DNA from: Longitalea arenae
Lineage (GTDB): Bacteria; Bacteroidota; Bacteroidia; Chitinophagales; Chitinophagaceae
Reading direction: 5' to 3'
DNA: 64,000 nucleotides
Assembly: GCF_016924755.1 (NCBI RefSeq)
Contig: NZ_JAFFJX010000002.1
Location: 1-64,000 of the forward strand
In this document: positions 1-64,000 of the stretch, one piece after another
Layout of the letters: every line of letters starts with the position of its first letter
Position numbering within the stretch: the stretch's first letter is position 1
Notes under the pieces: generated by a model
What the model saw: only the letters and a program-made list of their open reading frames with translations
Databases searched by the model: none
What the model was told of the DNA's origin: nothing
Position numbers and translations under genes: made by a program

Positions 1-2
1 GC

Positions 3-121
3 TGTCCGGTAAAAAAGCTACCTTTACGCATGGCTATTTTTTGTTGTGGTAAACTAAAAATAACCAAAAGGAGGCCTCCGGCCTCCTTATTTATTCTATT
101 TCTTGAGTCTTTTACCGGACA
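3..121. repeat. 12-bp inverted repeats enclosing about 95 bp (MITE-like)
   Basis: TGTCCGGTAAAA at 3-14 is matched perfectly by its reverse complement TTTTACCGGACA at 110-121. The enclosed segment has no ORF and holds a strong hairpin at 68-88. Perfect facing ends of this size suggest a miniature inverted-repeat element or the remnant of an insertion sequence. The left flank is cut by the window edge, so a target-site duplication cannot be checked. The mobile origin is inference. Confidence 0.45.
68..95. terminator. Probable intrinsic terminator
   Basis: A perfect 9-bp stem, AAGGAGGCC at 68-76 with GGCCTCCTT at 80-88, closes a 3-nt loop and is followed on the plus strand by an A/T-rich tract. 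It lies inside the inverted-repeat element at 3-121. It could end a transcript entering from the left edge. Confidence 0.5.
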
Positions 122-124
122 CCA

Positions 125-197
125 ATGGTTCAAAGTTCTAAGTTCGAAGTTCTCAGTTCTCGAAGTTGGAAGTTCTTAGTTCGAAGTAAAGCTCAAA
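125..197. repeat. Word repeat, AAGTTCTAAGTTC type
   Basis: The stretch is built from variants of a roughly 10-nt word (AAGTTCTAAGTTCGAAGTTC and similar). The same vocabulary recurs at about 36705-36745 and 49313-49345. Short ORFs that cross it on both strands are by-products of the repeat and not genes. Confidence 0.6.
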
Positions 198-410
198 GCG
201 GGTCGAGGTTTAAACCTCAAAGTTTATATTCAGGAACGGAGCAGCTTGATAATGATCACAATGATCGCTATCAGGAACATAAACAGCGAGATCCTGTTGA
301 TGCCATGCATATAGCGCATCCAGGGCGTGTGCGGCGCATTCGGATCGCGCTTCTTCAAATAAAAATATTCCTGTAATTGTCTCCATACTCCCATAAGCCA
401 AAATTAATAT

Positions 411-592
411 GATAATGTGCTAATTAGCTAATTTGCTAATATGCTGATGAAAAAAAGCCCTGGCCTTTGTTATCACAAAATTACTTCATTTCATCAAGCC
501 GGCAAATGATTGGGGGCAAGCCTGCCGGGGTTGTATCCAATTAGCACATTAGCTAATTAGCAAATCAACAAATCGGCTAATCAGCACGTTGG
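411..592. repeat. Dyad word element: word arm, GC hairpin, inverted word arm
   Basis: The left arm at 411-450 repeats a GCTAATTTGCTAA-type word. The right arm at 538-592 is built from the reverse complement of the same words. Between them CCGGCA at 499-504 pairs with TGCCGG at 523-528. The element lies in the 705-bp gene-free stretch before the metalloprotease gene; the rest of that stretch shows nothing recognisable. Confidence 0.6.
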
Positions 593-705
593 CATCGCCG
601 TCAGACAGCCATGCAGTTAATCTATCCTTAAATTTCGGGCGTCCATCCCAAAAATTTCAACCAAGGAGAAACCATCTGTAAATTGAAATACCTAAAAACA
701 CATGT

Positions 706-3288
706 ATGAAAAATTTCCTGAAGGTCCTGATTTTGTCGCCGGGTTTGCTGGTAATGGCAGCCCAAGCTCAGGACAAGAAGAAAGGAGCAGCTCCTATGCC
801 TCCGCCCGTGACCGACAGTACTGCCAAACAGAAAAAACCTGCCGGTATTTCAGACAAAGTAAAAAGCAGCCGTAAATACGATGGCCTGTTCACCCTGTAC
901 CAGGATACGGCAACAGGCACCGTTCAACTATACGTAAAAAAAGACCAGCTGGGAAAAGAATATATCTACCAGAGCTTTTCCATCAATGGTCCCAACCAGC
1001 TGTATCTGAACCAGAGCATGCACCGCGCTACCCTGGTATTCAAGATTGAGAAAGCATTCGATAAACTGGAATTCTCCCGTGTGAATACCCGGTTCTGGTA
1101 CGATCCCAAGAACCCGGTGAGCAAAACAGCGATGGTAGATAAACCGGAAGCCGTTTTCCTGGTAGAAAAAACCGTTGGCGAAGATGCAGATGGCTACCTG
1201 GTCAGCGCCGATGGCTTATTTATCAGTGAAAAACTCGATCCGGTGAAACCGTTGATGCCTATCGGCATTCCGCCTACGGCCATCTTTAACCTGGGCAATC
1301 TGAACCCCGCCAAATCGCGCTACACCAATCTTCGTTCTTTCCCCCATAACAGCGATATTGTTGTAGACCTGGCCTATGATAATCCCAGTCCGTATAACTC
1401 AGGTACTACCGACATTACCGATGCCCGTTATGTACGGGTACGCATGCAGCACAGCCTGATAGAGATGCCCAAAAATGATTTCCGCCCCCGCCGCGACGAC
1501 CCGCGGATAGGTTATTTCTCGCAAATGGTGAACGACCAAACCAGCATCAGCCCGGTTCCCTACAAAGACCATATACACCGCTGGTTCCTGAAGAAAAAAG
1601 ACCCGGGCGCCGAAATAAGCGAACCGGTTGAACCGATCGTATACTGGATAGAAAATACCACCCCGCATGAATATCGCCAAACCATCATCGATGCAGGGTT
1701 GAAATGGAATGAAGCCTTTGAAAAAGCCGGTTTTAAGAACGCCATTCAAATGAAGGTCATGCCCGATGATGCCGACTGGGATCCCGCTGATATCCGCTAT
1801 AATGTGATCCGCTGGGTCTCTTCTGCACAACCCACGTATGGCGCCATCGGTCCCAGCTTTGTAAATCCGAAGACCGGACAGATCATTGGTGCCGACATTA
1901 CGATTGAGTGGTTCTCCGGAAGCTCTACACCACTGCTGGATGAACTGTTCAAAACAACGGCTGCCGGCGGCGATCTGCATCTCCCGGGCATGGATCCGAA
2001 CCATGCCGCTCATTGCACCCTGGCCGGCGAACTGAAAAGCCAGCTGCTCACGGGTATGACCGTGCTCGATGCCAGCGGCGCTTCCGCCAATGAAGTAAAA
2101 GAAATGCACAAGCAGTTCCTTACCTACCTCATCCTGCATGAAATGGGACATACACTGGGCCTGAACCATAATATGAAGGCCAGCCAGATGTTGTCGCCTG
2201 CCGAGATCAATAACACTGAGATCACCCATAAACTGGGCCTCATCGGTTCGGTAATGGATTATCCCGCCATCAATATCGCATTGGACAGAAGCAAACAGGG
2301 TGATTATTATACCACCAAGGCAGGGCCCTATGATATCTGGGCTATTCAATATGGTTATACGCAGTTCGATGAAGGCGAAGAAGCAGCCGGTTTAAAGAAG
2401 ATCACCGCGCGCAGCACCGAACCGCAATTGGTGTTTGGCAATGATGGCGACGATATGCGGGCGCCCGGTAAAGCCATGGACCCGCGGGTAAATATCAACG
2501 AGCTTACCAGTGATGCCATCGGTTATGCCGAGGACCGCTTCAAGGTGGTGAACCAGACACTGGGCAAGCTGGTTGCGAAATATTCCAAAGAAGGACAATC
2601 GTATGCTGAGCTGCGCACCCGTTATGGTACCCTGATCGGGCAGCGCTACAGCATGGCATCTGCTTTAAGCCGGTATATTGGCGGCATTTATATCGATAGA
2701 AGTTATCCCGAACAGAAATCCGGTGTGAAACCTTATACCCCGGTGCCCCTGGCTACCCAAAAGCGGGCGATGGACATGCTGAACAAATATGTGTTTGCGC
2801 CCAACGCCTTTGACGGTGACGATGCGGTATTTGCTTATCTGCAGCCTCAACGCCGCGGCTTTACGCAGAACGGCTCAGGTGATGATTTTCGCATTACCGA
2901 GAACCTGATGATGATCCAAACCAGCGGCGCACTGTCGCACCTCCTGCATGGCGCCACTTTACAGCGTATTACCAATACCCGTTTATATGGCAACCAGTAC
3001 AGCGTTGCCAGCATGCTGGGGGATCTGCAGAAAGGCATTTTCAATGCCGATATTGCAACCAATGTGAACATTTACCGCCAGTACCTGCAAACGTATTTTG
3101 TACGGCAACTGGTAGCCATGATCGATCCCAAAACGCAACAGTTCGATGATGTGGCAAAAGCAGCAGCCCTGTACACGCTGAAAAAGATCAAAACACAATT
3201 GGGCACTGCGGTTTCGGCGAATGAAGAAACAAAAGCCCACCGCACAAACCTCTTATTCCTGATCAACAACGGGCTGGATAATAAATAG
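706..3288 (+). CDS. Secreted zinc-dependent metalloprotease (DUF4953/DUF5117 type)
   Basis: An 860-residue protein with an N-terminal signal peptide of about 21 residues ending AQA-Q. The zincin motif HEMGHTLGLNH sits at about residues 478-488, giving three histidine zinc ligands and the catalytic glutamate in the extended HExxHxxGxxH form. Size and layout match the large Bacteroidota metalloprotease family with DUF5118, DUF5117 and DUF4953 regions. It should act outside the cytoplasm as a peptidase; its substrate is unknown. It stands alone and ends at a strong bidirectional terminator. The start was chosen because the signal peptide begins directly at this methionine. Family assignment is confident; physiological role is not. 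Confidence 0.88.
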   Translation: MKNFLKVLILSPGLLVMAAQAQDKKKGAAPMPPPVTDSTAKQKKPAGISDKVKSSRKYDGLFTLYQDTATGTVQLYVKKDQLGKEYIYQSFSINGPNQLYLNQSMHRATLVFKIEKAFDKLEFSRVNTRFWYDPKNPVSKTAMVDKPEAVFLVEKTVGEDADGYLVSADGLFISEKLDPVKPLMPIGIPPTAIFNLGNLNPAKSRYTNLRSFPHNSDIVVDLAYDNPSPYNSGTTDITDARYVRVRMQHSLIEMPKNDFRPRRDDPRIGYFSQMVNDQTSISPVPYKDHIHRWFLKKKDPGAEISEPVEPIVYWIENTTPHEYRQTIIDAGLKWNEAFEKAGFKNAIQMKVMPDDADWDPADIRYNVIRWVSSAQPTYGAIGPSFVNPKTGQIIGADITIEWFSGSSTPLLDELFKTTAAGGDLHLPGMDPNHAAHCTLAGELKSQLLTGMTVLDASGASANEVKEMHKQFLTYLILHEMGHTLGLNHNMKASQMLSPAEINNTEITHKLGLIGSVMDYPAINIALDRSKQGDYYTTKAGPYDIWAIQYGYTQFDEGEEAAGLKKITARSTEPQLVFGNDGDDMRAPGKAMDPRVNINELTSDAIGYAEDRFKVVNQTLGKLVAKYSKEGQSYAELRTRYGTLIGQRYSMASALSRYIGGIYIDRSYPEQKSGVKPYTPVPLATQKRAMDMLNKYVFAPNAFDGDDAVFAYLQPQRRGFTQNGSGDDFRITENLMMIQTSGALSHLLHGATLQRITNTRLYGNQYSVASMLGDLQKGIFNADIATNVNIYRQYLQTYFVRQLVAMIDPKTQQFDDVAKAAALYTLKKIKTQLGTAVSANEETKAHRTNLLFLINNGLDNK

Positions 3289-3321
3289 AATTCGGCAAGA
3301 ACATTTTATAGTGCAAAAGAA

Positions 3322-3351
3322 AGCCCTGACGATCCTGTCAGGGCTTTTTTA
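3322..3351. terminator. Bidirectional intrinsic terminator
   Basis: AGCCCTGAC at 3322-3330 pairs with GTCAGGGCT at 3337-3345 around a 6-nt loop. A run of T follows on the plus strand, and a T-rich tract also follows on the minus strand. It can serve both the metalloprotease gene and the convergent hypothetical gene at 3383-3844. Confidence 0.85.
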
Positions 3352-3382
3352 TTGAGAACATCAAATCAACACAAGCCTGAAT

Positions 3383-3844
3383 TTACCTGAAGAACCTTGC
3401 CAGGGGTAAACTTTTTTTATTGCGGTTCATTATTGTTTTTAGTCCTTTTTCAATGGTTTGCACTTTTTCAGTGGGATCTTCTTCATGCAGGGCGATCGAC
3501 AGATCGCAATACCCGCTCTCCATGTTAAATGTCATAATAAGTACGATCACTTTTTGCCCCCAGAAATTAAATGCATTGTTATGCACCAGTTCCACCGACA
3601 CTTCTTCCACATGCTCATCGAATACTTCATACCCGTATTCATCAATGGAGCGTAATTGTTCTTTGTTGTTTGTTCGCTGGATGGTAATGGTAATGAATGG
3701 GCTTAGCGGCTTATCTTTTCCTTTTTCCAGATTAAGCAGCAGAATGCGTGGAATGTTGCGGTTGATGTACCCTTCAACCCGTTGGATCAATGCTTTGTCA
3801 ATGTTGTAGGGCCCGAGGTGTTTTTGCAGACTGTGACGTGGCAT
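3383..3844 (-). CDS. Hypothetical protein, 153 aa
   Basis: I do not recognise this family. The product is soluble-looking, with no signal peptide or membrane segment. It has mixed charge, a basic N-terminus (MPRHSLQKHLGPY) and a basic C-terminus (NRNKKSLPLARFFR). The middle is rich in beta-type residues. The frame is open over its full length and convergent with the metalloprotease gene, with which it shares a terminator. Codon use looks like that of the neighbours, so I believe it is a real gene. No function can be assigned. Confidence 0.6.
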   Translation of the reverse strand: MPRHSLQKHLGPYNIDKALIQRVEGYINRNIPRILLLNLEKGKDKPLSPFITITIQRTNNKEQLRSIDEYGYEVFDEHVEEVSVELVHNNAFNFWGQKVIVLIMTFNMESGYCDLSIALHEEDPTEKVQTIEKGLKTIMNRNKKSLPLARFFR

Positions 3845-4611
3845 AGCGCATTAGTTTAGTAGTAAAAATTAATTGCTATGCTAATAATCAGAGTGCCTTT
3901 TCACATTAAATGTAAACAAGATTTGTCAACTGCCAAAAATTAAAAACCCTTAGGAAAGGCGCAAGACTAAAGGCGGAAGGCTAAACGCAGCATGCAATGA
4001 GGGCGGATGGGCGCTACACGTTATGCTGAACGAACAGACCATCGGTAACCAGTAAACAATTAGGGTGTTTTAGGTAACTGGTTTAACGCTACGTACTACC
4101 TTGTATAAGCGGTTAAACAATACGGCGAATCTACACAAAGAGGCCAGCCGAAATTTGCAAAGCGCCTGTTTGCGGTTGTACTTTTACATCAGCAAGCAAA
4201 TGATCATAGAAAGTGCTAAGCTCTGAAATCCTGAAACCCTGACAAAACGCAAAAGGCTTTAGCTGAAAGCTACACGCTGAAGGCCCGAAGCGAAAGCCGA
4301 AAACCGGACCCTATATTGAAATCGAGTCCCTTGAAAACCAATCGCAAGATGCATAACCTGAACAGAAAACGGCTGCTGGTGGCTGGAACATGCGAAACCA
4401 GCTTTGATCCTTACCCTTATGCATTGCGCGTACATCGTACCCTTGGAGTTCCCAACCTAAGCCCGTTTTATTCCGAAACCCTATGAGCTATTGATCCGTC
4501 CCTGATCCGATCCAGATCCAATGAAATCCGTACAACCCGCCTTTTGGAACCACCCAAAAGAGACTGTCCTTCTCCGCCAGCTGGCGGGGGAGGATTTTTT
4601 TATGTACCTGC
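3845..4611. other. Gene-free stretch of about 770 bp
   Basis: No convincing ORF or RNA gene is visible. Loose word repeats occur at about 3953-3997 and 4247-4308 (variants of AAAGGCGAAAGCC and GCTGAAAGCTACACGCTGAA). A short dyad ACCAGT/ACTGGT lies at about 4050-4085. The only strong structure is the hairpin near 4580, listed separately. Confidence 0.5.
4568..4601 (+). terminator. Intrinsic terminator with no assigned upstream gene
   Basis: A GC-rich stem (CTCCGCCAG with CTGGCGGGGG) is followed by seven T on the plus strand. No plus-strand gene lies upstream within 1 kb. It may end an unannotated plus-strand transcript or simply protect against read-through into the convergent hemoglobin gene. 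Confidence 0.5.
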
Positions 4612-5007
4612 TTACATAATGGACCTGGGATCATTGGAAGGCGTCACCTTTATAAGCATCATGGTGGCAATGGAACGGGCGCGCTGTTTAATGATCTCGG
4701 CCTTTTCCCCGACAAAGAGTTCATCAACGGTTGCCAGGAACAGCTCCTGCCAACGGTCAAAATGCGCCTTGTTCAGCGGCGATCTCTGGTGCAGTTCTGC
4801 ATGCACCTGCATGGGATTGCCCTTGAAGCCACCGGTTTGAAAGAGGATATTCTCCCAAAAATCATACATCCTGGGTAAATGCTGTTCCCAGTTCACCTGT
4901 GCTATATCATTGAACAGGTAGCCGATCGTTTCATCGGCCTGCACCTTGCTATAAAATGAATTTACCAGTAATTGAATGTCGGTTCTGTCTGTAATGTCTT
5001 TTTTCAT
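4612..5007 (-). CDS. Group III truncated hemoglobin
   Basis: A 131-residue cytoplasmic protein with the 2-over-2 globin pattern of the TrHb3 family. The distal-pocket pair FY is at residues 18-19. The block HAELHQRSPL followed by HFDRWQELF at residues 69-90 carries the conserved histidines of this family, one of which should be the proximal heme ligand. Length is typical for the family. Such proteins bind O2 or NO and are often linked to nitrosative or microaerobic stress. This would fit an organism with nitrate and nitrite metabolism, but the gene is far from the nitrate cluster. The gene is monocistronic and divergent from the ferritin-like gene. Confidence 0.88.
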   Translation of the reverse strand: MKKDITDRTDIQLLVNSFYSKVQADETIGYLFNDIAQVNWEQHLPRMYDFWENILFQTGGFKGNPMQVHAELHQRSPLNKAHFDRWQELFLATVDELFVGEKAEIIKQRARSIATMMLIKVTPSNDPRSIM

Positions 5008-5352
5008 AAATTGTCATGATGTGTTGCCGGGCCTGCTTTGCTTATCTTATTGATTGCCAAATAAGTTTTAAGTACAGCCTAATTGTATGAGATGGTCCAC
5101 CATATAAACACCTGAACAGCATCCCTGGTTTGCCTGCGCAGGATATAAACCATTACACAATGCTCCCCCAAAATAAAAGCAAAGAAAACAGTTCTGGGAT
5201 GATCCTGCTCATATGGTGTAATTCATTGTTTACAAGTAACCAACATTGATCCACAATTTTCGGGGGTATAATAATTGCAACCTTAGCACGCAAGCACTGT
5301 TAAAAGAAATTAAACCCTCCCCTTTTTTATAATATTATTTAAATACGTTGTT
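5008..5352. other. Divergent promoter region, 345 bp
   Basis: This gap separates the divergent hemoglobin and ferritin-like genes and must hold both promoters. On the plus strand, TATAATAATTGCAACC near 5265-5282 resembles a Bacteroidota -7 element. No operator palindrome or riboswitch is apparent. Confidence 0.35.
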
Positions 5353-5913
5353 ATGGCTATTCAAACTAATGCAGGTTCGCAAACGTCTCCCCGTTCTTCG
5401 GTTATGCCCGATTCAAAATTGCATCAATTCTTTTTACAACAATTACAGGATGTGTACTGGGCAGAAAAGAAACTGGTAAAAACTTTACCCAAACTGTCAG
5501 ATGCAGCTACATCGCCCCGCTTAAAACAAGCATTTAACGATCACCTTGAGCAAACCATAAATCATGTAACCCGGCTTGAGAATATTTTCGGTTTACTGAA
5601 CGAAGAGCCGCGGGCTTTGAAATGCCCTGCCATGTCAGGGATCGTTGAAGAAGGTTCAGATATCATCGATGAAACTGATGAAGGCAGTGCCCAAAGGGAT
5701 GTGGGTTTGATTTTTGCAGCACAAAAAGCAGAGCACTATGAGATAGCTACCTACGGGGGCCTGGTGACGTTAGCCCGTACGATGGGACATGATGATGTGG
5801 CTGAACTGTTGGATCAAACTTTGTCAGAAGAAAAAGTAACCGACAACTTACTTACCAAAATTGCCGAAGAAGATGCCAATGTGAAAGCGAGCACAGAAAA
5901 ATACGAAAATTAA
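5353..5913 (+). CDS. Ferritin-like DUF892 (YciE/YciF family) protein
   Basis: A 186-residue cytoplasmic four-helix protein. Family hallmarks are LQDVYWAEKKL at about residue 31, HLEQT near 68, KAEHYEIATYG near 126 and SEEK near 158. Together these give the glutamate/histidine pairs of a ferritin-like di-metal site. The first 20 residues are polar and low-complexity and probably disordered. The family is stress-associated in other bacteria. The gene is single and followed by a clear terminator. Its exact reaction is unknown. Confidence 0.85.
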   Translation: MAIQTNAGSQTSPRSSVMPDSKLHQFFLQQLQDVYWAEKKLVKTLPKLSDAATSPRLKQAFNDHLEQTINHVTRLENIFGLLNEEPRALKCPAMSGIVEEGSDIIDETDEGSAQRDVGLIFAAQKAEHYEIATYGGLVTLARTMGHDDVAELLDQTLSEEKVTDNLLTKIAEEDANVKASTEKYEN

Positions 5914-5990
5914 TTATAGATCGAAAGATCAACCCAACCAATTAGTAGTCGGCGATAAAATATAAAGGCTGTTTAATGTCTTTATTTTAT

Positions 5991-6024
5991 GAAGCCATTT
6001 GCCGCAGGCGAATGGCTTCTTTTT
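5991..6024 (+). terminator. Intrinsic terminator of the DUF892 gene
   Basis: GAAGCCATT at 5991-5999 pairs with AATGGCTTC at 6011-6019, followed by a run of T. It lies 78 bp after the stop codon of the ferritin-like gene. Confidence 0.8.
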
Positions 6025-6131
6025 ATTTGCGTTAAAGGATTTATAAATATTCGTTTATGTCATAATAAGGGAGAATAAGTAAAGTCCTGTTAATAATATC
6101 CACAATTATAATGCGTTTCTAATATGAGCAC

Positions 6132-6139
6132 TAATTTTG
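6132..6139 (+). promoter_or_regulatory. Candidate Bacteroidota -7 element
   Basis: TAATTTTG matches the TAnnTTTG consensus exactly and lies 14 bp before the GTG start of the MFS gene. This implies a very short 5' leader. No convincing -33 element was seen. Confidence 0.4.
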
Positions 6140-6153
6140 TATTCCATTAAGCT

Positions 6154-7632
6154 GTGATAAAACTTCAACCATCTGATCAATTAACCAATGCCCAGATAAA
6201 GACCGGGTTGCATTTGATCTTAAAGGATGGCCTGGCAACAGAGACCATGAGCACTCTTACTGCAGGCACTTTCCTCGTAGCCATTGCTTTATACATGGGC
6301 GCTTCCAATGTTCAGATAGGTATTCTGGCAGCCCTTCCTACTTTCACCAATATATTTCAGCTGGTATCGGTTTGGCTGGTTCAACGTTTTAATAACCGGC
6401 GCACCATCACCGTCATTGGCGCCTTTTTCGGCCGCATTCCTCTACTGGTCATAGGAACACTGCCTTTATTGTTCTCCGCCAGCGCGAGCGTATCGGCCCT
6501 TATTTACATCCTGTCGTTCCAGTACCTGTTCGCTTCCATTGCCGGCGGCAGCTGGCATTCATGGATGCGCGACCTCATTCCTCAACAGATCCTGGGCAGC
6601 TATTTTTCGCACCGCAGCCGCCTCATGCAGATCCTGAATGTTACCCTCAGCCTGCTCATTGCCATGAGTATTGATTACATCAAGGAACATCATCCTGCAC
6701 ATGAGATCACGGCTTATTGCTGCATGTTCATCATCAGCGGTGTTACCGGCATGTGGGGCGTATATGCCCTTGCCCGCACCCCTGAACCAAAGTCGAAACC
6801 CATCAACGATAATATTGTAAAGCTCTTCAGCAAACCGCTTACGGTTCCCAATTTCAGGAAACTGCTAGTCTTTAATTCCTGCTGGATCTTTGCCTTCAAC
6901 CTGGTTACACCTTTCTTCTCGGTGTATATGATGAAAACGATGGGACTGCCCCTCGTGTATGTTATCAGTTTGAACATTGTTAGTCAGCTAAGCAGCATTA
7001 CCTCCATAAAATTATGGGGCCGGTGTTCAGACCGGTTCAGCAATAAGACCATCATTCGCATTTGTGCGCCGGTGTATACCGGCTGCCTCATGGCCTGGTC
7101 GGTTGTAGGCATTATGAGCCCAGCTGTATTGTTTCCGGTACTGGTGATCATGCACATGCTGATGGGCGCCTCCAACGCAGGCATTACGCTGGCCCTGCAA
7201 AATATAGGCTTAAAGCTGGCGCCGGCAGAAGAAGGTATTGTATACCTGGTTACCAAGAATATTGTAACAGCTGTTTTTTCTGCTACCGCTCCCCTCGCCG
7301 GTGGTTTACTGGCCGACTTCTTCACCAGCCATTTTGTAATTGATCTCTTTGGCCGCGGCCAGTGGAATTTATTATTTATGACGGGCGCAGCCGCTGGTGT
7401 TTTGTCATTGAAGCTGTTGAGGTCGGTTCAGGAAAATGGAGAACGGGATAAAAAACTATTGGTTGCCGAATTACAGCATACCTTCAAAAAGAAACTACGC
7501 AACCGGCATCAGCTGTCATTGCTGCGCCGTTGGTTCTACCATAGATCGGCTGTCGTCTTTAAAAAAGGCATTTCCTTCGATTTCGATAACCTCATTCAAT
7601 ACAAGGGCTGGAGCGATAAGAAAAATAACTAG
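6154..7632 (+). CDS. MFS transporter, unknown substrate
   Basis: A 492-residue protein of the major facilitator superfamily with about 12 hydrophobic segments. The central loop and a long basic C-terminal tail (about residues 425-492) are cytoplasmic. Translation starts at GTG, chosen because the frame closes just upstream and a -7 element sits 14 bp before it. No motif identifies the substrate and no neighbouring pathway genes help. The C-terminal extension, rich in lysine and arginine, is longer than in typical MFS proteins. The gene is convergent with the ClC gene. Confidence 0.78.
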   Translation: MIKLQPSDQLTNAQIKTGLHLILKDGLATETMSTLTAGTFLVAIALYMGASNVQIGILAALPTFTNIFQLVSVWLVQRFNNRRTITVIGAFFGRIPLLVIGTLPLLFSASASVSALIYILSFQYLFASIAGGSWHSWMRDLIPQQILGSYFSHRSRLMQILNVTLSLLIAMSIDYIKEHHPAHEITAYCCMFIISGVTGMWGVYALARTPEPKSKPINDNIVKLFSKPLTVPNFRKLLVFNSCWIFAFNLVTPFFSVYMMKTMGLPLVYVISLNIVSQLSSITSIKLWGRCSDRFSNKTIIRICAPVYTGCLMAWSVVGIMSPAVLFPVLVIMHMLMGASNAGITLALQNIGLKLAPAEEGIVYLVTKNIVTAVFSATAPLAGGLLADFFTSHFVIDLFGRGQWNLLFMTGAAAGVLSLKLLRSVQENGERDKKLLVAELQHTFKKKLRNRHQLSLLRRWFYHRSAVVFKKGISFDFDNLIQYKGWSDKKNN

Positions 7633-7661
7633 TAGCTAGTGGCTAGTGGGAAGACACCCTC
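7631..7661. repeat. Word repeat, AGCTAGTGGCTAGTGG type
   Basis: A short run of CTAGTAGCTAGTGGCTAGTG begins at the stop codon of the MFS gene. Related words occur at 9283-9320 and 33205-33290. Confidence 0.5.
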
Positions 7662-7743
7662 ATATTACCGGCTCGCTACTTGTTTGATCATACGCTTTGT
7701 GCTGAAAGCAGGAAATGCCATGCAATGTGCTTACAGCCATTTA

Positions 7744-9105
7744 CTATTTACTACCGGCTTCCTCATGATGTGCATCATGGATGTATGTCATTTTCAAATG
7801 ATCATAGAATGAATGCCTGTCGACCAGATAAGCGACCAGACTGGCCACCATACCGGCCAGCATCAGGTGAAATATAACATTGTGCCGGTCAGTCATTTCA
7901 AGCACCAGGATGGCAGAAGTAAATGGGGTGCGCGTTACGCCGGTCAAAAAACCCACCATACCCGCCAGTATCAGCAGGTTTACATTGGAGCCTGTTACCT
8001 GGAACCATTCGCCCATCACCGCACCAATACTGGCGCCGGCCGTTAAGGCGGGAGCAAATACCCCACCGGCAGCCCCGGTTGTAAATGATAATATGGGGCC
8101 CAGGATCCTGATCAATGGCATATACCAGGGCAGATGTTTATCATTGGTAAACAAAACATGGGTCATGATCTCTTTGCCAGATCCCAATACATGGGCGCCT
8201 GCGAACCAGGCCATCGCCGCGATCACCAGGGCGCATGCGATTATGTACAACACCCTTTTGGGTACCGACGCCAGGGATCTTGTCCATTTCATGATATTCA
8301 ATATCACCCGGGCCATGCCGCTGCCTAATAAGCCGGTGACGATACCCACAGCAATGACCCCGAAGAAGATATACCCCGATAAATTGCTTACATCTGGATA
8401 ACCGAGGTATAAATAGGGACCCAGTATAGCCTGTGCAGTTAAACCGGCAATGATCACCGCGGTAAACAGGGCTGTTTTGAAATAACTTATATGCGTACGG
8501 GTCACTTCTTCCATGGCAAACACCACTCCACCAAGAGGCGTATTAAAAGCCGCCGCCAGACCGGCCGCAGCGCCCGCCTTGATCATATTCCGTTTCGATA
8601 TCCTGGGCCACCAGCAAGGCAGTAACTGGTTAATGGTCCTGAATACCGAGCCGGCAATTTGAATGGTGGGACCTTCACGCCCCACTACGCCACCGCCGAA
8701 CACCATGATAATGCTCGATACTATTTTAACTATGATGATTCGTACGCTCAGCAGTTTTTTTACTTTGTCGACATAGCGCGGTGTGGCCAGTTCTACTGCT
8801 GCAATCACCTGGGGAATACCGCTTCCACGGGCATTCGGGGCTAATTTATACACGAGCCACCAGGCAATAACAAAACAAACCGGCATCACAATGAACAACC
8901 ATCGTATATCGTGGTGTATTAGCCAGGCGGTTCCCATTTCGGCCCATGAAAATAATTTGGCATAAAGCACGGCAATAAGCCCTGTTATCACAGATGCGAT
9001 CCAGAAGGGAATGGCCTGTAAAAGATTGTTCTTGAAATTTTCATTGTGCAACCGGTCATAGATCCGTTTCAGGCGGTTGCGCAGCACATGAATAAATTGC
9101 TTCAT
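7744..9105 (-). CDS. ClC-family chloride channel or Cl-/H+ antiporter
   Basis: A 453-residue integral membrane protein with all ClC selectivity motifs: GSGIPQV at residues 94-100, GREGP at 142-146 with the external gating glutamate E144, and GGVFAPAL near 345. An EE pair at 199-200 corresponds to the internal proton glutamate of E. coli ClC, so a Cl-/H+ exchanger is more likely than a pure channel. It lacks C-terminal CBS domains. The intact gating glutamate and the absence of a fluoride riboswitch argue against the fluoride-exporting branch. The gene is single, with a hairpin-forming dyad just upstream. Confidence 0.9.
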   Translation of the reverse strand: MKQFIHVLRNRLKRIYDRLHNENFKNNLLQAIPFWIASVITGLIAVLYAKLFSWAEMGTAWLIHHDIRWLFIVMPVCFVIAWWLVYKLAPNARGSGIPQVIAAVELATPRYVDKVKKLLSVRIIIVKIVSSIIMVFGGGVVGREGPTIQIAGSVFRTINQLLPCWWPRISKRNMIKAGAAAGLAAAFNTPLGGVVFAMEEVTRTHISYFKTALFTAVIIAGLTAQAILGPYLYLGYPDVSNLSGYIFFGVIAVGIVTGLLGSGMARVILNIMKWTRSLASVPKRVLYIIACALVIAAMAWFAGAHVLGSGKEIMTHVLFTNDKHLPWYMPLIRILGPILSFTTGAAGGVFAPALTAGASIGAVMGEWFQVTGSNVNLLILAGMVGFLTGVTRTPFTSAILVLEMTDRHNVIFHLMLAGMVASLVAYLVDRHSFYDHLKMTYIHDAHHEEAGSK

Positions 9106-9132
9106 AGTTTATAAACAGCCTGGCATTGAACG

Positions 9133-9175
9133 ACAATACCCAATGGTGGTCGGTTCCATTTGAGGGTGGTATTGT
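9133..9175. repeat. Dyad upstream of the ClC gene
   Basis: ACAATACC at 9133-9140 is the reverse complement of GGTATTGT at 9168-9175, with an inner AATGG/CCATT pair. It lies 28 bp upstream of the ClC start and could be a leader hairpin or an operator. It matches no riboswitch I know. Confidence 0.4.
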
Positions 9176-9282
9176 TTGGCAAGAGAAGCTATGGGCAAAA
9201 GGTCACAGGCTTAATTGACGCAAAGATACACGGGTGGGCCACACCGGAGATTAGAATTGGATTAGTAGGTTGATGAAATGGC

Positions 9283-9321
9283 AAGTCGCTAGATGCCAGT
9301 AGCAAGTGGCGAGTGGCTACC
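9283..9321. repeat. Word repeat, GCAAGTCGCTAGATGCCAG type
   Basis: Variants of the word GCTAGATGCCAGTAGCAAGTGG run up to the stop codon of the beta-barrel gene. This is the same class as the repeats at 7631 and 33205. Confidence 0.5.
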
Positions 9322-9324
9322 CGC

Positions 9325-10092
9325 TTAAAAACTGAGTGCAAGCCCGGCCATTACATTTACCTCCGCCAGCCGGTATTTGATCTTCTCTGTTCTGGGTGGA
9401 ACCGGATTGGGCGAGAACGGAAAGGTAAACGTATATTCTTTGGCGGTGGTTGCATTGAAAGAGTTTAGATCAAGCAGCAGATGCAGTTTTTTGTTCAGCT
9501 GGTATTTGACCCCCAGGCTTACCTGGTAACAAAAAGCCCAGTTCAGGGAGTTCTCACCGGTGCTGCCGGCATAGGAACTGCCATTCTGTTCATTATAGGC
9601 AGTGAAGCTATAGCCGGGAACAGCGGTTTTACAGGCGCCGGCCGTTATTTTTGTTTGCAGCACCAGGTCTTCCTCCATGGTCAAGGGAGTGACCAGGAAA
9701 GCACCGGCCAATAATTTCAGCATCTTCCAGCTTTTCGCGTCAACCGCTGCATGGGATGCCGTCGGCGCGCCCATTGCACCGGTACTTTCTTTGATAAAAT
9801 TTTCATATCCCGATCCATCCTGCGCATGTATGCTGTAGCCTGGCGACAGCAGCAAGCCAAAATTTTCACCTAAATAATAGCCCACTGCAGCCTGGAGGTT
9901 AAGCCCTGTTTTGGCCAAACCCGCAGGTTCATCATCTTCCAGTACACTTTTATAGTTTTTGTCACCGAATTTGCCAATGGGAAAAGAGGGACCAATACTC
10001 AGCTCTACAAACAAGTTGGATTCTTTCTCCTGTGCATGCGCCAGGATAGTGAGTAACAGAAAGCCGGTTAACAGGAATGGTGTTTTTTTCAT
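9325..10092 (-). CDS. Outer-membrane beta-barrel protein
   Basis: The start is set at the methionine of MKKTPFLLTGFLLLT because a signal peptide ending AHAQ follows at once. The frame is open 56 codons further upstream, but that extension looks non-coding. The mature protein, about 235 residues, alternates polar and hydrophobic residues and ends in GLALSF. A C-terminal aromatic residue is typical of an outer-membrane barrel recognised by the BAM machinery. It resembles the small OmpA-barrel-like proteins common in Bacteroidota. No ligand or partner can be assigned. Confidence 0.7.
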   Translation of the reverse strand: MKKTPFLLTGFLLLTILAHAQEKESNLFVELSIGPSFPIGKFGDKNYKSVLEDDEPAGLAKTGLNLQAAVGYYLGENFGLLLSPGYSIHAQDGSGYENFIKESTGAMGAPTASHAAVDAKSWKMLKLLAGAFLVTPLTMEEDLVLQTKITAGACKTAVPGYSFTAYNEQNGSSYAGSTGENSLNWAFCYQVSLGVKYQLNKKLHLLLDLNSFNATTAKEYTFTFPFSPNPVPPRTEKIKYRLAEVNVMAGLALSF

Positions 10093-10330
10093 TGTGGTAA
10101 TTGAAAATGATGGCGCATTAGCGATCCTATACGCCTTCACTATATTACACACAAGATAAAAAATAAACCCGAGCCGATGCCTATGGCTAGCCGGTCCCGG
10201 GCATTGGTGCCGGAAACAAAACTCCTGCAAGCAATACCTTTTCAGGTATTGCACAAACAAGTTGGTCGCCGCTCGTTAAGGAACAGCCAATAAAATTCGC
10301 GGGTTAAGATTGCAATAGATCAATGTTCAT

Positions 10331-10370
10331 AAAAACGCCCTGCTGAAGGTATATTATTCAACAGCAAGGG
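10331..10370 (-). terminator. Intrinsic terminator overlapping the end of the zinc-ribbon gene
   Basis: Read on the minus strand, CCCTTGCTG with the following GAA pairs with TTCAGCAGGG, followed by CGTTTTT. The upstream half of the stem contains the last codons of the zinc-ribbon gene. Confidence 0.6.
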
Positions 10371-10629
10371 GATGTGATTTCCAGCGCTCCAGTTTGTGTA
10401 TGTTACGGGTATAAAAGCCGGTCAGGAAACCAGGAAAGCCAACCTCTTTTAATTTACCTTTTACCCGTTCCTTCATATCATCAACTGTAATGTTACGCAC
10501 TGTAAATTTCCCATCCTGAAAACAGTGACTGCAATACATCGTGCTTCTGGTGCCATCCGCATGGGTGCCACCAGTATCCCGTTTCATAGGCATACCGCAG
10601 GATTGACAGCATTTGTAGGCTCTTTCCAT
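10354..10629 (-). CDS. Zinc-ribbon domain protein, 91 aa
   Basis: A small soluble protein. The N-terminal half holds two cysteine knuckles: CQSCGMPM at residues 8-15 and YCSHCF near 33-38. This matches the putative zinc-ribbon family (Zn_ribbon_2 type), which binds one structural zinc. The C-terminal half is a basic helical region with no clear domain. The frame ends inside its own terminator. It stands alone, and its function (regulatory or protein-binding) cannot be inferred from context. Confidence 0.75.
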   Translation of the reverse strand: MERAYKCCQSCGMPMKRDTGGTHADGTRSTMYCSHCFQDGKFTVRNITVDDMKERVKGKLKEVGFPGFLTGFYTRNIHKLERWKSHPLAVE

Positions 10630-10850
10630 AACAGTCGATTTAGATTATTTCTAATTTACAAAATTCTTCTATACGACGATCAATAAACGACATTAGAATC
10701 CAAATTTTTCGAATTATTCGAATCCATGGGGCGCAATTTGCCCTTAATGTGGCTATTTTACGCATTTTTTATGGCCGAACGACAAAAACGAATAGCAGCA
10801 CTTTAATGCGTTCTGGTGAGCATCACCCTAGGCTAAATGGATTTAAAAAG

Positions 10851-10892
10851 AAAACGGGGAAGAACCGTTTTTACCGGTCTCTTCCCCGTTCG
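10851..10892 (-). terminator. Intrinsic terminator after the ExuT-like gene
   Basis: On the minus strand AACGGGGAAGA pairs with TCTTCCCCGTT, followed by TTCTTTTT. It lies about 20 bp beyond the stop codon of the uronate permease gene and closes the galacturonate operon. Confidence 0.8.
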
Positions 10893-10910
10893 AATTTTAT
10901 ATAAGTTCTT

Positions 10911-12242
10911 TTAAATTTCTACTCTTCTTTCTCTTGGCACCAGGAAGTGCATGATCAACCAGGCCAGTAAGTAAGCGCCGCCGCATACGGCAAACATGAT
11001 ATAATACGCTATTTCAATTTTACCAATGCTGCGATAATGCACAAACAAATTCTTCTGTACGGCAGCAGATAACAAAATACCGCCAACAGCACCGAACATA
11101 CCACCGATACCGGTTACAGAACCCGTTGTATGTTTGGGGAACATATCACTTACAGTTGTGAAGATATTAGCGCTCCAGGCCTGGTGAGCGGAAGCAGCAA
11201 TTCCAATAATGATTACTGCAAACCACATATCAACACTACCCGCCAGCTGCGCAAAGATGATGGGAATAACAAAGAATGCATAGATCAGCATCGAAGTCTT
11301 CCTGGCTCTGTAGGTTGGCCAGCCGCTATTGATGAACTTCATAGGCAGCCATCCGCCGAATACACTGCCAATAGTAGACATAGTATACACAACAGCAACT
11401 GGTAATGATACCGCTGTTCCTTTCAACCCATATTCACTGCCCAGGAAATCGGGTAACCAGAAGAGATAGAACCACCAGATAGGATCGGTGAGTAATTTAC
11501 CAATGGCAAATGCCCAGGTTTGTCTATAGGTAAGCAATTTTGCCCATGATACGCTGGGTTTTACCTGCTCCAGGGCCGGGGCTTCATCCCTGTCGCTATG
11601 AATATATTCAAACTCAGGCTTTGATAATCTCTTTTGCTTTTTGGGAATTTCATAATACATAAACCAGAGGATCAGCCAGAAAAAACCCAGCGCACCGGTA
11701 ATGATAAAAGCCCATTCCCAGCCTAATTTTGCTTCAATCAGGGGAACTGCAATAGGCGCAGCAATAGCGCCCACATTGGCGCCGGAATTAAATATCCCTG
11801 TTGCCAATGCGCGTTCTTTCTTTGGGAACCATTCCGCCACCGTTTTAATGGCTGCGGGAAAATTACCGGCTTCAAAAACACCCAGAAAAGCGCGGGCAAC
11901 GCCAAATCCAAACACCGTATTAACGGCAGCGTGCGCTACGGCGGCGGCGCTCCATAAAAAGGTAGCGACCGCATAACCGATCTTGGTGCCCATCTTATCT
12001 ATTACCCGGCCGGCAAGCAATAAACCAATGGCATATGCAATTTTAAAGGCGATCTCCACATTGGCATAATCGCCATCATCCCATCCCAGCTTTGTGGTAA
12101 AAGTATTCTTTAATAAACTGATAACGGCGCGGTCGAGGTAGTTGATCGTGGTGGCAAAAAACACCAAACCACATATCGTCCACCGGTATTTTCCAATGGA
12201 TTCCTGGATGCCGGGTCCTTTTTCTTTCGCTATAGCTTGCAT
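10911..12242 (-). CDS. exuT: Hexuronate permease, MFS anion:cation symporter family (ExuT-like)
   Basis: A 443-residue inner-membrane protein with 12 hydrophobic segments. Sequence features are those of the ACS branch of MFS: NYLDRAVISLL in helix 1, RAFLGVFEAGNFPAAIKT and FPKKERALATGIFNSG in the first half. This branch includes ExuT, which takes up galacturonate and glucuronate with protons. The gene lies last in the uxaB-uxaA-uxaC-kdgK-eda order, separated from eda by 62 bp containing a hairpin, and it is followed by a strong terminator. Position makes uronate the probable substrate; family alone would not exclude other sugar acids. Confidence 0.82.
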   Translation of the reverse strand: MQAIAKEKGPGIQESIGKYRWTICGLVFFATTINYLDRAVISLLKNTFTTKLGWDDGDYANVEIAFKIAYAIGLLLAGRVIDKMGTKIGYAVATFLWSAAAVAHAAVNTVFGFGVARAFLGVFEAGNFPAAIKTVAEWFPKKERALATGIFNSGANVGAIAAPIAVPLIEAKLGWEWAFIITGALGFFWLILWFMYYEIPKKQKRLSKPEFEYIHSDRDEAPALEQVKPSVSWAKLLTYRQTWAFAIGKLLTDPIWWFYLFWLPDFLGSEYGLKGTAVSLPVAVVYTMSTIGSVFGGWLPMKFINSGWPTYRARKTSMLIYAFFVIPIIFAQLAGSVDMWFAVIIIGIAASAHQAWSANIFTTVSDMFPKHTTGSVTGIGGMFGAVGGILLSAAVQKNLFVHYRSIGKIEIAYYIMFAVCGGAYLLAWLIMHFLVPRERRVEI

Positions 12243-12261
12243 ATCAGTCCTTTTAAGGGAG

Positions 12262-12298
12262 AAAGACGTGCTTCATCATATGAACGTGGCACGTCTTT
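12262..12298 (-). promoter_or_regulatory. Intercistronic hairpin between eda and exuT
   Basis: AAAGACGTGC at 12262-12271 pairs perfectly with GCACGTCTTT at 12289-12298. On the minus strand the stem is followed by CTCCC, so it is not a classic terminator. It may stabilise the upstream mRNA or reduce permease expression relative to the enzymes. Confidence 0.5.
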
Positions 12299-12304
12299 TC
12301 GATT

Positions 12305-12964
12305 TTATTGAATGTTAATTAGTATTTCCTGTACAACTTTCGTCAGCCTCGTGAGCTCATCGTATTGTTTTTCCTGCAGGATCTTTTTAGTGATCAGTTT
12401 GCTGCCCATACCAACGGCCACCACGCCCGCATCGAACCACTCTTTAATGTTCTCAGCAGTGGTATCAACACCCCCTGTAGGCATGAACAATAAACCGGGG
12501 AACAATTCCTTAATAGCTGAAATATAAGAAGGACCCACTACACTGCCCGGAAAGATCTTCACCATTTTGGCGCCATTCATCTCTGCCGTGAAGATCTCCG
12601 TAGGCGTTAAACAACCAGGGATCCATACAAGCCCGGCATCCTGCACCACTTTGGCAACCGGCGGGTAAACCACCGGACTAATAATAAAATCAGCACCGGC
12701 TTTAATGAACCGTTCTGCATCTTCCACGGTTTTTACCGTACCAATGCCCAGGAGCATGCCGGGCATGCTTTCGTTTACGATGGTACGCATGGCCTTGAAA
12801 TTGGCTACGGCTTCCGCGCCCCGGTTGGTATACTCCACCGCCCTTATACCGGCCTGGTACAATGCTTTCAATACATCAATGCTTACTTGTACATCCTTAT
12901 GAAAGTACAGGGGCAGCATTTTCTGCTGCCTGATCTGTACGATTATATCTTGTTGATTCTTCAT
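12305..12964 (-). CDS. eda: 2-keto-3-deoxy-6-phosphogluconate aldolase
   Basis: A 219-residue class I aldolase splitting KDPG into pyruvate and glyceraldehyde 3-phosphate, the last step of galacturonate breakdown. The Schiff-base lysine lies in MVKIFPG, the general-base glutamate in VEYTNRG near residue 42, and the phosphate loop in PTGGV. Length fits the family. The start codon overlaps the kdgK stop codon as TAATG, pointing to translational coupling. The product is cytoplasmic. Confidence 0.93.
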   Translation of the reverse strand: MKNQQDIIVQIRQQKMLPLYFHKDVQVSIDVLKALYQAGIRAVEYTNRGAEAVANFKAMRTIVNESMPGMLLGIGTVKTVEDAERFIKAGADFIISPVVYPPVAKVVQDAGLVWIPGCLTPTEIFTAEMNGAKMVKIFPGSVVGPSYISAIKELFPGLLFMPTGGVDTTAENIKEWFDAGVVAVGMGSKLITKKILQEKQYDELTRLTKVVQEILINIQ

Positions 12965-13971
12965 TACTTTTTTATAGATGCTTTTATTTCTTCAACCGTT
13001 TTATTGGTAGCGTCGCCCTTGATGAACAGTTTTTGAAAAGCGGCTGCCGTGGCGAACTCAAGGATCTCCTGCGGCGCTTGCTTTTTGTAATAACCGTAGA
13101 TCAAACCAGCCATATAACAATCGCCACTACCTACTTTATCTATTACGGTTTCGGTTGTATATACCTGCGAAACATGCAGTTGCTCATTGGCATATAAGGT
13201 GGTATAATATACAATCCCTTTATGATCGAAGCGGAAGGTATTTGCTACTGCTTTACAGCGGGGGTATTGTTTAATGATCTGTTTTGAGGTGATCAGCGCC
13301 TGCTCCAGGTACTTTTCCTTCGTATCTGTGCTCACCAGGTCGGGATGCACCGGGATCTGTAACATTTTTTCGGCCGCCCACACATTCCCCATGATCACAT
13401 CACAGTAAGGCGCCAGCCGCATCATAACTTCATGCACCGGTACGCCGTATTGCCAAAGCTTCGCGCGATAGTTGAGGTCAATAGAAACGGTAATTCCTTT
13501 TTTATTGCATACCTGCATTACTTCGGCACATACATCGGCGGCATCGGCATTCAGGGCCGGACAAATAGCACTCAAATGGAACCAGCTAACGCCTTCGAGT
13601 AAGGCATCCCAGTTGATGGTGCCTTTTTGCAGCCGGGCAAATGATGAATCGGCCCGGTCGTAAATAACGCCGGCATTTTTTACATCCAGTCCCTGCGGCA
13701 GGTAATAGATGCCCACCCGCTGGCCACCATATTGAATGGCCGAGGTATCGATCTTCCATTCCTGCAGCTTTTTGACCAATTGTTGCGACAGATAATTATC
13801 AGGTAACCCTGTGCAATACTTCACCGGTATGTTCCAAAGGGCCAGCGCCCGGGCAACATTCAGTTCGGCGCCGCCTACGTGCACGGGCATCGATGCATTT
13901 GCCAACCACTGGCCTTCCGTATCGGGTGATAAACGGAGCAGGAGCTCTCCAAAGCTTAAAACATTGCCCAT
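12964..13971 (-). CDS. kdgK: 2-keto-3-deoxygluconate kinase (PfkB family)
   Basis: A 335-residue ribokinase-fold sugar kinase that phosphorylates KDG to KDPG with ATP. The first PfkB signature region is GGAELNVARALALW near residue 33. The second is DKVGSGDCYMAGL near 280, carrying the catalytic aspartate and anion hole. Both ends show TAATG overlaps, with uxaC upstream and eda downstream, so the three genes are translationally coupled. The pathway context removes the usual ambiguity of PfkB kinases. Confidence 0.92.
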   Translation of the reverse strand: MGNVLSFGELLLRLSPDTEGQWLANASMPVHVGGAELNVARALALWNIPVKYCTGLPDNYLSQQLVKKLQEWKIDTSAIQYGGQRVGIYYLPQGLDVKNAGVIYDRADSSFARLQKGTINWDALLEGVSWFHLSAICPALNADAADVCAEVMQVCNKKGITVSIDLNYRAKLWQYGVPVHEVMMRLAPYCDVIMGNVWAAEKMLQIPVHPDLVSTDTKEKYLEQALITSKQIIKQYPRCKAVANTFRFDHKGIVYYTTLYANEQLHVSQVYTTETVIDKVGSGDCYMAGLIYGYYKKQAPQEILEFATAAAFQKLFIKGDATNKTVEEIKASIKK

Positions 13972-15371
13972 TACCAGTTGAAGTAGTTTTTAGCGTTGTT
14001 AAAACAAATATCCTGGATCACTTTTCCTATCCAGTCGAGATCAGCAGGTAATTCGCCATTTTCTATATCATCTCCAAACATGTTGCACAGCAGGCGCCTG
14101 AAATATTCGTGGCGGGGGTATGAAAGGAAACTTCTTGAATCGGTCAACATACCTACGAACTTGCTCAGCAATCCCATATTTGAAAGGGCATTGATCTGTT
14201 TGGTCATACCGTCTTTCTGATCGAGGAACCACCAGCCGGAACCAAACTGGATCTTTCCTGCTACGCTGCCGTCGTTAAAGTTACCGATCATGGTAGCCAT
14301 CAGCTCATTATCGGCAGGGTTCAGGTTATACATAATGGTTTTTGCGAGCTGGTCTTCCGTATCGAGTTTGTTCAGGAATTTCGAGAGCTGGCGTCCTTGC
14401 GAGAAGTCACCAATAGAATCCCAACCGGTATCGGGACCCAGTCTTTTCAGCATGCGGCTGTTGTTATTGCGCAGCGCGCCGAGGTGGTATTGTTGTACCC
14501 AGCCTTTTTCCCAATCCCATCTTGCAAATTCAACCAGCATGGCCGATTTGAATTTCAGGTTCTCCTCAATCGACAATTCTTTTCCGCTTCTTATTTTGGC
14601 GAAGGCGTTTTTGATCTCGGTCTCAGTATAGTCTTCGGCATAGATCTGCTCGAGGCCATGATCGCTCACTGAACAACTCATGGTGGCAAAAAAATCGTGG
14701 CGTTTTTTTAACGCTGCCAGGTAATCGCTATAACTACCGATGGAGGTATTGGCTGCTGCTTCCACCTTTGCCACATAAGCATTAAAGGCCGCGGCATCGT
14801 CTACATTCATGGCCTTGTCGGGACGGAATGCGGGTAATATTTTTATCTCAAAGCCATCTTCCTTGATCTTCTTATGATACTCGAGGTTATCGACAGGATC
14901 ATCGGTGGTGCACACCACTTTTACATTCATCCTGCGCAGCAGGCCGCGAACCGAGTATTCTTTTGTTTGCAGTTTGGCGGTAGCTTCATCGTATACCTTC
15001 CTGGCTGTTCTGCCATCGAGGATCTCGGTTATTCCGAAATAACGTTGCAGTTCGAGGTGCGTCCAGTGATATAAAGGATTACGTAAGGTGTAAGGAACAG
15101 TTTCTGCCCATTTTTCAAACTTCTCATAATCGCTTTTACTGCCGGTAATGTATTCTTCATTCACCCCGTTGGTACGCATGGCGCGCCATTTGTAATGGTC
15201 GCCATATAACCAGATCTGGGTCAGGTTCTCAAACCGGGTATCATTGGCTATCTGGTCGGGCGGCAAATGACAATGATAATCTATTATGGGCATTTGTTTG
15301 GCAAACTCATGGTACAGTTTCTGGGCGGTAGGCGTTTGCAATAAGAAATGCTCGTCAATAAACTTTTTCAT
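13971..15371 (-). CDS. uxaC: Glucuronate/galacturonate isomerase
   Basis: A 466-residue protein of the uronate isomerase family, converting galacturonate to tagaturonate (and glucuronate to fructuronate). Family hallmarks are MPIIDYHCHLPP near residue 30 and the long conserved blocks around the AWRAMRTNG region and the SYPRHEYFRRLLC motif near the C-terminus. I chose the start at MKKFIDEHF. The open frame extends 18 codons upstream, but those codons are made of the GTGAATGGT word repeat and are not plausible protein. The gene overlaps kdgK by one base and is preceded by a 14-bp perfect hairpin. Confidence 0.95.
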   Translation of the reverse strand: MKKFIDEHFLLQTPTAQKLYHEFAKQMPIIDYHCHLPPDQIANDTRFENLTQIWLYGDHYKWRAMRTNGVNEEYITGSKSDYEKFEKWAETVPYTLRNPLYHWTHLELQRYFGITEILDGRTARKVYDEATAKLQTKEYSVRGLLRRMNVKVVCTTDDPVDNLEYHKKIKEDGFEIKILPAFRPDKAMNVDDAAAFNAYVAKVEAAANTSIGSYSDYLAALKKRHDFFATMSCSVSDHGLEQIYAEDYTETEIKNAFAKIRSGKELSIEENLKFKSAMLVEFARWDWEKGWVQQYHLGALRNNNSRMLKRLGPDTGWDSIGDFSQGRQLSKFLNKLDTEDQLAKTIMYNLNPADNELMATMIGNFNDGSVAGKIQFGSGWWFLDQKDGMTKQINALSNMGLLSKFVGMLTDSRSFLSYPRHEYFRRLLCNMFGDDIENGELPADLDWIGKVIQDICFNNAKNYFNW

Positions 15372-15420
15372 GGTGAATGGTGAATGGTCAATGGTGAATA
15401 GCCCGCGGCTATTCACCATT
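15369..15420. repeat. Word repeat ending in a 14-bp perfect hairpin, between uxaA and uxaC
   Basis: The words GGTGAATGGTGAATGGTCAATGGTG run from the uxaC start codon. AATGGTGAATAGCC at 15390-15403 then pairs perfectly with GGCTATTCACCATT at 15407-15420 around a CGC loop. The uxaC ATG lies within the first word. In the mRNA the hairpin sits about 20 nt before the uxaC start and could influence its translation. Confidence 0.7.
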
Positions 15421-15458
15421 TCCATCTATTATTTAATATTTTGGATTCAAACCTCAAA

Positions 15459-17114
15459 TTAAAGCGATACGCCGCGTTTCCACGGAATGAAATCATCCTG
15501 GCCATGACGAACGGCGCTCACCTCCAGTTCACCGCTGGCCACTTTGATCACATAATCGAGTATGCGCTCACCCGCCTGCTCGATGGTCTCTTCACCTTCG
15601 ATGATGGTGCCGGTGTTGATATCAATTATATCGCGCATTTTATTATATAAAGCGGTATTGCTCGATAATTTAATAACCGGTGCAATGGGGTTGCCGGTTG
15701 GGGTACCCAGGCCTGTAGTGAACAGCACTACGTTGGCGCCGCTGGCTACTTCGGCCGTGGTTGATTCCACATCATTCCCCGGCGTGCACAGCAGGTTCAA
15801 ACCGGGTTTGGTTACTTTTTCAGGATAATCGAGTACATCGGTCACCGGTGATGTACCGCCTTTTTTGGCGGCGCCGGCCGACTTAATAGCATCGGTAATG
15901 AGACCGTCTTTGATATTACCCGGAGAAGGGTTCATATCAAAACCACTGCCTACGGCAACAGCCCGGGCATTATAGGTCTTCATCAGGTGTGAGAAGCGTT
16001 TGGCGATATCCACCTGTACGCAGCGGTCGCTCAAGCCCTGTTCAACACCACAGAGCTCAGGAAATTCAGAAAGAATAACTGAACCGCCCAAACCCACCAG
16101 CAGATCTGATGTATAACCGATGGCCGGATTGGCTGAAATACCGGAGAAACCATCACTGCCACCGCACTCGAGCCCGATGCAGAGCTTGCTCAGCGGTGCC
16201 GGTTCGCGTTTGGTTTGATTGGCCAGGATGAGCCCTGCAAATGTATGTTTGATAGCAGCGGCCAGCAGATCAGATTCTAGCCCGATCTTCTGTTGCTCCA
16301 GAATATACAATGGCTTGCTGAAATTGGCATCGCGCTTTTTGATCTCTTCTTCGAGAATGGAAACCTGTGCGTTCTGGCAGCCCAGGCTCAGTACCGTGGC
16401 GCCGGCGCAGTTCGGGTGTGTGATGTAACCGGCGAGCAAACCGCACAATGCCTGCGCATCCTGCCGGGTTCCGCCACAACCGCCTTCATGGTTCAGGAAT
16501 TTGATACCGTCAACGTTCGGGAATAAACGCGTTGCGTTCTCTTCTTCGGCACTTGTACGTATATCAGCACTCAGAATGTCTTCAACACTTTTACCGGTCT
16601 TGTACAGCTCGATGAGCTGTTGAGCCTGGTATTTATATTTTTTATTCCGGCCATAACCCAGGTCGCGCACCAGGGATTCCTGTAATACGTCGAGGTTGCG
16701 GTTTTCGCAGAATACCATGGGAATAACCAGCCAATAGTTTGCTGTACCTACCTCACCGTTCGGGCGATGATAACCCATAAAGGTGCGGCCGGCAAACCTC
16801 GATACATCGGGCTTTTTCCACTCGGTATTGCGCTGGGGACTGATCTCGAAATCGTTGGCTGCGTGTTTTACGTTGGCGGTTGAAATAAGACCGCCTTTTT
16901 TAATGGGTGACTGGGCTTTTCCAACCAATACTCCATACATGATGATGGAGTCGCCTGCATTCAGGTCAGTGGCTACAAATTTGTGTTTTGCAGTAATATC
17001 TTCCTGCAGGGTATAATCCTGGCCATTCAGGGATACTGTTTCACCTTTTGATAAGTTGGTGAGTGCTACCACCAAATTATCATCTTCATGAACTTTTAAG
17101 ACCTTTTTCTTCAT
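15459..17114 (-). CDS. uxaA: Altronate dehydratase
   Basis: A 551-residue protein of the UxaA family that dehydrates altronate to 2-keto-3-deoxygluconate. The N-terminal SAF domain spans about residues 10-90. The catalytic galactarate dehydratase/altronate hydrolase domain follows, with conserved blocks MGYHRPNGEVGTANYWLVIP near residue 113, NHEGGCGGTRQDA, and IGLECGGSDGFSGISANPA. Its start overlaps the uxaB stop codon as TAATG. The enzyme is cytoplasmic and belongs to the galacturonate operon. Confidence 0.94.
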   Translation of the reverse strand: MKKKVLKVHEDDNLVVALTNLSKGETVSLNGQDYTLQEDITAKHKFVATDLNAGDSIIMYGVLVGKAQSPIKKGGLISTANVKHAANDFEISPQRNTEWKKPDVSRFAGRTFMGYHRPNGEVGTANYWLVIPMVFCENRNLDVLQESLVRDLGYGRNKKYKYQAQQLIELYKTGKSVEDILSADIRTSAEEENATRLFPNVDGIKFLNHEGGCGGTRQDAQALCGLLAGYITHPNCAGATVLSLGCQNAQVSILEEEIKKRDANFSKPLYILEQQKIGLESDLLAAAIKHTFAGLILANQTKREPAPLSKLCIGLECGGSDGFSGISANPAIGYTSDLLVGLGGSVILSEFPELCGVEQGLSDRCVQVDIAKRFSHLMKTYNARAVAVGSGFDMNPSPGNIKDGLITDAIKSAGAAKKGGTSPVTDVLDYPEKVTKPGLNLLCTPGNDVESTTAEVASGANVVLFTTGLGTPTGNPIAPVIKLSSNTALYNKMRDIIDINTGTIIEGEETIEQAGERILDYVIKVASGELEVSAVRHGQDDFIPWKRGVSL

Positions 17115-18628
17115 TACGCCAATACTTTTTTGGTCTGATGTGTTTGAATTGTTTTAGCAACGCCGGCTTCCAGCAATGAAGCCATATTGTCTTTTACTGC
17201 CTGGGCAAAGCCCGGGATGGCGCTCAGGTCGGCACCCCACAGGGAAGTATCGGCCAGTACTTCATCGGCCAGTTGGGCCGGTTTCAGCTTGCTCCATTTT
17301 TCAAAGAAATAAGCGGCAAAATCGTCCTGGATCAGGTATTCTTTTCCCTGCCATTCACCGTAAAATTTATCCTGTTTTTTATTTACGGGCTTCAAAAATA
17401 ACAGATAAGCAGCAAATCCCAGAGCAATATTCTCGGGCACTGTTTTTATCCGTTCTGCATATGTCAGGATCACAGGTACATTACGCATTTTCATCTTAGA
17501 AGTGTATTGCATGGTAATGTTGATCCAGTGGTGCTCGATATTCGGGTTGGCGAAACGATCCAGTACTTTATTGCCAAAGGTTTGGGAAACGCCGTGCTCT
17601 ACATTGTAAGGAATGCCGGTCGCTATTTCATTTAACATTAATTGCGAGATAAATGTTTGCATGCCGGCATCGTCCATCGCCTGCTTAACGGTGCCAAAAC
17701 CACCCAGGTATGCCAGTCCGCACGATAAAGTATGCGTACCATTCAACATACGTAATTTCAGTTCTCTGAAGAGGTTGATATCGGGAGCGATCACAACGCC
17801 TTCGTCAACCGAAGCAAACGTAAGCACCGATTTAATGTGCTCGCCGCCTTCAATGGCCCAGAGGCGGTACACTTCAGACATAGTGAGCAGTTCGTCTTTA
17901 TAACCGAACTGTTTTTCCAGCTGTTCGCGGGTTGCGGCATCGGGTTTACCGGGTACGATGCGGTCAACCAGGGAGCTGCAGAAATAGTTGCAGTTCTCGA
18001 GCCATTGGATGAAATTATCGTCGAGGCCGTTCAGATGGGCCAGTTCAAGCACAATTGATTCCAGCTTTTTACCATTGTCGGGGATCAGCTCGGTAGGCAC
18101 GATCACCATACCGCTCTGGCGGCTGCCGTCGAATGCTTTATACCGCTCCAGGAGGAAAGCCAGCAATTTGCCGGGAAAAGAAACAGGCGGCAGGCGGTGA
18201 ATATCGTCCTGTACCAGCTGAATGCCTACTTCGGTGGTATTGGAAATGATGATCTGCATGTTAGGGTTATGGGCACATTGCAGAATTTCGCTCCATTCGT
18301 CTTTAGCGCTCAATACGCGGCTGATAGAGGAGTTGATGATATTCTCTTCTATTTTTTTACCGCCTTCCAGTCCGCGAACGCATAAAGTATATAATCCATC
18401 CTGTTTATCAAATGCGGAAGAATCGCTGTCGGTTGATTTAACAACCACCACCCGGCCATTGAATACGCCCCGGCGATTGGCTTTGTCGATAAAATAATCG
18501 GGTAAACCGCGTAACAATACGCCTGTACCGAATTGCAGCACTTTTTCAGGAAGATCAAAAACCGATTCAGCAGGCGTTTCTATATCCTGCGCACTGATAT
18601 TTTTCAGGTTATACCTCGAAAGGATCAT
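17114..18628 (-). CDS. uxaB: Tagaturonate reductase
   Basis: A 504-residue NAD-dependent polyol/uronate dehydrogenase of the mannitol dehydrogenase family, reducing tagaturonate to altronate. The N-terminal Rossmann region contains QFGTGVLLRGLPDYFIDKAN. The central part has the family blocks KLRMLNGTHTLSCGLAYLGG and NVPVILTYAERI. It is the first gene of the uxaB-uxaA-uxaC-kdgK-eda-exuT run and overlaps uxaA by one base. Fructuronate reductase is a close relative, but the altronate dehydratase next door supports the tagaturonate assignment. Confidence 0.92.
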   Translation of the reverse strand: MILSRYNLKNISAQDIETPAESVFDLPEKVLQFGTGVLLRGLPDYFIDKANRRGVFNGRVVVVKSTDSDSSAFDKQDGLYTLCVRGLEGGKKIEENIINSSISRVLSAKDEWSEILQCAHNPNMQIIISNTTEVGIQLVQDDIHRLPPVSFPGKLLAFLLERYKAFDGSRQSGMVIVPTELIPDNGKKLESIVLELAHLNGLDDNFIQWLENCNYFCSSLVDRIVPGKPDAATREQLEKQFGYKDELLTMSEVYRLWAIEGGEHIKSVLTFASVDEGVVIAPDINLFRELKLRMLNGTHTLSCGLAYLGGFGTVKQAMDDAGMQTFISQLMLNEIATGIPYNVEHGVSQTFGNKVLDRFANPNIEHHWINITMQYTSKMKMRNVPVILTYAERIKTVPENIALGFAAYLLFLKPVNKKQDKFYGEWQGKEYLIQDDFAAYFFEKWSKLKPAQLADEVLADTSLWGADLSAIPGFAQAVKDNMASLLEAGVAKTIQTHQTKKVLA

Positions 18629-18817
18629 ACACTACGCGTTTAATTTTTATAAATCTTTATTTAGATGATCAATTTTTACGTTCTGTGAAAAAACCGCCGG
18701 CCGGCTGCCGGCATGCCACCACAAGATGCATAATAAATTCAGGCGGGCTGTCCTGCACTTACCTTTAACCCGTTTGCCTGTGCTTATCCAGTGCGCTGAC
18801 AACCAGCGGGTAAAATA

Positions 18818-20758
18818 TTACTTCTTCGGTGCCTGCAAAAGCAGCCATTTGGCTAATTCATAAGCTGCTTTGGCATTTTCATACTCCGCGGGTATTTTAC
18901 GGCCATCGGTGTACTCGTTATACAGCCAGGGATCGCCTACCGCGAATACAGTTCCCTTACCGTATTTGGCCACTGCCATCACCACATCGCTCTCTGCTTT
19001 CACTACCGGGCGGGCAGGCGCCTTGGTCTCAATGATGCTGATCTCCTTCAGGTAGGTCTTTTTCGTTTGTTTAAAGATCTCATTGCCGGGTGCAATGGGC
19101 ACAGCTCCTGTTTCGTACTGATCGCCTTTTACAAAATTGCGGCCCCGGTTGCTGAAATGAATACCAAAGGTATTGGCCAGTTTGTTGAAATGTGCCAGGT
19201 CGCAATTGACACTGTCATTGGCCATCAATACCAGTACGCCGCCTTTTTTCACCCAGTCGCTGATCACCTTCACGTGGCTCTCCTCCACATAATTGGGGTT
19301 CTTGTTATCTTTTAAACCATCGGGGTCAACAATAATATAAACATCCGATTTGGCGAGATTGCTTGCGGTGGGCGCAGCTTCCAGGGTATTGAGTTTGGCG
19401 CCATAGCTGCTGAAAATATCGCCCAGGTAGCTGAACCCGTTATAGCTCATTTCATTCCAGGTATAATGGGTTGGATACTGGAAACCATTCAGGTTCTTTT
19501 TATCCTCGTGGTTAAAATAGTAATCAAGGGTTACGGTCTTGCCCTTACCTGGCATCTCGGCAGGCATGTTCTCCATTTCGGCGCCGGCCAGCAGGTAAGC
19601 GCCCACGCCCTTCCAGTCGTTCACGATCACCGGCTCGCGCATATAATATTCAAAGCTGCCGTCGCGGTAGGGATTACCACCCAGGCCCGAAACTTTTACA
19701 GTGCCTTTCAACTGCACCTGGCCTTCTGCATTCTTGTCGACAAATGTTTTCAGAATGCCGGCGTAGCCCTTTTGGGCATTGGACCAGTAGCTGGCCGGCA
19801 GGTAACCTTTACGAATGCCTTTGGCGATGGTATATACGAGCATGGCGGAGGCCGATGCTTCGAGGTAATTCTTTGGCCGGGTAGGCAGGTCAACCACATC
19901 GTACCACAGGCCGGTCTTCGCGTCCTGCACTTTGGTAACGGCTTTGGTGAACCGGTTGAGGATGCCAATGATGGTATCGCGGCCGGGGTGGTTAGCGGGG
20001 AAATAATCCAGCACATCCACCATCGCCATTCCGTACCAGCCCAGGGCGCGGCCCCAGAAATGCGGTGAGGTACCGGTTTGTTTATTCGCCCATTGCTGTT
20101 CCTTCGATTCATCCCAGCCATGGTACAGGAGGCCGGTCTTGGGATCACGGGTATTCCTTTCTATATTGGCGAACTGGCGGGTAATATCATTGAAGACGGT
20201 ATCTTCTCCAAACAACATGGCATATTCGGCATAAAAGGGCTGGCCCATATACAAACCATCGAGCCATACCTGCCAGGGATAGATCTTCTTGTGCCAGAAA
20301 CCGCCCTGTTTGGTGCGGGGGTGGGTTTGTAACTGCGCGCGTAAATGGTCTGCCGCTTTTTTATACTTGGGTTTTTCTGTTACGCGGTATAACAATAATA
20401 AGAGCTTGCCATTATTAACGTGGTCGATATTGTATTCGTCGGCTTCGTATCCGCGGATATTGCCTTCCTCATCTACCCAGGCGTCCATGCTTTTCTGAAT
20501 GTATTTGAAGTAGGAGGCATCACCGGTCGCTTTCCATAAAGCTTCCATGCCTTTTAAAACCACGCCCATATCGTAGCTCCATTTGCCTGGTTTTTTGGCG
20601 GCGGAATCACTCCACCAGCTCATGACCGAAGCGGCCATGCCCTGCGACCAGTTCATTTTATTGGATGAACCCGGGGCGGAGGCGGCCGTTCCCTGCTGGG
20701 CGAAGGCGTTTATTGAAACGGCACTGCTAATGACAAACAATACGTGTGAAATCTTCAT
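18818..20758 (-). CDS. GH88/GH105 unsaturated galacturonyl hydrolase with C-terminal DUF4350-like domain
   Basis: A 646-residue secreted protein with a signal peptide ending NAFAQ. The (alpha/alpha)6 catalytic domain covers about residues 30-400. It includes the catalytic aspartate in WLDGLYMG near residue 168 and HFWGRALGWYGMAM near 233. The domain should remove unsaturated galacturonate from the ends of oligosaccharides made by pectate lyase. A second domain at about 430-640 (SDVYIIVDPDG, WVKKGGVLVLMAND, FAVGDPWLYNEY) looks like the DUF4350/glutamine-amidotransferase-like fold often attached to Bacteroidota GH105 proteins. It lies 135 bp after the GH28 gene and is probably co-transcribed with it. 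Confidence 0.88.
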   Translation of the reverse strand: MKISHVLFVISSAVSINAFAQQGTAASAPGSSNKMNWSQGMAASVMSWWSDSAAKKPGKWSYDMGVVLKGMEALWKATGDASYFKYIQKSMDAWVDEEGNIRGYEADEYNIDHVNNGKLLLLLYRVTEKPKYKKAADHLRAQLQTHPRTKQGGFWHKKIYPWQVWLDGLYMGQPFYAEYAMLFGEDTVFNDITRQFANIERNTRDPKTGLLYHGWDESKEQQWANKQTGTSPHFWGRALGWYGMAMVDVLDYFPANHPGRDTIIGILNRFTKAVTKVQDAKTGLWYDVVDLPTRPKNYLEASASAMLVYTIAKGIRKGYLPASYWSNAQKGYAGILKTFVDKNAEGQVQLKGTVKVSGLGGNPYRDGSFEYYMREPVIVNDWKGVGAYLLAGAEMENMPAEMPGKGKTVTLDYYFNHEDKKNLNGFQYPTHYTWNEMSYNGFSYLGDIFSSYGAKLNTLEAAPTASNLAKSDVYIIVDPDGLKDNKNPNYVEESHVKVISDWVKKGGVLVLMANDSVNCDLAHFNKLANTFGIHFSNRGRNFVKGDQYETGAVPIAPGNEIFKQTKKTYLKEISIIETKAPARPVVKAESDVVMAVAKYGKGTVFAVGDPWLYNEYTDGRKIPAEYENAKAAYELAKWLLLQAPKK

Positions 20759-20770
20759 GGTTATATTTTT

Positions 20771-20866
20771 GAACAGGTTTCAAGTTACAGGTTCCAGGTT
20801 TCAGGGCTTGCAGTTTTTAAGGGCCCTGCAACCCCGCTTTGCGGGGCAGGCCCTGGAACCTGTAAC
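20771..20866. repeat. Dyad word element between GH28 and GH105 genes
   Basis: The left arm contains GTTACAGGTTCCAGG at 20784-20798. The right arm contains its complement CCTGGAACCTGTAAC at 20852-20866. CCCCGC at 20832-20837 and GCGGGG at 20841-20846 form a central hairpin. It fills nearly the whole intergenic gap. Confidence 0.7.
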
Positions 20867-20893
20867 AGCCATTTATTTAATAAAGTCCCATAC

Positions 20894-22540
20894 TTACTTA
20901 ATTGTTACATTTTGTTCAGAAGCGCCAAATTCATACAAAATCTTTTCTTTGGCTTTCGAAGCATCGGTGTTCTGGATGCTGATCTTTTTGGTTCTGTCGC
21001 CGGCCACCCTGAACAATAATTCTGCATCCTTTTTATAAGTAAGTTTATCAAAGGTGAGATTATCGCTGTTAATGATATCTACTACCGGTTTGGTTTCAGC
21101 GCTCAGGATCTTGATATTTTTTAAAGTGATGCCTGATGCTTCCTGGATATCGATGCCTTTGTCGGCTTCCAGCACCATATTTTCGAGGTGCACATTTTTT
21201 ACATGCATTTCTGGTACCCCGCGAATGAAGATGCCTTTGGCTGCCCCGTTGCATACCACGTTCTTTATAACAAAGTTCTGGAACTGCGGTGTGGTCTCAT
21301 TTACCGGCAGGGTTTCCACCTTTGGCAGTTCGCGTTTTTCACCGGCCAGCGCAACGGGGTCTACCGACATATAATACATATCGAACAGAATGGCTTCACC
21401 GGGAATATTGATCATTTGAATGTCGTTGATGTAAATATTCTCTACAATGCCGCCCCGGCCGCGGGTTGTTTTAAAGCGAAGACCAATATCGGTGCCGATA
21501 AATGTACAGTTGCTGACCCACATATTGCGGGCGCCGCCGCTCATTTCGCTGCCGATCACAAAACCGCCATGGGCGTGGTATACTTTACAATCGCGGATGA
21601 TCACATTTTCAGTAGGCATGCCTCTTTCTCTTCCCCAATGGTCGCGGCCGCTTTTGATACAAAGGCCATCGTCGCCTACATCAAATACTGAATTTTCGAT
21701 CAGTACATTCTTACAGCTTTCCACATCGATGCCATCGCCATTTTGGGCAAACCAGGGATTCAATACAGTAACATTCCGTACGGTAAGATCTTCACTCATG
21801 AGCGGATGTAAACACCAGGCTGCAGAGTTCTGAAAGGTTACGCCTTCGAGCAGGATCTTTTTGCATTTGGTAATAACCACCAGGTTGGGGCGCAGGAAAT
21901 CTTTGATGCTTTTATAGAATTCCGGTGTTTTATCTTTTGTGATCTCGCCGGGGTTCTTCATTTTAGTGGGTTTCAGCCATTGCTCCGAGGGATACCATGA
22001 TCTGCCATCCTCGCTCACCACACCGCCCTGCGATATCCATTTTTTCCACTGGCTTTCGGTAAGCTTCTCTTTTCTTACCTGGCGCCAGGCTTCGCCACCG
22101 CCGTCGATGACGCCATAACCGGTAATGCCGATATTGGTTGCATTGGTAGCTGAAATGGGCGACTGGTTGCGCATTTGCGGTAAGCCTTCCCAATTGCCTT
22201 CTACCAGCGGGTATTGATCTTTATCCTTGGTGAATTGTACAAGCGCGCCTTTTTTCAGGTGCAGGTTCACATTGCTTTTTAATACCACAGGCCCTGTAAG
22301 CCATAATCCGGCAGGTATAACTACTACCCCACCGCCTTTTTTGTTACAGGCATCGATAGCATCGTTGATGGCTTTTGTATTCAGCGTTTGGCCATCGGGT
22401 ACTGCTCCGAATTTAGTAATGTAGGTGGAATCCTTTTTGAAACTTGTCTGTTGAATAACCGGCAATTTGCCCTGGGCAAATACATCCGAAGAACAGGTCA
22501 TTAATCCAATTACTGCTGCTGCTTTAAACCAATTGTTCAT
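20894..22540 (-). CDS. Polygalacturonase-like GH28 hydrolase
   Basis: A 548-residue secreted right-handed beta-helix protein with a signal peptide ending VFAQ. The GH28 active-site blocks are present: NGDGIDVES, VGDDGLCIKSG near residue 290 with the paired aspartates, HGGFVIGSEMSGG, and RFKTTRGRGG in place of the RIK motif. It should hydrolyse alpha-1,4 galacturonan, endo or exo undetermined. Its leader is about 240 nt long if the promoter module at 22786-22852 is used. Neighbouring genes (GH105, SusCD) place it in pectin degradation. Confidence 0.9.
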   Translation of the reverse strand: MNNWFKAAAVIGLMTCSSDVFAQGKLPVIQQTSFKKDSTYITKFGAVPDGQTLNTKAINDAIDACNKKGGGVVVIPAGLWLTGPVVLKSNVNLHLKKGALVQFTKDKDQYPLVEGNWEGLPQMRNQSPISATNATNIGITGYGVIDGGGEAWRQVRKEKLTESQWKKWISQGGVVSEDGRSWYPSEQWLKPTKMKNPGEITKDKTPEFYKSIKDFLRPNLVVITKCKKILLEGVTFQNSAAWCLHPLMSEDLTVRNVTVLNPWFAQNGDGIDVESCKNVLIENSVFDVGDDGLCIKSGRDHWGRERGMPTENVIIRDCKVYHAHGGFVIGSEMSGGARNMWVSNCTFIGTDIGLRFKTTRGRGGIVENIYINDIQMINIPGEAILFDMYYMSVDPVALAGEKRELPKVETLPVNETTPQFQNFVIKNVVCNGAAKGIFIRGVPEMHVKNVHLENMVLEADKGIDIQEASGITLKNIKILSAETKPVVDIINSDNLTFDKLTYKKDAELLFRVAGDRTKKISIQNTDASKAKEKILYEFGASEQNVTIK

Positions 22541-22690
22541 TACAAATTGTTTACTTCAATGAATTTAAAATGTACGGTTTGCCCCGCAGAACCCAAAGGA
22601 TGATTTAACATTTTGTGCGTGTACCTGCAGTAGTTTGGAAAAGGTAAAATCATGCAATCTGCGCGTTGCAAGGCAATCGTCCCAAAGATG

Positions 22691-22766
22691 TAAGTTACAG
22701 GCTACAAGTTGCAGGCTGTCCCCTCATTCAACGGGACAGGCGCTGAAACTTGCAACCTGTAACCTT
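22691..22766. repeat. Dyad word element in the GH28 leader
   Basis: Left arm words AGTTACAGGCTACAAGTTGCAGG at 22693-22715 face inverted words CTGAAACTTGCAACCTGTAAC at 22743-22763. The inner hairpin is CTGTCCC at 22716-22722 with GGGACAG at 22733-22739. It lies between the proposed promoter and the GH28 start codon, so it would be part of the transcript. Confidence 0.7.
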
Positions 22767-22785
22767 AATACCTGTTTTTCAGCGG

Positions 22786-22852
22786 CAAGTGTACACAGAT
22801 ATTTAAACCCACCGAAACGAATAAGGAATTTTATTTACGCAAACGTTACCGG
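22786..22852 (-). promoter_or_regulatory. LacI-type operator/promoter module upstream of the GH28 gene
   Basis: On the minus strand the candidate -7 element TACACTTG (22786-22793) is preceded by ATATCT (22797-22802). Further upstream is the operator-like CCGGTAACGTTTGCGT (22837-22852) with its central CpG at 22844-22845. The distance from the CpG to the -7 T is 51 bp, the same as in the modules at 36630 and 42224. GCAAACGTT resembles half-sites bound by LacI/PurR-family proteins. The remainder of the 734-bp gap to the SusD gene shows only word repeats and a short CCCCTAAGGGG palindrome near 22970. Confidence 0.6.
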
Positions 22853-23142
22853 CAACGATAACATACCAGACGGGAAATAAAATGCTGGCAATCAACGTAA
22901 ATTACCCAGAACCATACCCCTTTACGCGACTGCCAGCAAGAAGATACCCCATTCCCGTAACCCCCCTGACCCCCTAAGGGGAAAGGAAATACTAGGAGCA
23001 GGGATTTATACTTTTAAATGAGTGTGTTTTTAACATTTAATTGACTGAAGCTTTTTCGTGGCTCAAAAACAGGTGGGCAGAAACTCCTAAACTGCCCACC
23101 CTCGAAACCCACTGCATTTCTATTGAACACATCAGAGCATAT

Positions 23143-23190
23143 AGACAATTGACAACAGGCAACAGGCAACAGGCAATTGGCAATTGGCGA
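23143..23190. repeat. Word repeat, CAACAGGCAACAGGCAATTGG type
   Basis: Tandem words GACAATTGACAACAGGCAAC and CAGGCAATTGGCAATTGG run head to tail. They share the CAATTGG vocabulary of the repeats at 34226, 46590 and 59700. Confidence 0.6.
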
Positions 23191-23274
23191 TCATTCGATC
23201 GTCTGCAAAACCAATTGGCCATCATGCAAGGCTGGTGGCCGCCACTCGCCAATCCCCTTCCGGGGGTTGGCGGG

Positions 23275-24972
23275 TTACTGATACCCCTCATTCTGCATAA
23301 ACTCCCCTTTATTGGTAACCGCATCCAGCTGTGATTGCGGAATAGGCCGTACTATATGAAATGCTTTTACATACTGGGCGGCATCAGGGTTCAGGTTTTT
23401 TATGCGATCGATCAGTTTATTCGTGCGTTTCAGGTCGAACCAGCGCAATTGCTCCCCGGCCAGCTCGCGTGCCCGCTCATCGAGTATAAAGTCGAGCGTT
23501 ACCTGCGCAGCGGTGATCTCCATCGCGCTTTCCCTGCCGGGATGTGCAGCACGGCGGCGAATGGCGTTGAGGTAAGTGACTGCCTGATCTGGTTTATTGA
23601 GCTTGAACTGGGCTTCAGCAGCGATCAGGTACATTTCGGCCAGCCTGATCACAAACACATCGCGAACGCTTTGCGCTTCATTAAAGGAAGCCCGCGTTGA
23701 ATCCTTAAATTTTTTCAGCGATACATAAAACCTCCGCTGGGTGGGAATACCCGTAGTCGCATTATATACGCGTGACATATCGTAGGTCGTATACCGTTTG
23801 GCATTCATGTCTGTAACGGAAAGGGTATTCTTGGAAGTAAAGCAGACGGTATCGCCCACTTTAAAATTGTTGGTATCTTTTGAATTAAAAGTATTGCCAG
23901 CAGCCCGCGCTTCTTTATTGCAATACCACACCGTTTGAAAAGAAGCCTCATAACGGCTATCGTCGTTCTCGTTGAACATGTTCAAAAACGCTTTCGTAGG
24001 CATATACCGGTTGAAAGGCCGCCCATTGGGGATATCCCGCTGCAGGATGGCGGAGTTCACCTGGTCATATACCTGCAGGAATAACATGTGACCATTGTTG
24101 CTGCCGCGGCTATGCCCCGTGGGAAAAGCAGATGTGGCAAGATCATTATTCGACAAATTGGTAGAATAGTCAACAGCCCAGATCACTTCCTTATTTTTCA
24201 AATTGCCCATATTCCACAGATCGGCATAGCGGGCCGCCAATTGATAGCCATAATTTTTGATAACATCATCGGCCATGGCGAACGCCTGTTCGTTCATGCC
24301 CCGGGTGAGGTACATGCGCGCCAGGAAAGCTTTTGCTACCGGGATGGTAGCGCGGCCATAATCACCGGAAGTTTTTGGCAGATTCTTCACCGCAAAATCA
24401 AGGTCGGCGAAGATCTGCGTGTAAAACTGATCAACCGGGGTTTTATTGGCAGTTGATTCAATCACACCGGGCGGTGTTGCCATGGTAGTGAAATGAACGC
24501 CACCCCAGGTCTCTACGATATGCCAGTAATAGAAGGCACGTAAAAAGCGCAGCTCCGCTTCCCGGGTTGTTTTCTGGGCAGCGGTATAGTCGGCCACCTC
24601 CCCTACTTTGGCAATGCCGTCGTTACATAAATAAATGGCTGCATAAAAATTATCCCATTCCAGGTTGAGGGCCGCGGTGTTACTGCCCTGCAGGTTATCA
24701 TAACGTGATAATTGCGGGAAAACATCCCCGGTACCATTGGTCCAGATATCGGTACCCATTTCTGATAAACTGTAGCCTTCTTCTTTTCCATACCAGTACC
24801 GGGTATATGTGTATGCTGCATTTACCAGCGCATCAAAACCTTTTGCACTTGTATAGGTAGCTTCGGGCGTCAATCCGCTGGGATTATATTCAGTTAATTT
24901 TTTATCGCAGGAGGTAAATACCACAGCACCGGTCAGCGCTAAAGACAATACGGTATTTATTGTACGTTTCAT
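23275..24972 (-). CDS. SusD/RagB-family glycan-binding outer-membrane lipoprotein (pair 1)
   Basis: A 566-residue lipoprotein. The start is set at MKRTINTVLSLALTG, which gives a lipoprotein signal with the cysteine in VFTSC. A longer open frame begins 14 codons earlier, inside the SusC stop region. Typical SusD features are the N-terminal helical TPR part (LRFLRAFYYWHIVETWGG near residue 115) and the C-terminal WFDLKRTNKLIDRI and MQNEGY. It binds glycan at the cell surface as the lid of the adjacent SusC. It lies 31 bp after susC and has no clear terminator beyond an imperfect GC-rich hairpin just past the stop. Confidence 0.93.
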   Translation of the reverse strand: MKRTINTVLSLALTGAVVFTSCDKKLTEYNPSGLTPEATYTSAKGFDALVNAAYTYTRYWYGKEEGYSLSEMGTDIWTNGTGDVFPQLSRYDNLQGSNTAALNLEWDNFYAAIYLCNDGIAKVGEVADYTAAQKTTREAELRFLRAFYYWHIVETWGGVHFTTMATPPGVIESTANKTPVDQFYTQIFADLDFAVKNLPKTSGDYGRATIPVAKAFLARMYLTRGMNEQAFAMADDVIKNYGYQLAARYADLWNMGNLKNKEVIWAVDYSTNLSNNDLATSAFPTGHSRGSNNGHMLFLQVYDQVNSAILQRDIPNGRPFNRYMPTKAFLNMFNENDDSRYEASFQTVWYCNKEARAAGNTFNSKDTNNFKVGDTVCFTSKNTLSVTDMNAKRYTTYDMSRVYNATTGIPTQRRFYVSLKKFKDSTRASFNEAQSVRDVFVIRLAEMYLIAAEAQFKLNKPDQAVTYLNAIRRRAAHPGRESAMEITAAQVTLDFILDERARELAGEQLRWFDLKRTNKLIDRIKNLNPDAAQYVKAFHIVRPIPQSQLDAVTNKGEFMQNEGYQ

Positions 24973-25003
24973 ATTCAAATATTGATTCACTAATGAATAA
25001 GAT

Positions 25004-28000
25004 TTAGAACTCAAGATTGATTCCGGTAACGATCAATTTGGTCAACGGCCTGTCAAATGAACCTTCCCCTTCCGGATCATAATCTTTCTCCTTCGCAAAT
25101 GTGAAATAGTTCTTGGCGCTTACATACCAGCGCAGGCTGCTCACGTGGAACCGTTGGGTAAGTGTTTTCGGCAGCGTATAACCGAGGGTGATATTCCTGA
25201 TCTTTACGAAAGAACCGTCTTTGTAACCGAGGGTGGTTGCAAATGGCATGGAGGCTCTTGAAATATTGATATTCGGCCGCGGATAATCATTGGTCGGGTT
25301 TTCCGGTGTCCAGTAATTAACATTGGCGCCATTCTCAATGGCATTGGGCTCAAACTTGTTGGCGTAGTCAGAAACGAAGGTTTGTCCAACCCGGGCAAAA
25401 ACATAGATATTCAGATCAAAATTCTTATAGCTGATATCATTGCTGAAGCCGAGGGTGTAATCAGGAACGGCTGAACCTATTACTGTGCGGTCGTAAGTAG
25501 CATCCAACTTCCCATCGGGCTGGCCTTTATCTCCGCTGAGGTCGGCTACCCGGATATCACCGGCCTTATAGCCAAAACTTCTGGCTAAAGCAGTATCTGC
25601 GGTTTGCCAGATCCCTTCTTTCTTAAAGTCGTAGAACGATTTCACCGGGTGGCCGATGAACAGGCCGCTGGCAATATCATTTTTTCCGTTTGCCAGTTCG
25701 GTGATGCGTTCTTTATTACGTGTATAGGTAATAGCGCTGGTCCAGGTGATCTGCTGGTTCTGCACGTTCACGGTACGTAACTGGATCTCGATCCCATTGT
25801 TACGGGTCTTACCCACATTCTCTACCACTTTGGTATGGCCCGATGAACCTGGTAAGGGACGCAGCAACAAGAGGTCACGGGTTCTTGAATCATAATAATC
25901 AACACTGGCGCTGAGGCGGTTCTTGAACAGACCGAAATCTAACCCGATGTTCTGCGTACCGGTCAACTCCCATTTCAGGTTGCGGTTACCGTTCTGCGGA
26001 TCATAGCCATAAGCGATCATACTTACATCGTTCCATGAATGTGGAATAAGGATCAATCCGCTGTTCGTTGAATAGGGTTTCACGGCCGCATTACCCGCCA
26101 CACCATAACTGGCGCGCAGCTTCAGGTCGCTGAACAGGTTCTGACTGGCCATAAAATTTTCATCGATGATACGCCAGGCAACCGCTGCAGATGGGAAGAA
26201 AGACCAGCGGTTCTCTTTTAACAATACGGAAGAACCGTCGGCGCGACCGGTAAGGGTCAACAGGTATTTTCCTTTGAAATTATAGTTTAACCGAAGGGCG
26301 CCCGATAAGAGGTTGCTGCCAATATAATTACTCCAGATATTAATGTTGCTTGGGTTGCTCAGCAGCGCATGCCATGACTGGCCGGGAATGATCTGTCCGG
26401 TACCCTGCGAATAAGCGCTGTCGGTCTTGTTAGATAAATAGCTGGTGACGGCCGTCACATCCAGTCCATGGTCACCGAACTTTTTATTCCAGGTAATGAT
26501 GTTTTCCCAGATAAGGTCGGCCTGGGTAGCGTTGGTCACTTTTGCCAGCGAGCCTGTTGAAGTAAAGCGGGTAATGGTATTTTCTCCCAGGAACAGACCA
26601 TTGCGGCTGCTGCTGTTGGTTATACCCAGGTTCGAGCGAAGGGTAAGGCTTGGGAAAGGTTTCCATTCTGCATAGGCAGAAGATAAAATGCGGGTGGTAT
26701 TGGTCTCATTGATATAAGCCCCCGGCAATTCTTCCAACAAGGGGTTAACCTGGTTGGCATTGCCGGGAATTCTTATAATTGAACCGTCCGGGTTATAAGG
26801 TGTAAAATAAGGTATCACTTTATTGGCTACGTTGAGAATATTGTCGGTACGCCGGTTCTCATCATAATATGTCAACTGGCTTTGCAATCCCACCTTGAAG
26901 GTGCCTATAATGGTTTGATCGATGTTCAGGCGTAAGGTATAGCGGCCGGAAAAATCATTGTTGAGAATACCTTTTTCTTTAAAGTAATCGAAAGAGAAGA
27001 AGACTTTTGTTTTTTCACTGCCTGCGGCCACATTAATGCCATAGTCCTGCTGTGAACCATCCTGTAACAGCAGTCCTGGCCAGTAAGTAGACTGGCCACT
27101 GGTGGCGGCAGCCAGGTCGGCCTTAAATACATTGGGATCATCTGCCGGTGAGTTCCAGGCGCCGGCGGTGCGGCTGGCCTGCCGTTTCAGTTCGGCATAT
27201 TGCGGACCGTTCATCGGCTCGGGATAACCAGCTACTTCACTTATTCCATAATACGCATTCGCACCTACCCGTACTTTTCCGGAAGCGCCTCTTTTAGTAG
27301 TAATGATAACTACGCCATTAGCGCCGCGTGAACCATAGATAGCGGTAGAGGACGCATCTTTCAATACCTCCATGGATTGGATATCGTTGGGGTTGATGTC
27401 CTGGAAGTTGGCATACTGAATGCCATCAACGATAAATAAAGGGGTATTCTGCGCCAGTACCGACCTGTTACCTCTAACAGTGATATTCACGTTAGAACCC
27501 GCGCCACCGCTGGTGCGGGTGATATCAACTCCCGCCACTTTACCCTGTACGCTTTCCATGACGTTACCCGCGGGCACTTTTTTCACTTCATCGCCTTTGA
27601 GCGACACAACAGCCCCGGTAAGATCTCTTTTCTTTACCGTACCATAACCGATCACCACAATGTTCTCGAGGCTGGAGGCTGCTGAGGCCAGCGACAGCGT
27701 GATCATTGTTTTGTCGCCTACTTTTATTTCCTGTGACTCGTAGCCTACATAGGAAAATACAAGCACATCGTTTTCGTCGGCCATTAATGTAAACACCCCC
27801 TGCTCATTGGTGGTGGTGGCCTTTGTTGTGCCTTTTATGGTTACTGTTACGCCCGAGAGCGGAGCTCCGTTTGGGTCAGTGATCTTACCCGTAACCTTTT
27901 TTTCCACAGCACGGGTTCCTTCATTGATCACTATAAGGCCGTTGGCCATGAAACGGTAGGTAAGTATAGTTTGGGAAAACAAATTGTCGAGCGCCTGTTT

Positions 28001-28270
28001 AATATCAACGTTTTCAAGGTTGATGGTCACCTTTTGCCGGATGGCCGGCAGCTGGTTGTTATACAGGAACCGATAGTGTGTCTGCTTTTCAATATTGATC
28101 AAAATACCAGCGATCTCGGCATTTTTATACTTGAGATCCAGCTTATTCTGGCCGAATCCCTTCGCCGACACCTGCAGCACACCAACAAGCAGTAAGAAAG
28201 TAGTTATTTTCATAACAAGCAGCGCATTGGAAAGCAACGGGTTTTTTCCGCCCGTTCTAAAACTTTTCAT
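25004..28270 (-). CDS. SusC/RagA-family TonB-dependent transporter with STN domain (pair 1)
   Basis: A 1088-residue outer-membrane transporter. After the signal peptide (cleavage near VSAKGFGQ) come an STN domain at about 45-115, a carboxypeptidase-regulatory beta-sandwich at 125-190, the plug (GTVKKRDLTGAVVSL; DPTA-like LKDASSTAIYGSRGANGVV near 305-325), and the barrel ending GINLEF. The STN domain usually contacts a FecR anti-sigma factor, and a sigma/FecR pair lies directly upstream. It should import pectin oligosaccharides with its SusD partner. The first methionine is used; a second possible start lies 19 codons downstream. Confidence 0.94.
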   Translation of the reverse strand: MKSFRTGGKNPLLSNALLVMKITTFLLLVGVLQVSAKGFGQNKLDLKYKNAEIAGILINIEKQTHYRFLYNNQLPAIRQKVTINLENVDIKQALDNLFSQTILTYRFMANGLIVINEGTRAVEKKVTGKITDPNGAPLSGVTVTIKGTTKATTTNEQGVFTLMADENDVLVFSYVGYESQEIKVGDKTMITLSLASAASSLENIVVIGYGTVKKRDLTGAVVSLKGDEVKKVPAGNVMESVQGKVAGVDITRTSGGAGSNVNITVRGNRSVLAQNTPLFIVDGIQYANFQDINPNDIQSMEVLKDASSTAIYGSRGANGVVIITTKRGASGKVRVGANAYYGISEVAGYPEPMNGPQYAELKRQASRTAGAWNSPADDPNVFKADLAAATSGQSTYWPGLLLQDGSQQDYGINVAAGSEKTKVFFSFDYFKEKGILNNDFSGRYTLRLNIDQTIIGTFKVGLQSQLTYYDENRRTDNILNVANKVIPYFTPYNPDGSIIRIPGNANQVNPLLEELPGAYINETNTTRILSSAYAEWKPFPSLTLRSNLGITNSSSRNGLFLGENTITRFTSTGSLAKVTNATQADLIWENIITWNKKFGDHGLDVTAVTSYLSNKTDSAYSQGTGQIIPGQSWHALLSNPSNINIWSNYIGSNLLSGALRLNYNFKGKYLLTLTGRADGSSVLLKENRWSFFPSAAVAWRIIDENFMASQNLFSDLKLRASYGVAGNAAVKPYSTNSGLILIPHSWNDVSMIAYGYDPQNGNRNLKWELTGTQNIGLDFGLFKNRLSASVDYYDSRTRDLLLLRPLPGSSGHTKVVENVGKTRNNGIEIQLRTVNVQNQQITWTSAITYTRNKERITELANGKNDIASGLFIGHPVKSFYDFKKEGIWQTADTALARSFGYKAGDIRVADLSGDKGQPDGKLDATYDRTVIGSAVPDYTLGFSNDISYKNFDLNIYVFARVGQTFVSDYANKFEPNAIENGANVNYWTPENPTNDYPRPNINISRASMPFATTLGYKDGSFVKIRNITLGYTLPKTLTQRFHVSSLRWYVSAKNYFTFAKEKDYDPEGEGSFDRPLTKLIVTGINLEF

Positions 28271-28367
28271 ACATTAGTATTATTATGGGTTAAGAAATCA
28301 CTTCCCCTTCCCGCCTGCCAGCGGGATCGCGGAGAAAACAACACCGAAAAATTTAACCTGTAATGCG

Positions 28368-28400
28368 CGGAGAATGCTGCCAACATTCTCCGTTTTTTTT
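28368..28400 (+). terminator. Plus-strand terminator-like hairpin between fecR and susC
   Basis: CGGAGAATG at 28368-28376 pairs with CATTCTCCG at 28384-28392, followed by eight T on the plus strand. Both flanking genes are on the minus strand, where the hairpin is preceded by A and not followed by T. It may end an antisense transcript or act as a leader hairpin. Confidence 0.5.
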
Positions 28401-28418
28401 GGTTACGTAGGATGCATA

Positions 28419-29513
28419 TTATTGAATCGATTTTATAAAAACCTCATTATTGTTGATCGATACATTGAACGGGACAGCTGCTTTCAGGGCCATAAAAGCC
28501 TGTTCAACGGTTTCATTCTGCAGCGAACCATTAAATACCAGCTGCCTGGCTGCCTCATCTTCAAAATAGATCCTGATATTATACCATCTTTCCAGCTTCA
28601 GGGCCAGCTGTTCGAAATTGTCGCCGCGGAACTCGAGCCGGTTATATACCCAGGCTGTTTCCAGATGTTCATGCTCGGCTGCCGTGCTGTCAATACGAAT
28701 GATCTGCGGTGGCGCTGGCGGCGTATTTGTCGTGCTGGTTTTCGCCCCGGCTTCTGCCAGAAAGCTGCTGGCGGGCAACACGATCTTTTCATTCGGATGC
28801 AGGTAAACAGGTTTATTGCTCGCATCCCCTTTGCGGGTTATTTGTACCAGCCCCCGGATCAGGGTTGTTTCAATTATTTTTTCCTCGGGATACGATTTCA
28901 CATTAAAGGCGGTACCCAGCACCTTGATATCGATGCTTCCGGCATGAACAATAAATGGCTTTTTCTGATGCGTAGAAGCCGAGGTGACCGTTACCACATC
29001 AAAATACGCTTCGCCTTCGAGGGTGATCTCGCGCACCGGACCACTGAAATTCGCATACACAATGCGGGAACCTGCATTCAACCATACGGTTGACCCATCG
29101 GGCAGAATGGTGCGGGTTTTACTTCCTTTAGGGGCCACCACTTCATTAGCCGCAAGGGCTTGCTGTTTCCGGTTCCAGCTGGTAAAAAACCAGGTCCCGA
29201 TCGCCAGCGCCGCTACTATTGCGGCAGCCCAGTATATTTTCCTTCTTTTTTTGAGAGGTACAACAGGAGCGCCCGGGTGCGACAAAGCCGTTTCTGCTGC
29301 CGACAATTGCAGGATGCGATTGATCTTATCTCCATGCCCCGTTTCTTCAGACGCGGATGTATTTACCGACCATAACTGGTGCAGCATTTCATATTGCTGC
29401 ATCAGTTCGGGATGTTGCTGCAATAAGCTGTTCAGTTCTTCTTTATCCTGTTCAGTAATATCCCCGCTCAAACTGCGAGACAGCAAAAACCAAATTCTTT
29501 CGGGTGTTTCCAT
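28419..29513 (-). CDS. FecR-family anti-sigma factor
   Basis: A 364-residue inner-membrane protein. A cytoplasmic N-terminal domain (about 1-90) would bind the sigma factor. A single transmembrane helix (KIYWAAAIVAALAIGTWFF, 92-110) follows. The periplasmic FecR domain (about 125-240, GSKTRTILPDGSTVWLNAGS) and a C-terminal STN-contacting DUF4974 domain (about 290-362) complete it. It transmits substrate occupancy of the STN-containing SusC to the ECF sigma factor encoded just upstream. Layout and length are standard for the Bacteroidota family. Confidence 0.93.
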   Translation of the reverse strand: METPERIWFLLSRSLSGDITEQDKEELNSLLQQHPELMQQYEMLHQLWSVNTSASEETGHGDKINRILQLSAAETALSHPGAPVVPLKKRRKIYWAAAIVAALAIGTWFFTSWNRKQQALAANEVVAPKGSKTRTILPDGSTVWLNAGSRIVYANFSGPVREITLEGEAYFDVVTVTSASTHQKKPFIVHAGSIDIKVLGTAFNVKSYPEEKIIETTLIRGLVQITRKGDASNKPVYLHPNEKIVLPASSFLAEAGAKTSTTNTPPAPPQIIRIDSTAAEHEHLETAWVYNRLEFRGDNFEQLALKLERWYNIRIYFEDEAARQLVFNGSLQNETVEQAFMALKAAVPFNVSINNNEVFIKSIQ

Positions 29514-29617
29514 TTTCGCCTGGTGCGTTTATGTTTATAAGGACAGGCTTTTTTGAAAAGACCATTAAGGCTTTTAGAAAAATATTTTTCAAACCTGAAC
29601 GTGAGGTGACATAAGGA

Positions 29618-29735
29618 GTAATGTGCTGATATGCTAATGTGCTGATGAGCTGACTCGCTATTGAATACAAAGACCATTCGGCCAGGCAAGGCCTCGCCGG
29701 GATTCACCATAAACCATTCACCATTGACCATTCAC
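29618..29735. repeat. Word repeats between sigma factor and fecR genes
   Basis: AATGTGCTGATATGCTAATG words at 29619-29655 are followed by a GC-rich palindromic part (GGCCAGGCAAGGCCTCGCC, about 29680-29698). ATTCACCATAAACCATTCACC words then run at 29700-29735. Two vocabularies used elsewhere in the window meet here around one GC-rich centre. Confidence 0.6.
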
Positions 29736-30319
29736 GACTGCTTCCTGGTGGTTATTTCAAACCCCCTGGCAGCGCGGTTGACCTGCAGTTCGGAACAGAT
29801 CTTTTTGATGGCGATGGCCATTTGCACATCGACGGTATTGACGGAAATATTGAGGATCTCGGCTACTTCACGGTGCTTGAGGCCGTCTTCACGCACCAGT
29901 TTGAAGATCATTTTACAACGGGGTGGTAAATTATCAACTGCCTGTTGCATGCGTTTCATCATCTCGGCAGTGACCAGCAGGTTATAGGGATCAGAAACTA
30001 CCTGGCCCGCTTCGATGTCAAGATCATCGAAAGGGGCCCTGATCAACTCAGTGGCTTTTTGCGAGATCGCGTTCAGGGACCTGTTCTTTACGGCAACATA
30101 TAAATATACGGTGAGATTCTCTACTTCGTTTATGCGCTGGCGGTTGCTCCACAATTTTACAAAAACATCTTCCACTATTTCTTCAGCTATTTCGGGCGAG
30201 CGGGTAATGGCCCGGGCAAAATGATGCAGGCGTTTGCTGAATAACCGGTACAGCTCAGCCAGACATTGTTCATTTCCGGCATATATACCTTGCTGAATAT
30301 GTGGCAGGCTAATGGTCAT
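29732..30319 (-). CDS. ECF RNA polymerase sigma factor (Bacteroidota sigma-70 type)
   Basis: A 195-residue sigma factor with region 2 (FARAITRSPEIAEEIVEDVFVKLWSNR, about 33-60) and region 4 (LPPRCKMIFKLVREDGLKHREVAEILNISVNTVDVQM, about 130-168). It pairs with the FecR protein encoded 218 bp downstream and should direct transcription of the STN-type SusC/SusD pair. It follows a GH43 gene with a hairpin in between, so it may have its own promoter. Confidence 0.92.
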   Translation of the reverse strand: MTISLPHIQQGIYAGNEQCLAELYRLFSKRLHHFARAITRSPEIAEEIVEDVFVKLWSNRQRINEVENLTVYLYVAVKNRSLNAISQKATELIRAPFDDLDIEAGQVVSDPYNLLVTAEMMKRMQQAVDNLPPRCKMIFKLVREDGLKHREVAEILNISVNTVDVQMAIAIKKICSELQVNRAARGFEITTRKQS

Positions 30320-30378
30320 ACTTTTTCAATAAGCAATCAATCGGCGATAAATGTAGTCAATTTTTGGAAATAATGAAA

Positions 30379-30426
30379 GCGCCATGCCGGCTGCCGCCAA
30401 AAACGACAGCCATCCAAACATGGCGC
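30379..30426 (-). terminator. Hairpin after the GH43 gene
   Basis: GCGCCATG at 30379-30386 pairs with CATGGCGC at 30419-30426, with inner GGCTG/CAGCC. On the minus strand it is followed by TTTCATTATTT. It probably reduces read-through from the GH43 gene into the sigma-factor gene. Confidence 0.5.
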
Positions 30427-30445
30427 ACACTTTATTCCTTTACAA

Positions 30446-32050
30446 CTATTCCACCCGAAACCAATCAAGATCAGCAAAACCCGCATCATTGGTCACCGTA
30501 GTGCGGGTGCAGAACAATCCCAGTTTGGCGCCGATCCACCGGCCGGGCACCGCAGTAAATGTCTCACCGGCTGTTGTGAATTGTTTTCCATCTTCACTAT
30601 ACGAAAAACTGCATTTGGCTCCTTCTGCAACCTGTACCCGCAGGTAGATGGTTGTGCCGGAGATCTTACCAATCCCTTTTTCCTGTTCGGCCTTACCGGC
30701 TTCCGCTTTGTCGCACACCACGTAAGAGAGATAGATCCCGTCGTCTTTCTTCGTGAGGCCAACATATGCATAGTCGGAACCCATTACCATGAGCCCGGTT
30801 CGCTCGCCTGCTAACCTTGGTTTAAAATCGAGTTTTACCGTAGCAGTGAATTTTTCTGCCGGAAATTTCTGCATTAATACGTTCGGTACAAACCAGAGAT
30901 TTTTTGCCGTATCGGATACCATACCGCTGAATAAACGCAGGGAGCCATTTGCCGGAAAAGCCCAATAGGGTTTTGGATTCGCCTGCCATTGCCATTGCAA
31001 TCCCAACGTGTGCCCATTGAATTCATCCGATTCCTGCGGCGTTTGTACCGGGTATGTTTTGCCAACATTCGGCTTTTTATGTTCAGTCACCGGCTCCCCC
31101 TTTCCATCTCCATCTTTATCGATGCCGATCACCGGCCAGTTATTCACCCACTTCATCGGTTGCAGATGAACGATACGGCCATAAGCACCTACATCCTGAA
31201 AATGCAGGAACCAGTCCTCCCCGGTTTTTGTATCCACCCAGGCGCCCTGGTGCGGACCGTTTATCTTTGTATTGCCCTGGTCCATCACTACTTTTCTTTC
31301 GTAGGGACCATAGATATTTTTTGAACGCAACGCCAGTTGCCAGCCCGTAGCTACTCCTCCGGCCGGGGCAAAAATGTAATAATACCCATTGCGTTTGTAG
31401 AGTTTGGGACCTTCGAGTGTAGGGTCTAAATCGTGGCCATCAAACACCATTACGCCGCCATCCAATACTTTGGTGCCGGTAGCGTCGAGTCTTTTTACTA
31501 CAATAATACTTTTTATTCCGGCCCTGCTGCCGGCGTATGCATGTGCCAGGTATACCTTGCCATCTTCGTCCCAGAACGGGCAGGGATCGATCAATCCTTT
31601 GCCGCCTTCCACCAGGATGGGATCAGACCAGGGACCATTGATGCTTTTTGCTTTTACTACATAAATGCCGAAATCGGGATCGGGATAATAAATGTAGAAC
31701 TCATTATTATGATACCGGATGGCGGGCGCCCATACTCCACCTCCATGACGCACTTGCGAAAAATGGTCATAGGGCGGCTGGCGTTTCAATGCATGGCCGA
31801 TCAGGGTCCAGTTCACAAGGTCTTTTGAGTGCAGGACCGGCAGTCCCGGTATGGCATCAAAACTGGAAGCTACCAAATAATAATCATCGCCAACGCGGCA
31901 AACATCGGGATCGGAATAATCAGCATAAATAACCGGATTCTTATAGGTACCATTTTTGTTATCAGGCACCCACACCTTGGAAACATATGGCTGTTGTGCG
32001 GATGCATACAAACTAAAGAGAGAGAAACTTAATGCAAATAGTTTTTTCAT
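30446..32050 (-). CDS. GH43-family glycosidase
   Basis: A 534-residue secreted protein with a signal peptide ending YASAQ. The five-bladed propeller domain occupies about 25-320. It carries the three acidic residues of GH43: the aspartate in YADYSDPDVCR near residue 45, the aspartate in GLIDPCPFWDEDG near 160, and the glutamate in LEGPKLYKR near 213. A C-terminal beta-sandwich (about 345-534) is typical of xylosidase/arabinofuranosidase subgroups. In this locus removal of arabinose or xylose side chains from pectin is plausible, but the exact linkage cannot be deduced. Confidence 0.88.
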   Translation of the reverse strand: MKKLFALSFSLFSLYASAQQPYVSKVWVPDNKNGTYKNPVIYADYSDPDVCRVGDDYYLVASSFDAIPGLPVLHSKDLVNWTLIGHALKRQPPYDHFSQVRHGGGVWAPAIRYHNNEFYIYYPDPDFGIYVVKAKSINGPWSDPILVEGGKGLIDPCPFWDEDGKVYLAHAYAGSRAGIKSIIVVKRLDATGTKVLDGGVMVFDGHDLDPTLEGPKLYKRNGYYYIFAPAGGVATGWQLALRSKNIYGPYERKVVMDQGNTKINGPHQGAWVDTKTGEDWFLHFQDVGAYGRIVHLQPMKWVNNWPVIGIDKDGDGKGEPVTEHKKPNVGKTYPVQTPQESDEFNGHTLGLQWQWQANPKPYWAFPANGSLRLFSGMVSDTAKNLWFVPNVLMQKFPAEKFTATVKLDFKPRLAGERTGLMVMGSDYAYVGLTKKDDGIYLSYVVCDKAEAGKAEQEKGIGKISGTTIYLRVQVAEGAKCSFSYSEDGKQFTTAGETFTAVPGRWIGAKLGLFCTRTTVTNDAGFADLDWFRVE

Positions 32051-32065
32051 TTATAGTCGGTTTCT

Positions 32066-32205
32066 TATCGTGAATGGTGAATGCCCGCCCGACTAAACGT
32101 CGTTCGGGCGGGGTCAATGGTCAATGGGACGATTAACTTTATCAACTCTGGCAAATTTTTCAACTCGTCAACTGCTCAACTAGTCAACTGGTCAACTCAT
32201 CTCAA
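32066..32205. repeat. Two word-repeat blocks with a GC palindrome, between GH43 and pectinesterase genes
   Basis: Words TGAATGGTGAATG and GGTCAATGGTCAATGGG flank the palindrome CCCGCCCGA ... TCGGGCGGG at about 32086-32114. A second block at about 32147-32203 repeats CAACTCGTCAACTGCTCAAC and CTAGTCAACTGGTCAACTC. Together they fill the 146-bp gap and run to the pectinesterase stop codon. Confidence 0.65.
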
Positions 32206-33180
32206 CGGATCCCAATCACCAAAAATATTCTTCAGGGTGTATTCCTTGGCTTGTTTTTTTGTTAACTGGTGCGACCAGGCGGCGCGGCCTTCGGGATTGG
32301 CGCCTGGCCCTTTGCTGTTGTACTCGGCATAAAAAGCCGTTTTTTCATTTGCGGGATTTCGCCAGTTATCCCAACCGATGGCGGAAATATGCTGCCCCAT
32401 CTCAGTATTGATGAACACGGTTCTGGCATATGGGCGCCATGGACGGCCCAGCAATACTTTTGTTGCTCCCGTATCCGCCAGCAGTTTACAATTGAAAAAA
32501 ACAAATCCATACGCCTGCCTGGGCGTGGTTGATGCTGCTGTTATGTATGAATTGGACAGGCTTTTAATGGTGCAGTCCTGGAAAACGACGGTAGCCGGAC
32601 CAAAAATAAAATCGGTCGTGCCCTCTATATGGCAGTCTTTATAATACTGGCGGCTGCTGTCGATACCCACATAGAGGGTATCCTGGTTGCCAAGCAGGCG
32701 GCAGTTCACGATCACGCAGCGATCGCTTTCTGCATGCAGGGCCACGGCCTGGCCTACGCGCCCGGCCGCATTTTGGATGGTTAGGTTTTCTGCGCGGAAA
32801 TCATTTCCTCTCACCAATACGGTATAACTATTAAAGGTGCTGAACTTGTCGCGGCCCCTTTCATCTTTTTTACCATCTGCATACGGTTTACCACTGTAAT
32901 CAGACCAGGTGATGATGGTGCTGTCGCGGCTCTCCCCGACCAGGGAAATATTGGTCTTCCAGCTTGGGATGACAAGTTTCTCATGGTATACGCCTTTCCT
33001 GATAAAAATAGTTACCCGCTCCTGTGAGAAATCGCGCATGGCATTTACGGCTTCCTGAATGGTTTTATAATTGCCGCTGCCATCCTGCGATACGGTCAAA
33101 TATTTGGGGTAGCTTTCTTGCTGCGCGAAGGCATTCGCAACAGGAAAAAGCAACAACAATAATATCCTGAAACTTTTCAT
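32197..33180 (-). CDS. Pectin methylesterase (CE8)
   Basis: A 327-residue secreted beta-helix enzyme with a signal peptide ending NAFAQ. The CE8 active site is intact: GNQDTLY (oxyanion glutamine and acid aspartate), TTDFIFG (nucleophile aspartate, near residue 190) and LGRPWRPYAR (arginine and tryptophan of the substrate cleft). It removes methyl esters from homogalacturonan, preparing it for pectate lyase and polygalacturonase. Length is standard. It is flanked on both sides by word repeats within the gene run. Confidence 0.93.
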   Translation of the reverse strand: MKSFRILLLLLFPVANAFAQQESYPKYLTVSQDGSGNYKTIQEAVNAMRDFSQERVTIFIRKGVYHEKLVIPSWKTNISLVGESRDSTIITWSDYSGKPYADGKKDERGRDKFSTFNSYTVLVRGNDFRAENLTIQNAAGRVGQAVALHAESDRCVIVNCRLLGNQDTLYVGIDSSRQYYKDCHIEGTTDFIFGPATVVFQDCTIKSLSNSYITAASTTPRQAYGFVFFNCKLLADTGATKVLLGRPWRPYARTVFINTEMGQHISAIGWDNWRNPANEKTAFYAEYNSKGPGANPEGRAAWSHQLTKKQAKEYTLKNIFGDWDPLR

Positions 33181-33203
33181 AACTAAGATTATATTGGGAA
33201 TGC

Positions 33204-33281
33204 TGGTAGCTAGTGGTATATGGCTTGCAAAACTTATGTTCGAAGCTCGCTTCTTTCCTTGCCTTCCCCACTTGCCACTAG
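33204..33281. repeat. Word repeat, GGTAGCTAGTGG / CCACTAGCTA type
   Basis: GCTGGTAGCTAGTGG near the left end faces the complementary words CACTTGCCACTAGCTA at the right end, with CGAAGCTCGCTTC between them. It is a further, shorter case of the dyad word pattern, adjoining the esterase stop codon. Confidence 0.5.
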
Positions 33282-34196
33282 CTATTTTAGAAATCCCATT
33301 TCAACAAGCCACGCTTCACATAAACCCGTCCACAACTGCGTAGAGCCGGGATTGTTACGCAGCGCAATATTGTGACCACCCTGCGGAAAGATATGAAGGC
33401 TTGCCGCCACCTTCTTTTCGAGCAAGGCCTGATAGAAATAGATACTGTTGCGGGGATCAACCGCTTTGTCATCATTCGCATGCACCAGGAAACAAGGCGG
33501 CGTGTTTGGCTGCACCTGTAACTCCATGGAAAATTTTGCCAGTTGCTCTTTTGAAGGATCTGGCCCCAACAGATTATCGCGGCTTCCCTTATGCGTATAT
33601 GCTCCCATGGTGATCACCGGTGAAACCAGGATCGTGAAATCAGGGCGATACGCAATGGCATTCAGGCTATCGCCGATGGCAGCCACATCTTCGGTATTGT
33701 TGCCTACCCAGGCAGCCAGATGACCACCGGCGGAAACGCCCAAAATGCCGATCTTGTTTTGTAGAAGATTCCATTTGGCGGCATTGGCGCGAATGACACG
33801 AATAGCGCGCTGCGCATCCTGCAAGGGGCCTTTATCCCGCTGCACCAGATCGGGCGAAATGGGTAAGCGGTAATTGAGCACAAAAGCGCTAATACCCATC
33901 GTGTTGAACCATTTGGCCAGCTGAAAACCACTGATCTGGTAAGACAAATGATGATAGCCGCCACCCGGACAAATCAGCACTGCACACTGTTTGTTTTCCT
34001 GCACCGATGGAAAGAAGGCATAGATCCCCGGCGTACCTACCTGGTACACCCGTTCGTTATAGATGCTGTCATTTAACCGCATGCCTTTTGAATTCGGCAT
34101 CTTACCGGCCGGCCACAGCGGAATGAATTCCTGCGCCTGAACAACCGGTGAACCTAGTGCGATCGTTATCAACAAACAAACAAGCCTTCGATACAT
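33282..34196 (-). CDS. Secreted alpha/beta-hydrolase, probable carbohydrate esterase
   Basis: The start is placed at MYRRLVCLLITIALG, which yields a signal peptide ending VQAQ. The upstream 41 in-frame codons are translated word repeat (CAATTGG type) and are excluded. The mature enzyme has the oxyanion loop CPGGGYHHLS, the nucleophile elbow GVSAGGHLAA, the acid VHANDDKAVDP and the histidine in PQGGHNIAL. It matches the BD-FAE/acetyl-xylan-esterase-like family. Between a pectin methylesterase and a rhamnogalacturonan acetylesterase, deacetylation of pectin is the likely job, but this is inference. Confidence 0.82.
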   Translation of the reverse strand: MYRRLVCLLITIALGSPVVQAQEFIPLWPAGKMPNSKGMRLNDSIYNERVYQVGTPGIYAFFPSVQENKQCAVLICPGGGYHHLSYQISGFQLAKWFNTMGISAFVLNYRLPISPDLVQRDKGPLQDAQRAIRVIRANAAKWNLLQNKIGILGVSAGGHLAAWVGNNTEDVAAIGDSLNAIAYRPDFTILVSPVITMGAYTHKGSRDNLLGPDPSKEQLAKFSMELQVQPNTPPCFLVHANDDKAVDPRNSIYFYQALLEKKVAASLHIFPQGGHNIALRNNPGSTQLWTGLCEAWLVEMGFLK

Positions 34197-34225
34197 GCAA
34201 TGATATTTGATACTTAAGTTAGTCA

Positions 34226-34331
34226 ATGGGCATAACAGACAATGGGCAATTGGCAATAGACAATATACAATATGCAATATGCAATTGGCAATTGGCAATC
34301 GACAATAGACAATATGCAATGGGCAATTGCT
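34226..34331. repeat. Word repeat, CAATTGGCAATAGACAATATG type
   Basis: About 100 bp consist of variants of the words CAATGGG, CAATTGG, CAATAGA and CAATATG. The block fills the gap between the esterase gene and the CE12 gene. The first 15 bp downstream of the CE12 stop codon belong to it. Confidence 0.75.
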
Positions 34332-34339
34332 TATTGGTT

Positions 34340-35074
34340 TTATTTTCTCACCCGCGCTGCCAGTTCGAGGCCGAGGCTTTTAATATTTTTAAAAACTATT
34401 TGCGCAATGACCCGGGCGCCGAGTTCATTGAAGTGGGTATTATCTTCTTTTCCGTTTGGATAGTTCGGGTGCTCGCCGGGCGCCAGGTGATTGAACAATA
34501 ATTTGGACTTCTCAACACCCCATTGCTGCATCAATGCCTGTGCTTCCCTATCGAGGTCGATCAATGGCACTTTGTTTTCGTTGGCCACGTCACGCACAAT
34601 TTGAGCATAGATGTCGTGGGTTCCTGCAATATGGCCGGTGGAATCGAAATTGCGGCGCGCCACCGGTGTCAATAAAACCGGTGTGGCTTTCTTACTGCGG
34701 GTATCGGATATATATTTAAGGAGGTTCGCTTTGAATTGCGCTTCTGTCGTATAACTTTTCTTTGTCTTCACCTCATCATTATGGCCAAATTGAACGAATA
34801 CATAATCGCCTTCCTGCAGGGCAGCCACTACGGGCGCCCAGCGGTTCTCTTCCATAAAGGTTCTGGTACTGCGGCCATTTTGTGCGCGGTTATCAACGGT
34901 TACCGTTGAATCGAAAAAATAGCCAAAGGGCATGCCCCAGCCATGCTCCGGATAGGCTTTGATCTCCTTGTTGGCCATAGTAGAATCGCCGATCAACCAG
35001 ACCGTGATCTTTTTTTGGGGAGGCAGCGCAAACGCTGTCAGTATTAATGATGCAATAACTATCCACCTTTTCAT
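34340..35074 (-). CDS. Rhamnogalacturonan acetylesterase (CE12, SGNH hydrolase)
   Basis: A 244-residue secreted enzyme with a short signal peptide (MKRWIVIASLILTAFA). SGNH blocks are GDSTMANK (nucleophile serine), AQNGRSTRTF, FGHND and DNTHFNELGA (catalytic Asp/His). These match the CE12 family, which removes acetyl groups from rhamnogalacturonan I. It lies 107 bp downstream of the pectate lyase gene in the same direction. Confidence 0.9.
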   Translation of the reverse strand: MKRWIVIASLILTAFALPPQKKITVWLIGDSTMANKEIKAYPEHGWGMPFGYFFDSTVTVDNRAQNGRSTRTFMEENRWAPVVAALQEGDYVFVQFGHNDEVKTKKSYTTEAQFKANLLKYISDTRSKKATPVLLTPVARRNFDSTGHIAGTHDIYAQIVRDVANENKVPLIDLDREAQALMQQWGVEKSKLLFNHLAPGEHPNYPNGKEDNTHFNELGARVIAQIVFKNIKSLGLELAARVRK

Positions 35075-35181
35075 TGCTGTTTATTTATACCCGTATTTAC
35101 TTTTCAGTTTTATCAAGCGGTTAACCGTGGCCTGGTTAGAAACCATGTCACCATTCTCTACCTATCAACTTTATACATGCA

Positions 35182-36618
35182 TCACTTCCCCAATCCATTA
35201 ATATACATTTCAATATTAGTATACTGTTTATCGAGTTTGTAACCGGCTGCATCGCCGGCATCGGCCGGGTTTAATTTATGTTTGATTTCCCAGGCATCGG
35301 GCATGCCATCCTGGTCTTTATCTGCCGCTGCAGGCGTTGATTGCAAGCCCGGCCATGCATTCACGGTGGCTTCATACGGCGTTCCATGCTGATAACCGCC
35401 CTGCACATCAATCAAGCGGCCGGTGCGGTTCTTTACATCGTTGACGATGCGGGCATCGAGGGTATCACGATTCGGCAAACTGCAACCCACATGTTTCAAT
35501 ACCAGTTCATAGGCATCCTGGGCTAACTGTGTTGTTACCGGCACAATGGTAAAAGGAGCTGTAGCTTTGGCAAGCGCAGGATCGTCGCCCATCTTGCTAT
35601 TGCCCAAACGTACGCCCAACCAGTTGTTGCTGGTCACTTCCTTTGAACCATCGACATAATTCCCCTCTACAAAAAATTTACCGTAAGAGATCCCAGGCGG
35701 TTTGCTCCAGGGATTCACCACCTGGTGCATTACGTTCTTATGGGTGTTGGGCCCGTACTTGTAGTAATTGTTTACAACATTATAATTGCCCCCTTCGCCG
35801 GCATATACATTATTACCGCCCCAGTTGTAGATCACATTATTGCGATAATCTACATTTTCATCCGGCATTTGCCGGGTACCATTGAAGCGCGGGTTACGGC
35901 TGTTACAATGCGCGAAGAGATTATGATGCGCTGATAAATGTTTTCCGCCCCAGATACCACCATAACCATGGCGTTCAAAGTCTTTATCGCCCGCTTCAAA
36001 ATGATAGCTGTAGTTCAATGGTTCTGCAATGAGATTCCATTGCAAGGTAGTACTGTCGCCGTTATACACAGAGAACACTTCGTCGGTGCTCCAGCTCATA
36101 GAGCAATGATCGATGATAATATTTTTCCGGCGGGTTCCGCCAAAAGCGTCATCACTTCCGCTGCCATCGACCATACCGCCCCGCTGGTTCTTATCACCCA
36201 TCCGAAAACGCAGGTAGCGGATGATAATGTTATCACCGGCCAGTGCCACCGGATGGTCGGCTAAACAAATACCATCACCGGGCGCTGTTTGCCCGGCAAT
36301 GGTTGCGTTACCCTTTATCTCAAGCTTTGATTGCAGGTGTATAGTGCCCGAAACCGCAAATACGATGATGCGCGGTTCTTTGGCCTGAACGGCTTTGCGG
36401 AAACTGCCGGGGCCATCGTCATTCAGTGTGGTTACCACGAACACTTTACCCCCGCGGCCTCCGGTAGTATACTGACCGAAGCCTTCCGCACCGGGAAAGG
36501 CAAGCGGCTGTGCCCCGAGGTCAGCGAACAGAATTAAATGAAGAATTACCAGCATGATCTTCCGGTTCACATGGCGATCCTGGCTGGCTTGCTTACAGAA
36601 TAACAATCGTTTTATCAT
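35182..36618 (-). CDS. Pectate lyase (PL1-like)
   Basis: A secreted right-handed beta-helix protein beginning the mature part PLAFPGAEGFGQYTTGGRGG. Lyase-type blocks are IIIDHCSMSWSTDE near residue 170 and RNPRFNGTRQMPDENVDYR near 245, where the arginine is the probable base. A C-terminal DKDQDGMPDAWEIKH calcium-loop segment is common in Bacteroidota pectate lyases. The start is uncertain. The outermost ATG (36618) would leave a leader of only a few nucleotides from the proposed promoter, whereas the in-frame ATG at 36555 gives a leader of about 70 nt and a compact signal peptide (MLVILHLILFADLGAQ). It should produce unsaturated oligogalacturonides for the GH105 enzyme. Confidence 0.87.
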   Translation of the reverse strand: MIKRLLFCKQASQDRHVNRKIMLVILHLILFADLGAQPLAFPGAEGFGQYTTGGRGGKVFVVTTLNDDGPGSFRKAVQAKEPRIIVFAVSGTIHLQSKLEIKGNATIAGQTAPGDGICLADHPVALAGDNIIIRYLRFRMGDKNQRGGMVDGSGSDDAFGGTRRKNIIIDHCSMSWSTDEVFSVYNGDSTTLQWNLIAEPLNYSYHFEAGDKDFERHGYGGIWGGKHLSAHHNLFAHCNSRNPRFNGTRQMPDENVDYRNNVIYNWGGNNVYAGEGGNYNVVNNYYKYGPNTHKNVMHQVVNPWSKPPGISYGKFFVEGNYVDGSKEVTSNNWLGVRLGNSKMGDDPALAKATAPFTIVPVTTQLAQDAYELVLKHVGCSLPNRDTLDARIVNDVKNRTGRLIDVQGGYQHGTPYEATVNAWPGLQSTPAAADKDQDGMPDAWEIKHKLNPADAGDAAGYKLDKQYTNIEMYINGLGK

Positions 36619-36629
36619 ACATCCAATGT

Positions 36630-36696
36630 CAATTCTAGTGAGATATTTTGTTAAATGACCGATTCAGCGTTCCTTTTTCTATGCAAACGTTCCCGG
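36630..36696 (-). promoter_or_regulatory. LacI-type operator/promoter module upstream of pectate lyase
   Basis: Minus-strand order is operator CCGGGAACGTTTGCA (36682-36696), ATATCT (36641-36646) and -7 element TAGAATTG (36630-36637). The operator CpG at 36688-36689 is 51 bp from the -7 T. The module is nearly identical in sequence and identical in spacing to the one before susC2. Confidence 0.65.
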
Positions 36697-36704
36697 AACT
36701 CGTT

Positions 36705-36750
36705 CATAGTTCACAGTTCTAAGTTCTAAGTACTCAGTTCTAAATTGCCT
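36705..36750. repeat. Word repeat, AGTTCTAAGTTCTAAGTACTC type
   Basis: Tandem variants of AGTTCTAAGT lie just upstream of the pectate lyase operator. They use the same vocabulary as the repeat at 125-197. Confidence 0.55.
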
Positions 36751-36802
36751 AGATGCAGGTTCCCACGTACTGGTTGCAAACTGAAGTGAAGCAAAGCAAA
36801 AT

Positions 36803-36886
36803 GTGCCACACCTTTGGGCATGACACATTCAGCTTAACAGTTAAGCAGTATTTGAACAGCGGTGCGATACTTTGAAAGTGTGGCAC
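36803..36886 (-). terminator. Long-range hairpin after susD2
   Basis: GTGCCACAC at 36803-36811 pairs with GTGTGGCAC at 36878-36886. An inner stem GCTTAA/TTAAGC with a 3-nt loop lies in the middle. On the minus strand it follows the SusD stop by 15 bp and is followed by ATTTTGC. It is a possible terminator or 3'-end stabilising structure of the susC2-susD2 mRNA. Confidence 0.45.
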
Positions 36887-36900
36887 TCCTTAATGCCGCG

Positions 36901-38715
36901 TTATTGATAACCCGGATTTTGCGACAACCTTCCCTGGTAAGCAGAAAGTGTTGCCTGATCGAAGGGGAACAACTCACTTTTACCTGTTTGAAAAAAGCTG
37001 GCCATGCCTGCGCTCAGCGGCCTGTTATCGATAACGTTTGTAGACAAATAAGTTCTCCACGGCAATGCATTCCAGGTGCCCGATGCAGGTTTCTGTTTCG
37101 GCTGCCAGAAAGGTTGCGCTGTTTGAGCGGTATTGGCACCGGCATAGAATTGTATTTCTTCACCCACGTTCCGCCAGTAAATGGTATCCGGCACATTGGC
37201 ATACCTGCCGGCGCCCGTTCTGATCTGCTCTATCTTAGTTCTTGCCTCACTGAGTTTATTAGCCAGTTGTCCCCACCGTAAGAGATCAAATTTCCGGATG
37301 CCTTCATGGCCAAACTCAAGGTAGCGCTCATTGTCCAGCGCAGCAAAGAAACCTGCTTTATCAGTGGGTGTAGTACCGATCATATTGATATTGCCGCGGT
37401 ATGCTCTTTTTCTCACTTCTTCAAAAGCGGCGATGGCCGCTGCGGTGGGACCATTATTCAATTCATTCACCGCTTCTGCATACATCAGCAATACGTCTGA
37501 AAAACGGATCATGACCCAATTATAACCCACATTCAACACCGTACCGGGTAATAGCGGCACCCGCCAGTCGCGCCGGTATTTGCCGGTATTCAATTCATTC
37601 AGGCGGCGCATCGATTTTATATTGTTGGCCGATGGCACCTGGTACCAGGTAACGGTAACATCGCGCCGCGTATCTACGGAATCAAATGCATAAAAATAAT
37701 TGGGCAGCATAATAATGCCACCACCTCCGGCGCCATAACGCGAAGCGTTGTTGAGGTTGGGACCGTCATAATTCCCCATGCGGCTGTCACTGTTGCCGTT
37801 ACCGCCGCCGGCGCCTACTTCGAACAAGATCTCACCCTGCGGATCATAGGTAAATGAGGTTACGTTCCGCCAGATATTTTCAAAGTTGGGATTGAGGGTA
37901 TGCTGGTCGCGGCGCGCCATCAGGTCTTCACACTCCTTTCTCGCTATCTCGTAATATGTAAGGTAATCGCTGCGGCGTTCGATCTGGCCATTGTTGCGCA
38001 ATGCATAGCCACCCCTGAACAAAGCGATTCTTGCCCGCAATGCCTTGGCCGCCCCTTTGGTGATGCGTTCATTGCGCGCCACCTCTGTACGCCATGGGAG
38101 GAGCTCGATAGCGGTAGCCAGGTCGTTCAACAACTTGTCATAGGTAGAATCACGATCACTGCGGCCGATAAACAGATCGGGCTGCTGATAGGCAGGAACC
38201 ATCGGCGCGGGTACATCACCCCAGTTGCGGATCAGCTCAAAAAAGAATTGCGCCCGCAATGTAAGCGACTCGCCATACAAGCGTTGTAATTCTTTCTTCT
38301 CGCTGTCTGTTCCCTCGGTATACAATCTCATTTGCGGGATCTGTTCAATACAGAGATTGGCTTTTTCGACCCCGCGGTATAACTGCCGGAAAGGATTGGA
38401 GATCTCGGAATTCGTGAGCAATAATTGATAACGGCCAATACCCCGGCGGCCATTGTCGATATTCCCGCTTACGATGCCTTCATCGGAATCATAAGGATAA
38501 TACATGCTGACGCGAATGCCATAGCCGTTATCACCCTGCAGTTCATCATACACGCCGATAACTGCCATGAACGCATTGGGCACATCGGTAAATACTTCCG
38601 GGATGGTATAACCTGATTCAGGTTCTACTTCCGTATACTTTTTACATCCTGTTATGGTAAAGAGAATTACTATAATGGCGGCGCTGATCAATTGATACAA
38701 TCGTAAACATTTCAT
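36901..38715 (-). CDS. SusD/RagB-family glycan-binding lipoprotein (pair 2)
   Basis: A 604-residue outer-membrane lipoprotein with the lipobox cysteine in TITGC at about residue 24. SusD features are the helical N-terminal half (ESLTLRAQFFFELIRNWGDVP) and the C-terminal FDLLRWGQL and LSQNPGYQ. It lies 18 bp after its SusC partner. A glycine-rich insert near 305-330 (GAGGGNGNSDS, RYGAGGGG) is longer than usual for the family. It should present pectin fragments to SusC2. Confidence 0.92.
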   Translation of the reverse strand: MKCLRLYQLISAAIIVILFTITGCKKYTEVEPESGYTIPEVFTDVPNAFMAVIGVYDELQGDNGYGIRVSMYYPYDSDEGIVSGNIDNGRRGIGRYQLLLTNSEISNPFRQLYRGVEKANLCIEQIPQMRLYTEGTDSEKKELQRLYGESLTLRAQFFFELIRNWGDVPAPMVPAYQQPDLFIGRSDRDSTYDKLLNDLATAIELLPWRTEVARNERITKGAAKALRARIALFRGGYALRNNGQIERRSDYLTYYEIARKECEDLMARRDQHTLNPNFENIWRNVTSFTYDPQGEILFEVGAGGGNGNSDSRMGNYDGPNLNNASRYGAGGGGIIMLPNYFYAFDSVDTRRDVTVTWYQVPSANNIKSMRRLNELNTGKYRRDWRVPLLPGTVLNVGYNWVMIRFSDVLLMYAEAVNELNNGPTAAAIAAFEEVRKRAYRGNINMIGTTPTDKAGFFAALDNERYLEFGHEGIRKFDLLRWGQLANKLSEARTKIEQIRTGAGRYANVPDTIYWRNVGEEIQFYAGANTAQTAQPFWQPKQKPASGTWNALPWRTYLSTNVIDNRPLSAGMASFFQTGKSELFPFDQATLSAYQGRLSQNPGYQ

Positions 38716-38733
38716 ACGTCAATCTTTTTGTTT

Positions 38734-41700
38734 TTAGAAAGTGACATTTACACCAAAGACCCAGGTACGGGAACGCGGATAGGCGGCAAAATCAACACCC
38801 GGTGTTAAGGGATCGTTCCTGCGCGCCGTTACATCAGGATCATAGCCCGAATAACTCGTGAGCGTGGCCAGGTTATTCACGGTTGCATATACGCGCAAGG
38901 TTGACAGTTTAACTCTATTGATCACCGTTTTCGGTAATGAATAACCTACTGTGAGGTTGTTGATCCGCAAATATGAGCCATCTTCGACCGCCCAGCTGTG
39001 CAGCCACCAACGCTGTACCCGCACCGGGCTCCAGATCTTGGCATTTTCGTTCAATGCGGCCAGTTCCTTGGGATCTGTTACCCGTTGCCCGGCATCATTG
39101 ATCCAGGTGAACCGGTCTTTCATTATATTCAACATGTTCAGATTGGGAAAAGCGCCGTCGGTCCATTCAATTTTATTGGCATTATAAATATCATTGCCAT
39201 AAACAAAATTCACGAATATGCTCATGTCAAAACCCTTATAGGTAAGCTGGTTGTTCCAGCCTCCCGTAAATTTCGGATTGGCATCACCTATTACCACGCG
39301 GTCATAATCAGCCGTGATCTGGCCGTCGGGCTCGCCGTTGGGACCACTGATATCGCGCCACTTCAACATACCTGGTTGTGCAGGGCCGTATACGCCGTTA
39401 TTGGCAATGCCCGGCTTCAGGGTATAGGTTTGGTTGGCGGGATTGTAGTTGAAATCATCCACACTGAACATACCTTCGGTCACAAAGCCATACATAAGAC
39501 CGGCCGGCTCGCCTACTTTCACCAGGTAATCATCAACGCCATCGCTTCCCTGCCAGCCGGAGTTGCGGGTTATTTCATTTACGCCGCCCAGGCTTTCCAC
39601 TTTGTTCCTGTTGAATGAAATATTGAAGTTGGAATTCCAGGTAAAATCTTTTTTAGATATCGGAATAGCATTGATCTGGAATTCTACCCCGCGGTTAGAG
39701 GTAGCGCCCAGGTTCTGCAACTGGGTCGTATAACCCGTAGTCGGTGGAATGTTCACAGCCAGCAGCAGGTCTTTGGCCGTATTCTTATATACATCTACCG
39801 TAAACTGCAAACGGTTATTGAAGGCAGCCCAATCCATACCCAGGTTCATCGTGGTATTACGTTCCCAACGCAGATCGGGATTGCGCAGTGCAGTGGGCGC
39901 CACGCCGGGCTGAATAATATGATTGAACGCGTATTGACCGGTTACGCCATATAATTGCAGATACAGCAGGTTATCGATGCGGTTATTTCCCACTGATCCG
40001 TAGCCGAAACGGATCTTGGCATCGTTGAGCCAGGAGATATCTTTCATAAAGTCTTCCTGGCTAAAACGCCATGAAACCGAACCCGAGGGGAATATAAGGG
40101 TTCCGTTCTCTGATGCAAATTTCGAAGAGCGGTCGGCCCGCAGGTTAAATGTAGCTGAGTACTTATCATCAAACTCATAGCTGGCCCGGCCAAACCAGGA
40201 AAAAATGCGGCTGGGCGGCTGCGTAAAAGTCGTGGGCAATGGTTGCGTTGAACCGGGGGGCGCAGCGCCGGCGCCCATATTTTCCAGCGCTTTTTCGGCC
40301 GTAATATCCGATGGGAAAAAACGGGTCTCAAAGGCGCTTGTGCGCATGCGTTGGTCAATCACTTCCTGCCCTACCAGTACATTGATATCGTGTTTCTCCC
40401 TATAATTATTCAGCGTGTACTGCAGTACATTGGAGTTGCTCATGGTATTGTTGTTCTGCTCGCCGATGGATGCGACGGGCAATGAAGCAAAGTTGCGGGC
40501 AGTAGGCGTGATCTTACTGAAAAAAAGATCGGTCTGAATGGCTGCATTATCGTAGCCAAAGGTTGACCGGAAACTCAGGTTCTTTACAATGGTGTAATTA
40601 ATGAAACCGCTCAGGTAAGTAGCTTTTGTATATTGGCGGCGGTATTCGGCCCTGGTCAACAGCACCGGGTTAATGGCGCCGCTCGACGCCAGGAAATAGG
40701 CTTCATCAAAATCATCGATGCCACCGGCCGGTGTTGGCAATTCAAAAGGGCGATAGTTGATCGTATGCCGCAGGCGGTTGGTTGCGCGGGTACCGCTGTT
40801 GGTAGTACCGGCGCCCCGGATGGTTTGATCGAGGTAACGGGCATTAAAGCCTATCCTGAGTTTATCAGACGCTTTGTGCTCGAGCCTGAAGTTCACCAAC
40901 TTGCGGTCGAACCCTGATTCAATTAATATGCCGTCTTCCCGGTTGCTGGTGAGGCTTAAATTGAAGGTGGTGTTCTCGCTACCGCCGTTTAACGCCAGGT
41001 TCTGGTTATTGAACTTTGCCTTTTGGCCAAACACCTGATCTTGCCAGTTGATGGCCGGCAGTTCTTTATAAACATCTAGGGTATCCCAGGTGCTGCCATA
41101 GGTGCGCACAAAACTGATGCTGTCGTCGCGGTTACCACGGCTTCGTTCATATTGCCAGCGCACAAAATCATAAGGGCTCATTACATCCATGGTCTCGGGC
41201 AATTCACGCCAGCCGAAAGCGCCATTGTACGAGATCTGGGTTTTGCCTGCACGGCCGCCTTTGGTAGTAATGATCACTACCCCGTTCGCAGCACGGGCGC
41301 CATAGATAGCGGTGGTGGAAGCATCTTTCAGTACGTCAATGGAAGCAATCTCCTGTGGCGAGATCACACTCAGGGCGTTCTCTACCACTACCCCATCCAC
41401 AATATACAAAGGCGAATTGTCCTGCGTAATGGAACCACCGCCGCGTACCCGTACTACTACATCCGAACCGGGTGCGCCTTCCGTAGCAGTGACCTGAACC
41501 CCGGCCAGCCGGCCCTGCAGGGCTTCCGCAGCGGATGCCAGGGGTACATCTTTTATTTGCCTGGCAGCGATGGATGACACGGACCCGCTCACTTTACTAC
41601 GGGGAACGGTTTGATAACCGATCACCACTTCCTGCAGCGTGGTGGCATCCCGTTCCAATTGAATGCGCACGGGTGCATTTTCATCTGCGCTTATGGTTGT

Positions 41701-41937
41701 GGGTTTGAAACCAACACTAGACAATGTAAGGCTTACATTACCAGTGCCGGCTGCGGGAATGCTGAACTGGCCTTTGGCATCGGTTTGCACCGTGCGCCCG
41801 CCTTTCATCTGTACCGTAACATTCGGCAGCGGCGCTCCTTTATCGTCGGTGACCGTTCCCGTTATCTGCCGGGTTTGTGCCTGCAGCAGCAATGGAATAA
41901 ATAGTAGCAGTGCAAGTAATCGTTTTAATTTGCTCAT
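38734..41937 (-). CDS. SusC/RagA-family TonB-dependent transporter without STN domain (pair 2)
   Basis: A 1067-residue outer-membrane transporter. The start is placed at MSKLKRLLALLLF, giving a signal peptide ending LLQAQ; an upstream in-frame ATG adds nine polar residues. The mature protein begins directly with a carboxypeptidase-regulatory domain (QITGTVTDDKGAPLPNVTVQ). It continues with the plug (LKDASTTAIYGARAANGVV) and the barrel ending GVNVTF. Lack of an STN domain means it does not signal through FecR. Control by the divergent LacI-type regulator is the natural alternative. Confidence 0.94.
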   Translation of the reverse strand: MSKLKRLLALLLFIPLLLQAQTRQITGTVTDDKGAPLPNVTVQMKGGRTVQTDAKGQFSIPAAGTGNVSLTLSSVGFKPTTISADENAPVRIQLERDATTLQEVVIGYQTVPRSKVSGSVSSIAARQIKDVPLASAAEALQGRLAGVQVTATEGAPGSDVVVRVRGGGSITQDNSPLYIVDGVVVENALSVISPQEIASIDVLKDASTTAIYGARAANGVVIITTKGGRAGKTQISYNGAFGWRELPETMDVMSPYDFVRWQYERSRGNRDDSISFVRTYGSTWDTLDVYKELPAINWQDQVFGQKAKFNNQNLALNGGSENTTFNLSLTSNREDGILIESGFDRKLVNFRLEHKASDKLRIGFNARYLDQTIRGAGTTNSGTRATNRLRHTINYRPFELPTPAGGIDDFDEAYFLASSGAINPVLLTRAEYRRQYTKATYLSGFINYTIVKNLSFRSTFGYDNAAIQTDLFFSKITPTARNFASLPVASIGEQNNNTMSNSNVLQYTLNNYREKHDINVLVGQEVIDQRMRTSAFETRFFPSDITAEKALENMGAGAAPPGSTQPLPTTFTQPPSRIFSWFGRASYEFDDKYSATFNLRADRSSKFASENGTLIFPSGSVSWRFSQEDFMKDISWLNDAKIRFGYGSVGNNRIDNLLYLQLYGVTGQYAFNHIIQPGVAPTALRNPDLRWERNTTMNLGMDWAAFNNRLQFTVDVYKNTAKDLLLAVNIPPTTGYTTQLQNLGATSNRGVEFQINAIPISKKDFTWNSNFNISFNRNKVESLGGVNEITRNSGWQGSDGVDDYLVKVGEPAGLMYGFVTEGMFSVDDFNYNPANQTYTLKPGIANNGVYGPAQPGMLKWRDISGPNGEPDGQITADYDRVVIGDANPKFTGGWNNQLTYKGFDMSIFVNFVYGNDIYNANKIEWTDGAFPNLNMLNIMKDRFTWINDAGQRVTDPKELAALNENAKIWSPVRVQRWWLHSWAVEDGSYLRINNLTVGYSLPKTVINRVKLSTLRVYATVNNLATLTSYSGYDPDVTARRNDPLTPGVDFAAYPRSRTWVFGVNVTF

Positions 41938-42223
41938 ATGGCGACTCTTTAAGGTTAGAAACAACCAGGCATTCGATAAGCCTGGTAAGTATAGGCAATC
42001 GTTTATCCGGCAGACTTACAGTCTGTGGCAATATGTCGATCTTGTAATATGGGTACTTAATCAGGTTAAAAACTACGTCCCAGGCACATTCTGCTAATCA
42101 GAAGGATTCGGTAGCGTGCTTGCCGGCCATTCCGGGTTTACGAACCGGCAACAGGTAGCACAATATTCATTCCAGCGAACAATTTGTAGCAATAAATACA
42201 GGAGGCCTTCTAAAATTCTGATT

Positions 42224-42290
42224 CAATTCTAACGAGATATTTTTAAAAAATGCAATTTCCGCTCCCCTTTTTCTGTGCAATCGTTCCCGA
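42224..42290 (-). promoter_or_regulatory. LacI-type operator/promoter module between susC2 and lacI
   Basis: Minus-strand order is TCGGGAACGATTGCA (about 42276-42290), ATATCT (42235-42240) and -7 element TAGAATTG (42224-42231), with the CpG at 42282-42283 placed 51 bp from the -7 T. The remaining leader to susC2 is about 285 nt. It contains dyads TTGCCGG/CCGGCAA (about 42120-42160) and ACCAGGC/GCCTGGT (about 41966-41987). The operator also lies 75 bp before the regulator gene, so it could serve both directions. Confidence 0.65.
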
Positions 42291-42363
42291 AACTGATTTC
42301 ACCAGGGATATAGCGGCCTTTTAAAAAAAAGACTATTTTTAACGGCACTTTGCTGCCACCACT

Positions 42364-43407
42364 GTGAAATTTGAGACTGTAACCATAAAGGATATTGCCA
42401 GGGCGCTGGGACTTTCAACTTCTACCGTATCACGTGCTTTACGTGGTAGCTATGAAATTAGTCCGGAAACAAAAAAACTGGTACTCGAATACGCCGAGAA
42501 GATCAACTACCGGCCGAACCCGATCGCTTTAAGTTTGAAAGAGCGTAAAAGCCGGTCGATCGGGGTGGTCGTAAGTGAGATTGCTAATACGTTTTTCTCT
42601 CAGGCAATCAATGGGATTGAATCCATTGCCTATAACCGGGGTTACCACGTTATCATTTCGCAAAGCCACGAATCGTATGAGCGCGAAAAAGTGACCATTC
42701 AACACCTAGCCTCGCGGTCGGTAGACGGGCTGCTGGTTTCCCTGTCGAACGAAACCATTGACCTGTCACACCTGAAACAATTGCATGACAAAGGACTGCC
42801 CATCGTTTTCTTCGATCGTATTACCGATGAGATAAATACCCATAAGGTAACCGCCAATAATGTGAAAGGGGCTTTCGACGCTACCCAGCATCTGATCAAT
42901 AAAGGTTTTACACGCATTGCGCATGTGACCAACTCTCCGAACCTGTCAATTACCAAAGAAAGGCTGCAGGGTTACCAGGAGGCATTGAAAAAGAATAACC
43001 TTCCTTTCGATGAAAAGCTGGTGCATTATACCTTACATGGCGGTATGATCTATGAGGAAATTGAGGGTGAGATCGCGAAGATGTTCAGTGGCCGCCAGAA
43101 ACCGGATGCTATTTTAACAGCCAGCGACCGCATTACCACCTCCTGCCTCACGGCCCTGAAAGCTGCCGGCAAAAAGATACCCGATGATATTTCGGTGATC
43201 GGTTTTACCAATACCAATATTGCCGACCTGTTCAACCCGCCGTTATCGGCTGTGCGCCAGCCGGCCTTTGACATGGGGCAGACGGCCACGGAACTGCTTA
43301 TTCAGATCATTGAAAGCAAACGTCCGGTCACTGAGTTTGAGACCCGGATCCTGGATACCGAGTTATTTACCCGCGAGAGTACAGAGCAGCATCCGCCGCT
43401 TTCCTGA
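42364..43407 (+). CDS. LacI-family transcriptional regulator
   Basis: A 347-residue regulator starting at GTG. The N-terminal helix-turn-helix (VTIKDIARALGLSTSTVSRALRG, residues 6-28) and hinge helix (RPNPIALSLK) are classic for LacI/GalR/PurR. The sugar-binding domain (SIGVVVSEIANTFFSQAINGIE onward) follows and ends near 340. It is divergent from susC2 and the only one-component sugar regulator in the pectin locus. The three matching operator modules make it the prime candidate to bind them. The ligand is probably a pectin breakdown product; this is inference. Confidence 0.9.
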   Translation: MKFETVTIKDIARALGLSTSTVSRALRGSYEISPETKKLVLEYAEKINYRPNPIALSLKERKSRSIGVVVSEIANTFFSQAINGIESIAYNRGYHVIISQSHESYEREKVTIQHLASRSVDGLLVSLSNETIDLSHLKQLHDKGLPIVFFDRITDEINTHKVTANNVKGAFDATQHLINKGFTRIAHVTNSPNLSITKERLQGYQEALKKNNLPFDEKLVHYTLHGGMIYEEIEGEIAKMFSGRQKPDAILTASDRITTSCLTALKAAGKKIPDDISVIGFTNTNIADLFNPPLSAVRQPAFDMGQTATELLIQIIESKRPVTEFETRILDTELFTRESTEQHPPLS

Positions 43408-43469
43408 AGTGCGCAAATACTGTGGCCAAGATCAGTACATTTTTAACCGCGCTACGAACAGCTTTGACA

Positions 43470-43880
43470 CCGTTTTATTTTTTCAGGTGCTGTTATTTTT
43501 TACTGGCCCCTGTTGTATTTTTTAAAGCCATGTTATTCTTCTACTGACCCCTGTTGTATTTTTTCAGGTGCTGTTATTTTTTTGCAGGCCCCTGTTGTAT
43601 TTTTTTAAGCCATGTTATTCTTCTACTGACCCCTGTTTTATTTTTTTCGGACCATTTAATTTTCTCTTGATACTGTTTAATTCTTTTCCAGGCCCTGTTA
43701 TTTTTTTGCTGCCCCTGTTTAGCTTTTTCCAGCCCGGAAAATGAATTACAGCTATCTGTTTATTTTTTGCAAGCCTTTGTTGTTTTTCTGCTAGCCTTAT
43801 TAATTTGTTTGCAGCCTCAGTTCCGGATCTTATGGTTCTGTTTATTTTTTATATGCCTCTGTTGTGTTTTTTTCCGTGCC
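43470..43880. repeat. Array of about 19 T-tract words of about 20 nt
   Basis: The stretch is made of words like CTGTTGTATTTTTTAAAGCC and CTGTTATTTTTTTGCAGGCC following each other head to tail, with two short interruptions. The first eight words form two copies of an 81-82-bp higher-order unit (43482-43562 and 43562-43643). T tracts recur about every 20-21 bp. The region lies in the 730-bp gene-free gap between lacI and rpiA. ORFs crossing it are low-complexity and not credible. Confidence 0.75.
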
Positions 43881-44137
43881 GTAAAAAAAAGCAGCTGTCC
43901 GTTTATTTTTTTCTCTCTTTCTTTCATTTCAATCTGGCACACAAATCGCTTTCAGCTATGCCGAATTTTTTACCAGGTGCCGCAAAAAAGATTTGCTATC
44001 CCCGGATCAGTAAAGTGATCAGATATACTTATTTCTCTGCCGGTTGCAGTTATTACTTTACACTTATTGTTAATTCAGGTGAAGAGAATGTTTTTCCTGA
44101 TTGATCAACTAACGATTTTTAAAATTACCTTCATTGT

Positions 44138-44821
44138 ATGCTTACGCAGGATGAGATCAAACAATTGGTGGCTAAACAGGCTGCTCAATTAGTTCAAAAC
44201 AGCATGACCGTTGGTATTGGTTCCGGCTCTACGGTATATTACCTGATCCAGGAACTGGCTAAACAGGTAAAGAAAGGGCTTTTCTTCAGGGCCATTCCTA
44301 CCTCGAAAAAAACAGCCGCCCTTGCGGCCGCGGCCAATATTCCTTTGGCTGAACTGAATGCCGTTGATTATATTGATCTCACCATCGACGGCGCCGATGA
44401 AATTGATGCCAGCCTCCAATTGATCAAAGGCGGTGGCGGCGCCCTGCTCCAGGAAAAAATGGTAGCTGCAGCCTCCCGCGAACTCATCATCCTCGCCGAT
44501 TACAGCAAACTGGTACAGCAGCTCGGCAAATTTCCCTTGCCGTTAGAAGTGATCCCTTTTGGCTATAAACAGGTGCAACGGAACCTGCGGGAAAGCTACC
44601 AGATAGAAGCAAAGCTGCGTTTGCAAAATGATCAGCCTTTTGTTTCTGACCATGGCCATTATATTCTCGACTGCCCTTTTGAACGCATTGAAAATCCCGA
44701 TATCCTGTCTTATGACCTGAACGCCATCCCCGGCGTGGTAGACAATGGTCTCTTCATCAATATGGCCGACCTGGCCCTGATCGGGTATCCCGACGGAAAA
44801 ACGGAGACTATGAGTAAGTAG
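44138..44821 (+). CDS. rpiA: Ribose-5-phosphate isomerase A
   Basis: A 227-residue cytoplasmic enzyme interconverting ribose 5-phosphate and ribulose 5-phosphate in the pentose phosphate pathway. Signature blocks are GIGSGSTVYYLI (phosphate loop, near 25), TIDGADEID (catalytic aspartates, near 84) and KGGGGALLQEKM (catalytic lysine and glutamate, near 96). Length is standard. It stands 94 bp before the MocR-type gene on the same strand. Its upstream region is the T-tract word array. Confidence 0.95.
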   Translation: MLTQDEIKQLVAKQAAQLVQNSMTVGIGSGSTVYYLIQELAKQVKKGLFFRAIPTSKKTAALAAAANIPLAELNAVDYIDLTIDGADEIDASLQLIKGGGGALLQEKMVAAASRELIILADYSKLVQQLGKFPLPLEVIPFGYKQVQRNLRESYQIEAKLRLQNDQPFVSDHGHYILDCPFERIENPDILSYDLNAIPGVVDNGLFINMADLALIGYPDGKTETMSK

Positions 44822-44863
44822 TTGCAAGTTGGTAGGCGCCAACAAGTTGGCAGCTATTATGAC

Positions 44864-44902
44864 CTGATACAGTTCTATATTTCGTAACTTTGACTGTATC
44901 AG
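44864..44902 (+). promoter_or_regulatory. Palindromic operator enclosing a -7 element, before the MocR-type gene
   Basis: CTGATACAGT at 44864-44873 and ACTGTATCAG at 44893-44902 are perfect 10-bp inverted repeats, 29 bp centre to centre. TAACTTTG at 44885-44892, an exact TAnnTTTG -7 element, lies between them. The second half-site ends 13 bp before the ATG. This arrangement predicts autoregulation by the encoded regulator. Confidence 0.7.
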
Positions 44903-44915
44903 ATCCCAACCAACC

Positions 44916-46355
44916 ATGCACAAGAATAAACTGAATGGTAGCGACCACCTCTATTTGCAGATCGCGGGCAGCCTTGAACAGATGATCCATAACGAGATCC
45001 TGAAGATCGGCGATAAATTGCCTTCTGTACGTATGCTTAGTGAAGAATACGGCATCAGTATGGGTACCGCCTTTCAGGCTTACTATTATCTTGAAGGAAA
45101 GGGTCTCATTGAATCGCGGCCCAAATCGGGTTATTATGTGCGCTTTAATCAAAAACGATTTCCGGCCCTGCCTGCCGCCCCTAACCCTGAAACGCTGGCG
45201 GGTTCGGTGAGCGTAGACGAAATGGTGGCCGCCGTTTTTAAAAAACTCAGCGCTACCGACATAACCAACCTGGCATTAGCGGCGCCTTCCATGGAATTGT
45301 TGCCTGCCGCCAAACTGAATAAATCATTAGTGCATGCTTTTCGCCATTCCGCCACCAGTTGCATTCAATACGAAGATGTTCAGGGCAACCTGGAGCTGCG
45401 TAACCAGGTAGCGCGCATGGCCTTTAACTGGGGCGGAAAAATTACCGCCAATGATGTGGTGATCACTGCCGGCTGCATGGAAGCCTTATCGCTTTCGCTC
45501 CAGGCAGTAACCCGCCCGGGCGATACCGTTGCTATTGAAACGCCTACTTTCTTCGGCATTTTCCAGGTTATGGAGACCCTTGGTTTACACGTCATTGAAA
45601 TACCTACTGATGCAGTGACTGGTATTGACATCAACTACCTGGAGCAGGCCATTAAAAAATCGAATATCAAAGCCTGTGTGTTTGTGCCCAGTTTTAATAA
45701 CCCGCTGGGTTGCTGTATGCCCGATGACAATAAAAAGGCATTGGTAGAACTGATCACCAGACACCGCATTCCATTGATCGAAGATGATATTTATGGCGAA
45801 TTGTATTTCGGCCATCACCGGCCGCGCTGTTGCAAAACCTATGACACGGAAGGCTGGGTCTTGTACTGCGCTTCCATCAGCAAGTCACTGGCGCCGGGTT
45901 ATCGCATCGGCTGGGCCATCCCCGGCCGCTTCCGCGAACAATTCATCCGGTTAAAAATGCGGCACACGATCTCGAGTGTTACTATTACCCAACATGCAAT
46001 GGCCAATTTCCTGGCCATGGGGCGGTTCGATTATCACCTGAAGAAATTACGTACGGCATTACATATCCAGCAACTGCGTTATGTGCAGGGCATTCTCGAT
46101 CATTTTCCACCAGGCATAAAGATATCGAGGCCACAGGGTGGTTTTGTATTGTGGCTCGAGCTCAGCAAAAAAGTAAATACTTTTCAATTGTACCAGGAAG
46201 CGATGAAATACCAGGTATCGCTGGCGCCTGGCAGGATCTTTTCCATGCGCGACCGCTACAGCAACTATATGCGCATTGGCTATGGTAAACCCTGGAATGA
46301 TGAGCTGGAACGAGGCCTGCGGATCTTAGGCAACCTCACGAAAAAAATGATGTGA
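44916..46355 (+). CDS. MocR-type regulator: GntR helix-turn-helix fused to class I aminotransferase domain
   Basis: A 479-residue protein. The N-terminal winged helix (about 10-75, KLPSVRMLSEEYGISMGTA) is GntR-like. The rest is a fold-type I aminotransferase domain with the PLP lysine K323 in SISKSLAPGYRIGW. Such proteins act as PLP-responsive regulators, often of vitamin B6, amino acid or amine metabolism, and usually bind direct or inverted repeats near their own promoter. The 10-bp palindrome just upstream fits that. The regulated pathway is not evident: rpiA lies upstream and repeats follow. Confidence 0.88.
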   Translation: MHKNKLNGSDHLYLQIAGSLEQMIHNEILKIGDKLPSVRMLSEEYGISMGTAFQAYYYLEGKGLIESRPKSGYYVRFNQKRFPALPAAPNPETLAGSVSVDEMVAAVFKKLSATDITNLALAAPSMELLPAAKLNKSLVHAFRHSATSCIQYEDVQGNLELRNQVARMAFNWGGKITANDVVITAGCMEALSLSLQAVTRPGDTVAIETPTFFGIFQVMETLGLHVIEIPTDAVTGIDINYLEQAIKKSNIKACVFVPSFNNPLGCCMPDDNKKALVELITRHRIPLIEDDIYGELYFGHHRPRCCKTYDTEGWVLYCASISKSLAPGYRIGWAIPGRFREQFIRLKMRHTISSVTITQHAMANFLAMGRFDYHLKKLRTALHIQQLRYVQGILDHFPPGIKISRPQGGFVLWLELSKKVNTFQLYQEAMKYQVSLAPGRIFSMRDRYSNYMRIGYGKPWNDELERGLRILGNLTKKMM

Positions 46356-46364
46356 TGTGACAAC

Positions 46365-46574
46365 GAAATACACAATGTGCTGATGTGCTGATTTGCTAAT
46401 GTGCTAATGATAATGTGATAATGTGATAATTCGATAATGTGATAATGAAATACACAATGTGCTAATGTGCTGATTTGCTAATGTGCTAATGATAATGTGT
46501 TAATGTGATAATTGGATAATGTGATAATGAAATACACAATGTGCTAATGTGCTGATTTGCTAATGTGCTAATGA
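46365..46574. repeat. 82-bp tandem repeat, about 2.5 copies
   Basis: Copies start at 46365, 46447 and 46529, each with GAAATACACAATGTGCT, and the third stops after 46 bp. The copies differ at only a few positions. Each is itself made of AATGTGCTAATG and GATAATGTGATAAT words. It begins 10 bp after the MocR stop codon. Confidence 0.85.
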
Positions 46575-46589
46575 AATTACAAACCTATT

Positions 46590-46785
46590 GTGCTGCCAAC
46601 TGCGAACTGTAAACTGCGTACTGTGCTGCCAATTGCCAACTGCTAACTGCTAACTGCCAATTGTGTATTGCTCACTGCCAATTGCCAACTGCTAATTGCT
46701 AATTGCCCATTGCCAATTGCCTATTGCCAATTGTGTATTGCTAACTGCCAACTGCCAATTGTCAACTGCTTAATGTCCATTTCCA
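46590..46785. repeat. Word repeat, TGCCAACTGCTAATTGCC type
   Basis: Nearly 200 bp consist of 7-nt-like words such as TGCCAAC, TGCTAAC, TGCCAAT and TGCCTAT. The block runs through the mobA stop codon at 46770, so the last mobA codons share the CCAATTGG word. Together with the 82-bp array it fills the whole convergent gap between the MocR gene and mobA. Confidence 0.75.
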
Positions 46786-47390
46786 ATTGGCGTAGTCGGT
46801 GGATGTTCAAAATAGGCCTCAATATCCTCATTGGAATTGTAATTGCGGAAAAAATGGGACGAGCGTATGGGTAACCGTAGGGTGCACCCTTCATCGAAGA
46901 TGGCCTGCAGGCTGTAATTCTTCAAGCGCCCGATCATAATTCGTCCGGCCACCTTTTCAAGGCCGGTCCGGGTGTAAATACCACAAAAAGGTTGTGCAAA
47001 ATCTGTATCCTGGTAAACGTAAAAATCAAACTGGTTGTCGCGCAGGTATTCCTGTAACAGGTGATGAATGGAACCGGCATCCAGGTCGAGCATATCACAG
47101 GCCAGCAGGAGCAGGTCATGATCGGGATATTGCATGTGTACACTCAGCAGTCCCCGCAGCGGCCCTTCCACTTCGGCATTATCAACCACCAGCAGTTCGG
47201 GCGAAATCTCTTCGGCATAAGTAAGCACCTGTTGCGGGTTAACCGAATACACGACCGGCAAATGGAACATGGCGAGCTTCTCGTGCATATGTTTCGCCCA
47301 GATCGTATTCCGAATGGGTAAAAGCCCCTTATCGGCGCCCATGCGTTTGCTCTCGCCGCCACATAAAATAACACCTAACAAGTTTTCCAT
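46770..47390 (-). CDS. mobA: Molybdenum cofactor guanylyltransferase
   Basis: A 206-residue cytoplasmic nucleotidyltransferase attaching GMP to molybdopterin, giving the guanylated cofactor used by the nitrate reductase in this cluster. The P-loop-like motif LCGGESKRMGADKG is at residues 9-22, the metal-binding aspartate in LLACDMLDLD near 100, and EGPLRGLLS near 75. It lies 32 bp after the SelW-like gene and ends the nitrate gene run. The C-terminus merges with a word repeat, but length remains normal. Confidence 0.9.
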   Translation of the reverse strand: MENLLGVILCGGESKRMGADKGLLPIRNTIWAKHMHEKLAMFHLPVVYSVNPQQVLTYAEEISPELLVVDNAEVEGPLRGLLSVHMQYPDHDLLLLACDMLDLDAGSIHHLLQEYLRDNQFDFYVYQDTDFAQPFCGIYTRTGLEKVAGRIMIGRLKNYSLQAIFDEGCTLRLPIRSSHFFRNYNSNEDIEAYFEHPPTTPIGNGH

Positions 47391-47422
47391 ATTGTAAATA
47401 CTGGAAGATGAGGAATAAAGGA

Positions 47423-47710
47423 TCAGTCTAATACCTTGCGATCGGCATGGCCCAGGCTTTTACCCGGCGCCACCACATCGCGCACCAATTGTTTCACTTC
47501 TTTAATTTCAAGGAAACCGCCAGCCTCTTTGCGGTCAAAAACCTTCTGGTCTCCGATGCAAATTGTGTACCGCCCACTCACTTCACTGGGCTTCAGCAGT
47601 ACACCCTGCAGCTCATCGGTAAAGGTGGTTAACAACTCCTGTGCCATATACGCAGCCCGCAGCAGCCAATTGCATTTTGGACAGTATTCGATCGTGATGG
47701 TTGGTTTCAT
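47423..47710 (-). CDS. SelT/SelW/SelH (Rdx) family thioredoxin-fold protein
   Basis: A 95-residue protein with the CxxC redox motif CPKC at residues 10-13 in the context IEYCPKCNWLLRAAYMAQELL. This is the cysteine form of the selenoprotein W family. It ends with a short extension (GKSLGHADRKVLD). The family has a thioredoxin-like fold and poorly known redox roles. Its placement between mobA and the rubredoxin-fusion gene suggests a redox task in nitrate reduction; that is inference. Confidence 0.85.
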   Translation of the reverse strand: MKPTITIEYCPKCNWLLRAAYMAQELLTTFTDELQGVLLKPSEVSGRYTICIGDQKVFDRKEAGGFLEIKEVKQLVRDVVAPGKSLGHADRKVLD

Positions 47711-47822
47711 GTAACAAAGATAAGGGTTCAGAACCCATGAGGCAAGTACCTAAAAACCAATCCCAGACTAATCTTTAGCAGGAAACAGTATGTTAAATAT
47801 GATAATTTTTCAACAAATTGAG

Positions 47823-49310
47823 CTACGCGTTCACCCCTTCCGCCCGCGTGCTCTGGAAATCGGATTTCGGCGATTCACATACCGGACAATGGTAAGTGCC
47901 GGGCAGCTGGCTGAATGGGGTACCCGGTGCAATATTGTTTATTTCATCTCCATACTGCTCATCATATACGGTAAAACAATGCTTACACTTATAAATATCC
48001 GGCACTTTCACCGCCGCCTTCACGGCAGGCTCCTGTACCAGCTCCTGCCGGTATACATTGTGGAGGATCTTATCCGCTTCGGTGGTGAGGTCATAAAAAT
48101 ATTTGATGAGCGAGATCAGGTAGGCGCCCAGCTCTTCTTTCTGCACCCCTTTCCTGAATAAGATATATTCGCGCGAATTGGGATTGAAATCTTTGGTGTA
48201 CATGATATCGTACCGGTTCATGGCGGCGCTTTTATTCCGGCTGGTATTGTTTTGTTTGGCTATTACAACCGCTCCAAACAAACCAATGAGACCCGATTTG
48301 CTTTTGGTCTTAACGGCAAAGCTGAGCCCGTGGGTACGAACATCATCTTTATCAAACTGGCGAATGATGTATCTTTTTAAATTCAATCCTTCCTCGCTCA
48401 GGTCTTCTATCTGCCAGTTCAACTCGTTGGCAGCATGGTGCACATTGATGCGGTAAGTATTCAATACATATTCCCATGCCATGCGATCGCTTTGGGCAAT
48501 TCCTTTTACGATAAGCGATTTCCAGGGCGTCACATACAACTGCCCCACCTTGGTCTTTAAGCAGAGCGAAGCAATATCCTTCAAAAATGAAACGGGGAAA
48601 CATTCATCACGGCGGTAAATACCCAGCCAGGTCTTTTCGCCATAGCGGTTAAAACCTTCGTAATAGGGCAGCGCAAAGGGAGGTATGCTCAGGGCTGCCG
48701 TGACCGGCTGCATAATGAATTGCTCTTTGCTGTGCACCATCTCATACAAGGCATCCCCATCTGCCAGGGTCTTATTCGCGATGATGGCTTCCTCCACCAG
48801 GCGGGTCATGCGCGGAATATCATCGGAATAGATCAATCCCTTCCAGCAATAAATAACCGTGGTTCTGGGAAAACGCACATACAAATACCAGTAATTATTC
48901 ACTGGTGAAGAAATAAAATTGATATTACCGGTGAAAAAGGGAATGAAGCTCTGATTCGCATCTACCAGGTTTAGCTTCAGGCGGGGCCGGTAATCGAACA
49001 AACCCAGAATATCTTTATAAACGCCCTCGCTCAACCAGTTGGCGTTTTGAAATACATCTTCCGACACATATGAGGTGAGGATGTTGGCATAGTCGTCATG
49101 GTTGGCTTCATAAAATACGCCCAGCTGGTCCAGTTCTCTGCGGAACTCTTTTTCATTGGAACTATCGGCCACACAATACAATTGCTGGCGATTTCCGAAT
49201 TGAACCTGGCTTAGACCGCATCTTTCGGCTGCTTCCATCCATGCATGCAGGTCTCCGGCAGCCACAATGCCGCCCGGGAGGTTTATTTTTATATGGTGAT
49301 ACTTACGCAT
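47823..49310 (-). CDS. Rubredoxin fused to a nitrite/sulfite-reductase-like scaffold lacking cofactor cysteines
   Basis: A 495-residue cytoplasmic protein. Residues 1-75 (HHIKINLPGGIVAAGDLHAW, FGNRQQLYC) match the ferredoxin-like half-domain of nitrite/sulfite reductases. A second related half-domain appears at about 240-320 (TPWKSLIVKGI). The C-X5-C and C-X3-C cysteines that hold the iron-sulfur cluster and siroheme in those enzymes are absent. A rubredoxin domain closes the protein at about 440-488, with CKHC and CPVC iron ligands and APGTPFSQLPG. Directly downstream of the nitrate reductase, it is probably an electron-transfer partner or assembly factor and not a reductase. The function is inference. 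Confidence 0.78.
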   Translation of the reverse strand: MRKYHHIKINLPGGIVAAGDLHAWMEAAERCGLSQVQFGNRQQLYCVADSSNEKEFRRELDQLGVFYEANHDDYANILTSYVSEDVFQNANWLSEGVYKDILGLFDYRPRLKLNLVDANQSFIPFFTGNINFISSPVNNYWYLYVRFPRTTVIYCWKGLIYSDDIPRMTRLVEEAIIANKTLADGDALYEMVHSKEQFIMQPVTAALSIPPFALPYYEGFNRYGEKTWLGIYRRDECFPVSFLKDIASLCLKTKVGQLYVTPWKSLIVKGIAQSDRMAWEYVLNTYRINVHHAANELNWQIEDLSEEGLNLKRYIIRQFDKDDVRTHGLSFAVKTKSKSGLIGLFGAVVIAKQNNTSRNKSAAMNRYDIMYTKDFNPNSREYILFRKGVQKEELGAYLISLIKYFYDLTTEADKILHNVYRQELVQEPAVKAAVKVPDIYKCKHCFTVYDEQYGDEINNIAPGTPFSQLPGTYHCPVCESPKSDFQSTRAEGVNA

Positions 49311-49469
49311 TGTAAAAGTTCTTAGTTCCTAACTTCAGGTTCTTTGGTACCTGTTACCAGTTTCCAGTTGCCGAGCCTTACATGTCGATCACTCTACCTT
49401 CAGTCAGAGGCTCCAAATTTTCTGCCAGGTGACCGGGAACCGGCACCTGATAAATTCATGATTAACATT

Positions 49470-52400
49470 CTACTTAACGAGCACACTGCCAGTAGCATTT
49501 AGTAACGTTTCTTCTAATAACCGCTGCACTTCGGGGCGGCAGGATCCACAACCGGTTCCTGCTCCTGTTAACGAGCACAGCTGTTTAAAGTCGGTACAAC
49601 CTTCATTGATCTTGTTCTTCAGGTTATCGCTGCCTACATTGTTACAGCTGCAGACCAGCTTGCCCAATACCGGCTCGGCTTTTTTACCGCTGCGCAATAA
49701 TTGCAGGCGTTTTTCATTCAGCTCGATCTTATTAGCGATCAGTTCCCTGAATTCCTGGAACTCGCTTTTGTCGCCAATTAAAATGGCGCCTACCAGCCGG
49801 TCCTGGTGAATGATACATTTTTTATAATAGCGTTTTGCTTTATCCAGGAAGATGATCTCTTCATAATCCTGTTCATTCGGACATTCGGGAATTCCTATGC
49901 TGCAAAGATCAAAGCCGTGGATCTTGATGATGTTCATGAAGAGGCTGCCGCCATAGTAGCTTGCAATATCGCCCTGTAAATAGCGGGCAACCACATGCGC
50001 CTGCTGCTCTGCTGCAGCCGTTATGCCGTACAGCATGCCTTCAAATTCTGCTATTTCCCCAATGGCAAACACATTGGGGTCGCTGGTTTGCAGGCGTTCA
50101 TTCACGATCACCCCGCGCTGGCAATGCAATCCGGTGTCTTTGGCCAGCTCAATATTGGGAATGGTGCCGATGGCAAATACCAATGCATTACAATCGATCA
50201 CTTTTCCACTTTTCAGGCGGATGCCCGTGAGCTCACTGCGGCCATAGAACAATTGCACTTCATCATCATAATAAATATCGCAATGGTGGTCGGTCATTTC
50301 CTCATGCAGCAGCTGACTGCCCAGCGGATCGAGCTGGCGGTCGAGGAAGCGGGAAATACGTTGTACAATGGTCACCTTGATGTTCACCTCTCGTAAGGAC
50401 GCGGCCAGTTCAAGCCCCAGCAATCCACCCCCTACAATAACGACATGGCCATCGGCCGGCACATGGTTCTTGAATTCATCGGCATCGGTACGGCTGCGCA
50501 TGGTGAAAATGCCTTTCAGCGAAGGCACATTACGTGGCACTGCGGCGCGGCTGCCGGTAGCCATGATCAATACATCATAATAGGTAGTGCGGCCGGTAGA
50601 GTCAATCACACATTTATTTGTGCGGTCGATCTTTTCAATGCTTACGCCTTTATACAGTTTGATATTGTATCCGGGCTCTTCCGATTCTTTCATCTTGATC
50701 AGCTGGTCCCAGCTCTGGGTGCCGCTGATATAGTCGGGCAGCATGACCCGGTTATAAAAAGGGAAATTCTCTTTGCTGAAGATCACGATCTCGTCTTCGC
50801 GGTTCATTTCGCGGTACGATTTCACAAAGCCATATGCACCGGCGCCGGCGCCAATGATCACAATACGCTGCCGTGGCTTTTTATAAGGCGCTACCTGTAC
50901 AGCACAAAATTTAAAATCGGGCTCTTTTGAGATAGGATCAATGAGCGGACTGGTAACATTATTCGCCCGGTTCAGGTCATTGTTCAGGATCTTACCCCAG
51001 TGCATGGGTAAAAACACAACGCCTTTTTTTATAGTGGGAGAAACAGTGGCTTTCACCCTTACTTCTCCCCGGCGTGAACTTACCACTGCAATATCGCCGT
51101 CCTTTAAATGCAGTCGGCGCGCATCTTCCGGATGGATTTCCAGGAAGGATTGCGAAATATGTTGCTTTAACTTATTCACCTTACCGGTTTTTGCCATCGT
51201 ATGCCATTGGTCGCGGATCCGGCCGGTAGTCAGAATAAACGGAAAATCGCCGTCCGGTTTTTCACTGGTGATATCATCGGGCACCGCGTGCAGGATGGCT
51301 TTAGCAGAAGGTGTATAAAAAGTTTTGTCGGCAAACAAGCGTACAGTGCCCTGGCCTGTTTCCCCTTTGGGATAGGGCCATTGCACTGACCTCCTGTTTT
51401 TCAGAACACTATAGTTAAGTCCGCTAATATCGATATTGGTGCCTTCGGTCAGCTTCGCATGCTCATCATAGATGGCCGATGCATTCGCATAATCGAAACC
51501 ATGATAGCCCATCTTTTGTGCAAAGCGACAGATGATCTCGGCATCCGGCAATGCTTCACCGGGTGCTTCTACGATCTTATTGAGGTAGGTAATACGCCGT
51601 TCAGAATTGGTCATGGTGCCCTCTTTCTCCGTCCAGGTAGCAGCGGGCAGAATGACATCAGCATATTTCAGGGTCTCGGGGCGGTTGCTTATATCCTGCA
51701 CTACTACAAACTTTGCCTTTTTCAAACCATCTTCGGCCACCCTTACATTTGGTAAGCTGATCAGCGGGTTGGTACAAATGATCCAGATGGCTTTCAGGCG
51801 GCCATCATTCAGGGCATCGAACATTTCGGTAGCGGTTAAGCCCGCTTTTTCAGAAATATGCGTACCGCCCCAGAATTGTTGTACCTCTTCGCGGTGTTTA
51901 GGATTCGCCAGGTTACGGTGAGCAGGCAGGAGGTTCGACAGACCGCCTACTTCACGGCCACCCATGGCATTGGGCTGGCCCGTTAATGAGAAGGGACCGG
52001 AGCCGGGTCTCCCAATATGACCGGTGATGAGGTTCAGGTTGATCAGGCTGAGATTTTTATTTACGCCTACAGCGCTTTGATTCAGGCCCATCGTCCATAA
52101 GCTCATGAACCCTTTGGCATTGCCAATATGCTGGGCCGCCAGTTTTATTGAAACTTCATCAATGCCACAGATCTCGGCAGCTTCAGCCAGGGTTCTTTGA
52201 AAAACGATCTTTTTATATTGTTCAAATCCTTCGGTATGGTTCTTTATAAAATCAAGATCAACATCCCCGTTCTCGATCAACAGCCTGCCAATGGCGTGGT
52301 TCAGCGTGATATCGGTTCCGGGATTCAGTTGCAGGTGCACATCGGCCAGTGAACAGGTATCGGTCTTACGCGGGTCAACCACTATGATCTTTACATGCGG

Positions 52401-52991
52401 GTTAGCCGCTTTATGCGCTTCTATCCTGCGCCATAAAATGGGATGGCACCAGGCCGGATTGGCCCCGGTGATATAAAAACAATCAGCGGCTTCAATATCA
52501 TCATAACAGCCAGGCACACTGTCTTCACCGAGGGCCATTTTATAACCAACCACTGCACTGCTCATGCAGAGGCGCGAATTGGTGTCGATATTATTACTGC
52601 CAATAAACCCTTTTATCAGTTTATTGATCACGTAATATTCTTCGGTAAGACATTGCCCCGATACATAAAAAGCAACCGAATCAGGACCATATTTATCAAT
52701 AAAGGTTTTGAAAACGGCGGCGGTACGATCCAATGCATCGTCCCAGGACACACGTTGCAGGGGCATATTCCGGTTATAACGCATTTGTGGGTACAGCAAA
52801 CGATCGCTTTTATCATTGATTGTATAATGCAAATTCATGCCTTTGCTGCACAACATGCCTTTATTCACCGGATGCTGTTTGTCGCCTTCAACCGAAATAT
52901 TCCCTTTTTTATCCTTGTTTACTACCACGCCACATCCCACTCCGCAGTAGCAGCAGGTGGTGGTCACTGAATCGGGATGCTGATTATTCAT
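49470..52991 (-). CDS. Fused assimilatory nitrate reductase (NasA-like) and FAD-dependent reductase (NasC/NirB-like)
   Basis: A 1173-residue cytoplasmic protein. Residues 1 to about 700 are a molybdopterin oxidoreductase. The [4Fe-4S] ligands lie in CCYCGVGC and C48, and the probable Mo-ligand is C142 in SRLCMSSAV, as in the NasA/NapA/NarB group. From about 708 an FAD/NAD(P)H oxidoreductase follows (RIVIIGAGAGAYGF, VVIVGGGLLGLELA, VFAIGEIAE), as in NasC or the N-terminus of NirB. A BFD-like [2Fe-2S] domain ends the chain at about 1110-1160 (LVCSCNNVG, GAGTGCGSCRPEV). Catalytic and electron-input modules that are usually separate are joined here, so one chain could reduce nitrate with NAD(P)H. 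No signal peptide is present. Confidence 0.9.
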   Translation of the reverse strand: MNNQHPDSVTTTCCYCGVGCGVVVNKDKKGNISVEGDKQHPVNKGMLCSKGMNLHYTINDKSDRLLYPQMRYNRNMPLQRVSWDDALDRTAAVFKTFIDKYGPDSVAFYVSGQCLTEEYYVINKLIKGFIGSNNIDTNSRLCMSSAVVGYKMALGEDSVPGCYDDIEAADCFYITGANPAWCHPILWRRIEAHKAANPHVKIIVVDPRKTDTCSLADVHLQLNPGTDITLNHAIGRLLIENGDVDLDFIKNHTEGFEQYKKIVFQRTLAEAAEICGIDEVSIKLAAQHIGNAKGFMSLWTMGLNQSAVGVNKNLSLINLNLITGHIGRPGSGPFSLTGQPNAMGGREVGGLSNLLPAHRNLANPKHREEVQQFWGGTHISEKAGLTATEMFDALNDGRLKAIWIICTNPLISLPNVRVAEDGLKKAKFVVVQDISNRPETLKYADVILPAATWTEKEGTMTNSERRITYLNKIVEAPGEALPDAEIICRFAQKMGYHGFDYANASAIYDEHAKLTEGTNIDISGLNYSVLKNRRSVQWPYPKGETGQGTVRLFADKTFYTPSAKAILHAVPDDITSEKPDGDFPFILTTGRIRDQWHTMAKTGKVNKLKQHISQSFLEIHPEDARRLHLKDGDIAVVSSRRGEVRVKATVSPTIKKGVVFLPMHWGKILNNDLNRANNVTSPLIDPISKEPDFKFCAVQVAPYKKPRQRIVIIGAGAGAYGFVKSYREMNREDEIVIFSKENFPFYNRVMLPDYISGTQSWDQLIKMKESEEPGYNIKLYKGVSIEKIDRTNKCVIDSTGRTTYYDVLIMATGSRAAVPRNVPSLKGIFTMRSRTDADEFKNHVPADGHVVIVGGGLLGLELAASLREVNIKVTIVQRISRFLDRQLDPLGSQLLHEEMTDHHCDIYYDDEVQLFYGRSELTGIRLKSGKVIDCNALVFAIGTIPNIELAKDTGLHCQRGVIVNERLQTSDPNVFAIGEIAEFEGMLYGITAAAEQQAHVVARYLQGDIASYYGGSLFMNIIKIHGFDLCSIGIPECPNEQDYEEIIFLDKAKRYYKKCIIHQDRLVGAILIGDKSEFQEFRELIANKIELNEKRLQLLRSGKKAEPVLGKLVCSCNNVGSDNLKNKINEGCTDFKQLCSLTGAGTGCGSCRPEVQRLLEETLLNATGSVLVK

Positions 52992-53036
52992 GATTTTACT
53001 TTTGATATATCGCTGTTCTACTATCTAAGGTTACCG

Positions 53037-53059
53037 GTGCCACGGTTGTCCGGTGGCAC
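53037..53059 (-). promoter_or_regulatory. Intercistronic hairpin between narK and the nitrate reductase gene
   Basis: GTGCCAC at 53037-53043 pairs with GTGGCAC at 53053-53059. No T tract follows on the minus strand. It may be an mRNA processing or stability element in the 77-bp gap. Confidence 0.4.
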
Positions 53060-53068
53060 GGTTCACTA

Positions 53069-54376
53069 TTATGCTCTGGCAAGGGCCGCTTCATCTTTGA
53101 TCGCAGTAGCACCTTCTGTTTTAGAAGAGCTGCGCAAATGCGTTAACAAAACCAGCAGGCCGGTTACGGCTACACCAATGCCTATATAGAAAAATGCCTG
53201 TGAATAGGTAATGTTCTTCGATTTGAACAGGAAGCCTACCAGCATGGCCCCGATATTTCCACCGGCGCCAACGATGCCGGCCACACTACCGATCGCATCT
53301 TTGTTTACAAAGGGAACAATGGAATAGGTTCCACCGTTTGCCATTTTAAGGAAGAGCGCAAAGATCAACATGGAAATAATGGCGAGGGTCAAGGTGCCTG
53401 CATTGGCGAAACAAATAATACCGATGCCTTCCAGTATTAAAAAGCCTGCCAGCAACAATCCTTTTCCGCGCAATCCATATACTTTACCTATTTTATCACT
53501 GATGATACCACCCAGGGCGCGGGCAAAGAGGTTCATGAAGCCAAAGATGCTGGCCAGGGCGCCGGCCATGATCAGGCTTGCCTTGAAATTATCGACAAAG
53601 TAAGTAGCCGCTACGTTGTCGACCGTGATCTCGATACCGAAGCAGGCCGCATAAGCAATGGCCAGGATCCAGGTCCTGTAATCTTTCAGGGCCACCATAA
53701 AACTGCCTTTCTTCTTTTCTTTCGACTGGCGTTTGATCTCATTATAATTACCGTTGGGTGTATCTTTTGTAAACCGGTAGTACACGAATGCCATGATCAG
53801 TAAAATGGCACCCGGAATGATCATCGCTATGCGCCAGGAGTTGGCATTGTCGATATACCCTGCTCCTACAAAAGCAGCGGCTATCAAAGGCATTACAATT
53901 TGAGTAACACCACCGCCCAGGTTGCCCCAACCGCCGGCCACTGCATTGGCAGTACCTACCACATTGGGCGCAAACATTACTGAGGTATGGAACTGGGTTA
54001 TAACGAAAGAAGCGCCGATGATGCCAATGATCAGCCGGAACAACAGAAATGATTCGTAACTGTTGGCAAAACCTATACACATTACAGGAATTGCGCCTAA
54101 GACAAGCAAAATAGTGTATGATAAGCGGGGCCCCAGCGTATCGCACAAACGGCCAATGATCAACCGGGCAATAATGGTAGCAGATACCGATGCAATCGTG
54201 ATATTACCTACCTGCTCTTTAGTTAAATGCAACTGCTCACGCACCAGGGGCATCAGCGGAGCTATGCCAAACCAACCAAAAAAGCAAAAGAAAAAGGTAA
54301 GCCAGGTAATGTGAAAGGTGCGCATCTGTATGCCCTTTCCCGAAAAAATGTTCAGCTTTGCTAGCGGTTGATTCAT
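53069..54376 (-). CDS. narK: Nitrate/nitrite MFS transporter (NNP family)
   Basis: A 435-residue inner-membrane permease with 12 segments. NNP-family hallmarks are FGWFGIAPLMPLVREQL in the first helix, RLIIGRLCDTLGPR in the loop 2-3 motif, and the glycine-rich nitrate signature GGWGNLGGGVTQ near residue 145. It imports nitrate or exchanges it for nitrite. It lies between the ABC transporter genes and the nitrate reductase gene. The subtype (symporter or antiporter) is not decidable by eye. Confidence 0.9.
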   Translation of the reverse strand: MNQPLAKLNIFSGKGIQMRTFHITWLTFFFCFFGWFGIAPLMPLVREQLHLTKEQVGNITIASVSATIIARLIIGRLCDTLGPRLSYTILLVLGAIPVMCIGFANSYESFLLFRLIIGIIGASFVITQFHTSVMFAPNVVGTANAVAGGWGNLGGGVTQIVMPLIAAAFVGAGYIDNANSWRIAMIIPGAILLIMAFVYYRFTKDTPNGNYNEIKRQSKEKKKGSFMVALKDYRTWILAIAYAACFGIEITVDNVAATYFVDNFKASLIMAGALASIFGFMNLFARALGGIISDKIGKVYGLRGKGLLLAGFLILEGIGIICFANAGTLTLAIISMLIFALFLKMANGGTYSIVPFVNKDAIGSVAGIVGAGGNIGAMLVGFLFKSKNITYSQAFFYIGIGVAVTGLLVLLTHLRSSSKTEGATAIKDEAALARA

Positions 54377-54490
54377 GTCCTAGAAAATTAATACTGTTAT
54401 AAAATTTGTCTTCGTTGTTATAGTGGCCCGTTACAGCTTACAAATCCCAGGTTACAGGCTTTATCACTCCTGCCTGCAACCGGTCAATCA

Positions 54491-55357
54491 TCAATCTTTA
54501 ATGTCGTCAATTGAGAACTTATCAATAAGCAAACTCAATAATTTGTCATGAATGTTCATGTACACCGGGTCATGTACGATATCCCTCTTATTGCGGGGCC
54601 GGTCGAGCGGCACGGACACGATCTCTTTGATGGTTGCGGCCGGACCGTTATTCATCACCACTACCCGGTCGCTCAAAAAGATGGCTTCTTCCACATCATG
54701 GGTAACCATAACAATGGTTTTCTCGCGGTTGTCGAGGTTCCACAATTTCAGCAGCTCTACATGCATGTTGCTCTTCGTTAATGCGTCAAGTGCTCCGAAG
54801 GGTTCGTCGAGCAATAATATAGAGGGATTGATGGCGAACGCACGGGCTATAGCCACCCGTTGTTTCATGCCACCTGATAACTGACCTGGTAATTTGTCTT
54901 TGTGATCCCAGAGATGAACGCTTTTCAAATTGCGTTCTACCAGTTCCTTTTTTTCACCTTTTGAAAGATCTTTTAAAGCAGCGTCCACTGCTTCATAAAT
55001 ATTCCGGTATACCGTTAACCAGGGCAACAGCGAGTAATTCTGAAAAACAATGCCTCTGTCGGGTCCTGGTCCCATCACGGGTTTGCCATTGGCAGTCACA
55101 TCTCCCGCTGTGGGTTTAACCATGCCACTGATGGTTCCCATAAGGGTTGATTTACCACAACCGGAATGACCGATCAGAGAGATGATCTCGCCTTTCTGCA
55201 CCGAGAGTGAGATTTCCTTCACTGCGGTATAGCTTCCTTTGGCAGTTTTAAAACTTACTGTAACATTTTTGATATCAATAGCTGTTGACGGTGTTAATAC
55301 CGGCTGCAGTATAGAATCGGCTATATTTTGTGTTGTTGTAATTGCTGATGAGCGCAT
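54491..55357 (-). CDS. nrtD: Nitrate ABC transporter ATP-binding protein (NrtD-like)
   Basis: A 288-residue ABC ATPase. Walker A is GHSGCGKST at 63-71, the signature LSGGMKQRVAIARAF near 158, Walker B ILLLDEPFGALD near 180, and the switch histidine in VMVTHDVEEA. It belongs to the nitrate/sulfonate/taurine importer family. It drives uptake through the permease encoded 37 bp upstream. The first 25 residues are a polar extension before the core. No NrtC-type second ATPase with a fused binding domain is present, so this ATPase probably works as a homodimer. Confidence 0.88.
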   Translation of the reverse strand: MRSSAITTTQNIADSILQPVLTPSTAIDIKNVTVSFKTAKGSYTAVKEISLSVQKGEIISLIGHSGCGKSTLMGTISGMVKPTAGDVTANGKPVMGPGPDRGIVFQNYSLLPWLTVYRNIYEAVDAALKDLSKGEKKELVERNLKSVHLWDHKDKLPGQLSGGMKQRVAIARAFAINPSILLLDEPFGALDALTKSNMHVELLKLWNLDNREKTIVMVTHDVEEAIFLSDRVVVMNNGPAATIKEIVSVPLDRPRNKRDIVHDPVYMNIHDKLLSLLIDKFSIDDIKD

Positions 55358-55394
55358 TGTTCGATCGGTTTACATGCATTAAAAAATAAAATCA

Positions 55395-56177
55395 CTACAC
55401 CGCATAGGTGAACCGCTTTTGCAAGCTGGTAAATAACCGGTCAAGTAATAATCCAACTGCACCGATGATCAATATAGCCACCAGTATTTTGCCTACACTG
55501 CCACCGTTAAATCCTTCTTCCCAGACAAAATATCCGAGACCAATCCCGCCTGATAACATTTCGCCGGCCACGATCACCATCCAGGCCACACCAATCGATA
55601 AGCGTAACCCTGTGAAAATGTGCGGCAGGCTATAGGGCAACATGATCCTTATTATGTATTTCCAAACCGAAAAACCAAATGCTTTACCTACATTCTTATG
55701 ATCCTGGGGAATGTTCGAAACACCAAACGAAGTGTTGATAAGCGTTGGCCAGAGCGAACAAATGAAGATCATGAAGATACTTGCCTTGGGTGAATCCTGG
55801 AAAATGGCCAGCCCCAGCGGAAACCAGGCCAATGGCGAAACAGGCCTTAAGATCTGCATAATGGGATTGATGATGTTCATCATAATGCGGCTGCTTCCCA
55901 GCAAAAACCCTAACGGAATGGCCACTAAACTGCCCAATCCAAAACCAATTCCTACGCGGGCAAGCGAGCTCAATAATTTTATACCGATACCTTTATAATC
56001 GGGTTCGTTTTGGAACGGATCTTTCATTACCTCTTTGAAGGTATCCCAGGTTGCCAGCGGGGAAGGGATCTCTCCTTTAGTGATCCGCGAAACCATATCC
56101 CACATACCCAGTAACAACAACATGCCTGCCACGAAATACATTACCGACCATCCGAGTTTTATAACTTTTGCCTTCAT
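55395..56177 (-). CDS. nrtB: Nitrate ABC transporter permease (NrtB-like)
   Basis: A 260-residue inner-membrane permease of the BPD_transp_1 family with about six segments. The ATPase-contacting EAA-like loop is seen around NIPQDHKNVGKAFGFSVWKYIIRIMLPYSLPHI near residue 150. GVAWMVIVAGEMLSGG near 198 is typical of the nitrate/taurine permease group. It lies 33 bp after the binding-protein gene and 37 bp before the ATPase gene, forming one importer. Confidence 0.88.
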   Translation of the reverse strand: MKAKVIKLGWSVMYFVAGMLLLLGMWDMVSRITKGEIPSPLATWDTFKEVMKDPFQNEPDYKGIGIKLLSSLARVGIGFGLGSLVAIPLGFLLGSSRIMMNIINPIMQILRPVSPLAWFPLGLAIFQDSPKASIFMIFICSLWPTLINTSFGVSNIPQDHKNVGKAFGFSVWKYIIRIMLPYSLPHIFTGLRLSIGVAWMVIVAGEMLSGGIGLGYFVWEEGFNGGSVGKILVAILIIGAVGLLLDRLFTSLQKRFTYAV

Positions 56178-56210
56178 TGTTTTTCTTTTTTTGAATGGCT
56201 AATAATGGGT

Positions 56211-57434
56211 TTACTTTGGCGAAGCAGCGATATATGCTTTCGGATTATTGGGATCAAATGTGGCAGCTTCGATATTCAGCTTAAAGGGCTTCATATCGTC
56301 GGCAGGAACCGCAATGTTCATGCTTTTGGCCACTTCTGCATACACATCATCCATGATCAGTTTATCTGCTATCTCTTTGAAATTGGCCGGCATTGCGCTT
56401 ATGTAACCAAACCGAACATATTGCGACAAAAACCAGATGCCATGCGCTTTTCGCGGAGCATTTACAAATCCATTGTTGTGGAACAGCATATAATCATCCT
56501 TATACTTCTGCACACCGAGATCGCAGCCCAGGTCAGTGCTTCCCATGAGGCGTGCTTCCAGTACAGATACCGGCGCATTTACATAATTGGGACGCGATAA
56601 TATGGCAGCGGCTTTTTTTCGGTTACCCATGTTATCGAGCCACCTGCAGGCTTCGAGCACCGCTTTCATTACATTTTTCAGCGCTTCGCGGTCACCATCG
56701 GCAAATGCCTTATTCACTACGAGGGCTTTTTCAGGATGGTTCTTCCAGATATCCTGTGTAGCAATATGGGTAAAACCGATATTTTGTGAGGCTGCCACGC
56801 CATTCCAGGGCTCGCCCACGCAATACCCTTCCATGTTATCGACCCGCATATTGGCCACCATTTGCGGAGGCGGAATGGTAATGATGCCAATTGATTTTGC
56901 ATTTATGCCACAGGCCGCCAGCCAGGTGCGTAACCAAATATCGTGTGTGCCCCCGGGGAAGGTGTGGGCAAACGTCACTTCTTTCCTGGATTGTACAGAC
57001 TTTAATGCCGCTGCTACTTTTTTAAGTTCTTTAAAGCCAACCAAGCCGCAGAAATCCTTGGAAAGTGTAATGGCCTGGCCATTGTTATTCAACAGCATGG
57101 CGATGCGCATTTCAGAACCGGCTTTACCGCCAATGCCCTGGTACACCGAGAATGGCATCGAAAACAAACAATGTGCACCATCCAGTTCACCATTCAATAC
57201 TTTGTCGCGTACATTCGCCCATGATGCTTCTTTAGTAACCTGTACATCGAGCCCATACTTTTGAAAGAACCCCATTTCCTTGGCGATCACCAGCGGTGCG
57301 CAATCGGTTAAAGGAATAAACCCCAGCTTTATCACTTTTGCCGGCCGGTTTGCGGTGCGATGCACAAACGAGGTTGAAATCACAAAAACAACCAGCGTGG
57401 CAATTAATATTTTTGTTATTTTATACATTTTCAT
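56211..57434 (-). CDS. nrtA: Nitrate ABC transporter substrate-binding protein (NrtA-like)
   Basis: A 407-residue exported protein with an N-terminal hydrophobic signal (ILIATLVVFVISTSFV). No lipobox cysteine is visible, so it is either soluble or membrane-anchored. NrtA/CmpA-family blocks are IKLGFIPLTDCAPLVIAKEMGFF near 35, GELDGAHCLFSMPFSVYQG near 95 and VGEPWNGVAA near 205. It should capture nitrate (nitrite is possible) for the NrtB-NrtD pair. The gene lies 24 bp after the porin gene. Confidence 0.88.
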   Translation of the reverse strand: MKMYKITKILIATLVVFVISTSFVHRTANRPAKVIKLGFIPLTDCAPLVIAKEMGFFQKYGLDVQVTKEASWANVRDKVLNGELDGAHCLFSMPFSVYQGIGGKAGSEMRIAMLLNNNGQAITLSKDFCGLVGFKELKKVAAALKSVQSRKEVTFAHTFPGGTHDIWLRTWLAACGINAKSIGIITIPPPQMVANMRVDNMEGYCVGEPWNGVAASQNIGFTHIATQDIWKNHPEKALVVNKAFADGDREALKNVMKAVLEACRWLDNMGNRKKAAAILSRPNYVNAPVSVLEARLMGSTDLGCDLGVQKYKDDYMLFHNNGFVNAPRKAHGIWFLSQYVRFGYISAMPANFKEIADKLIMDDVYAEVAKSMNIAVPADDMKPFKLNIEAATFDPNNPKAYIAASPK

Positions 57435-57458
57435 TGCAGTTTGATTTTAAGGCCATGA

Positions 57459-59021
57459 TTATTGTTTAATTGCCACTGGTTTGGTGTAGAAGAAATCGGG
57501 GCGGATATTGATCATCAGATATGCCCAATTGGCATTGTGCCTGGCCTGATCCATGGTTCCGCGTTTAATGTACTCGGTACTGTTGTTCGCTTTCATAAAG
57601 GAGTAACCGAGCTCCAGTGTCGTGAATTTGTTGAGTGAATAATTGGCGATAAGATCAAACTCGTATCCTAAGTTTTTGTCGATATTTATTTTATCGGGAT
57701 CGGCGGCATTGGGTACATTCTCTGCCAGCCGGAAATTATGCGCATCGAGGCTTACAAAAAAGAGGTTGGCCTGATACTTTACCTTAAAGTAAGCATCCTG
57801 CAAACCACCTACCGGCGAGCCGGTGCCTACGTAGTAGTAGTCCATATACCCCCAATGTTTATGCGGTGTTCCGTACAGCGGATCAAAGCGGCGCGATTCG
57901 TTAGCGGGTGTGCTGGCATCGTTACCTGATAAATAATCGAAGCCGGGACCAAAGCTGAATCTGCCTTTTTGCAGCGTAAGCATTGCCGTATAATGCGCAG
58001 CGCTAAGGTCTTTTCCATCGCGGTCTTTTCCGCTTTGAAAATAAGCGCCTGCCTGCCAGGCTTTCTTCAGGCCCGATGCATTGCCAATGGTACCATTGAT
58101 CATTAACCCATAGGTAAGCCGGCTGTTTACGCCCTTCACATCATATCTTCTGCCATATACATATCCACCTGAAGCGCTGCCTGCAGAATCGAGGCGGTAT
58201 TTGGAGAAATCATCTTTAAAGAACAATCCTGCAAATTTCGTTTGGCCGAATTTGCGGCTCACGTACAGCATTTGCATGGATTTGTATTGCTGGTTCATGC
58301 CATTGGTGCTCACTGCATTGGCCAACACCGGCGCACCAGCTTTGCTGCTGGCTGCGCTTACCGAACCATTGGGCGCCAAAGGCATCAATCCTGCAGGCGT
58401 AGCTACCAGTACGCCACTTGAATTGGTAACATAAGCGGGCACATTACCGGCAGTATAACTTGTTCCGGTATAACCGAAGGCATCGGTGTTCTGATTAAAG
58501 CCGGCGCCCAGGTCAAGCTGCCAGCCATGGTGTAAAGCTTTTACGAGAACCGCATCGTGGCGGCGGGCCTGTTGCAACCAATCGAGGTCGCCCAGCAAGC
58601 GCACATCATCATATATTAAAGCCTGGCGGCCTATTTTAAAAGAAAGATTGTCGATACCCTTTGTTTTAATGGTGGTATCAGCCACATTCATGAGGGTAAC
58701 TTCTGCCCAGGCTTCATGAACCATCAGTTTGTTTCCATCGGCGTTATTGATAGTGGAAGCATCCTGCCCCCAAACGCGCACGTCCTGAACGGCGAAGTTG
58801 AAGTTTACGCGGTCCCATTTGTAGCCGAAGATCAAACGGGCGCGTTGTGAGGTGAAAAAAGCAGGGTCAGTTCCTTTGGCATTGAGTGTACCGAGTCCAT
58901 CACGTACCTCGGTACGCGTTCTCAGTTGTCCCGCCAATGAAAATTGTGCAACACTGGTGATCGGATCTCCTAAAAAACACACAATTCCGGTTACTGCCAT
59001 GAAAATTAATTTTTTCCTCAT
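57459..59021 (-). CDS. Outer-membrane porin of the alginate-export family
   Basis: A 520-residue protein with a signal peptide ending SVAQF. The mature part is a beta barrel with many short aromatic-flanked strands, and the start FSLAGQLRTRTEVRDG is typical of alginate-export-like porins. In this cluster, just upstream of the nitrate ABC transporter, it most likely lets nitrate or nitrite cross the outer membrane. An inserted loop rich in small residues near 170-230 (GVLVATPAGLMPLAPNGS) may be extracellular or constrict the pore. Substrate is inferred from context only. Confidence 0.82.
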   Translation of the reverse strand: MRKKLIFMAVTGIVCFLGDPITSVAQFSLAGQLRTRTEVRDGLGTLNAKGTDPAFFTSQRARLIFGYKWDRVNFNFAVQDVRVWGQDASTINNADGNKLMVHEAWAEVTLMNVADTTIKTKGIDNLSFKIGRQALIYDDVRLLGDLDWLQQARRHDAVLVKALHHGWQLDLGAGFNQNTDAFGYTGTSYTAGNVPAYVTNSSGVLVATPAGLMPLAPNGSVSAASSKAGAPVLANAVSTNGMNQQYKSMQMLYVSRKFGQTKFAGLFFKDDFSKYRLDSAGSASGGYVYGRRYDVKGVNSRLTYGLMINGTIGNASGLKKAWQAGAYFQSGKDRDGKDLSAAHYTAMLTLQKGRFSFGPGFDYLSGNDASTPANESRRFDPLYGTPHKHWGYMDYYYVGTGSPVGGLQDAYFKVKYQANLFFVSLDAHNFRLAENVPNAADPDKINIDKNLGYEFDLIANYSLNKFTTLELGYSFMKANNSTEYIKRGTMDQARHNANWAYLMINIRPDFFYTKPVAIKQ

Positions 59022-59073
59022 AATTTTGTTTTGGTTGTTTAAGACGATGATTCATTTGTCGTGATTTGCTTCC

Positions 59074-59106
59074 CCCCGGTCAGACTGCCATCTGCCGGGG
59101 TTTTTT
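59074..59106 (+). terminator. Plus-strand terminator upstream of the porin gene
   Basis: CCCCGG with CAGA pairs with TCTG and CCGGGG (59074-59100), followed by six T on the plus strand. All genes here are on the minus strand, so the transcript it would end is unknown. A second GC hairpin, GCCCGGC/GCCGGGC at 59232-59251, follows the nirD stop codon and may act on the minus strand. Confidence 0.5.
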
Positions 59107-59261
59107 ATTCGGTTTTGGCGTTTTTTGTTCTTACCATGCAGTGAATTTTAATAAGCAATTTGGTTTGGGATATGGCAGGCAATCGTTCAAACGCATAAGC
59201 AGGCAACCGATAGAATCATCTCTTACAACCGGCCCGGCTTTCCTGCCGGGCGTCATCATTA

Positions 59262-59618
59262 CTACTCGTTATGTTCTATACCTATATATACCAGGTCATT
59301 TTCAATTTTTACAGGATATGTTTTTATGTCGCCGCAATCATCTCCACTTAAACATTTCCCGGAACTCAGTGAAAATGTCTTTTTGTGAAACGGACATGCC
59401 ACCTTGGGCTCATCATTTTGTGTTCCGATCATGCCGCGGCTTAAGGCCATTTGCTGGCGGTGCGGACACATATTCTGCGTTGCATACCACTCACCACGGC
59501 GGCTGAAATTGAACAAAGCAATTTGTTCATCCTGGTATTTTACACATACACCTCCGTTTTGGGGCACGTCTGTTGTTCGGCAGGCTAAAAACCAGGTAAG
59601 TACTTTTTCTTGTATCAT
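59262..59618 (-). CDS. nirD: Nitrite reductase small subunit, Rieske type
   Basis: A 118-residue Rieske [2Fe-2S] protein. Ligand pairs are C51-H53 in MCPHRQQM and C75-H78 in CPFHKKTF. The protein matches the small subunit of NAD(P)H-dependent assimilatory nitrite reductase, which partners NirB in reducing nitrite to ammonia. The start is set at MIQEKVLTWF; the frame is open 15 codons upstream, but the domain begins right here. About 500 bp of repeat DNA separates it from nirB. Confidence 0.9.
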   Translation of the reverse strand: MIQEKVLTWFLACRTTDVPQNGGVCVKYQDEQIALFNFSRRGEWYATQNMCPHRQQMALSRGMIGTQNDEPKVACPFHKKTFSLSSGKCLSGDDCGDIKTYPVKIENDLVYIGIEHNE

Positions 59619-60114
59619 AAACGTGTGATTGTGTTTACAAAAAATTCCCTGTTCAGCTTTCACTGATCATATTTTTCTTATGGCGTTAAATGGGGAAAAA
59701 TTCAACTGGCAATGGGCAACGGGCAGTTAGCAACCGGCAATTAGCAATTCGTGCATTTTCGAACTCGTCAACAGGTTCAAACTACCCGAACTTTTTTGTC
59801 CATTGCTTATTGTCCTTTGCCTATTGTCCTATAGCAGGCAAACAATCGTTAGAATATGCAGCAAACACCAGCCAATAGGCGGTCAGCCACATAGTAATTG
59901 TGTGTGTGAGTGTTTTAGTATATCAGAAACGTTATCAGAAGAATTGGCAATGATCTTTCGATCCGGTGCACGTTGCCAACTGTATGTGTTGCTTATTATC
60001 TCTTGCCTTTTTGTCAATGGCCTTTTATTACCCAACCTCATTCCGCCTTTAGGGCTAATACGAATACCTGTATTTTCATTATCACATTATCAACTTATCA
60101 CATTATCACATTGC
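59619..60114. other. Gene-free gap with word repeats between nirD and nirB
   Basis: GGCAATGGGCAACGGGCAG and TTAGCAACCGGCAATTAGC words at 59707-59752 face inverted words TGTCCATTGCTTATTGTCC at 59797-59831. CACATTATCAACTTATCAC words lie at 60081-60115 next to the nirB stop codon. Short ORFs in the gap are not convincing. Confidence 0.6.
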
Positions 60115-62616
60115 TTATTTCCATTCCTTCGCTCTTTTCTGTTCGCGCATGGGCTCAAACTGTATCGAAGGATCTTTTGCTTCCGGTGCATTTACGAAAT
60201 GGGTGAAACGTTTGCGGATCTCAGGATTTTCTACCGCTTCTTTCCATTCGCATTTATAATTATCTACCAGCGTTTGCATTTCTGCTTCCAGTTGTTCCGC
60301 AATGCCCAGGCTGTCGTTCACCACAACATTGCGCAGATAATCGATGCCACCTTCCATTTTATTCAACCAGGTAGCTGTACGGGTCAAGGGATCGGCCGTT
60401 TTGATATAGAACATCAAAAAGCGATCGATATATTTAATACAGGTTTCAGAATCAAGGTCGGTAGCTAATAACAATGCATGCTGGGGTTTTGAACCGCCGT
60501 TGCCGCACACATAGAGGTTCCATCCTTTTTCTGTAGCAATGATGCCGAAATCTTTGCTTTGCGCTTCGGCACATTCGCGGATACATCCTGATACAGCCGA
60601 CTTCAATTTATGCGGTGCACGCAGGCCGCGGTATCTTTCTTCGATCTGAATGGCGAAGCTAACGCTGTCGTGCAGGCCAAAGCGGCACCAGGTACTGCCC
60701 ACGCAGCTTTTTACCGTGCGCAGCGCTTTGCCATAAGCGTGGCCGCTTTCGAAACCGGCCGCGATCAGCTCAGACCAAATGGCTGGAAGATCGTTCACAT
60801 GGGCGCCGAAAAGATCTATGCGCTGACCACCGGTGATCTTTGTATATAGATTGTATTTCTTGGCTACTTCACCTATTACGATCAGTTTATCGGGCGTGAT
60901 CTCACCGCCGGGGATGCGGGGTACTACTGAATACGTACCGCCTTTTTGAATGTTTGCCAAAAAGCGGTCATTGCTATCCTGGGCAGTATCGTTTCCTTTT
61001 GCAAGGATCATGTCATTCCACAAGCTGGCTAATATCGAGGCTACTGGCGGTTTACATAATTCGCAACCATCGCCGGTACCCAGTTTATCCAACACTTCGT
61101 CGAAGGTCATCAGCTTATGCACTTTAACCAGGTCGTACAATTCCTGACGGCTGTAATTAAAGTGTTCGCAGATAACATTCCGTATATATTTTCCCTGCGA
61201 TTTAAGCGCATGAGTGATCAGGTCTTTTACCATGGGAACGCAGCCACCGCAGCCAGTACCCGCTTTTGTGCATTTTTTAATGGCATCCATGGTTTCATTG
61301 CCATCGCATACTGCGCTGCAAATATCTCCTTTGGAGACGCTTTCGCAACTGCAGATCAGGGCATCATCAGGCAGGCTTCCTACACCGGCGCCGCCTTCAT
61401 TACCAGATCCGCCGCGGGCGCCGAGGATCACATCTTCAGGATTCGGCGGCAATACCACTTTGTTCTTGGTTGTTTGCAGCAACATATTATATGCGTCTGC
61501 ATCGCCTATCAGAATGCCACCTAATAAATATTTTCCGTCGGGAGAAACATTGATGCGTTTGTATACGCCCTTCATGGAATCTTCCAGCACAATGGTCTTT
61601 CCTTCTGCAGCAGCTACAAACGGATCGCCAAAGCTGGCTACATCAACACCGATCAGCTTCAGCTTGGTGCTCATATCAAAACCGGTGAACAGTTTGTCGC
61701 CGCCTGTTAAGTTAGCAGCTACCACTTCGGCCATTTCATAACCTGGAGCTACCAGGCCATAGATCATACCATTATGTAAAGCACATTCGCCGATGGCGAA
61801 GATGAAGGGATCGGCTGTTCCTAATTTATCATTCACTACAATACCACCGCGGTGACCAGTTTCCAGTCCGGCCAGTTTGGCCAGCTCATCGCGGGGTTTT
61901 ATACCGGCAGAAATGACCAGCATATCTACATCCAGCCTGGTATCGTCGGTGAACTGCATGCCGGTAATGAACTGGTCGCCGAGTATTTCCGAAGTATTCT
62001 TGCTGGTATGAATAGAAAGGCCCAGTGATTCGAGTTTTGTTTTTAAGATATTGGAGCCGGCCTCATCGATCTGGCGGGGCATAAGGCGCGGTGCAAATTC
62101 AATTACATGGGTATTGGTAACGCCCAGGTCGAGCATGGCTTTAGCAGCTTCCAAACCCAGCAGACCGCCGCCGATCACTGCCCCGGTCTTTGCTTTTTTA
62201 GCATAAGCGGTCATTAGTTCCAGGTCTTCGATGGTGCGGTAAATAAATACACCTTCTTTTTCAACCCCGGGAATGGGCGGAACAAAAGCTGCAGAACCGG
62301 TAGCCAGGATCAGATAATCGTATGATTCAGTAATACCGTGGTGAGAACGCACGGTTTTATTATCGCGGTCGATATAAGAGATGGGATCTCCCAGGTAAAG
62401 CCTGATATTTCTCTCGGCATACCAGTCGAGACCAGCCATGGTAAGATCGTCGGCTGTTTTTCCGGCAAAATATTCGCTCAAATGCACGCGATCATAAGCC
62501 GGGCGGGTTTCTTCGCCAAAAACAACAATTTCAAACTGCCCGGGTTGGGCTTTGGCTGTCAGTTTTTCACAAAACTTGTAACCAACCATTCCATTGCCAA
62601 TAACAACTATTTTCAT
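60115..62616 (-). CDS. nirB: Assimilatory nitrite reductase large subunit
   Basis: An 833-residue cytoplasmic enzyme reducing nitrite to ammonia with NAD(P)H. Order of domains: FAD/NAD(P)H oxidoreductase (about 1-400; KIVVIGNGMVGYKF, GAVIGGGLLGLEAA), BFD-like [2Fe-2S] (about 415-470; CSCESV, GTGCGGC), then the nitrite/sulfite reductase part from about 540. Its siroheme/[4Fe-4S] cysteines lie in CVGSTWC and GCIRECAEA at about 637-680. The start at MKIVVIGNG was chosen because the FAD fold begins there; an upstream ATG would add seven residues. Divergent from the FNR-type gene. Confidence 0.95.
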   Translation of the reverse strand: MKIVVIGNGMVGYKFCEKLTAKAQPGQFEIVVFGEETRPAYDRVHLSEYFAGKTADDLTMAGLDWYAERNIRLYLGDPISYIDRDNKTVRSHHGITESYDYLILATGSAAFVPPIPGVEKEGVFIYRTIEDLELMTAYAKKAKTGAVIGGGLLGLEAAKAMLDLGVTNTHVIEFAPRLMPRQIDEAGSNILKTKLESLGLSIHTSKNTSEILGDQFITGMQFTDDTRLDVDMLVISAGIKPRDELAKLAGLETGHRGGIVVNDKLGTADPFIFAIGECALHNGMIYGLVAPGYEMAEVVAANLTGGDKLFTGFDMSTKLKLIGVDVASFGDPFVAAAEGKTIVLEDSMKGVYKRINVSPDGKYLLGGILIGDADAYNMLLQTTKNKVVLPPNPEDVILGARGGSGNEGGAGVGSLPDDALICSCESVSKGDICSAVCDGNETMDAIKKCTKAGTGCGGCVPMVKDLITHALKSQGKYIRNVICEHFNYSRQELYDLVKVHKLMTFDEVLDKLGTGDGCELCKPPVASILASLWNDMILAKGNDTAQDSNDRFLANIQKGGTYSVVPRIPGGEITPDKLIVIGEVAKKYNLYTKITGGQRIDLFGAHVNDLPAIWSELIAAGFESGHAYGKALRTVKSCVGSTWCRFGLHDSVSFAIQIEERYRGLRAPHKLKSAVSGCIRECAEAQSKDFGIIATEKGWNLYVCGNGGSKPQHALLLATDLDSETCIKYIDRFLMFYIKTADPLTRTATWLNKMEGGIDYLRNVVVNDSLGIAEQLEAEMQTLVDNYKCEWKEAVENPEIRKRFTHFVNAPEAKDPSIQFEPMREQKRAKEWK

Positions 62617-62943
62617 AATCTGCGTATTTAAGGTCATTTAATTTTCCGCAGCAATCGTTAAACATTAAATAAAATCACATGTAATACTAAAATGGCAATT
62701 CGCTAAAAAATTAACCGTTGTTTTGTGATCTGTGTAATAAAAATAAGGCGTTTTTGTTATTATTTTTACTGTGAATTAGAATATCATTAATATATTTATT
62801 TTGCCAATGTGTAATTAATTGAAATTTTCCAGGAACTTTGAGGGCAGAAACTGCAACTCCCGGTTCTTTTTGCCGCTAATGCGGTTTTGCGGCAGAATTT
62901 GGGTAGAAACTTATATTAAATTATTTTACATATAAACTTTCCT
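62617..62943. promoter_or_regulatory. Divergent control region between nirB and the FNR-type gene
   Basis: This very A/T-rich 327-bp gap must carry both promoters. TGTGATCTGTGT near 62726 and ACTGTGAATTAGAATATCA near 62770 contain Crp/Fnr-like half-sites, but no perfect dyad is seen. GCCGC/GCGGC near 62872-62895 can form a hairpin on the regulator side. No riboswitch was recognised. Confidence 0.4.
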
Positions 62944-63633
62944 GTGAAAAGAAATAAACATGGTTGTGATCTGAAAAGCTGTTTTCTGTGCCGGCTCTGC
63001 TCAAAGGACTGGTTGCCGGCCATTGATGTGCATCGTCAAAGCTTTCATGTGAACAAAGGCGAAATACTGTTCACTGAAGGAAGCGAGGTTACCGGGATAT
63101 ACTTTATATATAAAGGCACTTTCAAAGTGCATAAAAAATGGACCGACGACAAAGAGATGATCGTTCGACTGGCCAAGAACGGCGCCATCCTGGGGCATCG
63201 CGGTTTGGGTAATGATATATACTATCCGGTGTCGGCAACAGCCCTGGAGCCTTCAGAAGTTTGCTTTATTGATCTCGGCTTCTTTCAATCGACCCTTAAG
63301 GTGAATTATCAATTCCTCTACGAGCTGATGATGTTCTTTGCCGGCGAATTGAAGGAATCAGAAAAAAAGATGCGCAACCTGGCCCATATGCCGGTCAAAG
63401 GCAGAATAGCCCAGGCCCTGCTTTCGATGTCAGCAAAATTCGGAACAACTGCAGAAGGGTTTATTGATATCACGCTGAGCCGGCAAGACCTGGCATCCTA
63501 TACAGGTACTACTTATGAAACGGTATTCAGAATAATGAATGAACTGGTTTTGGAAGGCAGCATTGCTTTATCGGGTAAAAACATTTCGATCTTAAATGCC
63601 GATAAGCTGCATGAACATGCCGGTTCATCATAA
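62944..63633 (+). CDS. Crp/Fnr-family regulator with FNR-like cysteine cluster
   Basis: A 229-residue regulator starting at GTG. The N-terminus carries four cysteines (C8, C13, C16, C19 in GCDLKSCFLCRLC). A further cysteine C107 in EVCFIDLGFF lies in the position of E. coli FNR C122, so an oxygen- or NO-sensitive [4Fe-4S] cluster is likely. A cyclic-nucleotide-binding fold (about 25-140) and a winged helix (LSRQDLASYTGTTYETVFRIMNEL, about 178-202) follow. It is divergent from nirB and is the natural candidate to control the nitrate/nitrite genes. The recognition helix (ETVFR) differs from FNR (ETISR), so its target may differ too. Confidence 0.88.
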   Translation: MKRNKHGCDLKSCFLCRLCSKDWLPAIDVHRQSFHVNKGEILFTEGSEVTGIYFIYKGTFKVHKKWTDDKEMIVRLAKNGAILGHRGLGNDIYYPVSATALEPSEVCFIDLGFFQSTLKVNYQFLYELMMFFAGELKESEKKMRNLAHMPVKGRIAQALLSMSAKFGTTAEGFIDITLSRQDLASYTGTTYETVFRIMNELVLEGSIALSGKNISILNADKLHEHAGSS

Positions 63634-63705
63634 ACGGTTTCCGTTCTGCACCAACCTTTGTTCGATGGAAACAAGATATTGTTTTAATTAAAATAATTTT
63701 TAGTA

Positions 63706-64000
63706 GTGGCAGCTTCAAACCAACCCGAACTGATTGTAGCAGGCGCAGGCGCCGGTGATCCCGAACTCATAACATTAAAAGCATACCGCCTTTTGCAGGA
63801 AGTGCCGGTCGTATTATATGATAACCTCGTGAACAAAACGTTGTTGGATCATACCAAACCTGATTGTGAGAACATCTATGTGGGTAAACTGCCCTACGGT
63901 GAATACACGCCACAGGAGCAGATCAATGAACTGATCAAAGAAAAAGCTTTTTCAAAAGGGAAGGTCTTACGCCTGAAAGGGGGTGATCCTTTTATTTTCG
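63706..64000 (+). CDS. cobA: Uroporphyrinogen-III C-methyltransferase, truncated by the window end
   Basis: The frame opens at GTG 63706 and runs off the window. The 98 visible residues include the SAM-binding loop VAGAGAGDPELITLKA near residue 11, the YDNLVNKTLL block, VGKLPYGEYTPQEQIN and RLKGGDPFIF. All are signatures of SUMT, which makes precorrin-2, the precursor of siroheme. Siroheme is the cofactor of NirB in the same cluster. It lies 72 bp after the FNR-type gene, probably co-transcribed. Whether it is a stand-alone CobA or the start of a CysG-type fusion cannot be seen. Confidence 0.9.
   Translation, partial: MAASNQPELIVAGAGAGDPELITLKAYRLLQEVPVVLYDNLVNKTLLDHTKPDCENIYVGKLPYGEYTPQEQINELIKEKAFSKGKVLRLKGGDPFIF

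Follow-up and report, generated by a model that had tools for sequence, protein, structure and literature searches.

Three promoter modules on the minus strand of the 64-kb stretch of DNA analysed here (the window) probably form one regulon under the LacI-family protein encoded divergently from susC2, which would activate weak promoters from about position -64. The sequence features suggest that a family known chiefly for repression has here supplied an activator of pectin-digestion genes. All three modules lie where the original prediction had placed them. Their operators read CGGTAACGTTTGC, CGGGAACGTTTGC and CGGGAACGATTGC in modules 1 to 3, each followed by AATATCT and then by a -7 element, TACACTTG in module 1 and TAGAATTG in the other two (Table 1). 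Every copy has the first T of its -7 element at a distance of 52 bp from the operator CpG when the count starts at the C; starting at the G gives the 51 bp that had been predicted. Within the window, exact matches to the operator core are confined to these modules, and allowing up to two mismatches revealed no enrichment (13 sites vs 11.2 expected). Judged from gene order and strand, the genes after GH28 are probably transcribed from module 1; their Uxa and Kdg names are our interpretation of Pfam families. The pectate lyase-like gene has no Pfam match, and its match to NCBIfam PelZ (E 6.5e-39) lies under the PelZ cut-off. Ahead of the sigma factor gene of the window (start 30319), no operator with up to two mismatches was found, and none is seen on inspection of the sequence there.

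Table 1. Positions of the pectin modules and the associated genes in the window
Feature	Position	Strand	Basis or remark
Genes after GH28: GH88, mannitol-dehydrogenase type (UxaB-like), altronate dehydratase type (UxaA-like), UxaC	10911..20758	-	Pfam
Further genes after GH28: PfkB kinase (KdgK-like), KDPG/KHG aldolase (KdgA-like), MFS transporter	10911..20758	-	Pfam
GH28 gene, first after module 1	20894..22540	-	Pfam Glyco_hydro_28
-7 element, module 1	22786..22793	-	TACACTTG; 52 bp from operator C
AATATCT, module 1	22797..22803	-	AT-rich -18 region; conserved in family logo
Operator, module 1, upstream of GH28	22830..22862	-	CpG 22845-22844; consensus extent about -17 to +15 around CpG
Pectate lyase-like gene	35182..36618	-	PDB 9buj pectate lyase, E 7.3e-72
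-7 element, module 2	36630..36637	-	TAGAATTG; 52 bp from operator C
AATATCT, module 2	36641..36647	-	
Operator, module 2, upstream of pectate lyase-like gene	36674..36706	-	CpG 36689-36688
susD2	36901..38715	-	Pfam SusD_RagB
susC2, TonB-dependent receptor	38734..41964	-	Pfam Plug, TonB barrel
-7 element, module 3	42224..42231	-	TAGAATTG; 52 bp from operator C
AATATCT, module 3	42235..42241	-	
Operator, module 3, lacI-susC2 divergent region	42268..42300	-	CpG 42283-42282
Proposed pectin activator of the LacI family, gene divergent from susC2	42364..43407	+	Pfam LacI HTH, Peripla_BP_3

We searched for the full module, as the original prediction had proposed, in this and related genomes. Across 195 genomes of Chitinophagaceae, with 31 spacings permitted, the strict operator-to-minus-7 pattern yielded 124 matches, vs 3 in the reversed control. 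The C-to-T distance was 52 bp in 87 matches, 53 bp in 20 and 51 bp in 4 (51–53 bp in 111 of 124), the other 13 being scattered. Given that the spacer from +16 to +41 carries little information (at most 0.48 bit per position in a non-redundant set of 104 modules, <80% identical to one another), the spacing appears to be conserved by function, as had been proposed. In the loci of named relatives, with 20–84 bp permitted, 56 of 62 distances were 52 or 53 bp. A 51–53 bp module is present in 61 of the 80 named loci (19 of 30 labelled Sphingobacteriales and 42 of 50 others), and none was detected by the script used in the remaining 19. The 30 labelled loci were chosen via genus names in titles; the order was checked for Pedobacter and Niastella, the placement of the remaining genera being presumptive. 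Across the phylum, 14 of 395 genomes match the strict pattern, 9 of them within the family, and among the five outside it the module stands at a gap of 40 in G546 alone. Judged from these sequences, the strict operator is mostly confined to the family, and relaxed operators beside the LacI gene reach Sphingobacteriales. In class I activation by CRP of E. coli, whole-turn shifts are tolerated; the single-position spacing seen here is stricter and counts against the proposed activation.

The operator exceeds the originally described core in width, with the consensus AtCGTTnYCGGgAACGATTGCGTAAAtAAA in the 104 non-redundant modules. Its left CpG is present in window copy 1 and absent from copies 2 and 3. 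The proposal of a LacI-type site holds, since the wide palindrome AWCGTTnCCGGnAACGWT with its central CG is of the LacI/GalR type; the classic CGCAAACGTTTGCG occupies the same place in locus L080. With up to three mismatches, the extended operator occurs at 10 sites in the whole genome vs 0 in the reversed control. A search of 191 genomes for related operators carrying another base (AACGWTTHC) returned 11 matches, compared with 3 in the control; six of the 11 are at exactly 52 bp, and all six have A or C at -8. The one-base-changed operator AACGWTTTCGTAAA, taken as a negative control, gave 8 matches in 191 genomes vs 7 in its own control; related operators merit mention because four of these 8 matches are at a gap of 40.

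The genes downstream of 78 modules bear out the predicted pectin regulon. This set comprises the 3 window modules, 17 from loci fetched via the LacI gene and 58 fetched by pattern, with exact duplicates alone removed, and its downstream genes cover part of the 124 matches. The first downstream open reading frame is susC2-like in 34 cases, GH28 in 25, susC1-like, GH88 or a sigma factor in 3 each, UxaC or GDSL in 2 each, and pectate lyase-like or UxaB in 1 each. One counted under a PME heading is actually a pectate lyase, and three gave no match, the best hit of two of them being kduD, slightly under its cut-off. By these family assignments, a module is nearly always followed by a gene for pectin or galacturonate use. 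Far from the window in the same genome, operators also precede a Pel9A-like gene and two Pectate_lyase_4 genes, the neighbours having been examined at all 10 operator sites but C33 and C36. Two of these three distant genes have no -7 other than TAACTTT at +53, in which -8 is T, and the third shows no clear -7 element at the expected distance.

The protein encoded beside module 3 combines an N-terminal LacI helix-turn-helix domain (PF00356, E 3.9e-14) with a periplasmic-binding-protein-like effector domain (PF13377, E 9.3e-34). Its 18 NCBIfam matches all lie under their own cut-offs, so no named subfamily applies. Relatives of its gene carry the same module within their divergent promoter. Furthermore, the strict module occurs in 22 of 26 genomes with a close relative (E ≤2.3e-123, chosen by eye among 60 genomes) vs 4 of 34 others (p 1e-8), which corroborates the predicted tie to the divergent gene; four genomes thus have the relative and lack the strict module, and four show the converse. 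Genome G044, whose 67% identical fragment lies at the edge of a contig and which lacks the strict module, was omitted from the 26; its inclusion gives 22 of 27.

The special feature of these promoters is a -7 element without T at -8. Of 128 modules, 125 have A or C instead of T at -8, and 79 have G at -10; the search pattern itself imposed the letters T, A, T, T and G at the remaining places. These elements depart from the form TAnnTTTG, with its near-invariant T at -8, that marks promoters of Sigma-ABfr, the Bacteroidota housekeeping factor. In a weak comparison with other upstream TANNNTTG, 77 of 180 sense occurrences have T at -8, as do 53 of 169 antisense ones, and G is present at -10 in 14 of the 180 sense and 17 of the 169 antisense occurrences. 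In the same genome, TTTG-N18-21-TANNTTTG occurs 201 times vs 158 in the reversed control, and the A/C form of this pattern shows no excess (186 vs 195). In the -33 region, which the original prediction had called poor and where TTTG would be expected, T, T and T/C are weakly conserved (0.24–0.48 bit) at 23 to 21 bp ahead of the -7 T; a poor -33 is not special to the modules, because the -33 of Flavobacterium johnsoniae promoters is also far less evident than the -7 (PMC6847099, in part). ATATCT, at about -21 to -16, is probably part of the core promoter, because its location is that of the AT-rich motif centred at -18 in ordinary F. johnsoniae promoters (PMC6847099, in part). A role for ATATCT as a second operator was rejected, given this location and its only moderate conservation in the family logo. 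An ECF-type promoter with GGAAC as the -35 was likewise rejected, the two elements lying about 50 bp apart. On the lacI side, 11 of 57 loci have TAHHTTTG between -80 and +260 relative to the operator, 6 of the 11 at -15, and no other common place for a promoter emerged in these loci.

In the putative model, the LacI-family protein is predicted to bind the wide palindrome with the right-hand CpG at about -64/-63, the first T of the -7 being numbered -12 by the F. johnsoniae convention. From this single fixed place it would recruit or stabilise RNA polymerase, probably via direct contact; the -7 element of the promoters, TAGA[A/C]TTG instead of TAHHTTTG, may be too poor to do without such help. 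The likely signal is a breakdown product of pectin or galacturonate. Genome comparison establishes the operator, its fixed spacing, the off-consensus -7, the pectin genes downstream and the co-occurrence with the regulator; binding by this protein, activation, polymerase contact, the sigma factor and the effector we infer. The operator keeps a constant distance (52/53 bp) on the upstream side of the core promoter, and a site wholly upstream suits activation better than occlusion, in agreement with the original prediction.

LacI-family proteins are mostly repressors. An ordinary repressor of the pectin genes could bind upstream, act by looping or by blocking polymerase contacts, and be released by a sugar. 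The solved relatives of the protein include PurR and LacI, and autorepression is possible because the operator often lies about 60–220 bp from the lacI start. Around 126 modules, four second operator-like sites fall at +74 to +86, just past the expected start, a position where a repressor could act. However, the interval from +8 to +73, counted from the operator, is free of such sites: these modules have 37 second operator-like sites around them in total, all outside it, and 22 are half-sites at -11/-12. Together with the single fixed distance upstream of the core promoter and an off-consensus -7, which would be wasteful in a repressed promoter, this makes a repressor unlikely.

It is more improbable still that an alternative sigma factor reads TAGA[A/C]TTG with the LacI protein as co-activator: in favour of this, the -7 has specific letters, G at -10 and either A or C at -8, which go beyond mere decay, but the extended core AATATnTnnnTAGAnTTG shows no excess off the operator (60 genomes gave 21 matches, of which 6 are modules, vs 17 in the reversed control). 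Promoter blocks copied along with their genes might also keep the spacing by descent alone, and window copies 2 and 3, which share 13 of 26 spacer bases from +16 to +41 (copies 1 and 2 share 3, copies 1 and 3 share 6), may have a partly common origin. Yet the spacer is near background across the 104 non-redundant modules while the spacing holds, the downstream gene types differ and the loci come from two orders, so that copying is scarcely credible.

Activation by the LacI-family protein may also have a wider bearing. We tentatively suggest, from the sequence comparisons, an activator-dependent promoter class in Chitinophagales and Sphingobacteriales, in which more than one LacI subfamily acting at -64 would offset a -7 without T at -8, a repressor family thereby providing a dedicated activator of polysaccharide use. 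The control of polysaccharide utilisation loci in Bacteroidota is usually attributed to SusR-like proteins, to hybrid two-component systems and to ECF sigma factors (PMC7366714, in part). If our reading is true, these would be joined by a one-component class, a conserved LacI-family activator of strict geometry, which would make the pectin regulons of many soil genera predictable from sequence and offer a simple system for studying activators at the unusual Bacteroidota promoter. In searches of open-licence papers, no title or abstract was found to describe this pectin regulon or a fixed-distance LacI-family activator in Bacteroidota.

By sequence, the best solved-structure relative of the regulator is CcpA of Bacillus (3oqm, E 9.1e-56). 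CcpA activates some genes from upstream sites; it is a global regulator working with HPr-Ser-P, and its operator and phylum are other than those of the pectin module. The accessible part of PMC4495994 gave no help on CcpA activation. In Bacteroides, KdgR, UxaR and UxuR are predicted LacI-family regulators of galacturonate and glucuronate use (PMC3878776); they are likened here by description, being placed under monosaccharide use, with no mention of fixed spacing or activation in the part of that source available. Overlapping LacI-family sites of the GntR type, about 13 bp apart, lie upstream of 110 operons (PMC4052901). The pectin operator resembles them in its two CpGs 12 bp apart with mirrored half-sites, and differs in its stronger right-hand half-site and in the fixed upstream place of the pair. 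In Vibrio, an AraC-type activator carries a LacI-like sensor (PMC12125979). Activation, which the original prediction regarded as unusual for the LacI family, is uncommon yet known: Cra/FruR of E. coli and, by prediction from site position, the dual regulator PckR of Rhizobiales likewise activate some genes (PMC4052901, in part). Those proteins control central carbon metabolism in Proteobacteria, whereas the regulator described here would serve a pectin regulon from one strict distance, at a Bacteroidota promoter with an altered -7 element.

The three window modules, in which a LacI-type operator, a spacer of fixed length and a -7 element precede GH28 (copy 1), a pectate lyase-like gene (copy 2) and susC2 (copy 3), one module each, were confirmed as originally described, with 52 bp from the C of the operator CpG (51 from its G) to the first T of the -7 element in all three. 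The proposed search with the full module in this and related genomes, using the strict pattern AACGWTTGCGTAAA-N24..54-TANNNTTG in 195 Chitinophagaceae genomes, gave 124 matches in 77 genomes versus 3 for the reversed control. The gap was 40 in 87 matches (52 bp), 41 in 20 (53 bp) and 39 in 4 (51 bp), the remaining 13 being scattered over 26–33 and 48–51. With one operator base changed, 191 genomes yielded 8 matches, and the control 7. Among 128 modules from all fetched loci (<80% identical), the distance was 52 in 104, 53 in 22 and 51 in 2, the script permitting 51–53 bp only. With 20–84 bp permitted, it was 52 or 53 in 56 of 62 cases in 80 loci from named or titled records that all include a LacI-gene relative; the 51–53-bp module occurred in 19 of 30 such loci labelled Sphingobacteriales and in 42 of the other 50. 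From +16 to +41 relative to the operator CpG, the spacer carries at most 0.48 bit per position, mostly <0.3. Spacer information is thus near background while the distance holds, which argues, as had been proposed, that the spacing is kept by function and not by common sequence.

Features of the pectin locus and its surroundings (window positions)
Feature	Position	Strand	Content
Pectin locus, start of order	from ~42 kb	minus	susC2, susD2, pectate lyase-like, GDSL hydrolase, esterase-type
Pectin locus, middle		minus	pectinesterase, GH43, sigma factor, FecR-type anti-sigma, susC1, susD1
Pectin locus, end	to 10.9 kb	minus	GH28, GH88, galacturonate route with MFS transporter
Sigma-factor gene	29732-30319		
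LacI gene	42364-43407	plus	divergent from susC2
7-bp-unit array	127-188		
7-bp-unit array	20774-20805		
7-bp-unit array	23146-23183		
7-bp-unit array	29702-29735		
7-bp-unit array	34240-34329		
7-bp-unit array	36702-36743		just upstream of module 2; unit type common to 127-188
Degenerate 41/82-bp tandem repeat	43465-43719		3' of lacI; rich in CCCCTGTTGTATTTTTT

The pectate lyase-like product has no Pfam match and matches the solved pectate lyase 9buj (E 7.3e-72). Judging from gene order and strand, the GH28 promoter may also serve the galacturonate pathway. The short tandem arrays lie at or near gene junctions of the locus, most with a unit of their own. The window shows no excess of the loose operator core (13 found, 11.2 expected). 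Across the whole genome (7.28 Mb), GGnAACGWTTGC occurs 23 times versus 9 for the reversed control, and a longer operator with up to three mismatches 10 times versus none. Among eight of these 10 sites (all but those on contigs C33 and C36), operators beyond the locus also lie 5' of one Pel9A-like and two Pectate_lyase_4 genes (contigs C3 and C6, and 686 kb on the window's contig), with TAACTTT at +53 in two and no clear -7 element in the third; others lie near an oppositely oriented susC (C34) and a CoA-ligase gene (C39).

The first ORF downstream of 78 modules was susC2-like in 34, GH28 in 25, susC1-like, GH88 or a sigma factor in 3 each, UxaC or GDSL in 2 each, and pectate lyase-like or UxaB in 1 each; one entered under PME is a pectate lyase by NCBIfam, and three gave no hit, two of them coming closest to kduD, just under its cut-off. 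The 58 modules found by pattern and not through the LacI gene gave susC2-like 22, GH28 20, GH88 3, sigma 3, susC1-like 2, UxaC 2, GDSL 2, and UxaB, pectate lyase, kduD-like and no ORF 1 each. In the 78 modules, the following gene nearly always belongs to pectin or galacturonate use. Sigma-factor genes follow the module in three other genomes (loci L144, L151 and L156), those of L151 and L156 being 70–73% identical to the window's and that of L144 31%; this arrangement suggests a LacI-to-sigma cascade there. Upstream of the window sigma gene, no operator was found with up to two mismatches or by eye.

The LacI protein is 98% identical to a Longitalea luteola protein and 95–97% to proteins in five Niastella species. 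Among 60 genomes, the strict module was present in 22 of 26 with a close LacI relative versus 4 of 34 others (p 1e-8); the latter include genome G044, which has a 67% identical LacI fragment at a contig edge and no strict module. A LacI paralogue in the window's own genome (~C33:241501; 57% identical) has in its region an operator-like site, AACGTTTGCCCAAATAAA, followed by TTAATTTG at +52.

The aligned operators (consensus AtCGTTnYCGGgAACGATTGCGTAAAtAAA) form a wide palindrome centred on CC|GG with two CpGs 12 bp apart; of the three window copies, only copy 1 keeps the left CpG, and a relative, L080, has the classic CGCAAACGTTTGCG in this place. Around 126 modules, 37 second operator-like sites were found, among them 18 mirrored at -11, 4 direct at -12, four at +74 to +86, just past the expected start, and five farther downstream; none lay between +8 and +73. 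The pattern is compatible with a single wide site or with a pair that overlap, and LacI-family sites overlapping ~13 bp apart are known (PMC4052901). A related operator type, AACGWTTHC, lies 52 bp 5' of TAnn[A/C]TTG in L176, L177, L179, L181, L281 and L284.

When the first T of the -7 element is taken as -12, following the Flavobacterium johnsoniae numbering (PMC6847099), the operator CpG falls at -64/-63, wholly 5' of the core promoter. The element reads TAGACTTG in 39 of 128 modules, TAGAATTG in 17, TAGCATTG in 16, and similar forms; -8 is A or C in 125 and -10 is G in 79. In F. johnsoniae, by contrast, -8 is almost always T, and G hardly ever occurs at -10 (PMC6847099). Outside modules, upstream TANNNTTG has T at -8 in 77 of 180 sense and 53 of 169 antisense matches; most of these are therefore chance matches, which weakens the sharp contrast with the modules. 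Behind TTTG in this genome, the TANNTTTG form occurs 201 times versus 158 for the control, and the TANNMTTG form shows no excess (186 versus 195); nor does the extended core without operator in 60 genomes (15 non-module matches versus 17).

A weakened key base together with an upstream site at a single distance would be best explained by activation through a LacI-type regulator. The open-licence titles and abstracts listed in the literature search described neither this regulon nor its constant spacing nor the altered -7 element. Activation by the LacI family is itself already known, CcpA being one example. Cra is likewise an activator and PckR is predicted to be one (PMC4052901), and in Bacteroides LacI-family uronate regulators have been predicted (PMC3878776).
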